Under the pieces are notes generated by a model that saw only the letters and a program-made list of their open reading frames with translations, made no database searches and was not told where the DNA came from. 64,000 nt of DNA, taken from Psococerastis gibbosa (lineage: Eukaryota > Arthropoda > Insecta > Psocodea > Psocidae). Location: contig OZ020489.1 of the NCBI GenBank assembly GCA_963971405.1, positions 12,400,001 through 12,464,000 on the forward strand. Reading direction: 5' to 3'. This document shows positions 1-64,000 of the stretch, piece by piece. The position numbers were made by a program, and so were the translations under genes. Each line of letters opens with the position of its first letter. Position 1 is the first letter of the stretch.

Positions 1-686
1 GCTGAGTCTTTGCTTACTGCTGTGACGATTAGACCTGGGGACGGATTCTTTTGTAATACCTGATGGACAGCTGGAAGCTGTGAAACCAATCTTTTAATAA
101 GACTCTCCGAACTACAGGAACTACTGTCTTTCACATCGAACAAAAAGATTCGTAGTTCTTCCCCGTTTGTTATCATGCTTCTCTTGCTAGGCTTAGTACA
201 TTCAAAGGCCAATTTTGGCCACCATTGGTTGCACAGCTCTTTTATTTGGTGGTTATCAATGTACTTACAGATTTTTTCATTTATCTCCGAGGTCTGAATC
301 TCCCGTTTCATCTCGTTGAAAGAACTCGTTTGCGTTCCAACAGTTTCAATCGAGCGGTACGGTGAGCTTTTATAACTATCCATGATTTCCAAAATCCCTT
401 TTATGGCCAGTATAGTGTTCTCCTTAGTGGCAGAGCCATTTTCGACTTCATTTAATAATTTTTGAAGCCCCTCCTCTATGGTCCGCTTAAATTCACCATC
501 GTCATCATAATTATGACAGAAATTCGTTCTTCGTCTCTTAACTCCAGGGCTATCCAGTGATAGATCGGGCATAGACGATCGCCTTTGTGGTGAGGCTCGC
601 ACAAGCAGAGGCTTTCGCTTAAAAATTTCCAAACTTTTTACATTCCCAGTCACTTGTGATAACTTATTTATATTTTCTTCGGACAT
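1..686 (-). CDS. Partial ORF1-like protein of a non-LTR retrotransposon (LOA/Jockey-type suspected)
   Basis: The frame is open from an ATG at 686 to the left edge without a stop: 228 codons plus 2 nt, so the C-terminus is missing. The start is well supported because the next in-frame codon of note upstream is a TAA at 770-768, with no in-frame ATG between, and -3 is a purine. Visible features: a basic N-terminal stretch with two SP motifs (residues 32-33, 46-47) and a KRRR cluster at 50-53 like a nuclear localisation signal; an acidic patch (DDD, 61-63); a probable amphipathic helix at about 66-105; VGTQTS at 116-121 and IQTSE at 130-134; and a WWP motif at 155-157. Codons look normal and the base composition is far less AT-biased than the satellite. 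The order basic SP/KRR region, helical region, TQT motif, WP motif resembles ORF1 (Gag-like) proteins of LOA/Jockey-clade elements as I remember them. That assignment is inference; a host gene is the alternative. If it is an element, its 5' end faces the satellite and the reverse transcriptase would lie left of the window. Confidence 0.6.
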   Translation of the reverse strand, partial: MSEENINKLSQVTGNVKSLEIFKRKPLLVRASPQRRSSMPDLSLDSPGVKRRRTNFCHNYDDDGEFKRTIEEGLQKLLNEVENGSATKENTILAIKGILEIMDSYKSSPYRSIETVGTQTSSFNEMKREIQTSEINEKICKYIDNHQIKELCNQWWPKLAFECTKPSKRSMITNGEELRIFLFDVKDSSSCSSESLIKRLVSQLPAVHQVLQKNPSPGLIVTAVSKDS

Positions 687-694
687 TTCACCAT
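668..694 (-). promoter_or_regulatory. Overlapping 8-codon upstream ORF at the ORF1-like start
   Basis: An ATG at 694, 8 nt upstream of the ORF1-like ATG at 686, opens a frame of 8 codons that ends at a TAA at 670-668, inside the main ORF and out of frame with it. Its context (G at -3, G at +4) is at least as good as that of the main start. If the leader is transcribed, ribosomes would meet this ATG first, so the main frame would need leaky scanning or reinitiation. The sequence shows the arrangement; regulation is inference. Confidence 0.3.
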
Positions 695-802
695 AGCAGC
701 TGTGATGTGAACACACGCGAACAGCACTAAAAGCTGAGCAATGCACAAAATAAAAAGAGTTAAAAACTTAATATTTCCTTTAAAACCAATTTCACTGCCT
801 GC
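687..802 (-). other. Leader / 5' flank between ORF1-like CDS and satellite
   Basis: About 116 bp that is neither coding nor recognisable satellite. Read on the minus strand it holds an in-frame stop (770-768), a TCAGCT initiator-like hexamer at 737-732, and then the short upstream ORF. The first clear satellite bases on the + strand start at about 803 with aaaggtattaaaaagatat. If the CDS belongs to a non-LTR element, this stretch would contain its 5' UTR and perhaps an internal promoter. No target-site duplication can be judged because the 3' end is outside the window. Confidence 0.4.
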
Positions 803-3184
803 AAAGGTATTAAAAAGATATAGGTGTCTTAATTTTGCTTTTTTTGGCTCATTGTATTGTATCTAACATTATGCAATTGCTCCAGCGTGTTCATCGGTGT
901 AAATGTAGCTACAAAAAATTCATTCGACAAGAATACGAAAAATAGCTATATACTTATTTTTTTTTTTAAAGGTCTTGATATGATATGAGTGTCTTAATTT
1001 TGCTTATTTTGGCTCACTGTATTGCACTTAACATTGAGCAATTGCTCCTGCGTGTTCACCGGTGTAAATGTAGCTAAAAAAAATTCATTCGACAAGAATA
1101 AGAAAAATAGCTATTTACTTATTTTATTTTTTTTAAAGGTTTTAAAAAGATATAGGTGTCTTAATTTTGCTTATTTTGGCTCACTGTATTGTACTTAACA
1201 TTGAGCAATTGTTCTTGCGTGTTCATCGGTGTAAATGTGGCTAAAAAAAATTCATTCGACAAGAATAAGAAAAATAGCTATTTACTTATTTTATTTTTTT
1301 TAAAGGTTTTAAAAAGATATAGGTGTCTTTATTTTGCTTATTTTGGCTCAATGTATTGTACTTAACATTCAGCAATTGCTCATGCGTGTTCATCGGTGTA
1401 AATGAAGCTTAAAAAAATTCATACGGCAAGAATACGAAAAATAGCTAATTACTTATTTTATTTTTTTTAAAGGTTTTAAAAAGATATAGGTGTCTTAATT
1501 TTGCTTATTTTGGCTCATTGTACTGTATCTAACATTAGGCAATTGCTCCTGCGTGTTCATCGGTGTAAATGTAGCTACAAAAAATTCATTCGACAAGAAT
1601 ACGAAAAATAGCTATATACTTTTTTTTTTTTTTAAAGGTCTTGATATGATATGGGTGTCTTAATTTTGCTTATTTTGGCTCACTGTATTGCACTTAACAT
1701 TAAGCAATTGCTCCTGCGTGTTCATCGGTGTAAATGTAGCTAAAAAAAATTCATTCGACAAGAATAAGAAAAATAGCTATTTACTTATTTTATTTTTTTT
1801 AAAGGTTTTAAAAAGATATAGGTGTCTTAATTTTGCTTATTTTGGCTCATTGTATTGTACTTAACATTGAGCAATTGTTCTTGCGTGTTCATCGGTGTAA
1901 ATGTGGCTAAAAAAAAATTCATTCGACAAGAATAAGAAAAATAGCTATTTACTTATTTTATTTTTTTTAAAGGTTTTAAAAAGATATAGGTGTCTTAATT
2001 TTGCTTATTTTGGCTCTTTGTACTGTATCTAACATTAGGCAATTGCTCCAGTGTGTTCATCGGTGTAAATGTAGCTACAAAAAATTCATTCGACAAGAAT
2101 ACGAAAAATAGCTATATACTTATTTTTTTTTTAAAGGTCTTGATATGATATGAGTGTCTTAATTTTGCTTATTTTGGCTCATTGTATTGTACTTAACATT
2201 GAGCAATTGCTCCTGCGTGTTCATCGGTGTAAATGTAGCTAAAAAAAATTCATTCGACAAGAATAAGAAAAATAGCTATTTACTTATTTTATTTTTTTTA
2301 AAGGTTTTAAAAAGATATAGGTGTCTTAATTTTGCTTATTTTGGCTCATTGTATTGTACTTAACATTGAGCAATTGTTCTTGCGTGTTCATCGGTGTAAA
2401 TGTAGCTACAAAAAATTCATTCGACAAGAATAAGAAAAATAGCTATTTACTTATTTTATTTTTTTTAAAGGTTTTAAAAAGAGATAGGTGTCTTAATTTT
2501 GCTTATTTTGGCTCATTGTATTGTACTTAACACTGAGCAATTGTTCTTGCGTGTTCATCGGCGTAAATGTGGCTAAAAAAAATTCATTCGACAAGAATAA
2601 GAAAAATAGCTATTTACTTATTTTTTTTTTAAAGGTTTTAAAAAGATATAGGTGTCTTTATTTTGCTTATTTTGGCTCAATGTATTGTACTTAACATTGA
2701 GCAATTGCTCCTGCGTGTTCATCGGTGTAAATATAGCTTAAAAAAATTCATACGGCAAGAATACGAAAAATAGCTAATTACTTATTTTATTTTTTTTAAA
2801 GGTATTAAAAAAATATAGGTGTCTTAATTTTGCTTTTTTTGGCTCATTGTATTGTATCTAACATTATGCAATTGCTCCAGCGTGTTCATCGGTGTAAATG
2901 TAGCTACAAAAAATTCATTCGACAAGAATACGAAAAATAGCTATATACTTATTTTTTTTTTAAAGGTCTTGATATGATATGAGTGTCTTAATTTTGCTTA
3001 TTTTGGCTCACTGTATTGCACTTAACATTGAGCAATTGCTCCTGCGTGCTCATCGGTGTAAATGTAGCTAAAAAAAATTCATTCGACAAGAATAAGAAAA
3101 ATAGCTATTTACTTATTTTATTTTTTTTAAAGGTTTTAAAAAGATATAGGTGTCTTTATTTTGCTTATTTTGGCTCAATGTATT
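803..3184 (+). repeat. Left-edge heterogeneous satellite monomers
   Basis: About 14 monomers of mixed types. They share variant types with the core (the cattcagc type at about 1369, the tgtactgtatctaac type at about 1519, the ctcactgtattgcac type), but I did not see a long near-identical repeating order. The first monomer begins in the aaaggtatt variant directly after the retroelement-like leader. No gene is seen. Confidence 0.8.
1036..1047. repeat. Representative 12-bp perfect palindrome in the monomer core
   Basis: gagcaattgctc is its own reverse complement. It recurs in a large share of monomers at the same place, next to the G+C-richest part of the repeat. Other monomer classes keep only the inner gcaattgc (8 bp) or caattg (6 bp), as in tcagcaattgctctt, ttatgcaattgctcc and gagcaattgttctt. 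A dyad of this kind can bind a dimeric protein; no known binding protein is claimed. Confidence 0.85.
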
Positions 3185-3850
3185 GTACTTAACATTGAGC
3201 AATTGCTCCTGCGTGTTCATCGGTGTAAATGTAGCTTAAAAAAATTCATACGGCAAGAATACGAAAAATAGCTAATTACTTATTTTATTTTTTTTAAAGG
3301 TTTTAAAAAGAAATAGGTGTCTTAATTTTGCTTATTTTGGCTCAATGTATTGTACTTGACATTGAGCAATTGCTCCTGCGTGTTCATCGGTTTAAATGTT
3401 GCTAAAAAAATTCATTCGACAAGAATAAAAAAAATAGCTATTTACTTATATTATTTTTTTTAAAGGTCTTGATATGATGAGGGTGTCTAAATTTTGCTCA
3501 TTTTGGCTCATTGTATTGTACTTAACATTGAGCAATTGCTCCTGCGTGTTCATCGGTGTAAATGTAGCTTAAAAAAATTCATACGGCAAGAATACGAAAA
3601 ATAGCTAATTACTTATTTTATTTTTTTTAAAGGTTTTAAAAAGAAATAGGTGTCTTAATTTTGCTTATTTTGGCTCAATGTATTGTACTTGACATTGAGC
3701 AATTGCTCCTGCGTGTTCATCGGTTTAAATGTTGCTAAAAAAATTCATTCGACAAGAATAAAAAAAATAGCTATTTACTTATATTATTTTTTTTAAAGGT
3801 CTTGATATGATGAGGGTGTCTAAATTTTGCTCATTTTGGCTCATTGTATT
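3185..3850 (+). repeat. Tandemly duplicated satellite dimer (~333 bp x 2)
   Basis: Rare variants occur twice about 333 bp apart: gtacttgacattgag (cttgac at 3355 and 3688), cggtttaaatgttgc, and gatgagggtgtctaaatttt. This marks a two-monomer unit duplicated in tandem. Boundaries are approximate. Confidence 0.75.
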
Positions 3851-4389
3851 GTACTTAACATTGAGCAATTGCTCCTGCGTGTTCGTCGGTGTAAATGTAG
3901 CTAAAAAAAATTCATTCGACAAGAATAAGAAAATTAGCTATATACTTATTTTATTTTTTTAAAGGTTTTAAAAGGATATAGGTGTCTTAGTTTTGCTTAT
4001 TTTGGCTCATTGTATCGTACTTTATATTAAACAATTGCTCCTGCGTGTTCATCGGTTTAAATGTTGCTAAAAAAAATTCATTCGACAAGAATAAGAAAAA
4101 TAGCTATTTACTTATTTTATTTTTTTTAAAGGTCTTGATATGATAAGGGTGTCTTAATTTTGCTTATTTTGGCTCATTGTATTGTACTCAACATTGAACA
4201 ATTGCTCCTGCGTGTTCATCGGTGTAAATGTAGCTAAAAAAAATTCATTCGACAAGAATAAGAAAAATAGCTATTTACTTATTTTATTTTTTTTAAAGGT
4301 TTTAAAAAGATATAGGTGTCTTAATTTTGCTTATTTTGGCTCATTGTATTGTACTTAACATTGAGCAATTGTTCTTGCGTGTTCATCGG
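3851..4389 (+). repeat. Single-order satellite monomers
   Basis: About three monomers with private changes (tgttcgtcgg near 3880; gtatcgtactttatattaaac near 4012; a second cggtttaaatgttgc near 4050). They belong to none of the longer units around them. No gene is seen. Confidence 0.7.
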
Positions 4390-7300
4390 TGTAAATGTAG
4401 CTACAAAAAATTCATTCGACAAGAATACGAAAAATAGCTATATACTTATTTTTTTTTTTAAAGGTCTTGATATGATATGAGTGTCTTAATTTTGCTTATT
4501 TTGGCTCACTGTATTGCACTAAACATTGAGCAATTGCTCCTGCGTGTTCATCGGTGTAAATGTAGCTAAAAAAAATTCATTCGACAAGAATAAGAAAAAT
4601 AGCTATTTACTTATTTTATTTTTTTTAAAGGTTTTAAAAAGATATAGGTGTCTTAATTTTGCTTATTTTGGCTCATTGTATTGTACTTAACATTGAGCAA
4701 TTGTTCTTGCGTGTTCATCGGTGTAAATGTGGCTAAAAAAAATTCATTCGACAAGAATAAGAAAAATAGCTATTTACTTATTTTATTTTTTTTAAAGGTT
4801 TTAAAAAGATATAGGTGTCTTTATTTTGCTTATTTTGGCTCAATGTATTGTACTTAACATTCAGCAATTGCTCTTGCGTGTTCATCGGTGTAAATGAAGC
4901 TTAAAAAAATTCATACGGCAAGAATACGAAAAATAGCTAATTACTTATTTTATTTTTTTTAAAGGTTTTAAAAAGATATAGGTGTCTTAATTTTGCTTAT
5001 TTTGGCTCATTGTACTGTATCTAACATTAGGCAATTGCTCCTGCGTGTTCATCGGCGTAAATGTAGCTAAAAAAAATTCATTCGACAAGAATAAGAAAAA
5101 TTGCTATTTACTTATTTTTTTTTTAAAGGTCTTGATATGATATGAGTGTCTTTATTTTGCTTATTTTGGCTCATTGTATTGTACTTAACATTGAGCAATT
5201 GCTCCTGCGTGTTCATCGGTGTAAATGTAGCTAAAAAAAATTCGTTCGACAAGAATAAGAAGAATAGCTATTTACTTATTTTTTTCTAAAGGTTTTAAAA
5301 AGATATAGGTGTCTTTATTTTGCTTATTTTGGCTCAATGTATTGTACTTAACATTGAGCAATTGCTCCTGCGTGTTCATCGGTGTAAATATAGCTTAAAA
5401 AAATTCATACGGCAAGAATACGAAAAATAGCTAATTACTTATTTTATTTTTTTTAAGGTATTAAAAAGATATAGGTGTCTTAATTTTGCTTATTTTGGCT
5501 CATTGTACTGTATCTAACATTAGGCAATTGCTCCTGCGTGTTCATCCGTGTAAATGTAGCTAAAAAAAATTCATTCGACAAGAATAAGAAAAATAGCTAT
5601 TTACTTATTTTATTTTTTTAAAGGTCTTATAAGATATAGGTGTCTTATTTTTTCTTATTTAGGCTCATTGTATTGTACTTAACATTGACCACTTGCTCCT
5701 GCGTGTACATTTGTGAAAATGTAGCTACAAAAAATTCATTCGACAAGAATACGAAAAATAGCTATATACTTATTTTATTTTTTTTAAAGGTCTTGATATG
5801 ATAACGGTGTCTTAATTTTATTTATTTTGGCTCATTGTATTGAACTTAACATTGAGCAATTGCTCCTGCGTGTTCATCGGTGTAAATATAGCTTAAAAAA
5901 ATTCATTCGACAAGAATAAAAAAAATAGCTATTTAGTTATTTTCTTTTTTTAAGGTCTTAATAAGATATAGGTGTCTTCATTTTGCTTATGTTGGCTCAT
6001 TGTATTGTACCTAACATTGAGAAAATGCTCCTGCGTGTTCATCCGTGTAAATGTAGCTAAAAAAAATTCATTCGACAGGAATCAGAAAAATAGCTATTTA
6101 CTTATTTTTTTTTTAAAGGTCTTGATATGATATGAGTGTCTTTATTTTGCTTATTTTGGCTCATTGTACTGTATCTAACATTAGGCAATTGCTCCTGCGT
6201 GATCATCGGCGTAAATGTAGCTAAAAAAAATTCATTCGACAAGAATAAGAAAAATAGCTATTTACTTATTTTTTTTTTAAAGGTTTTAAAAAGATATAGG
6301 TGTCTTTATTTTGCTTATTTTGGCTCAATGTATTGTACTTAACATTGAGCAATTGCTCCTGCGTGTTCATCGGTGTAAATATAGCTTAAAAAAATTCATA
6401 CGGCAAGAATACGAAAAATAGCTAATTACTTATTTTATTTTTTTTAAAGGTATTAAAAAGATATAGGTGTCTTAATTTTGCTTTTTTTGGCTCATTGTAT
6501 TGTATCTAACATTATGCAATTGCTCCAGCGTGTTCATCGGTGTAAATGTAGCTACAAAAAATTCATTCGACAAGAATACGAAAAATAGCTATATACTTAT
6601 TTTTTTTTTTAAAGGTCTTGATATGATATGAGTGTCTTAATTTTGCTTATTTTGGCTCACTGTATTGCACTAAACATTGAGCAATTGCTCCTGCGTGTTC
6701 ATCGGTGTAAATGTAGCTAAAAAAAATTCATTCGACAAGAATAAGAAAAATAGCTATTTACTTATTTTATTTTTTTTAAAGGTTTTAAAAAGATATAGGT
6801 GTCTTAATTTTGCTTATTTTGGCTCATTGTATTGTACTTAACATTGAGCAATTGTTCTTGCGTGTTCATCGGTGTAAATGTGGCTAAAAAAAATTCATTC
6901 GACAAGAATAAGAAAAATAGCTATTTACTTATTTTATTTTTTTTAAAGGTTTTAAAAAGATATAGGTGTCTTTATTTTGCTTATTTTGGCTCAATGTATT
7001 GTACTTAACATTCAGCAATTGCTCTTGCGTGTTCATCGGTGTAAATGAAGCTTAAAAAAATTCATACGGCAAGAATACGAAAAATAGCTAATTACTTATT
7101 TTATTTTTTTTAAAGGTTTTAAAAAGATATAGGTGTCTTAATTTTGCTTATTTTGGCTCATTGTACTGTATCTAACATTAGGCAATTGCTCCTGCGTGTT
7201 CATCGGCGTAAATGTAGCTAAAAAAAATTCATTCGACAAGAATAAGAAAAATTGCTATTTACTTATTTTTTTTTTAAAGGTCTTGATATGATATGAGTGT

Positions 7301-8515
7301 CTTTATTTTGCTTATTTTGGCTCATTGTATTGTACTTAACATTGAGCAATTGCTCCTGCGTGTTCATCGGTGTAAATGTAGCTAAAAAAAATTCGTTCGA
7401 CAAGAATAAGAAGAATAGCTAATTACTTATTTTATATTTTTTAAAGGTATTAAAAAGATATAGGTGTCTTAATATTGCTTATTTTGGCTCATTGTACTGT
7501 ATCTAACATTAGGCAATTGCTCCTGCGTGTTCATCCGTGTAAATGTAGCTAAAAAAAATTCATTCGACAAGAATAAGAAAAATAGCTATTTACTTATTTT
7601 ATTTTTTTAAAGGTCTTATAAGATATAGGTGTCTTATTTTTGCTTATTTAGGCTCATTGTATTGTACTTAACATTGACCACTTGCTCCTGCGTGTACATT
7701 GGTGAAAATGTAGCTACAAAAAATTCATTCGACAAGAATACGAAAAATAGCTATATACTTATTTTATTTTTTTTAAAGGTCTTGATATGATAACGGTGTC
7801 TTAATTTTATTTATTTTGGCTCATTGTATTGAACTTAACATTGAGCTATTGCTCCTGCGTGTTCATCGGTGTAAATATAGCTTAAAAAAATTCATTCGAC
7901 AAGAATAAAAAAAATAGCTATTTAGTTATTTTCTTTTTTTAAGGTCTTAATAAGATATAGGTGTCTTCATTTTGCTTATGTTGGCTCATTGTATTGTACC
8001 TAACATTGAGAAAATGCTCCTGCGTGTTCATCCGTGTAAATGTAGCTAAAAAAAATTCATTCGACAGGAATCAGAAAAATAGCTATTTACTTATTTTTTT
8101 TTTAAAGGTCTTGATATGATATGAGTGTCTTTATTTTGCTTATTTTGGCTCATTGTATTGTACTTAACATTGAGCAATTGCTCCTGCGTGTTCATCGGTG
8201 TAAATGTAGCTAAAAAAAATTCGTTCGACAAGAATAAGAAAAATAGCTATTTACTTATTTTATTTTTTTTAAAGGTTTTAAAAAGATATAGGTGTCTTTA
8301 TTTTGCTTATTTTGGCTCAATGTATTTTACTTAACATTGAGCAATTGCTCCTGCGTGTTCATCGGTGTAAATATAGCTTAAAAAAATTCATACGGCAAGA
8401 ATACGAAAAATAGCTAATTACTTATTTTATTTTTTTTAAAGGTATTAAAAAGATATAGGTGTCTTAATTTTGCTTTTTTTGGCTCATTGTATTGTATCTA
8501 ATATTATGCAATTGC
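4390..8515 (+). repeat. Tandem duplication of a 13/12-monomer unit (2,151 and 1,989 bp)
   Basis: The private variant gcactaaac occurs at 4516 and 6667 (2,151 bp apart). The divergent monomers with gacttg-like and taacggtg changes occur at 5802 and 7791 (1,989 bp apart). The offset changes by about one monomer near 7410-7430, where copy 2 fuses the agaagaatagct of one monomer to the aattactta of the next. Copy 2 has therefore lost a single monomer present at about 5270-5440 of copy 1. Estimated copies: 4390-6540 and 6541-8515. Confidence 0.8.
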
Positions 8516-11500
8516 TCCTGCGTGTTCATCGGTGTAAATATAGCTTAAAAAAATTCATACGGCAAGAATACGAAAAATAGCTAATTACTTATTTTATTTT
8601 TTTTAAAGGTATTAAAAAGATATAGGTGTCTTTATTTTGCTTATTTTGGCTCAATGTATTGTACTTAACATTGAGCAATTGCTCCTGCGTGTTCATCGGT
8701 GTAAATGTAGCTTAAAAAAATTCATACGGAAAGAATACGAAAAATAGCTAATTACTTATTTTATTTTTTTTAAAGGTTTTAAAAAGATATAGGTGTCTAA
8801 ATTTTGCTTATTTTGGCTCATTGTACTGTATCTAACATTAGGCAATTGCTCCAGCGTGTTCATCGGTGTAAATGTAGCTACAAAAAATTCATTCGACAAG
8901 AATACGAAAAATAGCTATATACTTATTTTTTTTTTAAAGGTCTTGATATGATACGGGTGTCTTAATTTTGCTTATTTTGGCTCACTGTATTGCACTTAAC
9001 ATTAAGCAATTGCTCCTGCGTGTTCATCGGTGTAAATGTAGCTACAAAAAATTCATTCGACAAGAATAAGAAAAATAGCTATTTACTTATTTTATTTTTT
9101 TTAAAGGTTTTAAAAAGATATAGGTGTCATAATTTTGCTTATTTTGGCTCATTGTATTGTACTTAACACTGAGCAATTGTTCTTGCGTGTTCATCGGCGT
9201 AAATGTGGCTAAAAAAAATTCATTCGACAAGAATACGAAAAATAGCTATATACTTATTTTTTTTTTAAAGGTCTTGATATGATATGAGTGTCTTAATTTT
9301 GCTGATTTTGGCTCATTGTATTGTACTTAACACTGAGCAATTGTTTTTGCGTGTTCATCGGCGTAAATGTGGCTAAAAAAAATTCATTCGACAAGAATAA
9401 GAAAAATAGCTATTTACTTATTTTTTTTTTAAAGGTTTTAAAAAGATATAGGTGTCTTTATTTTGCTTATTTTGGCTCATTGTATTGTATTTAACATTAT
9501 GCAATTGCTCCAGCGTGTTCATCGGTGTAAATGTAGCTACAAAAAATTCATTCGACAAGAATACGAAAAATAGCTATATACTTATTTTTTTTTTTAAAGG
9601 TCTTGATATGATATGAGTGTCTTAATTTTGCTTATTTTGGCTCACTGTATTGCACATAACATTGAGCAATTGCTCCTGCGTGCTCATCGGTGTAAATGTA
9701 GCTAAAAAAAATTCATTCGACAAGAATAAGAAAAATAGCTATTTACTTATTTTATTTTTTTTAAAGGTTTTAAAAAGATATAGGTGTCTTTATTTTGCTT
9801 ATTTTGGCTCAATGTATTGTACTTAACATTGAGCAATTGCTCCTGCGTGTTCATCGGTGTAAATGTAGCTTAAAAAAATTCATACGGCAAGAATACGAAA
9901 AATAGCTAATTACTTATTTTATTTTTTTTAAAGGTTTTAAAAAGATATAGGTGTCTTAATTTTGCTTATTTTGGCTCATTGTACTGTATCTAACATTAGG
10001 CAATTGCTCCTGCGTGTTCATCGGTGTAAATGTAGCTAAAAAAAATTCATTCGACAAGAATAAGAAAAATAGCTATTTACTTATTTTTTTTTAAAGGTCT
10101 TGATATGTTATGAGTGTCTATATTTTGCTTATTTTGGCTCATTGTATTGTACTTAACATTGAGCAATTGCTCCTGCGTGTTCATCGGTGTAAATGTAGCT
10201 AAAAAAAATTCGTTCGACAAGAATAAGAAAAATAGCTATTTACTTATTTTATTTTTTTTAAAGGTTTTAAAAAGATATAGGTGTCTTTATTTTGCTTATT
10301 TTGGCTCAATGTATTGTACTTAACATTCAGCAATTGCTCTTGCGTGTTCATCGGTGTAAATGAAGCTTAAAAAAATTCATACGGCAAGAATACGAAAAAT
10401 AGCTAATTACTTATTTTATTTTTTTTAAAGGTTTTAAAAAGATATAGGTGTCTTAATTTTGCTTATTTTGGCTCATTGTACTGTATCTAACATTAGGCAA
10501 TTGCTCCTATGTGTTCATCGGCGTAAATGTAGCTAAAAAAAATTCATTCGACAAGAATAAGAAAAATAGCTATTTACTTATTTTTTTTTTAAAGGTCTTG
10601 ATATGATATGAGTGTCTTTATTTTGCTTATTTTGGCTCATTGTATTGTACTTAACATTGAGCAATTGCTCCTGCGTGTTCATCGGTGTAAATGTAGCTAA
10701 AAAAAATTCGTTCGACAAGAATAAGAAAAATAGCTATTTACTTATTTTTTTTTTAAAGGTTTTAAAAAGATATAGGTGTCTTTATTTTGCTTATTTTGGC
10801 TCAATGTATTGTACTTAACATTGAGCAATTGCTCCTGCGTGTTCATCGGTGTAAATATAGCTTAAAAAAATTCATACGGCAAGAATACGAAAAATAGCTA
10901 ATTACTTATTTTTTTTTTTTTAAAGGTATTAAAAAGATATAGGTGTCTTAATTTTGCTTTTTTTGGCTCATTGTATTGTATCTAACATTATGCAATTGCT
11001 CCAGCGTGTTCATCGGTGTAAATGTAGCTACAAAAAATTCATTCGACAAGAATACGAAAAATAGCTATATACTTATTTTTTTTTTTAAAGGTCTTGATAT
11101 GATATGAGTGTCTTAATTTTGCTTATTTTGGCTCACTGTATTGCACTTAACATTGAGCAATTGCTCCTGCGTGCTCATCGGTGTAAATGTAGCTAAAAAA
11201 AATTCATTCGACAAGAATAAGAAAAATAGCTATTTACTTATTTTATTTTTTTTAAAGGTTTTAAAAAGATATAGGTGTCTTTATTTTGCTTATTTTGGCT
11301 CAATGTATTGTACTTAACATTGAGCAATTGCTCCTGCGTGTTCATCGATGTAAATGTAGCTTAAAAAAATTCATACGGCAAGAATACGAAAAATAGCTAA
11401 TTACTTATTTTATTTTTTTTAAAGGTTTTAAAAAGATATAGGTGTCTTAATTTTGCTTATTTTGGCTCATTGTACTGTATCTAACATTAGGCAATTGCTC

Positions 11501-14500
11501 CTGCGTGTTCATCGGTGTAAATGTAGCTAAAAAAAATTCATTCGACAAGAATAAGAAAAATAGCTATTTACTTATTTTTTTTTTTAAAGGTCTTGATATG
11601 ATATGAGTGTCTTTATTTTGCTTATTTTGGCTCATTGTATTGTACTTAACATTGAGCAATTGCTCCTGCGTGTTCATCGGTGTAAATGTAGCTAAAAAAA
11701 ATTCGTTCGACAAGAATAAGAAAAATAGCTATTTACTTATTTTATTTTTTTTAAAGGTTTTAAAAAGATATAGGTGTCTTTATTTTGCTTTTTTGGCTCA
11801 ATGTATTGTACTTAACATTGAGCAATTTCTCCTGCGTGTTCATCGGTGTAAATGTAGCTTAAAAAAATTCATACGGAAAGAATACGAAAAATAGCTAATT
11901 ACTTATTTTATTTTTTTTAAAGGTTTTAAAAAGATATAGGTGTCTAAATTTTGCTTATTTTGGCTCATTGTACTGTATCTAACATTAGGCAATTGCTCCA
12001 GCGTGTTCATCGGTGTAAATGTAGCTACAAAAAATTCATTCGACAAGAATACGAAAAATAGCTATATACTTATTTTTTTTTTTAAAGGTCTTGATATGAT
12101 ATGGGTGTCTTAATTTTGCTTATTTTGGCTCACTGTATTGCACTTAACATTAAGCAATTGCTCCTGCGTGTTCATCGGTGTAAATGTAGCTAAAAAAAAT
12201 TCATTCGACAAGAATAAGAAAAATAGCTATTTACTTATTTTATTTTTTTTAAAGGTTTTAAAAAGATATAGGTGTCTTAATTTTGCTTATTTTGGCTCAT
12301 TGTATTGTACTTAACATTGAGCAATTGCTCTTGCGTGTTCATCGGTGTAAATGTGGCTAAAAAAAATTCATTCGACAAGAATAAGAAAAATAGCTATTTA
12401 CTTATTTTATTTTTTTTAAAGGTTTTAAAAAGATATAGGTGTCTTTATTTTGCTTATTTTGGCTCATTGTATTGTACTTAACACTGAGCAATTGTTCTTG
12501 CGTGTTCATCGGCGTAAATGTGGCTAAAAAAAATTCATTCGACAAGAATAAGAAAAATAGCTATTTACTTATTTTTTTTTTAAAGGTTTTAAAAAGATAT
12601 AGGTGTCTTTATTTTGCTTATTTTGGCTCAATGTATTGTACTTAACATTGAGCAATTGCTCCTGCGTGTTCATCGGTGTAAATATAGCTTAAAAAAATTC
12701 ATACGGCAAGAATACGAAAAATAGCTAATTACTTATTTTATTTTTTTTAAAGGTATTAAAAAGATATAGGTGTCTTAATTTTGCTTTTTTTGGCTCATTG
12801 TATTGTATCTAACATTATGCAATTGCTCCAGCGTGTTCATCGGTGTAAATGTAGCTACAAAAAATTCATTCGACAAGAATACGAAAAATAGCTATATACT
12901 TATTTTTTTTTTTTAAAGGTCTTGATATGATATGAGTGTCTTAATTTTGCTTATTTTGGCTCACTGTATTGCACTTAACATTGAGCAATTGCTCCTGCGT
13001 GCTCATCGGTGTAAATGTAGCTAAAAAAAATTCATTCGACAAGAATAAGAAAAATAGCTATTTACTTATTTTATTTTTTTTAAAGGTATTAAAAAGATAT
13101 AGGTGTCTTAATTTTGCTTTTTTTGGCTCATTGTATTGTATCTAACATTATGCAATTGCTCCAGCGTGTTCATCGGTGTAAATGTAGCTACAAAAAATTC
13201 ATTCGACAAGAATACGAAAAATAGCTATATACTTATTTTTTTTTTTAAAGGTCTTGATATGATATGAGTGTCTTAATTTTGCTTATTTTGGCTCACTGTA
13301 TTGCACTTAACATTGAGCAATTGCTCCTGCGTGTTCATCGGTGTAAATGTAGCTAAAAAAAATTCATTCGACAAGAATAAGAAAAATAGCTATTTACTTA
13401 TTTTATTTTTTTTAAAGGTTTTAAAAAGATATAGGTGTCTTTATTTTGCTTATTTTGGCTCATTGTATTGTACTTAACATTGAGCAATTGTTCTTGCGTG
13501 TTCATCGGTGTAAATGTAGCTACAAAAAATTCATTCGACAAGAATAAGAAAAATAGCTATTTACTTATTTTATTTTTTTTAAAGGTTTTAAAAAGATATA
13601 GGTGTCTTAATTTTGCTTATTTTGGCTCATTGTATTGTACTTAACACTGAGCAATTGTTCTTGCGTGTTCATCGGCGTAAATGTGGCTAAAAAAAATTCA
13701 TTCGACAAGAATAAGAAAAATAGCTATTTACTTATTTTTTTTTTAAAGGTTTTAAAAAGATATAGGTGTCTTTATTTTGCTTATTTTGGTTCACTGTATT
13801 GCACTTAACATTGAGCAATTGCTCCTGCGTGCTCATCGGTGTAAATGTAGCTAAAAAAAATTCATTCGACAAGAATAAGAAAAATAGCTATTTACTTATT
13901 TTTTTTTTAAAGGTCTTGATATGATATGAGTGTCTTTATTTTGCTTATTTTGGCTCATTGTATTGTACTTAACATTGAGCAATTGCTCCTGCGTGTTCAT
14001 CGGTGTAAATGTAGCTAAAAAAAATTCGTTCGACAAGAATAAGAAAAATAGCTATTTACTTATTTTATTTTTTTTAAAGGTTTTAAAAAGATATAGGTGT
14101 CTTTATTTTGCTTATTTTGGCTCAATGTATTGTACTTAACATTGAGCAATTGCTCCTGCGTGTTCATCGGTGTAAATGTAGCTTAAAAAAATTCATACGG
14201 AAAGAATACGAAAAATAGCTAATTAATTATTTTATTTTTTTTAAAGGTTTTAAAAAGATATAGGTGTCTAAATTTTGCTTATTTTGGCTCATTGTACTGT
14301 ATCTAACATTAGGCAATTGCTCCAGCGTGTTCATCGGTGTAAATGTAGCTACAAAAAATTCATTCGACAAGAATACGAAAAATAGCTATATACTTATTTT
14401 TTTTTTTAAAGGTCTTGATATGATACGGGTGTCTTAATTTTGCTTATTTTGGCTCACTGTATTGCACTTAACATTAAGCAATTGCTCCTGCGTGTTCATC

Positions 14501-14929
14501 GGTGTAAATGTAGCTAAAAAAAATTCATTCGACAAGAATAAGAAAAATAGCTATTTACTTATTTTATTTTTTTTAAAGGTTTTAAAAAGATATAGGTGTC
14601 TTAATTTTGCTTATTTTGGCTCATTGTATTGTACTTAACATTGAGCAATTGTTCTTGCGTGTTCATCGGTGTAAATGTAGCTACAAAAAATTCATTCGAC
14701 AAGAATAAGAAAAATAGCTATTTACTTATTTTATTTTTTTTAAAGGTTTTAAAAAGATATAGGTGTCTTAATTTTGCTTATTTTGGCTCATTGTATTGTA
14801 CTTAACACTGAGCAATTGTTCTTGCGTGTTCATCGGCGTAAATGTGGCTAAAAAAAATTCATTCGACAAGAATAAGAAAAATAGCTATATACTTATTTTA
14901 TTTTTTTTAAAGGTTTTAAAAAGATATAG
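8516..14929 (+). repeat. Mixed satellite block with 6-monomer (~994 bp) order
   Basis: The monomer order that later becomes regular is seen here in parts: gatatgagtgtcttta type, then aatatagctt type, then the ctttttttgg/ttatgc/ctccagcg type, then ctcactgtattgcac type, then ctcaatg/cattgagc type, then tgtactgtatctaac type. Equivalent points about 995 bp apart occur at 10612 and 11607. Order breaks are frequent. No gene is seen. Confidence 0.7.
12753..13420 (+). repeat. Duplicated dimer inside the mixed block
   Basis: The pair made of the aaaggtattaaaaag monomer followed by the ctcactgtattgcac monomer is present twice in a row. The first aggtatt starts at about 12753 and the second at about 13085, 332 bp apart. 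This is a local two-monomer duplication. The only visible difference between the copies is gtgctcatcgg versus gtgttcatcgg in the second monomer. Confidence 0.7.
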
Positions 14930-17900
14930 GTGTCTTTATTTTGCTTATTTTGGCTCAATGTATTGTACTTAACATTCAGCAATTGCTCTTGCGTGTTCAT
15001 CGGTGTAAATGAAGCTTAAAAAAATTCATACGGCAAGAATACGAAAAATAGCTAAATACTTATTTTATTTTTTTAAAGGTTTCAAAAAGATATAGGTGTC
15101 TTAATTTAGCTTATTTTGGCTCATTGTACTGTATCTAACATTAGGCAATTGCTCCTGCGTGTTCATCGGCGTAAATGTAGCTAAAAAAAATTCATTCGAC
15201 AAGAATAAGAAAAATAGCTATTTACTTATTTTTTTTTTAAAGGTCTTGATATGATATGAGTGTCTTTATTTTGCTTATTTTGGCTCATTGTATTGTACTT
15301 AACATTGAGCAATTGCTCCTGCGTGTTCATCGGTGTAAATGTAGCTAAAAAAAATTCGTTCGACAAGAATAAGAAAAATAGCTATTTACTTATTTTTTTT
15401 TTAAAGGTTTTAAAAAGATATAGGTGTCTTTATTTTGCTTATTTTGGCTCAATGTATTGTACTTAACATTGAGCAATTGCTCCTGCGTGTTCATCGGTGT
15501 AAATATAGCTTAAAAAAATTCATACGGCAAGAATACGAAAAATAGCTAATTACTTATTTTATTTTTTTTAAAGGTATTAAAAAGATATAGGTGTCTTAAT
15601 TTTGCTTTTTTTGGCTCATTGTATTGTATCTAACATTATGCAATTGCTCCAGCGTGTTCATCGGTGTAAATGTAGCTACAAAAAATTCATTCGACAAGAA
15701 TACGAAAAATAGCTATATACTTATTTTTTTTTTTAAAGGTCTTGATATGATATGAGTGTCTTAATTTTGCTTATTTTGGCTCACTGTATTGCACTTAACA
15801 TTGAGCAATTGCTCCTGCGTGCTCATCGGTGTAAATGTAGCTAAAAAAAATTCGTTCGACAAGAATAAGAAAAATAGCTATTTACTTATTTTATTTTTTT
15901 TAAAGGTTTTAAAAAGATATAGGTGTCTTTATTTTGCTTATTTTGGCTCAATGTATTGTACTTAACATTCAGCAATTGCTCTTGCGTGTTCATCGGTGTA
16001 AATGAAGCTTAAAAAAATTCATACGGCAAGAATACGAAAAATAGCTAATTACTTATTTTATTTTTTTTAAAGGTTTTAAAAAGATATAGGTGTCTTAATT
16101 TTGCTTATTTTGGCTCATTGTACTGTATCTAACATTAGGCAATTGCTCCTATGTGTTCATCGGCGTAAATGTAGCTAAAAAAAATTCATTCGACAAGAAT
16201 AAGAAAAATAGCTATTTACTTATTTTTTTTTTAAAGGTCTTGATATGATATGAGTGTCTTTATTTTGCTTATTTTGGCTCATTGTATTGTACTTAACATT
16301 GAGCAATTGCTCCTGCGTGTTCATCGGTGTAAATGTAGCTAAAAAAAATTCGTTCGACAAGAATAAGAAAAATAGCTATTTACTTATTTTTTTTTTAAAG
16401 GTTTTAAAAAGATATAGGTGTCTTTATTTTGCTTATTTTGGCTCAATGTATTGTACTTAACATTGAGCAATTGCTCCTGCGTGTTCATCGGTGTAAATAT
16501 AGCTTAAAAAAATTCATACGGCAAGAATACGAAAAATAGCTAATTACTTATTTTATTTTTTTTAAAGGTATTAAAAAGATATAGGTGTCTTAATTTTGCT
16601 TTTTTTGGCTCATTGTATTGTATCTAACATTATGCAATTGCTCCAGCGTGTTCATCGGTGTAAATGTAGCTACAAAAAATTCATTCGACAAGAATACGAA
16701 AAATAGCTATATACTTATTTTTTTTTTTAAAGGTCTTGATATGATATGAGTGTCTTAATTTTGCTTATTTTGGCTCACTGTATTGCACTTAACATTGAGC
16801 AATTGCTCCTGCGTGCTCATCGGTGTAAATGTAGCTAAAAAAAATTCATTCGACAAGAATAAGAAAAATAGCTATTTACTTATTTTATTTTTTTTAAAGG
16901 TTTTAAAAAGATATAGGTGTCTTTATTTTGCTTATTTTGGCTCAATGTATTGTACTTAACATTGAGCAATTGCTCCTGCGTGTTCATCGGTGTAAATGTA
17001 GCTTAAAAAAATTCATACGGCAAGAATACGAAAAATAGCTAATTACTTATTTTATTTTTTTTAAAGGTTTTAAAAAGATATAGGTGTCTTAATTTTGCTT
17101 ATTTTGGCTCATTGTACTGTATCTAACATTAGGCAATTGCTCCTGCGTGTTCATCGGTGTAAATGTAGCTAAAAAAAATTCATTCGACAAGAATAAGAAA
17201 AATAGCTATTTACTTATTTTTTTTTTAAAGGTCTTGATATGATATGAGTGTCTTTATTTTGCTTATTTTGGCTCATTGTATTGTACTTAACATTGAGCAA
17301 TTGCTCCTGCGTGTTCATCGGTGTAAATGTAGCTAAAAAAAATTCGTTCGACAAGAATAAGAAAAATAGCTATTTACTTATTTTATTTTTTTTAAAGGTT
17401 TTAAAAAGATATAGGTGTCTTTATTTTGCTTATTTTGGCTCAATGTATTGTACTTAACATTCAGCAATTGCTCTTGCGTGTTCATCGGTGTAAATGAAGC
17501 TTAAAAAAATTCATACGGCAAGAATACGAAAAATAGCTAATTACTTATTTTATTTTTTTTAAAGGTTTTAAAAAGATATAGGTGTCTTAATTTTGCTTAT
17601 TTTGGCTCATTGTACTGTATCTAACATTAGGCAATTGCTCCTGCGTGTTCATCGGCGTAAATGTAGCTAAAAAAAATTCATTCGACAAGAATAAGAAAAA
17701 TAGCTATTTACTTATTTTTTTTTTAAAGGTCTTGATATGATATGAGTGTCTTTATTTTGCTTATTTTGGCTCATTGTATTGTACTTAACATTGAGCAATT
17801 GCTCCTGCGTGTTCATCGGTGTAAATGTAGCTAAAAAAAATTCGTTCGACAAGAATAAGAAAAATAGCTATTTACTTATTTTTTTTTAAAGGTTTTAAAA

Positions 17901-20900
17901 AGATATAGGTGTCTTTATTTTGCTTATTTTGGCTCAATGTATTGTACTTAACATTGAGCAATTGCTCCTGCGTGTTCATCGGTGTAAATATAGCTTAAAA
18001 AAATTCATACGGCAAGAATACGAAAAATAGCTAATTACTTATTTTATTTTTTTTAAAGGTATTAAAAAGATATAGGTGTCTTAATTTTGCTTTTTTTGGC
18101 TCATTGTATTGTATCTAACATTATGCAATTGCTCCAGCGTGTTCATCGGTGTAAATGTAGCTACAAAAAATTCATTCGACAAGAATACGAAAAATAGCTA
18201 TATACTTATTTTTTTTTTTAAAGGTCTTGATATGATATGAGTGTCTTAATTTTGCTTATTTTGGCTCACTGTATTGCACTTAACATTGAGCAATTGCTCC
18301 TGCGTGCTCATCGGTGTAAATGTAGCTAAAAAAAATTCGTTCGACAAGAATAAGAAAAATAGCTATTTACTTATTTTATTTTTTTTAAAGGTTTTAAAAA
18401 GATATAGGTGTCTTTATTTTGCTTATTTTGGCTCAATGTATTGTACTTAACATTCAGCAATTGCTCTTGCGTGTTCATCGGTGTAAATGAAGCTTAAAAA
18501 AATTCATACGGCAAGAATACGAAAAATAGCTAATTACTTATTTTATTTTTTTTAAAGGTTTTAAAAAGATATAGGTGTCTTAATTTTGCTTATTTTGGCT
18601 CATTGTACTGTATCTAACATTAGGCAATTGCTCCTATGTGTTCATCGGCGTAAATGTAGCTAAAAAAAATTCATTCGACAAGAATAAGAAAAATAGCTAT
18701 TTACTTATTTTTTTTTTAAAGGTCTTGATATGATATGAGTGTCTTTATTTTGCTTATTTTGGCTCATTGTATTGTACTTAACATTGAGCAATTGCTCCTG
18801 CGTGTTCATCGGTGTAAATGTAGCTAAAAAAAATTCGTTCGACAAGAATAAGAAAAATAGCTATTTACTTATTTTTTTTTTAAAGGTTTTAAAAAGATAT
18901 AGGTGTCTTTATTTTGCTTATTTTGGCTCAATGTATTGTACTTAACATTGAGCAATTGCTCCTGCGTGTTCATCGGTGTAAATATAGCTTAAAAAAATTC
19001 ATACGGCAAGAATACGAAAAATAGCTAATTACTTATTTTATTTTTTTTAAAGGTATTAAAAAGATATAGGTGTCTTAATTTTGCTTTTTTTGGCTCATTG
19101 TATTGTATCTAACATTATGCAATTGCTCCAGCGTGTTCATCGGTGTAAATGTAGCTACAAAAAATTCATTCGACAAGAATACGAAAAATAGCTATATACT
19201 TATTTTTTTTTTTAAAGGTCTTGATATGATATGAGTGTCTTAATTTTGCTTATTTTGGCTCACTGTATTGCACTTAACATTGAGCAATTGCTCCTGCGTG
19301 CTCATCGGTGTAAATGTAGCTAAAAAAAATTCATTCGACAAGAATAAGAAAAATAGCTATTTACTTATTTTATTTTTTTTAAAGGTTTTAAAAAGATATA
19401 GGTGTCTTTATTTTGCTTATTTTGGCTCAATGTATTGTACTTAACATTGAGCAATTGCTCCTGCGTGTTCATCGGTGTAAATGTAGCTTAAAAAAATTCA
19501 TACGGCAAGAATACGAAAAATAGCTAATTACTTATTTTATTTTTTTTAAAGGTTTTAAAAAGATATAGGTGTCTTAATTTTGCTTATTTTGGCTCATTGT
19601 ACTGTATCTAACATTAGGCAATTGCTCCTGCGTGTTCATCGGTGTAAATGTAGCTAAAAAAAATTCATTCGACAAGAATAAGAAAAATAGCTATTTACTT
19701 ATTTTTTTTTTAAAGGTCTTGATATGATATGAGTGTCTTTATTTTGCTTATTTTGGCTCATTGTATTGTACTTAACATTGAGCAATTGCTCCTGCGTGTT
19801 CATCGGTGTAAATGTAGCTAAAAAAAATTCGTTCGACAAGAATAAGAAAAATAGCTATTTACTTATTTTATTTTTTTTAAAGGTTTTAAAAAGATATAGG
19901 TGTCTTTATTTTGCTTATTTTGGCTCAATGTATTGTACTTAACATTCAGCAATTGCTCTTGCGTGTTCATCGGTGTAAATGAAGCTTAAAAAAATTCATA
20001 CGGCAAGAATACGAAAAATAGCTAATTACTTATTTTATTTTTTTTAAAGGTTTTAAAAAGATATAGGTGTCTTAATTTTGCTTATTTTGGCTCATTGTAC
20101 TGTATCTAACATTAGGCAATTGCTCCTGCGTGTTCATCGGCGTAAATGTAGCTAAAAAAAATTCATTCGACAAGAATAAGAAAAATAGCTATTTACTTAT
20201 TTTTTTTTTAAAGGTCTTGATATGATATGAGTGTCTTTATTTTGCTTATTTTGGCTCATTGTATTGTACTTAACATTGAGCAATTGCTCCTGCGTGTTCA
20301 TCGGTGTAAATGTAGCTAAAAAAAATTCGTTCGACAAGAATAAGAAAAATAGCTATTTACTTATTTTTTTTTAAAGGTTTTAAAAAGATATAGGTGTCTT
20401 TATTTTGCTTATTTTGGCTCAATGTATTGTACTTAACATTGAGCAATTGCTCCTGCGTGTTGATCGGTGTAAATATAGCTTAAAAAAATTCATACGGCAA
20501 GAATACGAAAAATAGCTAATTACTTATTTTATTTTTTTTAAAGGTATTAAAAAGATATAGGTGTCTTAATTTTGCTTTTTTTGGCTCATTGTATTGTATC
20601 TAACATTATGCAATTGCTCCAGCGTGTTCATCGGTGTAAATGTAGCTAAAAAAAATTCGTTCGACAAGAATAAGAAAAATAGCTATTTACTTATTTTATT
20701 TTTTTTAAAGGTTTTAAAAAGATATAGGTGTCTTTATTTTGCTTATTTTGGCTCAATGTATTGTACTTAACATTCAGCAATTGCTCTTGCGTGTTCATCG
20801 GTGTAAATGAAGCTTAAAAAAATTCATACGGCAAGAATACGAAAAATAGCTAATTACTTATTTTATTTTTTTTAAAGGTTTTAAAAAGATATAGGTGTCT

Positions 20901-22215
20901 TAATTTTGCTTATTTTGGCTCATTGTACTGTATCTAACATTAGGCAATTGCTCCTATGTGTTCATCGGCGTAAATGTAGCTAAAAAAAATTCATTCGACA
21001 AGAATAAGAAAAATAGCTATTTACTTATTTTTTTTTTAAAGGTCTTGATATGATATGAGTGTCTTTATTTTGCTTATTTTGGCTCATTGTATTGTACTTA
21101 ACATTGAGCAATTGCTCCTGCGTGTTCATCGGTGTAAATGTAGCTAAAAAAAATTCGTTCGACAAGAATAAGAAAAATAGCTATTTACTTATTTTTTTTT
21201 TAAAGGTTTTAAAAAGATATAGGTGTCTTTATTTTGCTTATTTTGGCTCAATGTATTGTACTTAACATTGAGCAATTGCTCCTGCGTGTTCATCGGTGTA
21301 AATATAGCTTAAAAAAATTCATACGGCAAGAATACGAAAAATAGCTAATTACTTATTTTATTTTTTTTAAAGGTATTAAAAAGATATAGGTGTCTTAATT
21401 TTGCTTTTTTTGGCTCATTGTATTGTATCTAACATTATGCAATTGCTCCAGCGTGTTCATCGGTGTAAATGTAGCTACAAAAAATTCATTCGACAAGAAT
21501 ACGAAAAATAGCTATATACTTATTTTTTTTTTTAAAGGTCTTGATATGATATGAGTGTCTTAATTTTGCTTATTTTGGCTCACTGTATTGCACTTAACAT
21601 TGAGCAATTGCTCCTGCGTGCTCATCGGTGTAAATGTAGCTAAAAAAAATTCATTCGACAAGAATAAGAAAAATAGCTATTTACTTATTTTATTTTTTTT
21701 AAAGGTTTTAAAAAGATATAGGTGTCTTTATTTTGCTTATTTTGGCTCAATGTATTGTACTTAACATTGAGCAATTGCTCCTGCGTGTTCATCGGTGTAA
21801 ATGTAGCTTAAAAAAATTCATACGGCAAGAATACGAAAAATAGCTAATTACTTATTTTATTTTTTTTAAAGGTTTTAAAAAGATATAGGTGTCTTAATTT
21901 TGCTTATTTTGGCTCATTGTACTGTATCTAACATTAGGCAATTGCTCCTGCGTGTTCATCGGTGTAAATGTAGCTAAAAAAAATTCATTCGACAAGAATA
22001 AGAAAAATAGCTATTTACTTATTTTTTTTTTAAAGGTCTTGATATGATATGAGTGTCTTTATTTTGCTTATTTTGGCTCATTGTATTGTACTTAACATTG
22101 AGCAATTGCTCCTGCGTGTTCATCGGTGTAAATGTAGCTAAAAAAAATTCGTTCGACAAGAATAAGAAAAATAGCTATTTACTTATTTTTTTTTAAAGGT
22201 TTTAAAAAGATATAG
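14930..22215 (+). repeat. 15-monomer higher-order repeat (2,485 bp), third copy reduced to 14
   Basis: Equivalent points lie 2,485 bp apart: the rare ctcctatgtg at 16146 and 18631, and equivalent gtgtcttta points at 16254/18739, 17248/19733 and 17746/20231. The next interval is 2,320 bp (18631 to 20951, 18739 to 21059). This is exactly one monomer shorter because a chimeric monomer at about 20,600-20,690 joins ctccagcgtgttcatcgg to gctaaaaaaaattcgttcg. Estimated copies: 14,930-17,415; 17,415-19,900; 19,900-22,215. Confidence 0.8.
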
Positions 22216-25200
22216 GTGTCTTTATTTTGCTTATTTTGGCTCAATGTATTGTACTTAACATTGAGCAATTGCTCCTGCGTGTTGATCGGTGTAAATATAG
22301 CTTAAAAAAATTCATACGGCAAGAATACGAAAAATAGCTAATTACTTATTTTATTTTTTTTAAAGGTATTAAAAAGATATAGGTGTCTTAATTTTGCTTT
22401 TTTTGGCTCATTGTATTGTATCTAACATTATGCAATTGCTCCAGCGTGTTCATCGGTGTAAATGTAGCTACAAAAAATTCATACGACAAGAATACGAAAA
22501 ATAGCTATATACTTATTTTTTTTTTTAAAGGTCTTGATATGATATGAGTGTCTTAATTTTGCTTATTTTGGCTCATTGTACTGTATCTAACATTAGGCAA
22601 TTGCTCCTATGTGTTCATCGGCGTAAATGTAGCTAAAAAAAATTCATTCGACAAGAATAAGAAAAATAGCTATTTACTTATTTTTTTTTTAAAGGTCTTG
22701 ATATGATATGAGTGTCTTTATTTTGCTTATTTTGGCTCATTGTATTGTACTTAACATTGAGCAATTGCTCCTGCGTGTTCATCGGTGTAAATGTAGCTAA
22801 AAAAAATTCGTTCGACAAGAATAAGAAAAATAGCTATTTACTTATTTTTTTTTTAAAGGTTTTAAAAAGATATAGGTGTCTTTATTTTGCTTATTTTGGC
22901 TCAATGTATTGTACTTAACATTGAGCAATTGCTCCTGCGTGTTCATCGGTGTAAATATAGCTTAAAAAAATTCATACGGCAAGAATACGAAAAATAGCTA
23001 ATTACTTATTTTATTTTTTTTAAAGGTATTAAAAAGATATAGGTGTCTTAATTTTGCTTTTTTTGGCTCATTGTATTGTATCTAACATTATGCAATTGCT
23101 CCAGCGTGTTCATCGGTGTAAATGTAGCTACAAAAAATTCATTCGACAAGAATACGAAAAATAGCTATATACTTATTTTTTTTTTTAAAGGTCTTGATAT
23201 GATATGAGTGTCTTAATTTTGCTTATTTTGGCTCACTGTATTGCACTTAACATTGAGCAATTGCTCCTGCGTGCTCATCGGTGTAAATGTAGCTAAAAAA
23301 AATTCATTCGACAAGAATAAGAAAAATAGCTATTTACTTATTTTATTTTTTTTAAAGGTTTTAAAAAGATATAGGTGTCTTTATTTTGCTTATTTTGGCT
23401 CAATGTATTGTACTTAACATTGAGCAATTGCTCCTGCGTGTTCATCGGTGTAAATGTAGCTTAAAAAAATTCATACGGCAAGAATACGAAAAATAGCTAA
23501 TTACTTATTTTATTTTTTTTAAAGGTTTTAAAAAGATATAGGTGTCTTAATTTTGCTTATTTTGGCTCATTGTACTGTATCTAACATTAGGCAATTGCTC
23601 CTGCGTGTTCATCGGTGTAAATGTAGCTAAAAAAAATTCATTCGACAAGAATAAGAAAAATAGCTATTTACTTATTTTTTTTTTAAAGGTCTTGATATGA
23701 TATGAGTGTCTTTATTTTGCTTATTTTGGCTCATTGTATTGTACTTAACATTGAGCAATTGCTCCTGCGTGTTCATCGGTGTAAATGTAGCTAAAAAAAA
23801 TTCGTTCGACAAGAATAAGAAAAATAGCTATTTACTTATTTTATTTTTTTTAAAGGTTTTAAAAAGATATAGGTGTCTTTATTTTGCTTATTTTGGCTCA
23901 ATGTATTGTACTTAACATTCAGCAATTGCTCTTGCGTGTTCATCGGTGTAAATGAAGCTTAAAAAAATTCATACGGCAAGAATACGAAAAATAGCTAATT
24001 ACTTATTTTATTTTTTTTAAAGGTTTTAAAAAGATATAGGTGTCTTAATTTTGCTTATTTTGGCTCATTGTACTGTATCTAACATTAGGCAATTGCTCCT
24101 GCGTGTTCATCGGCGTAAATGTAGCTAAAAAAAATTCATTCGACAAGAATAAGAAAAATAGCTATTTACTTATTTTTTTTTTAAAGGTCTTGATATGATA
24201 TGAGTGTCTTTATTTTGCTTATTTTGGCTCATTGTATTGTACTTAACATTGAGCAATTGCTCCTGCGTGTTCATCGGTGTAAATGTAGCTAAAAAAAATT
24301 CGTTCGACAAGAATAAGAAAAATAGCTATTTACTTATTTTTTTTTAAAGGTTTTAAAAAGATATAGGTGTCTTTATTTTGCTTATTTTGGCTCAATGTAT
24401 TGTACTTAACATTGAGCAATTGCTCCTGCGTGTTGATCGGTGTAAATATAGCTTAAAAAAATTCATACGGCAAGAATACGAAAAATAGCTAATTACTTAT
24501 TTTATTTTTTTTAAAGGTATTAAAAAGATATAGGTGTCTTAATTTTGCTTTTTTTGGCTCATTGTATTGTATCTAACATTATGCAATTGCTCCAGCGTGT
24601 TCATCGGTGTAAATGTAGCTAAAAAAAATTCGTTCGACAAGAATAAGAAAAATAGCTATTTACTTATTTTATTTTTTTTAAAGGTTTTAAAAAGATATAG
24701 GTGTCTTTATTTTGCTTATTTTGGCTCAATGTATTGTACTTAACATTCAGCAATTGCTCTTGCGTGTTCATCGGTGTAAATGAAGCTTAAAAAAATTCAT
24801 ACGGCAAGAATACGAAAAATAGCTAATTACTTATTTTATTTTTTTTAAAGGTTTTAAAAAGATATAGGTGTCTTAATTTTGCTTATTTTGGCTCATTGTA
24901 CTGTATCTAACATTAGGCAATTGCTCCTATGTGTTCATCGGCGTAAATGTAGCTAAAAAAAATTCATTCGACAAGAATAAGAAAAATAGCTATTTACTTA
25001 TTTTTTTTTTAAAGGTCTTGATATGATATGAGTGTCTTTATTTTGCTTATTTTGGCTCATTGTATTGTACTTAACATTGAGCAATTGCTCCTGCGTGTTC
25101 ATCGGTGTAAATGTAGCTAAAAAAAATTCGTTCGACAAGAATAAGAAAAATAGCTATTTACTTATTTTTTTTTTAAAGGTTTTAAAAAGATATAGGTGTC

Positions 25201-28200
25201 TTTATTTTGCTTATTTTGGCTCAATGTATTGTACTTAACATTGAGCAATTGCTCCTGCGTGTTCATCGGTGTAAATATAGCTTAAAAAAATTCATACGGC
25301 AAGAATACGAAAAATAGCTAATTACTTATTTTATTTTTTTTAAAGGTATTAAAAAGATATAGGTGTCTTAATTTTGCTTTTTTTGGCTCATTGTATTGTA
25401 TCTAACATTATGCAATTGCTCCAGCGTGTTCATCGGTGTAAATGTAGCTACAAAAAATTCATTCGACAAGAATACGAAAAATAGCTATATACTTATTTTT
25501 TTTTTTAAAGGTCTTGATATGATATGAGTGTCTTAATTTTGCTTATTTTGGCTCACTGTATTGCACTTAACATTGAGCAATTGCTCCTGCGTGCTCATCG
25601 GTGTAAATGTAGCTAAAAAAAATTCATTCGACAAGAATAAGAAAAATAGCTATTTACTTATTTTATTTTTTTTAAAGGTTTTAAAAAGATATAGGTGTCT
25701 TTATTTTGCTTATTTTGGCTCAATGTATTGTACTTAACATTGAGCAATTGCTCCTGCGTGTTCATCGGTGTAAATGTAGCTTAAAAAAATTCATACGGCA
25801 AGAATACGAAAAATAGCTAATTACTTATTTTATTTTTTTTAAAGGTTTTAAAAAGATATAGGTGTCTTAATTTTGCTTATTTTGGCTCATTGTACTGTAT
25901 CTAACATTAGGCAATTGCTCCTGCGTGTTCATCGGTGTAAATGTAGCTAAAAAAAATTCATTCGACAAGAATAAGAAAAATAGCTATTTACTTATTTTTT
26001 TTTTAAAGGTCTTGATATGATATGAGTGTCTTTATTTTGCTTATTTTGGCTCATTGTATTGTACTTAACATTGAGCAATTGCTCCTGCGTGTTCATCGGT
26101 GTAAATGTAGCTAAAAAAAATTCGTTCGACAAGAATAAGAAAAATAGCTATTTACTTATTTTTTTTTAAAGGTTTTAAAAAGATATAGGTGTCTTTATTT
26201 TGCTTATTTTGGCTCAATGTATTGTACTTAACATTGAGCAATTGCTCCTGCGTGTTGATCGGTGTAAATATAGCTTAAAAAAATTCATACGGCAAGAATA
26301 CGAAAAATAGCTAATTACTTATTTTATTTTTTTTAAAGGTATTAAAAAGATATAGGTGTCTTAATTTTGCTTTTTTTGGCTCATTGTATTGTATCTAACA
26401 TTATGCAATTGCTCCAGCGTGTTCATCGGTGTAAATGTAGCTACAAAAAATTCATACGACAAGAATACGAAAAATAGCTATATACTTATTTTTTTTTTTA
26501 AAGGTCTTGATATGATATGAGTGTCTTAATTTTGCTTATTTTGGCTCATTGTACTGTATCTAACATTAGGCAATTGCTCCTATGTGTTCATCGGCGTAAA
26601 TGTAGCTAAAAAAAATTCATTCGACAAGAATAAGAAAAATAGCTATTTACTTATTTTTTTTTTAAAGGTCTTGATATGATATGAGTGTCTTTATTTTGCT
26701 TATTTTGGCTCATTGTATTGTACTTAACATTGAGCAATTGCTCCTGCGTGTTCATCGGTGTAAATGTAGCTAAAAAAAATTCGTTCGACAAGAATAAGAA
26801 AAATAGCTATTTACTTATTTTTTTTTTAAAGGTTTTAAAAAGATATAGGTGTCTTTATTTTGCTTATTTTGGCTCAATGTATTGTACTTAACATTGAGCA
26901 ATTGCTCCTGCGTGTTCATCGGTGTAAATATAGCTTAAAAAAATTCATACGGCAAGAATACGAAAAATAGCTAATTACTTATTTTATTTTTTTTAAAGGT
27001 ATTAAAAAGATATAGGTGTCTTAATTTTGCTTTTTTTGGCTCATTGTATTGTATCTAACATTATGCAATTGCTCCAGCGTGTTCATCGGTGTAAATGTAG
27101 CTACAAAAAATTCATTCGACAAGAATACGAAAAATAGCTATATACTTATTTTTTTTTTTAAAGGTCTTGATATGATATGAGTGTCTTAATTTTGCTTATT
27201 TTGGCTCACTGTATTGCACTTAACATTGAGCAATTGCTCCTGCGTGCTCATCGGTGTAAATGTAGCTAAAAAAAATTCATTCGACAAGAATAAGAAAAAT
27301 AGCTATTTACTTATTTTATTTTTTTTAAAGGTTTTAAAAAGATATAGGTGTCTTTATTTTGCTTATTTTGGCTCAATGTATTGTACTTAACATTGAGCAA
27401 TTGCTCCTGCGTGTTCATCGGTGTAAATGTAGCTTAAAAAAATTCATACGGCAAGAATACGAAAAATAGCTAATTACTTATTTTATTTTTTTTAAAGGTT
27501 TTAAAAAGATATAGGTGTCTTAATTTTGCTTATTTTGGCTCATTGTACTGTATCTAACATTAGGCAATTGCTCCTGCGTGTTCATCGGTGTAAATGTAGC
27601 TAAAAAAAATTCATTCGACAAGAATAAGAAAAATAGCTATTTACTTATTTTTTTTTTAAAGGTCTTGATATGATATGAGTGTCTTTATTTTGCTTATTTT
27701 GGCTCATTGTATTGTACTTAACATTGAGCAATTGCTCCTGCGTGTTCATCGGTGTAAATGTAGCTAAAAAAAATTCGTTCGACAAGAATAAGAAAAATAG
27801 CTATTTACTTATTTTATTTTTTTTAAAGGTTTTAAAAAGATATAAGCTTAGGTGTCTTTATTTTGCTTATTTTGGCTCAATGTATTGTACTTAACATTCA
27901 GCAATTGCTCTTGCGTGTTCATCGGTGTAAATGAAGCTTAAAAAAATTCATACGGCAAGAATACGAAAAATAGCTAATTACTTATTTTATTTTTTTTAAA
28001 GGTTTTAAAAAGATATAGGTGTCTTAATTTTGCTTATTTTGGCTCATTGTACTGTATCTAACATTTGGCAATTGCTCCTGCGTGTTCATCGGCGTAAATG
28101 TAGCTAAAAAAAATTCATTCGACAAGAATAAGAAAAATAGCTATTTACTTATTTTTTTTTTAAAGGTCTTGATATGATATGAGTGTCTTTATTTTGCTTA

Positions 28201-28700
28201 TTTTGGCTCATTGTATTGTACTTAACATTGAGCAATTGCTCCTGCGTGTTCATCGGTGTAAATGTAGCTAAAAAAAATTCGTTCGACAAGAATAAGAAAA
28301 ATAGCTATTTACTTATTTTTTTTTAAAGGTTTTAAAAAGATATAGGTGTCTTTATTTTGCTTATTTTGGCTCAATGTATTGTACTTAACATTGAGCAATT
28401 GCTCCTGCGTGTTGATCGGTGTAAATATAGCTTAAAAAAATTCATACGGCAAGAATACGAAAAATAGCTAATTACTTATTTTATTTTTTTTAAAGGTATT
28501 AAAAAGATATAGGTGTCTTAATTTTGCTTTTTTTGGCTCATTGTATTGTATCTAACATTATGCAATTGCTCCAGCGTGTTCATCGGTGTAAATGTAGCTA
28601 CAAAAAATTCATACGACAAGAATACGAAAAATAGCTATATACTTATTTTTTTTTTTAAAGGTCTTGATATGATATGAGTGTCTTAATTTTGCTTATTTTG
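18580..28700 (+). repeat. 24-monomer higher-order repeat (3,973 bp), ~2.5 tandem copies
   Basis: Diagnostic variants recur every 3,973 bp: ctcctatgtg at 18631/22604/26577 and 20951/24924; tgttgatcgg near 20460/24433 and 22283/26256; the attcatacgacaag variant near 22480/26453. Where I compared lines, copies look identical or nearly so. The unit consists of a 14-monomer and a 10-monomer interval (2,320 + 1,653 bp). Estimated copies: 18,580-22,553; 22,553-26,526; and a partial third to about 28,700 that carries a 6-bp insertion at 27,844. Confidence 0.85.
27844..27849 (+). other. 6-bp aagctt insertion in a monomer
   Basis: The usual gatataggtg reads gatataagcttaggtg. The identical insertion recurs at 37,124-37,129, exactly 9,280 bp away, and nowhere else I noticed. 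It is a good marker that the 9.28-kb duplication is younger than this insertion. Confidence 0.9.
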
Positions 28701-29489
28701 GCTCACTGTATTGCACTTAACATTGAGCAATTGCTCCTGCGTGCTCATCGGTGTAAATGTAGCTAAAAAAATTTCATTCGACAAGAATAAGAAAAATAGC
28801 TATTTACTTATTTTATTTTTTTTAAAGGTTTTAAAAAGATATAGGTGTCTTTATTTTGCTTATTTTGGCTCAATGTATTGTACTTAACATTGAGCAATTG
28901 CTCCTGCGTGTTCATCGGTGTAAATGTAGCTTAAAAAAATTCATTCGACAAGAATAAGAAAAATAGCTATTTACTTATTTTTTTTTTAAAGGTCTTGATA
29001 TGATATGAGTGTCTTTATTTTGCTTATTTTGGCTCATTGTATTGTACTTAACATTGAGCAATTGCTCCTGCGTGTTCATCGGTGTAAATGTAGCTAAAAA
29101 AAATTCGTTCGACAAGAATAAGAAAAATAGCTATTTACTTATTTTATTTTTTTTAAAGGTTTTAAAAAGATATAGGTGTCTTTATTTTGCTTTTTTGGCT
29201 CAATGTATTGTACTTAACATTGAGCAATTGCTCCTGCGTGTTCATCGGTGTAAATGTAGCTTAAAAAAATTCATACGGAAAGAATACGAAAAATAGCTAA
29301 TTACTTATTTTATTTTTTTTAAAGGTTTTAAAAAGATATAGGTGTCTAAATTTTGCTTATTTTGGCTCATTGTACTGTATCTAACATTAGGCAATTGCTC
29401 CAGCGTGTTCATCGGTGTAAATGTAGCTACAAAAAATTCATTCGACAAGAATACGAAAAATAGCTATATACTTATATTTTTTTTTAAAG

Positions 29490-30150
29490 GTCTTGATATG
29501 ATATGGGTGTCTTAATTTTGCTCATTTCGGCTCATTGTATTGTACATAATATTGAGCAATTGCTCCTGCGTGTTCATCGGTGTAATTGTAGCTAAAAAAA
29601 ATTCATTCGACAAGAATAAGAAAAATAGCTATATACTTATTTTATTTTTTTTAAAGGTTTTGATATGATATGGGTGTCATAATTTTGCTCATTTCGGCTC
29701 ATTGTATTGTACATAATATTGAGCAATTGCTCCTGCGTGTTCATCGGTGTAATTGTAGCTAAAAAAAATTCATTCGACAAGAATAAGAAAAATAGCTATT
29801 TACTTATTTTTTTTTTAAAGGTCTTGAAATGATATGGGTGTCTTAATTTTTCTTATTTTGGCTCAATGTATTGTACTTAACATTGACCAATTGCTTCTGC
29901 GTGTTCATCGGTGTAAATGTAGCTAAAAACATTCATTCGATAAGAATACGAAAAATTGCTATATACATATTTTATTATTTTTAAAGGTCTTGAAATGATA
30001 TGGGTGTCTTAATTTTGCTTATTTTGGCTCATGTATTGTACTTAACATTGAGCAATTGCTCCTGCATGTTCATCGGTGTAAATGTAGCTACAAAAAATTC
30101 ATTCGACAAGAATACGAAAAATAGCTATATACTTATTTTTTTTTTTAAAG
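29490..30150 (+). repeat. Island of four divergent monomers
   Basis: Two monomers carry catttcggctc, tacataatattgag and gtgtaattgtagc. A third has gaaatgatatggg, ttgcttctgcg, a broken A-tract (gctaaaaacattc) and tcgataag. The fourth has gaaatgatatggg, a one-base loss at ggctcatgtattg, and ctcctgcatg. Such changes are absent from surrounding monomers, and the block is missing from copy 2 of the 9.28-kb duplication at about 38,770. Confidence 0.8.
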
Positions 30151-32067
30151 GTCTTGATATGATATGGGTGTCTTAATTTTGCTTATTTTGGCTCACTGTA
30201 TTGCACTTAACATTAAGCAATTGCTCCTGCGTGTTCATCGGTGTAAATGTAGCTAAAAAAAATTCATTCGACAAGAATAAGAAAAATAGCTATTTACTTA
30301 TTTTATTTTTTTTAAAGGTTTTAAAAAGATATAGGTGTCTTAATTTTGCTTATTTTGGCTCATTGTATTGGACTTAACATTGAGCAATTGTTCTTGCGTG
30401 TTCATCGGTGTAAATGTAGCTACAAAAAATTCATTCGACAAGAATAAGAAAAATAGCTATTTACTTATTTTATTTTTTTAAAGGTTTTAAAAAGATATAG
30501 GTGTCTTAATTTTGCTTATTTTGGCTCAATGTATTGTACTTAACATTCAGCAATTGCTCTTGCGTGTTCATCGGTGTAAATGAAGCTTAAAAAAATTCAT
30601 ACGGCAAGAATACGAAAAATAGCTAATTACTTATTTTATTTTTTTTAAAGGTTTTAAAAAGATATAGGTGTCTTAATTTTGCTTATTTTGGCTCATTGTA
30701 CTGTATCTAACATTAGGCAATTGCTCCTGCGTGTTCATCGGCGTAAATGTAGCTAAAAAAAATTCATTCGACAAGAATAAGAAAAATAGCTATTTACTTA
30801 TTTTTTTTTTAAAGGTCTTGATATGATATGAGTGTCTTTATTTTGCTTATTTTGGCTCATTGTATTGTACTTAACATTGAGCAATTGCTCCTGCGTGTTC
30901 ATCGGTGTAAATGTAGCTAAAAAAAATTCGTTCGACAAGAATAAGAAAAATAGCTATTTACTTATTTTTTTTTTAAAGGTTTTAAAAAGATATAGGTGTC
31001 TTTATTTTGCTTATTTTGGCTCAATGTATTGTACTTAACATTGAGCAATTGCTCCTGCGTGTTCGTCGGTGTAAATATAGCTTAAAAAAATTCATACGGC
31101 AAGAATACGAAAAATAGCTAATTACTTATTTTATTTTTTTTAAAGGTATTAAAAAGATATAGGTGTCTTAATTTTGCTTTTTTTGGCTCATTGTATTGTA
31201 TCTAACATTATGCAATTGCTCCAGCGTGTTCATCGGTGTAAATGTAGCTACAAAAAATTCATTCGACAAGAATACGAAAAATTGCTATATACTTATTTTT
31301 TTTTTTAAAGGTCTTGATATGATATGAGTGTCTTAATTTTGCTTATTTTGGCTCACTGTATTGCACTTAACATTGAGCAATTGCTCCTGCGTGCTCATCG
31401 GTGTAAATGTAGCTAAAAAAAATTCATTCGACAAGAATAAGAAAAATAGCTATTTACTTATTTTATTTTTTTTAAAGGTTTTAAAAAGATATAGGTGTCT
31501 TTATTTTGCTTATTTTGGCTCAATGTATTGTACTTAACATTGAGCAATTGCTCCTGCGTGTTCATCGGTGTAAATGTAGCTTAAAAAAATTCATACGGCA
31601 AGAATACGAAAAATAGCTAATTACTTATTTTATTTTTTTTAAAGGTTTTAAAAAGATATAGGTGTCTTAATTTTGCTTATTTTGGCTCATTGTACTGCAT
31701 CTAACATTAGGCAATTGCTCCTGCGTGTTCATCGGTGTAAATGTAGCTAAAAAAAATTCATTCGACAAGAATAAGAAAAATAGCTATTTACTTATTTTTT
31801 TTTTAAAGGTCTTGATATGATATGAGTGTCTTTATTTTGCTTATTTTGGCTCATTGTATTGTACTTAACATTGAGCAATTGCTCCTGCGTGTTCATCGGT
31901 GTAAATGTAGCTAAAAAAAATTCGTTCGACAAGAATAAGAAAAATAGCTATTTACTTATTTTATTTTTTTTAAAGGTTTTAAAAAGATATAGGTGTCCTT
32001 ATTTTGCCTTTTTGGATCAATGTATTGTACTTAACATTGAGCAATTGCTCCTGCGTGTTCATCGGTG

Positions 32068-35000
32068 TAAATGTAGCTAAAAAAAATTCGTTCGACAAGA
32101 ATAAGAAAAATAGCTATTTACTTATTTTTTTTTTAAAGGTTTTAAAAAGATATAGGTGTCTTTATTTTGCTTATTTTGGCTCAATGTATTGTACTTAACA
32201 TTGAGCAATTGCTCCTGCGTGTTCATCGGTGTAAATATAGCTTAAAAAAATTCATACGGCAAGAATACGAAAAATAGCTAATTACTTATTTTATTTTTTT
32301 TAAAGGTATTAAAAAGATATAGGTGTCTTAATTTTGCTTTTTTTGGCTCATTGTATTGTATCTAACATTATGCAATTGCTCCAGCGTGTTCATCGGTGTA
32401 AATGTAGCTACAAAAAATTCATTCGACAAGAATACGAAAAATAGCTATATACTTATTTTTTTTTTTAAAGGTCTTGATATGATATGAGTGTCTTAATTTT
32501 GCTTATTTTGGCTCACTGTATTGCACTTAACATTGAGCAATTGCTCCTGCGTGCTCATCGGTGTAAATGTAGCTAAAAAAAATTCATTCGACAAGAATAA
32601 GAAAAATAGCTATTTACTTATTTTATTTTTTTTAAAGGTTTTAAAAAGATATAGGTGTCTTTATTTTGCTTATTTTGGCTCAATGTATTGTACTTAACAT
32701 TGAGCAATTGCTCCTGCGTGTTCATCGGTGTAAATGTAGCTTAAAAAAATTCATACGGCAAGAATACGAAAAATAGCTAATTACTTATTTTATTTTTTTT
32801 AAAGGTTTTAAAAAGATATAGGTGTCTTAATTTTGCTTATTTTGGCTCATTGTACTGTATCTAACATTAGGCAATTGCTCCTGCGTGTTCATCGGTGTAA
32901 ATGTAGCTAAAAAAAATTCATTCGACAAGAATAAGAAAAATAGCTATTTACTTATTTTTTTTTTAAAGGTCTTGATATGATATGAGTGTCTTTATTTTGC
33001 TTATTTTGGCTCATTGTATTGTACTTAACATTGAGCAATTGCTCCTGCGTGTTCATCGGTGTAAATGTAGCTAAAAAAAATTCGTTCGACAAGAATAAGA
33101 AAAATAGCTATTTACTTATTTTATTTTTTTTAAAGGTTTTAAAAAGATATAGGTGTCTTTATTTTGCTTATTTTGGCTCAATGTATTGTACTTAACATTC
33201 AGCAATTGCTCTTGCGTGTTCATCGGTGTAAATGAAGCTTAAAAAAATTCATACGGCAAGAATACGAAAAATAGCTAATTACTTATTTTATTTTTTTTAA
33301 AGGTTTTAAAAAGATATAGGTGTCTTAATTTTGCTTATTTTGGCTCATTGTACTGTATCTAACATTAGGCAATTGCTCCTGCGTGTTCATCGGCGTAAAT
33401 GTAGCTAAAAAAAATTCATTCGACAAGAATAAGAAAAATAGCTATTTACTTATTTTTTTTTTAAAGGTCTTGATATGATATGAGTGTCTTTATTTTGCTT
33501 ATTTTGGCTCATTGTATTGTACTTAACATTGAGCAATTGCTCCTGCGTGTTCATCGGTGTAAATGTAGCTAAAAAAAATTCGTTCGACAAGAATAAGAAA
33601 AATAGCTATTTACTTATTTTTTTTTAAAGGTTTTAAAAAGATATAGGTGTCTTTATTTTGCTTATTTTGGCTCAATGTATTGTACTTAACATTGAGCAAT
33701 TGCTCCTGCGTGTTGATCGGTGTAAATATAGCTTAAAAAAATTCATACGGCAAGAATACGAAAAATAGCTAATTACTTATTTTATTTTTTTTAAAGGTAT
33801 TAAAAAGATATAGGTGTCTTAATTTTGCTTTTTTTGGCTCATTGTATTGTATCTAACATTATGCAATTGCTCCAGCGTGTTCATCGGTGTAAATGTAGCT
33901 AAAAAAAATTCGTTCGACAAGAATAAGAAAAATAGCTATTTACTTATTTTATTTTTTTTAAAGGTTTTAAAAAGATATAGGTGTCTTTATTTTGCTTATT
34001 TTGGCTCAATGTATTGTACTTAACATTCAGCAATTGCTCTTGCGTGTTCATCGGTGTAAATGAAGCTTAAAAAAATTCATACGGCAAGAATACGAAAAAT
34101 AGCTAATTACTTATTTTATTTTTTTTAAAGGTTTTAAAAAGATATAGGTGTCTTAATTTTGCTTATTTTGGCTCATTGTACTGTATCTAACATTAGGCAA
34201 TTGCTCCTATGTGTTCATCGGCGTAAATGTAGCTAAAAAAAATTCATTCGACAAGAATAAGAAAAATAGCTATTTACTTATTTTTTTTTTAAAGGTCTTG
34301 ATATGATATGAGTGTCTTTATTTTGCTTATTTTGGCTCATTGTATTGTACTTAACATTGAGCAATTGCTCCTGCGTGTTCATCGGTGTAAATGTAGCTAA
34401 AAAAAATTCGTTCGACAAGAATAAGAAAAATAGCTATTTACTTATTTTTTTTTTAAAGGTTTTAAAAAGATATAGGTGTCTTTATTTTGCTTATTTTGGC
34501 TCAATGTATTGTACTTAACATTGAGCAATTGCTCCTGCGTGTTCATCGGTGTAAATATAGCTTAAAAAAATTCATACGGCAAGAATACGAAAAATAGCTA
34601 ATTACTTATTTTATTTTTTTTAAAGGTATTAAAAAGATATAGGTGTCTTAATTTTGCTTTTTTTGGCTCATTGTATTGTATCTAACATTATGCAATTGCT
34701 CCAGCGTGTTCATCGGTGTAAATGTAGCTACAAAAAATTCATTCGACAAGAATACGAAAAATAGCTATATACTTATTTTTTTTTTTAAAGGTCTTGATAT
34801 GATATGAGTGTCTTAATTTTGCTTATTTTGGCTCACTGTATTGCACTTAACATTGAGCAATTGCTCCTGCGTGCTCATCGGTGTAAATGTAGCTAAAAAA
34901 AATTCATTCGACAAGAATAAGAAAAATAGCTATTTACTTATTTTATTTTTTTTAAAGGTTTTAAAAAGATATAGGTGTCTTTATTTTGCTTATTTTGGCT

Positions 35001-38000
35001 CAATGTATTGTACTTAACATTGAGCAATTGCTCCTGCGTGTTCATCGGTGTAAATGTAGCTTAAAAAAATTCATACGGCAAGAATACGAAAAATAGCTAA
35101 TTACTTATTTTATTTTTTTTAAAGGTTTTAAAAAGATATAGGTGTCTTAATTTTGCTTATTTTGGCTCATTGTACTGTATCTAACATTAGGCAATTGCTC
35201 CTGCGTGTTCATCGGTGTAAATGTAGCTAAAAAAAATTCATTCGACAAGAATAAGAAAAATAGCTATTTACTTATTTTTTTTTTAAAGGTCTTGATATGA
35301 TATGAGTGTCTTTATTTTGCTTATTTTGGCTCATTGTATTGTACTTAACATTGAGCAATTGCTCCTGCGTGTTCATCGGTGTAAATGTAGCTAAAAAAAA
35401 TTCGTTCGACAAGAATAAGAAAAATAGCTATTTACTTATTTTTTTTTAAAGGTTTTAAAAAGATATAGGTGTCTTTATTTTGCTTATTTTGGCTCAATGT
35501 ATTGTACTTAACATTGAGCAATTGCTCCTGCGTGTTGATCGGTGTAAATATAGCTTAAAAAAATTCATACGGCAAGAATACGAAAAATAGCTAATTACTT
35601 ATTTTATTTTTTTTAAAGGTATTAAAAAGATATAGGTGTCTTAATTTTGCTTTTTTTGGCTCATTGTATTGTATCTAACATTATGCAATTGCTCCAGCGT
35701 GTTCATCGGTGTAAATGTAGCTACAAAAAATTCATACGACAAGAATACGAAAAATAGCTATATACTTATTTTTTTTTTTAAAGGTCTTGATATGATATGA
35801 GTGTCTTAATTTTGCTTATTTTGGCTCATTGTACTGTATCTAACATTAGGCAATTGCTCCTATGTGTTCATCGGCGTAAATGTAGCTAAAAAAAATTCAT
35901 TCGACAAGAATAAGAAAAATAGCTATTTACTTATTTTTTTTTTAAAGGTCTTGATATGATATGAGTGTCTTTATTTTGCTTATTTTGGCTCATTGTATTG
36001 TACTTAACATTGAGCAATTGCTCCTGCGTGTTCATCGGTGTAAATGTAGCTAAAAAAAATTCGTTCGACAAGAATAAGAAAAATAGCTATTTACTTATTT
36101 TTTTTTTAAAGGTTTTAAAAAGATATAGGTGTCTTTATTTTGCTTATTTTGGCTCAATGTATTGTACTTAACATTGAGCAATTGCTCCTGCGTGTTCATC
36201 GGTGTAAATATAGCTTAAAAAAATTCATACGGCAAGAATACGAAAAATAGCTAATTACTTATTTTATTTTTTTTAAAGGTATTAAAAAGATATAGGTGTC
36301 TTAATTTTGCTTTTTTTGGCTCATTGTATTGTATCTAACATTATGCAATTGCTCCAGCGTGTTCATCGGTGTAAATGTAGCTACAAAAAATTCATTCGAC
36401 AAGAATACGAAAAATAGCTATATACTTATTTTTTTTTTTAAAGGTCTTGATATGATATGAGTGTCTTAATTTTGCTTATTTTGGCTCACTGTATTGCACT
36501 TAACATTGAGCAATTGCTCCTGCGTGCTCATCGGTGTAAATGTAGCTAAAAAAAATTCATTCGACAAGAATAAGAAAAATAGCTATTTACTTATTTTATT
36601 TTTTTTAAAGGTTTTAAAAAGATATAGGTGTCTTTATTTTGCTTATTTTGGCTCAATGTATTGTACTTAACATTGAGCAATTGCTCCTGCGTGTTCATCG
36701 GTGTAAATGTAGCTTAAAAAAATTCATACGGCAAGAATACGAAAAATAGCTAATTACTTATTTTATTTTTTTTAAAGGTTTTAAAAAGATATAGGTGTCT
36801 TAATTTTGCTTATTTTGGCTCATTGTACTGTATCTAACATTAGGCAATTGCTCCTGCGTGTTCATCGGTGTAAATGTAGCTAAAAAAAATTCATTCGACA
36901 AGAATAAGAAAAATAGCTATTTACTTATTTTTTTTTTAAAGGTCTTGATATGATATGAGTGTCTTTATTTTGCTTATTTTGGCTCATTGTATTGTACTTA
37001 ACATTGAGCAATTGCTCCAGCGTGTTCATCGGTGTAAATGTAGCTAAAAAAAATTCGTTCGACAAGAATAAGAAAAATAGCTATTTACTTATTTTATTTT
37101 TTTTAAAGGTTTTAAAAAGATATAAGCTTAGGTGTCTTTATTTTGCTTATTTTGGCTCAATGTATTGTACTTAACATTCAGCAATTGCTCTTGCGTGTTC
37201 ATCGGTGTAAATGAAGCTTAAAAAAATTCATACGGCAAGAATACGAAAAATAGCTAATTACTTATTTTATTTTTTTTAAAGGTTTTAAAAAGATATAGGT
37301 GTCTTAATTTTGCTTATTTTGGCTCATTGTACTGTATCTAACATTAGGCAATTGCTCCTGCGTGTTCATCGGCGTAAATGTAGCTAAAAAAAATTCATTC
37401 GACAAGAATAAGAAAAATAGCTATTTACTTATTTTTTTTTTAAAGGTCTTGATATGATATGAGTGTCTTTATTTTGCTTATTTTGGCTCATTGTATTGTA
37501 CTTAACATTGAGCAATTGCTCCTGCGTGTTCATCGGTGTAAATGTAGCTAAAAAAAATTCGTTCGACAAGAATAAGAAAAATAGCTATTTACTTATTTTT
37601 TTTTAAAGGTTTTAAAAAGATATAGGTGTCTTTATTTTGCTTATTTTGGCTCAATGTATTGTACTTAACATTGAGCAATTGCTCCTGCGTGTTGATCGGT
37701 GTAAATATAGCTTAAAAAAATTCATACGGCAAGAATACGAAAAATAGCTAATTACTTATTTTATTTTTTTTAAAGGTATTAAAAAGATATAGGTGTCTTA
37801 ATTTTGCTTTTTTTGGCTCATTGTATTGTATCTAACATTATGCAATTGCTCCAGCGTGTTCATCGGTGTAAATGTAGCTACAAAAAATTCATACGACAAG
37901 AATACGAAAAATAGCTATATACTTATTTTTTTTTTTAAAGGTCTTGATATGATATGAGTGTCTTAATTTTGCTTATTTTGGCTCACTGTATTGCACTTAA

Positions 38001-40690
38001 CATTGAGCAATTGCTCCTGCGTGCTCATCGGTGTAAATGTAGCTAAAAAAATTTCATTCGACAAGAATAAGAAAAATAGCTATTTACTTATTTTATTTTT
38101 TTTAAAGGTTTTAAAAAGATATAGGTGTCTTTATTTTGCTTATTTTGGCTCAATGTATTGTACTTAACATTGAGCAATTGCTCCTGCGTGTTCATCGGTG
38201 TAAATGTAGCTTAAAAAAATTCATTCGACAAGAATAAGAAAAATAGCTATTTACTTATTTTTTTTTTAAAGGTCTTGATATGATATGAGTGTCTTTATTT
38301 TGCTTATTTTGGCTCATTGTATTGTACTTAACATTGAGCAATTGCTCCTGCGTGTTCATCGGTGTAAATGTAGCTAAAAAAAATTCGTTCGACAAGAATA
38401 AGAAAAATAGCTATTTACTTATTTTATTTTTTTTAAAGGTTTTAAAAAGATATAGGTGTCTTTATTTTGCTTTTTTGGCTCAATGTATTGTACTTAACAT
38501 TGAGCAATTGCTCCTGCGTGTTCATCGGTGTAAATGTAGCTTAAAAAAATTCATACGGAAAGAATACGAAAAATAGCTAATTACTTATTTTATTTTTTTT
38601 AAAGGTTTTAAAAAGATATAGGTGTCTAAATTTTGCTTATTTTGGCTCATTGTACTGTATCTAACATTAGGCAATTGCTCCAGCGTGTTCATCGGTGTAA
38701 ATGTAGCTACAAAAAATTCATTCGACAAGAATACGAAAAATAGCTATATACTTATTTTTTTTTTTAAAGGTCTTGATATGATATGGGTGTCTTAATTTTG
38801 CTTATTTTGGCTCACTGTATTGCACTTAACATTAAGCAATTGCTCCTGCGTGTTCATCGGTGTAAATGTAGCTAAAAAAAATTCATTCGACAAGAATAAG
38901 AAAAATAGCTATTTACTTATTTTATTTTTTTTAAAGGTTTTAAAAAGATATAGGTGTCTTAATTTTGCTTATTTTGGCTCATTGTATTGGACTTAACATT
39001 GAGCAATTGTTCTTGCGTGTTCATCGGTGTAAATGTAGCTACAAAAAATTCATTCGACAAGAATAAGAAAAATAGCTATTTACTTATTTTATTTTTTTAA
39101 AGGTTTTAAAAAGATATAGGTGTCTTAATTTTGCTTATTTTGGCTCAATGTATTGTACTTAACATTCAGCAATTGCTCTTGCGTGTTCATCGGTGTAAAT
39201 GAAGCTTAAAAAAATTCATACGGCAAGAATACGAAAAATAGCTAATTACTTATTTTATTTTTTTTAAAGGTTTTAAAAAGATATAGGTGTCTTAATTTTG
39301 CTTATTTTGGCTCATTGTACTGTATCTAACATTAGGCAATTGCTCCTGCGTGTTCATCGGCGTAAATGTAGCTAAAAAAAATTCATTCGACAAGAATAAG
39401 AAAAATAGCTATTTACTTATTTTTTTTTTAAAGGTCTTGATATGATATGAGTGTCTTTATTTTGCTTATTTTGGCTCATTGTATTGTACTTAACATTGAG
39501 CAATTGCTCCTGCGTGTTCATCGGTGTAAATGTAGCTAAAAAAAATTCGTTCGACAAGAATAAGAAAAATAGCTATTTACTTATTTTTTTTTTAAAGGTT
39601 TTAAAAAGATATAGGTGTCTTTATTTTGCTTATTTTGGCTCAATGTATTGTACTTAACATTGAGCAATTGCTCCTGCGTGTTCGTCGGTGTAAATATAGC
39701 TTAAAAAAATTCATACGGCAAGAATACGAAAAATAGCTAATTACTTATTTTATTTTTTTTAAAGGTATTAAAAAGATATAGGTGTCTTAATTTTGCTTTT
39801 TTTGGCTCATTGTATTGTATCTAACATTATGCAATTGCTCCAGCGTGTTCATCGGTGTAAATGTAGCTACAAAAAATTCATTCGACAAGAATACGAAAAA
39901 TAGCTATATACTTATTTTTTTTTTTAAAGGTCTTGATATGATATGAGTGTCTTAATTTTGCTTATTTTGGCTCACTGTATTGCACTTAACATTGAGCAAT
40001 TGCTCCTGCGTGCTCATCGGTGTAAATGTAGCTAAAAAAAATTCATTCGACAAGAATAAGAAAAATAGCTATTTACTTATTTTATTTTTTTTAAAGGTTT
40101 TAAAAAGATATAGGTGTCTTTATTTTGCTTATTTTGGCTCAATGTATTGTACTTAACATTGAGCAATTGCTCCTGCGTGTTCATCGGTGTAAATGTAGCT
40201 TAAAAAAATTCATACGGCAAGAATACGAAAAATAGCTAATTACTTATTTTATTTTTTTTAAAGGTTTTAAAAAGATATAGGTGTCTTAATTTTGCTTATT
40301 TTGGCTCATTGTACTGCATCTAACATTAGGCAATTGCTCCTGCGTGTTCATCGGTGTAAATGTAGCTAAAAAAAATTCATTCGACAAGAATAAGAAAAAT
40401 AGCTATTTACTTATTTTTTTTTTAAAGGTCTTGATATGATATGAGTGTCTTTATTTTGCTTATTTTGGCTCATTGTATTGTACTTAACATTGAGCAATTG
40501 CTCCTGCGTGTTCATCGGTGTAAATGTAGCTAAAAAAAATTCGTTCGACAAGAATAAGAAAAATAGCTATTTACTTATTTTATTTTTTTTAAAGGTTTTA
40601 AAAAGATATAGGTGTCCTTATTTTGCCTTTTTGGATCAATGTATTGTACTTAACATTGAGCAATTGCTCCTGCGTGTTCATCGGTGTAAA
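32068..40690 (+). repeat. 56-monomer tandem duplication, copy 2 (~8.62 kb, 4 monomers shorter)
   Basis: This copy follows copy 1 at an offset of 9,280 bp up to about 38,770, then at 8,619 bp (30832/39451, 31826/40445, and the tttttggatcaatg monomer at about 32,010/40,630). The 661-bp difference is four monomers, corresponding to the divergent island at about 29,490-30,150 in copy 1. A few single-base differences are visible, for example ctccag near 37,016 where copy 1 has ctcctg. Confidence 0.85.
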
Positions 40691-41519
40691 TGTAGCTTAA
40701 AAAAATTCATACGGAAAGAATACGAAAAATAGCTAATTACTTATTTTATTTTTTTTAAAGGTTTTAAAAAGATATAGGTGTCTAAATTTTGCTTATTTTG
40801 GCTCATTGTACTGTATCTAACATTAGGCAATTGCTCCAGCGTGTTCATCGGTGTAAATGTAGCGACAAAAAATTCATTCGACAAGAATACGAAAAATAGC
40901 TATATACTTATTTTTTTTTTAAAGGTCTTGATATGATATGGGTTTTTTAATTTTGCTTATTTTGGCTCACTGTATTGCACTTAACATTAAGCAATTGCTC
41001 CTGCGTGTTCATCGGTGTAAATGTAGCTAAAAAAAATTCATTCGACAAGAATAAGAAAAATAGCTATTTACTTATTTTATTTTTTTTAAAGGTTTTAAAA
41101 AGATATAGGTGTCTTAATTTTGCTTATTTTGGCTCATTGTATTGTACTTAACATTGAGCAATTGTTCTTGCGTGTTCATCGGTGTAAATGTAGCTACAAA
41201 AAATTCATTCGACAAGAATAAGAAAAATAGCTATTTACTTATTTTATTTTTTTAAAGGTTTTAAAAAGATATAGGTGTCTTAATTTTGCTTATTTTGGCT
41301 CATTGTATTGTACTTAACACTGAGCAATTGTTCTTGCGTGTTCATCGGCGTAAATGTGGCTAAAAAAAATTCATTCGACAAGAATAAGAAAAATAGCTAT
41401 TTACTTATTTTTTTTTTAAAGGTTTTAAAAAGATATAGGTGTCTTTATTTTGCTTATTTTGGCTCAATGTATTGTACTTAACATTGAGCAATTCCTCCTG
41501 CGTGTTCATCGGTGTAAAT

Positions 41520-43160
41520 ATAGCTTAAAAAAATTCATACGGCAAGAATACGAAAAATAGCTAATTACTTATTTTATTTTTTTTAAAGGTATTAAAAAGA
41601 TATAGGTGTCTTAATTTTGCTTTTTTTGGCTCATTGTATTGTATCTAACATTATGCAATTGCTCCAGCGTGTTCATCGGTGTAAATGTAGCTACAAAAAA
41701 TTCATTCGACAAGAATACGAAAAATAGCTATATACTTATTTTTTTTTTTAAAGGTCTTGATATGATATGAGTGTCTTAATTTTGCTTATTTTGGCTCACT
41801 GTATTGCACTTAACATTGAGCAATTGCTCCTGCGTGTTCATCGGTGTAAATGTAGCTAAAAAAAATTCATTCGACAAGAATAAGAAAAATAGCTATTTAC
41901 TTATTTTTTTTTTAAAGGTCTTTTGATATGATATGAGTGTCTTTATTTTGCTTATTTTGGCTCATTGTATTGTACGTAACATTGAGCAATTGCTCCTGCG
42001 TGTTCATCGGTGTAAATGTAGCTAAAAAAAATTCGTTCGACAAGAATAAGAAAAATAGCTATTTACTTATTTTTTTTTTAAAGGTTTTAAAAAGATATAG
42101 GTGTCTTTATTTTGCTTATTTTGGCTCAATGTATTGTACTTAACATTGAGCAATTGCTCCTGCGTGTTCGTCGGTGTAAATATAGCTTAAAAAAATTCAT
42201 ACGGCAAGAATACGAAAAATAGCTAATTACTTATTTTATTTTTTTTAAAGGTATTAAAAAGATATAGGTGTCTTAATTTTGCTTTTTTTGGCTCATTGTA
42301 TTGTATCTAACATTATGCAATTGCTCCAGCGTGTTCATCGGTGTAAATGTAGCTACAAAAAATTCATTCGACAAGAATACGAAAAATAGCTATATACTTA
42401 TTTTTTTTTTTAAAGGTCTTGATATGATATGAGTGTCTTAATTTTGCTTATTTTGGCTCACTGTATTGCACTTAACATTGAGCAATTGCTCCTGCGTGTT
42501 CATCGGTGTAAATGTAGCTAAAAAAAATTCATTCGACAAGAATAAGAAAAATAGCTATTTACTTATTTTTTTTTTAAAGGTCTTTTGATATGATATGAGT
42601 GTCTTTATTTTGCTTATTTTGGCTCATTGTATTGTACGTAACATTGAGCAATTGCTCCTGCGTGTTCATCGGTGTAAATGTAGCTAAAAAAAATTCGTTC
42701 GACAAGAATAAGAAAAATAGCTATTTACTTATTTTTTTTTTAAAGGTTTTAAAAAGATATAGGTGTCTTTATTTTGCTTATTTTGGCTCAATGTATTGTA
42801 CTTAACATTGAGCAATTGCTCCTGCGTGTTCGTCGGTGTAAATATAGCTTAAAAAAATTCATACGGCAAGAATACGAAAAATAGCTAATTACTTATTTTA
42901 TTTTTTTTAAAGGTATTAAAAAGATATAGGTGTCTTAATTTTGCTTTTTTTGGCTCATTGTATTGTATCTAACATTATGCAATTGCTCCAGCGTGTTCAT
43001 CGGTGTAAATGTAGCTACAAAAAATTCATTCGACAAGAATACGAAAAATAGCTATATACTTATTTTTTTTTTTAAAGGTCTTGATATGATATGAGTGTCT
43101 TAATTTTGCTTATTTTGGCTCACTGTATTGCACTTAACATTGAGCAATTGCTCCTGCGTG
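41520..43160 (+). repeat. 4-monomer tandem duplication (662 bp), nested in 22-mer copy 1
   Basis: The variant aggtcttttgatatgatatg (two extra bases) together with gtacgtaacattg occurs at about 41,922 and 42,584, 662 bp apart, with the same flanking monomer types. About 2.5 copies of the four-monomer unit are present. Confidence 0.8.
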
Positions 43161-45165
43161 CTCATCGGTGTAAATGTAGCTAAAAAAAATTCATTCGACA
43201 AGAATAAGAAAAATAGCTATTTACTTATTTTATTTTTTTTAAAGGTTTTAAAAAGATATAGGTGTCTTTATTTTGCTTATTTTGGCTCAATGTATTGTAC
43301 TTAACATTGAGCAATTGCTCCTGCGTGTTCATCGGTGTAAATGTAGCTTAAAAAAATTCATACGGCAAGAATACGAAAAATAGCTAATTACTTATTTTAT
43401 TTTTTTTAAAGGTTTTAAAAAGATATAGGTGTCTTAATTTTGCTTATTTTGGCTCATTGTACTGTATCTAACATTAGGCAATTGCTCCTGCGTGTTCATC
43501 GGTGTAAATGTAGCTAAAAAAAATTCATTCGACAAGAATAAGAAAAATAGCTATTTACTTATTTTTTTTTTAAAGGTCTTGATATGATATGAGTGTCTTT
43601 ATTTTGCTTATTTTGGCTCATTGTATTGTACTTAACATTGAGCAATTGCTCCTGCGTGTTCATCGGTGTAAATGTAGCTAAGAAAAATTCGTTCGACAAG
43701 AATAAGAAAAATAGCTATTTACTTATTTTATTTTTTTTAAAGGTTTTAAAAAGATATAGGTGTCTTAATTTTGCTTATTTTGGCTCATTGTATTGTACTT
43801 AACATTGAGCAATTGTTCTTGCGTGTTCATCGGTGTAAATGTAGCTACAAAAAATTCATTCGACAAGAATAAGAAAAATAGCTATTTACTTATTTTATTT
43901 TTTTTAAAGGTTTTAAAAAGATATAGGTGTCTTAATTTTGCTTATTTTGGCTCATTGTACTGCATCTAACATTAGGCAATTGCTCCTGCGTGTTCATCGG
44001 TGTAAATGTAGCTAAAAAAAATTCATTCGACAAGAATAAGAAAAATAGCTATTTACTTATTTTTTTTTTAAAGGTCTTGATATGATATGAGTGTCTTTAT
44101 TTTGCTTATTTTGGCTCATTGTATTGTACTTAACATTGAGCAATTGCTCCTGCGTGTTCATCGGTGTAAATGTAGCTAAAAAAAATTCGTTCGACAAGAA
44201 TAAGAAAAATAGCTATTTACTTATTTTATTTTTTTTAAAGGTTTTAAAAAGATATAGGTGTCCTTATTTTGCCTTTTTGGATCAATGTATTGTACTTAAC
44301 ATTGAGCAATTGCTCCTGCGTGTTCATCGGTGTAAATGTAGCTTAAAAAAATTCATACGGAAAGAATACGAAAAATAGCTAATTACTTATTTTATTTTTT
44401 TTAAAGGTTTTAAAAAGATATAGGTGTCTAAATTTTGCTTATTTTGGCTCATTGTACTGTATCTAACATTAGGCAATTGCTCCAGCGTGTTCATCGGTGT
44501 AAATGTAGCGACAAAAAATTCATTCGACAAGAATACGAAAAATAGCTATATACTTATTTTTTTTTTAAAGGTCTTGATATGATATGGGTTTTTTAATTTT
44601 GCTTATTTTGGCTCACTGTATTGCACTTAACATTAAGCAATTGCTCCTGCGTGTTCATCGGTGTAAATGTAGCTAAAAAAAATTCATTCGACAAGAATAA
44701 GAAAAATAGCTATTTACTTATTTTATTTTTTTTAAAGGTTTTAAAAAGATATAGGTGTCTTAATTTTGCTTATTTTGGCTCATTGTATTGTACTTAACAT
44801 TGAGCAATTGTTCTTGCGTGTTCATCGGTGTAAATGTAGCTACAAAAAATTCATTCGACAAGAATAAGAAAAATAGCTATTTACTTATTTTATTTTTTTA
44901 AAGGTTTTAAAAAGATATAGGTGTCTTAATTTTGCTTATTTTGGCTCATTGTATTGTACTTAACACTGAGCAATTGTTCTTGCGTGTTCATCGGCGTAAA
45001 TGTGGCTAAAAAAAATTCATTCGACAAGAATAAGAAAAATAGCTATTTACTTATTTTTTTTTTAAAGGTTTTAAAAAGATATAGGTGTCTTTATTTTGCT
45101 TATTTTGGCTCAATGTATTGTACTTAACATTGAGCAATTCCTCCTGCGTGTTCATCGGTGTAAAT

Positions 45166-46806
45166 ATAGCTTAAAAAAATTCATACGGCAAGAATACGAA
45201 AAATAGCTAATTACTTATTTTATTTTTTTTAAAGGTATTAAAAAGATATAGGTGTCTTAATTTTGCTTTTTTTGGCTCATTGTATTGTATCTAACATTAT
45301 GCAATTGCTCCAGCGTGTTCATCGGTGTAAATGTAGCTACAAAAAATTCATTCGACAAGAATACGAAAAATAGCTATATACTTATTTTTTTTTTTAAAGG
45401 TCTTGATATGATATGAGTGTCTTAATTTTGCTTATTTTGGCTCACTGTATTGCACTTAACATTGAGCAATTGCTCCTGCGTGTTCATCGGTGTAAATGTA
45501 GCTAAAAAAAATTCATTCGACAAGAATAAGAAAAATAGCTATTTACTTATTTTTTTTTTAAAGGTCTTTTGATATGATATGAGTGTCTTTATTTTGCTTA
45601 TTTTGGCTCATTGTATTGTACGTAACATTGAGCAATTGCTCCTGCGTGTTCATCGGTGTAAATGTAGCTAAAAAAAATTCGTTCGACAAGAATAAGAAAA
45701 ATAGCTATTTACTTATTTTTTTTTTAAAGGTTTTAAAAAGATATAGGTGTCTTTATTTTGCTTATTTTGGCTCAATGTATTGTACTTAACATTGAGCAAT
45801 TGCTCCTGCGTGTTCGTCGGTGTAAATATAGCTTAAAAAAATTCATACGGCAAGAATACGAAAAATAGCTAATTACTTATTTTATTTTTTTTAAAGGTAT
45901 TAAAAAGATATAGGTGTCTTAATTTTGCTTTTTTTGGCTCATTGTATTGTATCTAACATTATGCAATTGCTCCAGCGTGTTCATCGGTGTAAATGTAGCT
46001 ACAAAAAATTCATTCGACAAGAATACGAAAAATAGCTATATACTTATTTTTTTTTTTAAAGGTCTTGATATGATATGAGTGTCTTAATTTTGCTTATTTT
46101 GGCTCACTGTATTGCACTTAACATTGAGCAATTGCTCCTGCGTGTTCATCGGTGTAAATGTAGCTAAAAAAAATTCATTCGACAAGAATAAGAAAAATAG
46201 CTATTTACTTATTTTTTTTTTAAAGGTCTTTTGATATGATATGAGTGTCTTTATTTTGCTTATTTTGGCTCATTGTATTGTACGTAACATTGAGCAATTG
46301 CTCCTGCGTGTTCATCGGTGTAAATGTAGCTAAAAAAAATTCGTTCGACAAGAATAAGAAAAATAGCTATTTACTTATTTTTTTTTTAAAGGTTTTAAAA
46401 AGATATAGGTGTCTTTATTTTGCTTATTTTGGCTCAATGTATTGTACTTAACATTGAGCAATTGCTCCTGCGTGTTCGTCGGTGTAAATATAGCTTAAAA
46501 AAATTCATACGGCAAGAATACGAAAAATAGCTAATTACTTATTTTATTTTTTTTAAAGGTATTAAAAAGATATAGGTGTCTTAATTTTGCTTTTTTTGGC
46601 TCATTGTATTGTATCTAACATTATGCAATTGCTCCAGCGTGTTCATCGGTGTAAATGTAGCTACAAAAAATTCATTCGACAAGAATACGAAAAATAGCTA
46701 TATACTTATTTTTTTTTTTAAAGGTCTTGATATGATATGAGTGTCTTAATTTTGCTTATTTTGGCTCACTGTATTGCACTTAACATTGAGCAATTGCTCC
46801 TGCGTG
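45166..46806 (+). repeat. 4-monomer tandem duplication (662 bp), nested in 22-mer copy 2
   Basis: This is the same aggtcttttgatatg plus gtacgtaacattg pair, at about 45,568 and 46,230, 662 bp apart. Its presence in both 3,646-bp copies shows that the four-monomer duplication came before the 22-monomer duplication. Confidence 0.8.
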
Positions 46807-47595
46807 CTCATCGGTGTAAATGTAGCTAAAAAAAATTCATTCGACAAGAATAAGAAAAATAGCTATTTACTTATTTTATTTTTTTTAAAGGTTTTAAAAA
46901 GATATAGGTGTCTTTATTTTGCTTATTTTGGCTCAATGTATTGTACTTAACATTGAGCAATTGCTCCTGCGTGTTCATCGGTGTAAATGTAGCTTAAAAA
47001 AATTCATACGGCAAGAATACGAAAAATAGCTAATTACTTATTTTATTTTTTTTAAAGGTTTTAAAAAGATATAGGTGTCTTAATTTTGCTTATTTTGGCT
47101 CATTGTACTGTATCTAACATTAGGCAATTGCTCCTGCGTGTTCATCGGTGTAAATGTAGCTAAAAAAAATTCATTCGACAAGAATAAGAAAAATAGCTAT
47201 TTACTTATTTTTTTTTTAAAGGTCTTGATATGATATGAGTGTCTTTATTTTGCTTATTTTGGCTCATTGTATTGTACTTAACATTGAGCAATTGCTCCTG
47301 CGTGTTCATCGGTGTAAATGTAGCTAAAAAAAATTCGTTCGACAAGAATAAGAAAAATAGCTATTTACTTATTTTATTTTTTTTAAAGGTTTTAAAAAGA
47401 TATAGGTGTCTTAATTTTGCTTATTTTGGCTCATTGTATTGTACTTAACATTGAGCAATTGTTCTTGCGTGTTCATCGGTGTAAATGTAGCTACAAAAAA
47501 TTCATTCGACAAGAATAAGAAAAATAGCTATTTACTTATTTTATTTTTTTAAAGGTTTTAAAAAGATATAGGTGTCTTAATTTTGCTTATTTTGG

Positions 47596-49399
47596 CTCAT
47601 TGTATTGTACTTAACACTGAGCAATTGTTCTTGCGTGTTCATCGGCGTAAATGTGGCTAAAAAAAATTCATTCGACAAGAATAAGAAAAATAGCTATTTA
47701 CTTATTTTTTTTTTAAAGGTTTTAAAAAGATATAGGTGTCTTTATTTTGCTTATTTTGGCTCAATGTATTGTACTTAACATTGAGCAATTGCTCCTGCGT
47801 GTTCATCGGTGTAAATATAGCTTAAAAAAATTCATACGGCAAGAATACGAAAAATAGCTAATTACTTATTTTATTTTTTTTAAAGGTATTAAAAAGATAT
47901 AGGTGTCTTAATTTTGCTTTTTTTGGCTCATTGTATTGTATCTAACATTATGCAATTGCTCCAGCGTGTTCATCGGTGTAAATGTAGCTACAAAAAATTC
48001 ATTCGACAAGAATACGAAAAATAGCTATATACTTATTTTTTTTTTTAAAGGTCTTGATGTGATATGAGTGTCTTAATTTTGCTTATTTTGGCTCACTGTA
48101 TTGCACTTAACATTGAGCAATTGCTCCTGCGTGTTCATCGGTGTAAATGTAGCTAAAAAAAATTCATTCGACAAGAATAAGAAAAATAGCTATTTACTTA
48201 TTTTATTTTTTTTAAAGGTTTTAAAAAGATATAGGTGTCTTAATTTTGCTTATTTTGGCTCATTGTATTGTACCTAACATTGAGCAATTGTTCTTGCGTG
48301 TTCATCGGTGTAAATGTGGCTAAAAAAAATTCATTCGACAAGAATAAGAAAAATAGCTATTTACTTATTTTATTTTTTTTAAAGGTTTTAAAAAGATATA
48401 GGTGTCTTTAGTTTCCTTTTTTGGGCTCAATGTATTGTACTTAACATTCAGCAATTGCTCTTGCGTGTTCATCGGTGTAAATGAAGCTTAAAAAAATTCA
48501 TACGGCAAGAATACGAAAAATAGCTAATTACTTATTTTATTTTTTTTAAAGGTTTTAAAAAGATATAGGTGTCTTAATTTTGCTTATTTTGGCTCATTGT
48601 ACTGTATCTAACATTAGGCAATTGCTCCTGCGTGTTCATCGGTGTAAATGTAGCTAAAAAAAATTCATTCGACAAGAATAAGAAAAATAGCTATTTACTT
48701 ATTTTTTTTTTAAAGGTCTTGATATGATATGAGTGTCTTTATTTTGCTTATTTTGGCTCATTGTATTGTACTTAACATTGAGCAATTGCTCCTGCGTGTT
48801 CATCGGTGTAAATGTAGCTAAAAAAAATTCGTTCGACAAGAATAAGAAAAATAGCTATTTACTTATTTTATTTTTTTTAAAGGTTTTAAAAAGATATAGG
48901 TGTCTTTATTTTGCTTATTTTGGCTCAATGTATTGTACTTAACATTGAGCAATTGCTCCTGCGTGTTCATCGGTGTAAATGAAGCTTAAAAAAATTCATA
49001 CGGCAAGAATACGAAAAATAGCTAATTACTTATTTTATTTTTTTTAAAGGTTTTAAAAAGGTATAGGTGTCTTAATTTTGCTTATTTTGGCTCATTGTAC
49101 TGTATCTAACATTAGGCAATTGCTCCAGCGTGTTCATCGGTGTAAATGTAGCTACAAAAAATTCATTCGACAAGAATAAGAAAAATAGCTATTTACTTAT
49201 TTTATTTTTTTTAAAGGTTTTAAAAAGATATAGGTGTCTTTATTTTGCTTATATTGGCTCAATGTATTGTACTTAACATTGAGCAATTGCTCCTGCGTGT
49301 TCATCGGTGTAAATGTAGCTTAAAAAAATTCATACGGCAAGAATACGAAAAATAGCTAATTACTTATTTTATTTTTTTTAAAGGTTTTAAAAAGATATA
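47596..49399 (+). repeat. Transitional satellite block between two HOR families
   Basis: About 11 monomers of core types in no long repeating order. One has a locally scrambled segment (tctttagtttccttttttggg near 48,405-48,426). A gaaaaaggtatagg variant near 49,060 recurs in the right block (about 51,890 and 60,715). No gene is seen. Confidence 0.7.
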
Positions 49400-52300
49400 G
49401 GTGTCTAAATTTTGCTTATTTTGGCTCATTGTACTGTATCTAACATTAGGCAATTGCTCCAGCGTGTTCATCGGTGTAAATGTAGCTACAAAAAATTCAT
49501 TCGACAAGAATACGAAAAATAGCTATTTACTTATTTTATTTTTTTTAAAGGTTTTAAAAAGATATAGGTGTCTTAATTTTGCTTATTTTGGCTCATTGTA
49601 TTGTATTTAACATTAAGCAATTGTTCCTGCGTGTTCATCGGTGTAAATGTGGCTAAAAAAAATTCATTCGACAAGAATATGAAAAATAGCTATTTACTTA
49701 TTTTATTTTTTTAAAGGTTTTAAAAAGATAAAGGTGTCTTAATTTCGCTTATTTTGGCTCATTGTATTGTACTTAACATTGAGCAATTGTTCCTGCGTGT
49801 TCATCGGTGTAAATGTAGCTAAAAAAAATTCATTCGACAAGAATAAGAAAAATAGCTATTTACTTATTTTATTTTTTTAAAGGTCTTATAAGATATAGGT
49901 GTCTTAATTTTGCTTATTTTGGCTCATTGTACTGTATCTAACATTAGGCAATTGCTCCTGCGTGTACATTGGTGAAAATGTAGCTACAAAAAATTCATTC
50001 GACAAGAATACGAAAAATAGCTATATACTTATTTTATTTTTTTTAAAGGTCTTGATATGATAACGGTGTCTTAATTTTATTTATTTTGGCTCATTGTATT
50101 GAACTTAACATTGAGCAATTGCTCCTGATTGTTCATCGGTGTAAATGTAGCTAAATAAAATTCATTCGACAAGAATAAGAAAAAGAGCTATTTACTTATT
50201 TTATTTTTTTTAAAGGTTTTAAAAGGATATAGGTGTCTTTATTTTGCTTATTTTGGCTCAATGTATTGTACTTAACATTGAGCAATTGTTCCTGCGTGTT
50301 CATCGGTGTAAATGTGGCTAAAAAAAATTCATTCGACAAGAATAAGAAATATAGCTATTTACTTATTTTTTTTTTTTTTTAAAGGTTTTAAAAAGATATA
50401 GGTGTCTTTATTTTGCTTATTTTGGCTCAATGTATTGTACTTAACATTGAGCAATTGCTCCTGCGTGTTCATCAGTGTAAATGTAGCTTAAAAAAATTCA
50501 TTCGACAAGAATACGAAAAATAGCTATATACTTATTTTTTTTTTAAAAGGTCTTGATATGATATGAGTGTCTTAATTTTGCTTATTTTGGCTCATTGTAT
50601 TGTACTTAACATTGAGCAATTGCTCCTGCGTGTTCATCGGTGTAAATGAAGCTTAAAAAAATTCATACGGCAAGAATACGAAAAATAGCTAATTACTTAT
50701 TTTATTTTTTTAAAGGTTTTAAAAAGATACAGGTGTCTTTATTTTGCTTATTTTGGCTCAATGTATTGTACTTAACATTCAGCAATTGCTCTTGCGTGTT
50801 CATCGGTGTAAGTGAAGCTTAAAAAAATTCATACGGCAAGAATACGAAAAATAGCTAATTACTTATTTTATTTTTTTTAAAGGTTTTAAAAAGATATAGG
50901 TGTCTTAATTTTGCTTATTTTGGCTCATTGTACTGTATCTAACATAAGGCAATTGCTCCAGCGTGTTCATCGGTGTAAATGTAGCTACAAAAAATTCATT
51001 CGACAAGAATACGAAAAATAGCTATATACTTATTTTTTTTTTAAAGGTCTTGATATGATATGAGTGTCTTAATTTTGCTTATTTTGGCTCATTGTATTGT
51101 ACTTAACATTGAGCAATTGCTCCTGCGTGTTCATCGGTGTAAATGTAGCTAAAAAAAATTCATTCGACAAGAATAAGAAAAATAGCTATTTACTTATTTT
51201 ATTTTTTTTAAAGGTTTTAAAAAGATATAGGTGTCTTTATTTTGCTTATTTTGGCTCAATGTACTGTACTTAACATTCAGCAATTGCTCTTGCGTGTTCA
51301 TCGGTGTAAATGAAGCTTAAAAAAATTCATACGGCAAGAATACGAAAAATAGCTAATTACTTATTTTATTTTTTTTAAAGGTTTTAAAAAGATATAGGTG
51401 TCTTAATTTTGCTTATTTTGGCTCATTGTACTGTATCTAACATTAGGCAATTGCTCCTGCGTGTTCATCGGTGTAAATGTAGCTAAAAAAAATTCATTCG
51501 ACAAGAATAAGAAAACTAGCTATTTACTTATTTTTTTTTTAAAGGTCTTGATATGATATGAGTGTCTTTATTTTGCTTATTTTGGCTCATTGTATTGTAC
51601 TTAACATTGAGCAATTGCTCCTGCGTGTTCATCGGTGTAAATGTAGCTAAAAAAATTCGTTCGACAAGAATAAGAAAAATAGCTATTTACTTATTTTATT
51701 TTTTTTAAAGGTTTTAAAAAGATATAGGTGTCTTTATTTTGCTTATTTTGGCTCAATGTATTGTACTTAACATTGAGCAATTGCTCCTGCGTGTTCATCG
51801 GTGTAAATGAAGCTTAAAAAAATTCATACGGCAAGAATACGAAAAATAGCTAATTACTTATTTTATTTTTTTTAAAGGTTTTAAAAAGGTATAGGTGTCT
51901 TAATTTTGCTTATTTTGGCTCATTGTACTGTATCTAACATTAGGCAATTGCTCCAGCGTGTTCATCGGTGTAAATGTAGCTACAAAAAATTCATTCGACA
52001 AGAATAAGAAAAATAGCTATTTACTTATTTTATTTTCTTTAAAGGTTTTAAAAAGATATAGGTGTCTTTATTTTGCTTATTTTGGCTCAATGTATTGTAC
52101 TTAACATTGAGCAATTGCTCCTGCGTGTTCATCGGTGTAAATGTAGCTTAAAAAAATTCATACGGCAAGAATACGAAAAATAGCTAATTACTTATTTTAT
52201 TTTTTTTAAAGGTTTTAAAAAGATATAGGTGTCAAAATTTTGCTTATTTTGGCTCATTGTACTGTATCTAACATTAGGCAATTGCTCCAGCGTGTTCATC

Positions 52301-53191
52301 GGTGTAAATGTAGCTACAAAAAATTCATTCGACAAGAATACGAAAAATAGCTATTTACTTATTTTATTTTTTTTAAAGGTTTTAAAAAGATATAGGTGTC
52401 TTAATTTTGCTTATTTTGGCTCATTGTATTGTATTTAACATTAAGCAATTGTTCCTGCGTGTTCATCGGTGTAAATGTGGCTAAAAAAAATTCATTCGAC
52501 AAGAATATGAAAAATAGCTATTTACTTATTTTATTTTTTTAAAGGTTTTAAAAAGATAAAGGTGTCTTAATTTCGCTTATTTTGGCTCATTGTATTGTAC
52601 TTAACATTGAGCAATTGTTCCTGCGTGTTCATCGGTGTAAATGTAGCTAAAAAAAATTCATTCGACAAGAATAAGAAAAATAGCTATTTACTTATTTTAT
52701 ATTTTTAAAGGTCTTATAAGATATAGGTGTCTTAATTTTGCTTATTTAGGCTCATTGTATTGTACTTAACATTGACCACTTGCTCCTGCGTGTACATTGG
52801 TGAAAATGTAGCTACAAAAAATTCATTCGACAAGAATACGAAAAATAGCTATATACTTATTTTATTTTTTTTAAAGGTCTTGATATGATAACGGTGTCTT
52901 AATTTTATTTATTTTGGCTCATTGTATTGAACTTAACATTGAGCAATTGCTCCTGATTGTTCATCGGTGTAAATGTAGCTAAATAAAATTCATTCGACAA
53001 GAATAAGAAAAAGAGCTATTTACTTATTTTATTTTTTTTTAAAGGTTTTAAAAGGATATAGGTGTCTTTATTTTGCTTATTTTGGCTCAATGTATTGTAC
53101 TTAACATTGAGCAATTGTTCCTGCGTGTTCATCGGTGTAAATGTGGCTAAAAAAAATTCATTCGACAAGAATAAGAAAAATAGCTATTTAC

Positions 53192-53210
53192 TTTTTTTTT
53201 TTTTTTTTTT
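53192..53210 (+). repeat. Expanded T tract (19 T) at the monomer boundary
   Basis: Each monomer ends in a T-rich tract before aaagg, usually ttattttattttttt or an uninterrupted run of about 8-11 T. Here the run is 19 T, with similar runs at 55,023-55,041 (19) and 62,017-62,034 (18), all in equivalent monomers of the right-hand family. Confidence 0.9.
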
Positions 53211-54610
53211 AAAGGTTTTAAAAAGATATAGGTGTCTTTATTTTGCTTATTTTGGCTCAATGTATTGTACTTAACATTGAGCAATTGCTCCTGCGTGTTC
53301 ATCAGTGTAAATGTAGCTTAAAAAAATTCATTCGACAAGAATACGAAAAATAGCTATATACTTATTTTTTTTTTAAAAGGTCTTGATATGATATGAGTGT
53401 CTTAATTTTGCTTATTTTGGCTCATTGTATTGTACTTAACATTGAGCAATTGCTCCTGCGTGTTCATCGGTGTAAATGAAGCTTAAAAAAATTCATACGG
53501 CAAGAATACGAAAAATAGCTAATTACTTATTTTATTTTTTTAAAGGTTTTAAAAAGATACAGGTGTCTTTATTTTGCTTATTTTGGCTCAATGTATTGTA
53601 CTTAACATTCAGCAATTGCTCTTGCGTGTTCATCGGTGTAAATGAAGCTTAAAAAAATTCATACGGCAAGAATACGAAAAATAGCTAATTACTTATTTTA
53701 TTTTTTTTAAAGGTTTTAAAAAGATATAGGTGTCTTAATTTTGCTTATTTTGGCTCATTGTACTGTATCTAACATAAGGCAATTGCTCCAGCGTGTTCAT
53801 CGGTGTAAATGTAGCTACAAAAAATTCATTCGACAAGAATACGAAAAATAGCTATATACTTATTTTTTTTTTAAAGGTCTTGATATGATATGAGTGTCTT
53901 AATTTTGCTTATTTTGGCTCATTGTATTGTACTTAACATTGAGCAATTGCTCCTGCGTGTTCATCGGTGTAAATGTAGCTAAAAAAAATTCATTCGACAA
54001 GAATAAGAAAAATAGCTATTTACTTATTTTATTTTTTTTAAAGGTTCTAAAAAGATATAGGTGTCTAAATTTTGCTTATTTTGGCTCATTGTACTGTATC
54101 TAACATTAGGCAATTGCTTTAGCGTGTTCATCGGTGTAAATGTAGCTACAAAAAATTCATTCGACAAGAATACGAAAAATAGCTATTTACTTATTTTATC
54201 TTTTTTAAAGGTTTTAAAAAGATATAGGTGTCTAAATTTTGCTTATTATGGCTCATTGTACTGTATCTAACATTAGGCAATTGCTCCAGCGTGTTCATCG
54301 GTGTAAATGTAGCTACAAAAAATTCATTCGACAAGAATACGAAAAATAGCTATTTACTTATTTTATTTTTTTTAAAGGTTTTAAAAAGATATAGGTGTCT
54401 TAATTTTGCTTATTTTGGCTCATTGTATTGTATTTAACATTAAGCAATTGTTCCTGCGTGTTCATCGGTGTAAATGTGGCTAAAAAAAATTCATTCGACA
54501 AGAATATGAAAAATAGCTATTTACTTATTTTATTTTTTTAAAGGTTTTAAAAAGATAAAGGTGTCTTAATTTCGCTTATTTTGGCTCATTGTATTGTACT
54601 TAACATTGAG

Positions 54611-54648
54611 CTAACTATTGTTTAACTATTGTTTAACTATTGAACTAA
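54611..54648 (+). repeat. 38-bp insertion with an 11-bp triplicated motif
   Basis: In place of taacattgagcaattg, this monomer carries 38 extra bases after gag. They consist of two exact taactattgtt units (54612-54622, 54623-54633), a third ending in gaa (54634-54644), and then ctaa. It is absent from all equivalent monomers (for example near 52,605, 56,440 and 58,605). The units resemble the local taacattg/caattg sequence, which suggests replication slippage. Confidence 0.9.
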
Positions 54649-54984
54649 CAATTGTTCCTGCGTGTTCATCGGTGTAAATGTAGCTAAAAAAAATTCATTC
54701 GACAAGAATAAGAAAAATAGCTATTTACTTATTTTATTTTTTTAAAGGTCTTATAAGATATAGGTGTCTTAATTTTGCTTATTTAGGCTCATTGTATTGT
54801 ACTTAACATTGACCACTTGCTCCTGCGTGTACATTGGTGAAAATGTAGCTACAAAAAATTCATTCGACAAGAATACGAAAAATAGCTATATACTTATTTT
54901 ATTTTTTTTAAAGGTCTTGATATGATAACGGTGTCTTAATTTTATTTATTTTGGCTCATTGTATTGAACTTAACATTGAGCAAT

Positions 54985-55041
54985 TGCTCCTGATTGTTCA
55001 TCGGTATAAAATAGCTATTTACTTTTTTTTTTTTTTTTTTT
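54985..55041 (+). repeat. Truncated, fused monomer with 19-base T tract
   Basis: The sequence passes from tgttcatcggtataaa straight to atagctatttac, so it skips the usual gtagct/attcgacaag half. It then enters a run of 19 T (55023-55041). Compared with the unit at about 56,780-57,045, roughly one monomer plus part of another is missing, which explains the short 1,792-bp unit here. Confidence 0.8.
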
Positions 55042-58000
55042 AAAGGTTTTAAAAAGATATAGGTGTCTTTATTTTGCTTATTTTGGCTCAATGTATTGTA
55101 CTTAACATTGAGCAATTGCTCCTGCGTGTTCATCAGTGTAAATGTAGCTTAAAAAAATTCATTCGACAAGAATACGAAAAATAGCTATATACTTATTTTT
55201 TTTTTTAAAGGTCTTGATATGATATGAGTGTCTTAATTTTGCTTATTTTGGCTCATTGTATTGTACTTAACATTGAGCAATTGCTCCTGCGTGTTCATCG
55301 GTGTAAATGAAGCTTAAAAAAATTCATACGGCAAGAATACGAAAAATAGCTAATTACTTATTTTATTTTTTTAAAGGTTTTAAAAAGATACAGGTGTCTT
55401 TATTTTGCTTATTTTGGCTCAATGTATTGTACTTAACATTCAGCAATTGCCCTTGCGTGTTCATCGGTGTAAATGAAGCTTAAAAAAATTCATACGGCAA
55501 GAATACGAAAAATAGCTAATTACTTATTTTATTTTTTTTAAAGGTTTTAAAAAGATATAGGTGTCTTAATTTTGCTTATTTTGGCTCATTGTACTGTATC
55601 TAACATAAGGCAATTGCTCCAGCGTGTTCATCGGTGTAAATGTAGCTACAAAAAATTCATTCGACAAGAATACGAAAAATAGCTATATACTTATTTTTTT
55701 TTTAAAGGTCTTGATATGATATGAGTGTCTTAATTTTGCTTATTTTGGCTCATTGTATTGTACTTAACATTGAGCAATTGCTCCTGCGTGTTCATCGGTG
55801 TAAATGTAGCTAAAAAAAATTCATTCGACAAGAATAAGAAAAATAGCTATTTACTTATTTTATTTTTTTAAAGGTTCTAAAAAGATATAGGTGTCTAAAT
55901 TTTGCTTATTTTGGCTCATTGTACTGTATCTAACATTAGGCAATTGCTTTAGCGTGTTCATCGGTGTAAATGTAGCTACAAAAAATTCATTCGACAAGAA
56001 TACGAAAAATAGCTATTTACTTATTTTATCTTTTTTAAAGGTTTTAAAAAGATATAGGTGTCTAAATTTTGCTTATTTTGGCTCATTGTACTGTATCTAA
56101 CATTAGGCAATTGCTCCAGCGTGTTCATCGGTGTAAATGTAGCTACAAAAAATTCATTCGACAAGAATACGAAAAATAGCTATTTACTTATTTTATTTTT
56201 TTTAAAGGTTTTAAAAAGATATAGGTGTCTTAATTTTGCTTATTTTGGCTCATTGTATTGTATTTAACATTAAGCAATTGTTCCTGCGTGTTCATCGGTG
56301 TAAATGTGGCTAAAAAAAATTCATTCGACAAGAATATGAAAAATAGCTATTTACTTATTTTATTTTTTTAAAGGTTTTAAAAAGATAAAGGTGTCTTAAT
56401 TTCGTTTATTTTGGCTCATTGTATTGTACTTAACATTGAGCAATTGTTCCTGCGTGTTCATCGGTGTAAATGTAGCTAAAAAAAATTCATTCGACAAGAA
56501 TAAGAAAAATAGCTATTTACTTATTTTATTTTTTTAAAGGTCTTATAAGATATAGGTGTCTTAATTTTGCTTATTTAGGCTCATTGTATTGTACTTAACA
56601 TTGACCACTTGCTCCTGCGTGTACATTGGTGAAAATGTAGCTACAAAAAATTCATTCGACAAGAATACGAAAAATAGCTATATACTTATTTTATTTTTTT
56701 TAAAGGTCTTGATATGATAACGGTGTCTTAATTTTATTTATTTTGGCTCATTGTATTGAACTTAACATTGAGCAATTGCTCCTGATTGTTCATCGGTGTA
56801 AATGTAGCTAAATAAAATTCATTCGACAAGAATAAGAAAAAGAGCTATTTACTTATTTTATTTTTTTTAAAGGTTTTAAAAGGATATAGGTGTCTTTATT
56901 TTGCTTATTTTGGCTCAATGTATTGTACTTAACATTGAGCAATTGTTCCTGCGTGTTCATCGGTGTAAATGTGGCTAAAAAAAATTCATTCGACAAGAAT
57001 AAGAAAAATAGCTATTTACTTATTTTTTTTTTTTTTTTAAAGGTTTTAAAAAGATATAGGTGTCTTTATTTTGCTTATTTTGGCTCAATGTATTGTACTT
57101 AACATTGAGCAATTGCTCCTGCGTGTTCATCAGTGTAAATGTAGCTTAAAAAAATTCATTCGACAAGAATACGAAAAATAGCTATATACTTATTTTTTTT
57201 TTTAAAGGTCTTGATATGATATGAGTGTCTTAATTTTGCTTATTTTGGCTCATAGTATTGTACTTAACATTGAGCAATTGCTCCTGCGTGTTCATCGGTG
57301 TAAATGAAGCTTAAAAAAATTCATACGGCAAGAATACGAAAAATAGCTAATTACTTATTTTATTTTTTTAAAGGTTTTAAAAAGATACAGGTGTCTTTAT
57401 TTTGCTTATTTTGGCTCAATGTATTGTACTTAACATTCAGCAATTGCTCTTGCGTGTTCATCGGTGTAAATGAAGCTTAAAAAAATTCATACGGCAAGAA
57501 TACGAAAAATAGCTAATTACTTATTTTATTTTTTTTAAAGGTTTTAAAAAGATATAGGTGTCTTAATTTTGCTTATTTTGGCTCATTGTACTGTATCTAA
57601 CATAAGGCAATTGCTCCAGCGTGTTCATCGGTGTAAATGTAGCTACAAAAAATTCATTCGACAAGAATACGAAAAATAGCTATTTACTTATTTTTTTTTT
57701 AAAGGTCTTGATATGATATGAGTGTCTTAATTTTGCTTATTTTGGCTCATTGTATTGTGCTTAACATTGAGCAATTGCTCCTGCGTGTTCATCGGTGTAA
57801 ATGTAGCTAAAAAAAATTCATTCGACAAGAATAAGAAAAATAGCTATTTACTTATTTTATTTTTTTTAAAGGTTCTAAAAAGATATAGGTGTCTAAATTT
57901 TGCTTATTTTGGCTCATTGTACTGTATCTAACATTAGGCAATTGCTTTAGCGTGTTCATCGGTGTAAATGTAGCTACAAAAAATTCATTCGACAAGAATA

Positions 58001-61000
58001 CGAAAAATAGCTATTTACTTATTTTATTTTTTTTAAAGGTTTTAAAAAGATATAGGTGTCTTAATTTTGCTTATTTTGGCTCATTGTATTGTACTTAACA
58101 TTGAGCAATTGTTCCTGCGTGTTCATCGGTGTAAATGTAGCTAAAAAAAATTCATTCGACAAGAATACGAAAAATAGCTATTTACTTATTTTATCTTTTT
58201 TAAAGGTTTTAAAAAGATATAGGTGTCTAAATTTTGCTTATTTTGGCTCATTGTACTGTATCTAACATTAGGCAATTGCTCCAGCGTGTTCATCGGTGTA
58301 AATGTAGCTACAAAAAATTCATTCGACAAGAATACGAAAAATAGCTATTTACTTATTTTATTTTTTTTAAAGGTTTTAAAAAGATATAGGTGTCTTAATT
58401 TTGCTTATTTTGGCTCATTGTATTGTATTTAACATTAAGCAATTGTTCCTGCGTGTTCATCGGTGTAAATGTGGCTAAAAAAAATTCATTCGACAAGAAT
58501 ATGAAAAATAGCTATTTACTTATTTTATTTTTTTAAAGGTTTTAAAAAGATAAAGGTGTCTTAATTTCGCTTATTTTGGCTCATTGTATTGTACTTAACA
58601 TTGAGCAATTGTTCCTGCGTGTTCATCGGTGTAAATGTAGCTAAAAAAAATTCATTCGACAAGAATAAGAAAAATAGCTATTTACTTATTTTATTTTTTT
58701 AAAGGTCTTATAAGATATAGGTGTCTTAATTTTGCTTATTTAGGCTCATTGTATTGTACTTAACATTGACCACTTGCTCCTGCGTGTACATTGGTGAAAA
58801 TGTAGCTACAAAAAATTCATTCGACAAGAATACGAAAAATAGCTATATACTTATTTTATTTTTTTTAAAGGTCTTGATATGATAACGGTGTCTTAATTTT
58901 ATTTATTTTGGCTCATTGTATTGAACTTAACATTGAGCAATTGCTCCTGATTGTTCATCGGTGTAAATGTAGCTAAATAAAATTCATTCGACAAGAATAA
59001 GAAAAAGAGCTATTTACTTATTTTATTTTTTTTAAAGGTTTTAAAAGGATATAGGTGTCTTTATTTTGCTTATTTTGGCTCAATGTATTGTACTTAACAT
59101 TGAGCAATTGTTCCTGCGTGTTCATCGGTGTAAATGTGGCTAAAAAAAATTCATTCGACAAGAATAAGAAAAATAGCTATTTACTTATTTTTTTTTTTTT
59201 TTAAAGGTTTTAAAAAGATATAGGTGTCTTTATTTTGCTTATTTTGGCTCAATGTATTGTACTTAACATTGAGCAATTGCTCCTGCGTGTTCATCAGTGT
59301 AAATGTAGCTTAAAAAAATTCATTCGACAAGAATACGAAAAATAGCTATATACTTATTTTTTTTTTTAAAGGTCTTGATATGATATGAGTGTCTTAATTT
59401 TGCTTATTTTGGCTCATTGTATTGTACTTAACATTGAGCAATTGCTCCTGCGTGTTCATCGGTGTAAATGAAGCTTAAAAAAATTCATACGGCAAGAATA
59501 CGAAAAATAGCTAATTACTTATTTTATTTTTTTAAAGGTTTTAAAAAGATACAGGTGTCTTTATTTTGCTTATTTTGGCTCAATGTATTGTACTTAACAT
59601 TCAGCAATTGCTCTTGCGTGTTCATCGGTGTAAATGAAGCTTAAAAAAATTCATACGGCAAGAATACGAAAAATAGCTAATTACTTATTTTATTTTTTTT
59701 AAAGGTTTTAAAAAGATATAGGTGTCTTAATTTTGCTTATTTTGGCTCATTGTACTGTATCTAACATAAGGCAATTGCTCCAGCGTGTTCATCGGTGTAA
59801 ATGTAGCTACAAAAAATTCATTCGACAAGAATACGAAAAATAGCTATTTACTTATTTTTTTTTTAAAGGTCTTGATATGATATGAGTGTCTTAATTTTGC
59901 TTATTTTGGCTCATTGTATTGTGCTTAACATTGAGCAATTGCTCCTGCGTGTTCATCGGTGTAAATGTAGCTAAAAAAAATTCATTCGACAAGAATAAGA
60001 AAAATAGCTATTTACTTATTTTATTTTTTTTAAAGGTTCTAAAAAGATATAGGTGTCTAAATTTTGCTTATTTTGGCTCATTGTACTGTATCTAACATTA
60101 GGCAATTGCTTTAGCGTGTTCATCGGTGTAAATGTAGCTACAAAAAATTCATTCGACAAGAATACGAAAAATAGCTATTTACTTATTTTATTTTTTTTAA
60201 AGGTTTTAAAAAGATATAGGTGTCTTAATTTTGCTTATTTTGGCTCATTGTATTGTACTTAACATTGAGCAATTGTTCCTGCGTGTTCATCGGTGTAAAT
60301 GTAGCTAAAAAAAATTCATTCGACAAGAATAAGAAAAATAGCTATTTACTTATTTTATTTTTTTTAAAGGTTTTAAAAAGATATAGGTGTCTTAATTTTG
60401 CTTATTTTGGCTCATTGTATTGTACTTAACATTGAGCAATTGTTCTTGCGTGTTCATCGGTGTAAATGTGGCTAAAAAAAATTCATTCGACAAGAATAAG
60501 AAAAATAGCTATTTACTTATTTTATTTTTTTTAAAGGTTTTAAAAAGATATAGGTGTCTTTATTTTGCTTATTTTGGCTCAATGTATTGTACTTAACATT
60601 CAGCAATTGCTCTTGCGTGTTCATCGGTGTAAATGAAGCTTAAAAAAATTCATACGGCAAGAATACGAAAAATAGCTAATTACTTATTTTATTTTTTTTA
60701 AAGGTTTTAAAAAGGTATAGGTGTCTTAATTTTGCTTATTTTGGCTCATTGTACTGTATCTAACATTAGGCAATTGCTCCAGCGTGTTCATCGGTGTAAA
60801 TGCAGCTACAAAAAATTCATTCGACAAGAATAAGAAAAATAGCTATTTACTTATTTTATTTTTTTTAAAGGTTTTAAAAAGATATAGGTGTCTTTATTTT
60901 GCTTATTTTGGCTCAATGTATTGTACTTAACATTGAGCAATTGCTCCTGCGTGTTCATCGGTGTAAATGTAGCTTAAAAAAATTCATACGGCAAGAATAC

Positions 61001-64000
61001 GAAAAATAGCTAATTACTTATTTTATTTTTTTTAAAGGTTTTAAAAAGATATAGGTGTCTAAATTTTGCTTATTTTGGCTCATTGTACTGTATCTAACAT
61101 TAGGCAATTGCTCCAGCGTGTTCATCGGTGTAAATGTAGCTACAAAAAATTCATTCGACAAGAATACGAAAAATAGCTATTTACTTATTTTATTTTTTTT
61201 AAAGGTTTTAAAAAGATATAGGTGTCTTAATTTTGCTTATTTTGGCTCATTGTATTGTATTTAACATTAAGCAATTGTTCCTGCGTGTTCATCGGTGTAA
61301 ATGTGGCTAAAAAAAATTCATTCGACAAGAATATGAAAAATAGCTATTTACTTATTTTATTTTTTTAAAGGTTTTAAAAAGATAAAGGTGTCTTAATTTC
61401 GCTTATTTTGGCTCATTGTAATGTACTTAACATTGAGCAATTGTTCCTGCGTGTTCATCGGTGTAAATGTAGCTAAAAAAAATTCATTCGACAAGAATAA
61501 GAAAAATAGCTATTTACTTATTTTATTTTTTTAAAGGTCTTATAAGATATAGGTGTCTTAATTTTGCTTATTTAGGCTCATTGTATTGTACTTAACATTG
61601 ACCACTTGCTCCTGCGTGTACATTGGTGAAAATGTAGCTACAAAAAATTCATTCGACAAGAATACGAAAAATAGCTATATACTTATTTTATTTTTTTTAA
61701 AGGTCTTGATATGATAACGGTGTCTTAATTTTATTTATTTTGGCTCATTGTATTGAACTTAACATTGAGCAATTGCTCCTGATTGTTCATCGGTGTAAAT
61801 GTAGCTAAATAAAATTCATTCGACAAGAATAAGAAAAATAGCTATTTACTTATTTTTTTTTTTTTAAAGGTTTTAAAAGGATATAGGTGTCTTTATTTTG
61901 CTTATTTTGGCTCAATGTATTGTACTTAACATTGAGCAATTGTTCCTGCGTGTTCATCGGTGTAAATGTGGCTAAAAAAAATTCATTCGACAAGAATAAG
62001 AAAAATAGCTATTTACTTTTTTTTTTTTTTTTTTAAAGGTTTTAAAAAGATATAGGTGTCTTTATTTTGCTTATTTTGGCTCAATGTATTGTACTTAACA
62101 TTGAGCAATTGCTCCTGCGTGTTCATCAGTGTAAATGTAGCTTAAAAAAATTCATTCGACAAGAATACGAAAAATATCTATATACTTATTTTTTTTTTAA
62201 AAGGTCTTGATATGATATGAGTGTCTTAATTTTGCTTATTTTGGCTCATTGTATTGTACTTAACATTGAGCAATTGCTCCTGCGTGTTCATCGGTGTAAA
62301 TGAAGCTTAAAAAAATTCATACGGCAAGAATACGAAAAATAGCTAATTACTTATTTTATTTTTTTAAAGGTTTTAAAAAGATACAGGTGTCTTTATTTTG
62401 CTTATTTTGGCTCAATGTATTGTACTTAACATTCAGCAATTGCTCTTGCGTGTTCATCGGTGTAAATGAAGCTTAAAAAAATTCATACGGCAAGAATACG
62501 AAAAATAGCTAATTACTTATTTTATTTTTTTTAAAGGTTTTAAAAAGATATAGGTGTCTTAATTTTGCTTATTTTGGCTCATTGTACTGTATCTAACATA
62601 AGGCAATTGCTCCAGCGTGTTCATCGGTGTAAATGTAGCTACAAAAAATTCATTCGACAAGAATACGAAAAATAGCTATATACTTATTTTTTTTTTAAAG
62701 GTCTTGATATGATATGAGTGTCTTAATTTTGCTTATTTTGGCTCATTGTATTGTACTTAACATTGAGCAATTGCTCCTGCGTGTTCATCGGTGTAAATGT
62801 AGCTAAAAAAAATTCATTCGACAAGAATAAGAAAAATAGCTATTTACTTATTTTATTTTTTTTAAAGGTTTTTAAAAGATATAGGTGTCTAAATTTTGCT
62901 TATTTTGGCTCACTGTATTGTACTTAACATTGAGCAATTGTTCCTGCGTGTTCATCGGTGTAAATGTAGCTAAAAAAAATTCATTCGACAAGAATACGAA
63001 AAATAGCTATTTACTTATTTTATTTTTTTTAAAGGTTTTAAAAAGATATAGGTGTCTTAATTTTGCTTATTTTGGCTCACTGTATTGTACTTAACATTGA
63101 GCAATTGTTCCTGCGTGTTCATCGGTGTAAATGTAGCTAAAAAAAATTCATTCGACAAGAATAAGAAAAATAGCTATTTACTTATTTTATTTTTTTTAAA
63201 GGTTTTAAAAAGATATAGGTGTCTTAATTTTGCTTATTTTGGCTCATTGTATTGTACTTAACATTAAGCAATTGCTCCTGCGTGTTCATCGGTGTAAATG
63301 TGGCTAAAAAAAATTCATTCGACAAGAATATGAAAAATAGCTATTTACTTATTTTATTTTTTTTAAAGGTTTTAAAAAAATAAAGGTGTCTTAATTTTGC
63401 TTATTTTGGCTCATTGTATTGTACTTAACATTGAGCAATTGTTCCTGCGTGTTCATCAGTGTAAATGTAGCTAAAAAAAATTCATTCGACAAGAATAAGA
63501 AAAATAGCTATTTACTTATTTTATTTTTTTTAAAGGTTTTAAAAAGATATAGGTGTCTTTATTTTGCTTATTTTGGCTCAATGTATTGTACTTAACATTG
63601 AGCAATTGCTCCTGCGTGTTCATCGGTGTAAATGTAGCTTAAAAAAATTCATACGGCAAGAATACGAAAAATAGCTAATTACTTATTTTATTTTTTTTAA
63701 AGGTTTTAAAAAGATATAGGTGTCTTAATTTTGCTTATTTAGGCTCATTGTATTGTACTTAACATTGGCCACTTGCTCCTGCGTGTTCATCGGTGTAAAT
63801 GTAGCTACAAAAAATTCATTCGACAAGAATACGAAAAATAGCTATATACTTATTTTTTTTTAAAGGTCTTGATATGATATGAGTGTCTTAATTTTGCTTA
63901 TTTTGGCTCATTGTATTGTGCTTAACATTGAGCAATTGCTCCTGCGTGTTCATCGGTGTAAATGTAGCTAAAAAAAATTCATTCGACAAGAATAAGAAAA

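What the first reader, a model, noticed from the sequence alone, without database searches (positions are those of the whole stretch)
803..64000. Uninterrupted >63-kb satellite of a ~166-bp monomer with several nested levels of higher-order repeat
The sequence shows 6-mer (994 bp), 15-mer (2,485 bp), 24-mer (3,973 bp), 22-mer (3,646 bp) and 56-mer (9,280 bp) periodicities in one array, all in one orientation and with no transposon insertions. Such homogenised HOR arrays are best known from primate alpha satellite at centromeres. I do not recognise this family as a named satellite.
Basis: partly seen in the sequence, partly recalled or inferred. Interest (0 to 1): 0.75.

Follow-up and report, generated by a model that had tools for sequence, protein, structure and literature searches.

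The report
Barkfly satellite blocks with nested repeats
This is part of a megabase block of a 167-letter tandem repeat in a barkfly, an insect reported to have no localized centromeres, yet the block is organised much like human centromere DNA, and related blocks lie near the ends or inside most of its chromosomes.

Summary
In detail: window 803-64000 is 381 contiguous, same-strand monomers (mode 167 bp, mean identity 0.908). The offsets 994, 2485, 3646, 3973 and 9280 bp are real. In the window, the trimer/hexamer and a variable 11-17-mer (six copies) recur; the long offsets are local tandem duplications of about 1.7-2.3 copies. Bases 1-802 are a non-LTR retrotransposon inserted in the array; this one insertion is present six times.

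The window is Psococerastis gibbosa (barkfly) chromosome 6, inside a block from about 11.3 to 12.75 Mb. The family was seen on 8 of 10 chromosomes. Eleven sets of three large-scale markers have satellite in the same relative orientation, 11 of 11. The block is layered: its core resembles other contigs' satellite more than its own edges. Window variants recur collinearly on chromosome 4.

Cytology papers call the species holokinetic with AT-rich terminal C-bands; no CenH3 was seen among the histones examined. Best reading: exchangeable, mostly subterminal heterochromatin with alpha-satellite-like evolution, not a CenH3 centromere. PCR-amplified reads of about 9.4 kb leave long-range order and internal placement uncertain.

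The parts
1..802 (-). 5' part of a non-LTR retrotransposon (whole element about 5.6 kb, C14:12395228-12400803) inserted in the satellite; start of ORF1 at 3-746 on the minus strand
   Evidence: Six copies with 0-2 differences over 5576 bp; ORF2 has endonuclease, reverse transcriptase and RNase H domains; dispersed copies elsewhere
803..812 (.). Probable target-site duplication of ten bases; its partner lies at the other end of the element, outside the window
   Evidence: Both junctions of all six copies printed; the left 60-bp flank has one variant base among the six
803..64000 (+). AT-rich satellite array, 381 monomers, mode 167 bp; continues on both sides beyond the window
14909..20539 (+). 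15-mer tandem duplication, 2485 bp, about 2.3 copies
   Evidence: 19-monomer run, mean identity 0.998
18718..27825 (+). 24-mer tandem duplication, 3973 bp, about 2.3 copies; contains the longest exact repeat of the window (5297 bp)
   Evidence: 31-monomer run, mean identity 1.000; exact repeat
22855..38766 (+). 56-mer duplication, 9280 bp, about 1.7 copies
   Evidence: 40-monomer run, mean identity 0.9995
40260..47551 (+). 22-mer tandem duplication, 3646 bp, 2 copies
   Evidence: 22-monomer run, mean identity 0.9995
49879..62500 (+). Region of a variable-length higher-order unit (11-17 monomers, 1.8-2.8 kb), six copies of its marker types; includes a 13-mer duplication at 56037-60366; a 44-mer private to this region recurs only on C12
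   Evidence: right limit approximate
17838..37609 (+). Nine copies of a 55-mer found elsewhere in the genome only on C12 (17 copies, inverted)

Best explanation
The window is part of the homogenised core of a heterochromatic satellite block on chromosome 6 of the barkfly P. gibbosa, one of many blocks of the same AT-rich 167-bp family, most of them near one chromosome end. Shown: a trimer/hexamer pattern overwritten by recent tandem segmental duplications, one set of which carried a single retrotransposon insertion to six copies; a core more like satellite of other contigs than like its own edges; variants shared in the same order with the block on chromosome 4; sets of large-scale markers beside satellite in a fixed relative orientation on 7 chromosomes. 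Inferred: unequal exchange makes the duplications, and ectopic exchange (or copying) of long segments between blocks on non-homologous chromosomes spreads variants and markers. Inferred function: constitutive heterochromatin corresponding to the AT-rich terminal C-bands reported for this species, without a CenH3-based centromere role.
For: Array anatomy and duplications. One insertion in six copies with shared junctions and shared neighbouring satellite. Satellite on 8 of 10 chromosomes, near one end on seven (C2, C3, C13, C14, C15, C19, C20), internal on three (C12, C14, C15). Layering: 26 edge monomers mean best identity to core 0.920, 29 from other contigs 0.961. Sharing with C12. Marker sets beside satellite with agreeing orientation in 11 of 11; for four of these (C3, C19, two on C15) satellite had not been seen before and was then found. 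Literature: holokinetic, AT-rich terminal C-bands. No CenH3 among the histone matches examined.
Against: The blocks on C12, C14 (11.3-12.75 Mb) and C15 (27.2-27.46 Mb) are internal, which does not match terminal C-bands; megabase blocks also sit badly with C-bands described as tiny. The C14 block is flanked by a near-identical non-satellite duplication, so its placement may be an assembly error. Reads of about 9.4 kb are close to the longest exact repeat (9266 bp). Edge, other-contig and core comparisons rest on few monomers per place. No chromatin, FISH or expression data; function is inferred.
Confidence: 0.62

Rival explanations
1. The megabase arrays organise the kinetochore: either the species is functionally monocentric or oligocentric, or it has a holocentromere made of a few megabase arrays, as in the plant Chionographis japonica, but without CenH3.
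For: Megabase satellite arrays with higher-order repeats, young core and old edges are what primate centromeres show; holocentromeres of a few megabase arrays exist (PMC10264360, passages); a stick insect mixes mono- and holocentric traits (PMC11691646, abstract).
Against: Species reported holokinetic; chromosome 6 has two blocks and chromosome 7 two, mostly near ends; no CenH3 seen; no CENP-B box above chance. The CENP-C search was empty but its Ndc80 control was too, so it does not count.
Confidence: 0.1
2. Part of the long-range picture is an assembly artefact: misplaced satellite contigs or two haplotypes of one block put on chromosomes 4 and 6.
For: PCR-amplified HiFi reads of about 9.4 kb; non-satellite DNA at C14:10.9988-11.0002 Mb recurs at 12.7598-12.7612 Mb at 98.5-100%, with a further 96% match at 11.0154/12.780 Mb; collinear C14/C12 variants; the genome note lists 91 curated joins and 358 gaps.
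Against: The fetched 264 kb around the window hold no N. C12 and C14 differ in copy number and spacing of the shared variants, the retrotransposon copies with this junction occur on C14 only, and satellite with matching marker orientation recurs on seven chromosomes.
Confidence: 0.3
3. The marker set is a giant transposable element that inserts in satellite, rather than a duplicated piece of the blocks themselves.
For: The middle marker is 95-100% identical at dispersed places, among them C13:10.72 and C15:17.01 Mb where satellite was not looked for; the outer marker belongs to a repeat with other, non-satellite copies.
Against: In 11 of 11 sets the satellite nearby has the same relative orientation; a satellite-preferring transposon should land in both orientations. 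Outer spacing varies from 84 to 134 kb.
Confidence: 0.2

Closest known systems
Primate alpha satellite (171-bp monomer, HOR arrays, layered expansion; recalled)
   Same: Nucleosome-length AT-rich monomer, higher-order repeats, recent segmental duplications, homogenised core between more divergent edges, core shared between non-homologous chromosomes
   Different: Holokinetic host, no CenH3 seen, no CENP-B box above chance, irregular rather than regular HORs, mostly near chromosome ends, several blocks per chromosome in places
Chimpanzee and gorilla subterminal satellite caps with segmental-duplication spacers (recalled)
   Same: AT-rich satellite blocks near chromosome ends, interspersed with large duplicated segments shared among chromosomes
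   Different: 167-bp instead of 32-bp unit, higher-order repeats, different host; the marker set was seen only as three markers, not as full sequence
Terminal satellite heterochromatin of holocentric true bugs such as Edessa (PMC13427858, passages)
   Same: Holocentric insect; satellite as a main component of terminal heterochromatin
   Different: No higher-order repeats are mentioned in that text by the words I searched; layering and shared large segments are not described in the passages seen
Chionographis japonica megabase-array holocentromere (PMC10264360, passages)
   Same: A few megabase satellite arrays on holocentric chromosomes; a higher-order repeat cluster is mentioned
   Different: CENH3-associated, 23- and 28-bp units, plant; no kinetochore data here

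Membership tests
Satellite DNA | Long head-to-tail arrays of a non-coding unit, many copies in the genome | tested here: met
   381 monomers in the window; 23,156 genome copies of one 37-mer, reversed control 0
Higher-order repeat array | Multi-monomer units repeated many times with identity far above that between monomers | tested here: inconclusive
   Hexamer type string 17 times, variable 11-17-mer six times, lag 24 in six runs over 264 kb; but no regular unit covers the array, and the long offsets are about two copies each
Primate alpha satellite | CENP-B box in part of the monomers | tested here: not met
   Best match 6 of 9 core bases in the consensus; 307 of 500 shuffles reach 6 or more. 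Only the consensus was tested
Primate alpha satellite | Sequence homology to alpha satellite | not tested
   No alpha satellite sequence or repeat library was compared
CenH3 centromere | A CenH3 gene in the genome | tested here: inconclusive
   37 histone-family matches; 15 fetched, 8 of them H3-like, none with the CENP-A loop where it is covered (6 of 8); 22 not fetched, six of them weak and unclassified
CenH3 centromere | CenH3 or kinetochore enrichment on the array | not testable with these tools
   No chromatin data
Subterminal heterochromatin caps | Satellite near chromosome ends | tested here: met
   Within about 1.6 Mb of one end on seven chromosomes; three blocks are internal
Subterminal heterochromatin caps | Large duplicated segments shared among the caps of different chromosomes | tested here: met
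   11 marker sets on seven chromosomes, each with satellite nearby; full sequence not compared

The most novel reading that the evidence does not exclude
Alpha-satellite-style evolution (higher-order repeats, young core between old edges, cores shared between non-homologous chromosomes) runs to megabase scale in an insect with holokinetic chromosomes and no CenH3 seen. Localized CenH3 chromatin would then not be needed for layered expansion, and what moves between chromosomes would be whole heterochromatin segments of satellite plus an orientation-locked stretch of about 85 kb or more.
Probability: 0.38. Interest if true: 0.8.

Novelty: new variant of a known kind. Interest (0 to 1): 0.58.

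Why it matters
Layered expansion and HOR formation in alpha satellite are often put down to kinetochore-linked recombination or centromere drive (recalled). A holokinetic insect with the same pattern would make that attribution testable. In the rows listed by my searches (open-licence PubMed Central papers only) I saw no satellite described for Psocoptera, and this family is a candidate for the AT-rich terminal C-bands reported in this species.

Tried and rejected
Regex anchors for cutting monomers missed most copies and were replaced by nhmmer. A 19-mer gave 0 hits in viral contigs and 2 in the prokaryote genomes; by my arithmetic about 2 are expected by chance in 257 Gb. ORF1 gave no relatives in viral contigs and no Pfam match. 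Harmonia axyridis was considered as host and dropped when the assembly size led to P. gibbosa. CENP-C and Ndc80 searches were uninformative. A self-BLAST of the 264-kb stretch returned only two rows and was replaced by an exact-repeat search. One array per chromosome was rejected: C14 and C15 each have two blocks. Satellite targeting by the retrotransposon is unsupported: the two dispersed copies whose 5' surroundings I read have no satellite there; other dispersed copies were not read.

Rows dropped for the marker count: I used only the outer-marker hits whose range and score recur as a group; hits with other ranges or identities (for example on C1, C12:33.4, C14:15.4, C2:13.7, C3:10.9 and 12.9 Mb) were left out as other copies of that repeat. 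Middle markers without an outer partner (C12:21.02 and 18.62, C13:10.72 Mb) and two middle-plus-second-outer pairs (C15:17.0 Mb, C56) were not counted, and satellite was not looked for at C13:10.72, C15:17.0 or C56.
Full report
WHAT IS THERE. The window is a tandem array from 803 to 64000: period 167, 380.8 copies; 381 monomers on the + strand with no unmatched gap above 28 bp. Mean pairwise identity is 0.908. GC is about 28% in the array, against 38-39% for the autosomes (Table 3 of the genome note). Monomer types fall largely into a trimer frame, with ABC and ABE alternating into the 994-bp hexamer; the string BCABEA occurs 17 times. Mean identity at lags 3, 6, 24 and 56 was reached by 0 of 1000 order shuffles, at lag 15 by 80 and at lag 22 by 375. 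The long offsets come from runs of 40 monomers at lag 56, 31 at lag 24, 22 at lag 22, 19 at lag 15 and 13 at lag 13, each 99.8-100% identical, against at most 5 in 20 shuffles. That is 1.7-2.3 copies each. Between about 50 and 62.5 kb a variable unit of 11-17 monomers recurs six times. Over the surrounding 264 kb lag 24 is found in six separate runs, so it is the nearest thing to a recurring long unit; lag 56 is found in one.

THE LEFT EDGE. Bases 1-802 belong to a non-LTR retrotransposon of about 5.6 kb with endonuclease, reverse transcriptase and RNase H domains. It occurs six times, same strand, between C14:12305495 and 12400803, with 0-2 differences over 5576 bp, the same insertion point and a ten-base probable target-site duplication; the left 60-bp flank has one variant base. 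Neighbouring satellite is shared: one pair of segments, 12349819-12367359 and 12373863-12391401, is 17.5 kb long with mean monomer identity 0.999 and contains the element. One insertion was therefore multiplied with its surroundings. The genome search with window 1-800 gave 18 places; six reach the junction, all in this block. Two of the dispersed copies were read at their 5' side: no satellite there, and 49 more 5' bases.

WHERE IT IS. The window is C14:12400001-12464000 of an assembly of 409,210,807 bases in 68 contigs. C14 is chromosome 6. Samples put the block between 11.25/11.30 and 12.745/12.76 Mb. It holds a short inverted piece at 12501105-12502337 and an inverted sample at 12.60 Mb. 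One 37-mer has 23,156 exact copies in the genome (12,157 forward, 10,999 reverse), reversed control 0. At its density in the 264-kb stretch (396 copies in about 230 kb of satellite) this would mean roughly 13 Mb, about 3% of the assembly; this is my extrapolation.

OTHER BLOCKS. Satellite was seen on C2 (0 to at least 1.2 Mb), C3 (0.20-0.56), C12 (18.8-20.9), C13 (0-0.28), C14 (0-1.2, but not in the sample at 1.0, and 11.3-12.75), C15 (27.20-27.46 and 34.69), C19 (34.01-34.15) and C20 (0-0.1); several of these short samples score weakly (15-30 bits). It also begins 9 of 14 small contigs sampled: C4-C11, C16-C18, C22-C24. It was not seen in the two end samples of C1 or the one sample of C21; the listed first 100 places of the 37-mer begin with C2. 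TTAGG telomere repeats were seen at the C3 start, the C4 start and at seven of nine sampled chromosome ends.

LAYERING. Twenty-six full monomers from samples at 11.3-11.8 and 12.6-12.75 Mb have mean best identity 0.920 to the 264-kb core; 29 from other contigs have 0.961 (Mann-Whitney p=3e-7). Mean identities: within core 0.909-0.924, core to other contigs 0.904-0.909, core to edges 0.873-0.881, left to right edge 0.864, within edges 0.858-0.864, edges to other contigs 0.871-0.877. So the core is nearer to other contigs than to its own edges, and the edges are diverse and unlike everything, themselves included. This is what a young core between old edges would give. It rests on 82 sampled monomers, one to four per place for most places.

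SHARING WITH CHROMOSOME 4. A 44-mer private to the 50-59 kb part of the window occurs 8 times in the genome, 4 here and 4 at C12:19.385-19.407 Mb. A 55-mer of the 17-38 kb part occurs 26 times, 9 here and 17 at C12:19.428-19.501 Mb. A 70-mer occurs four times: C14:12.303 Mb, C12:20.126 and 20.130 Mb, and the start of C2. Order is conserved and reversed, as is the satellite strand on C12. Spacings and numbers differ.

THE MARKER SETS. Searches with two non-satellite stretches beside the block (C14:11.25 and 12.78 Mb) gave repeats. An outer marker, a middle marker 69-80 kb on (95-100% identical) and a second outer marker recur in this order in 11 sets on C2, C3, C12 (2), C13, C14 (3), C15 (2) and C19; the second outer marker lies 84-95 kb from the first in seven sets, 134 kb in one, and was not listed in three. 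All 11 have a satellite sample within 270 kb, 10 of 11 within 70 kb, and satellite strand and set orientation agree in 11 of 11. For the sets on C3, C19 and C15 (two) satellite had not been seen there before. In several sets satellite was found on one side only. The rows left out are told under Tried and rejected. Whether the set marks a duplicated heterochromatin segment or a giant transposon is open; the fixed orientation favours the former.

DOUBTS. The reads were PCR-amplified and average about 9.4 kb (22.19 Gb in 2.36 million reads). The longest exact repeat is 9,266 bp in the 264 kb and 5,297 bp in the window. Non-satellite DNA at C14:10.9988-11.0002 Mb recurs right of the block at 12.7598-12.7612 Mb, 98.5-100% identical in the pieces compared; further on, 138 bases at 12.780 Mb match 11.0154 Mb at 96%, while a direct comparison of 11.0189 with 12.780 Mb gave nothing. 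This may be a retained haplotype, a misjoin or a true duplication. The internal position of this block is the weakest point.

CENTROMERE OR NOT. P. gibbosa is reported holokinetic with 2n=16+X(0) (PMC6910881, parts 1 and 2 of 3 read), with tiny AT-rich terminal C-bands (PMC8490342, passages). CenH3 was not found in lice and Hemiptera; Psocoptera does not occur in that text (PMC4359364, passages). Here the histone family gave 37 matches. I fetched 15: 8 are H3-like (two of them partial or decayed, 76%; six 93-99% identical to H3), none with the CENP-A loop in the six that cover it; 6 are H2A- or H2B-like; one (L125) matched none of five yardsticks; 22 matches were not fetched, six of them weak and unclassified. 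This fits loss of CenH3 but does not prove it. The CENP-C search was empty, but so was the Ndc80 control. The consensus has no CENP-B box above chance.

CONCLUSION. Best reading: exchangeable, mostly subterminal satellite heterochromatin in a holokinetic insect, evolving like alpha satellite. Known neighbours: satellite in terminal heterochromatin of holocentric bugs (PMC13427858, passages), a holocentromere of megabase arrays in a plant (PMC10264360, passages), and a stick insect with chromosome-specific centromere repeats (PMC11691646, abstract). Psocoptera are listed as holocentric in PMC7392213 (passages).

Noticed in passing
G000:C14:11085363-11086704 (outside the window): A mitochondrial COX1 insertion in two adjoining pieces covering nearly the whole family model, with only TGA as stops, which the mitochondrial code reads as Trp: a recent-looking NUMT about 200 kb left of the block.
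   Followed up: no
G000:C21 (chromosome named Y, 12.03 Mb): The genome note names a Y chromosome, while two cytology papers give P. gibbosa as X(0). The scaffold has 34% GC; it could be a B chromosome, a neo-Y or collected heterochromatin.
   Followed up: no
window 54612-54642: An 11-bp unit repeated 2.8 times inside one monomer, making the single 204-bp monomer of the window.
   Followed up: no
L001-L008 and L017: The retrotransposon has near-identical dispersed copies (94-100%) on several chromosomes and open frames in the array copy, so it may still be active.
   Followed up: partly
G000:C14:12760001-12760400 and C14:10998966-10999365: A dispersed palindromic repeat with 100% identical copies on both sides of the block; other listed copies are 95% or less.
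   Followed up: partly
G000:C14:1-400 and C20:1-400: The first 400 bases of both contigs are satellite on the minus strand, while samples at 50 kb (C14) and 100 kb (C20) are on the plus strand: an inversion near these contig ends.
   Followed up: no
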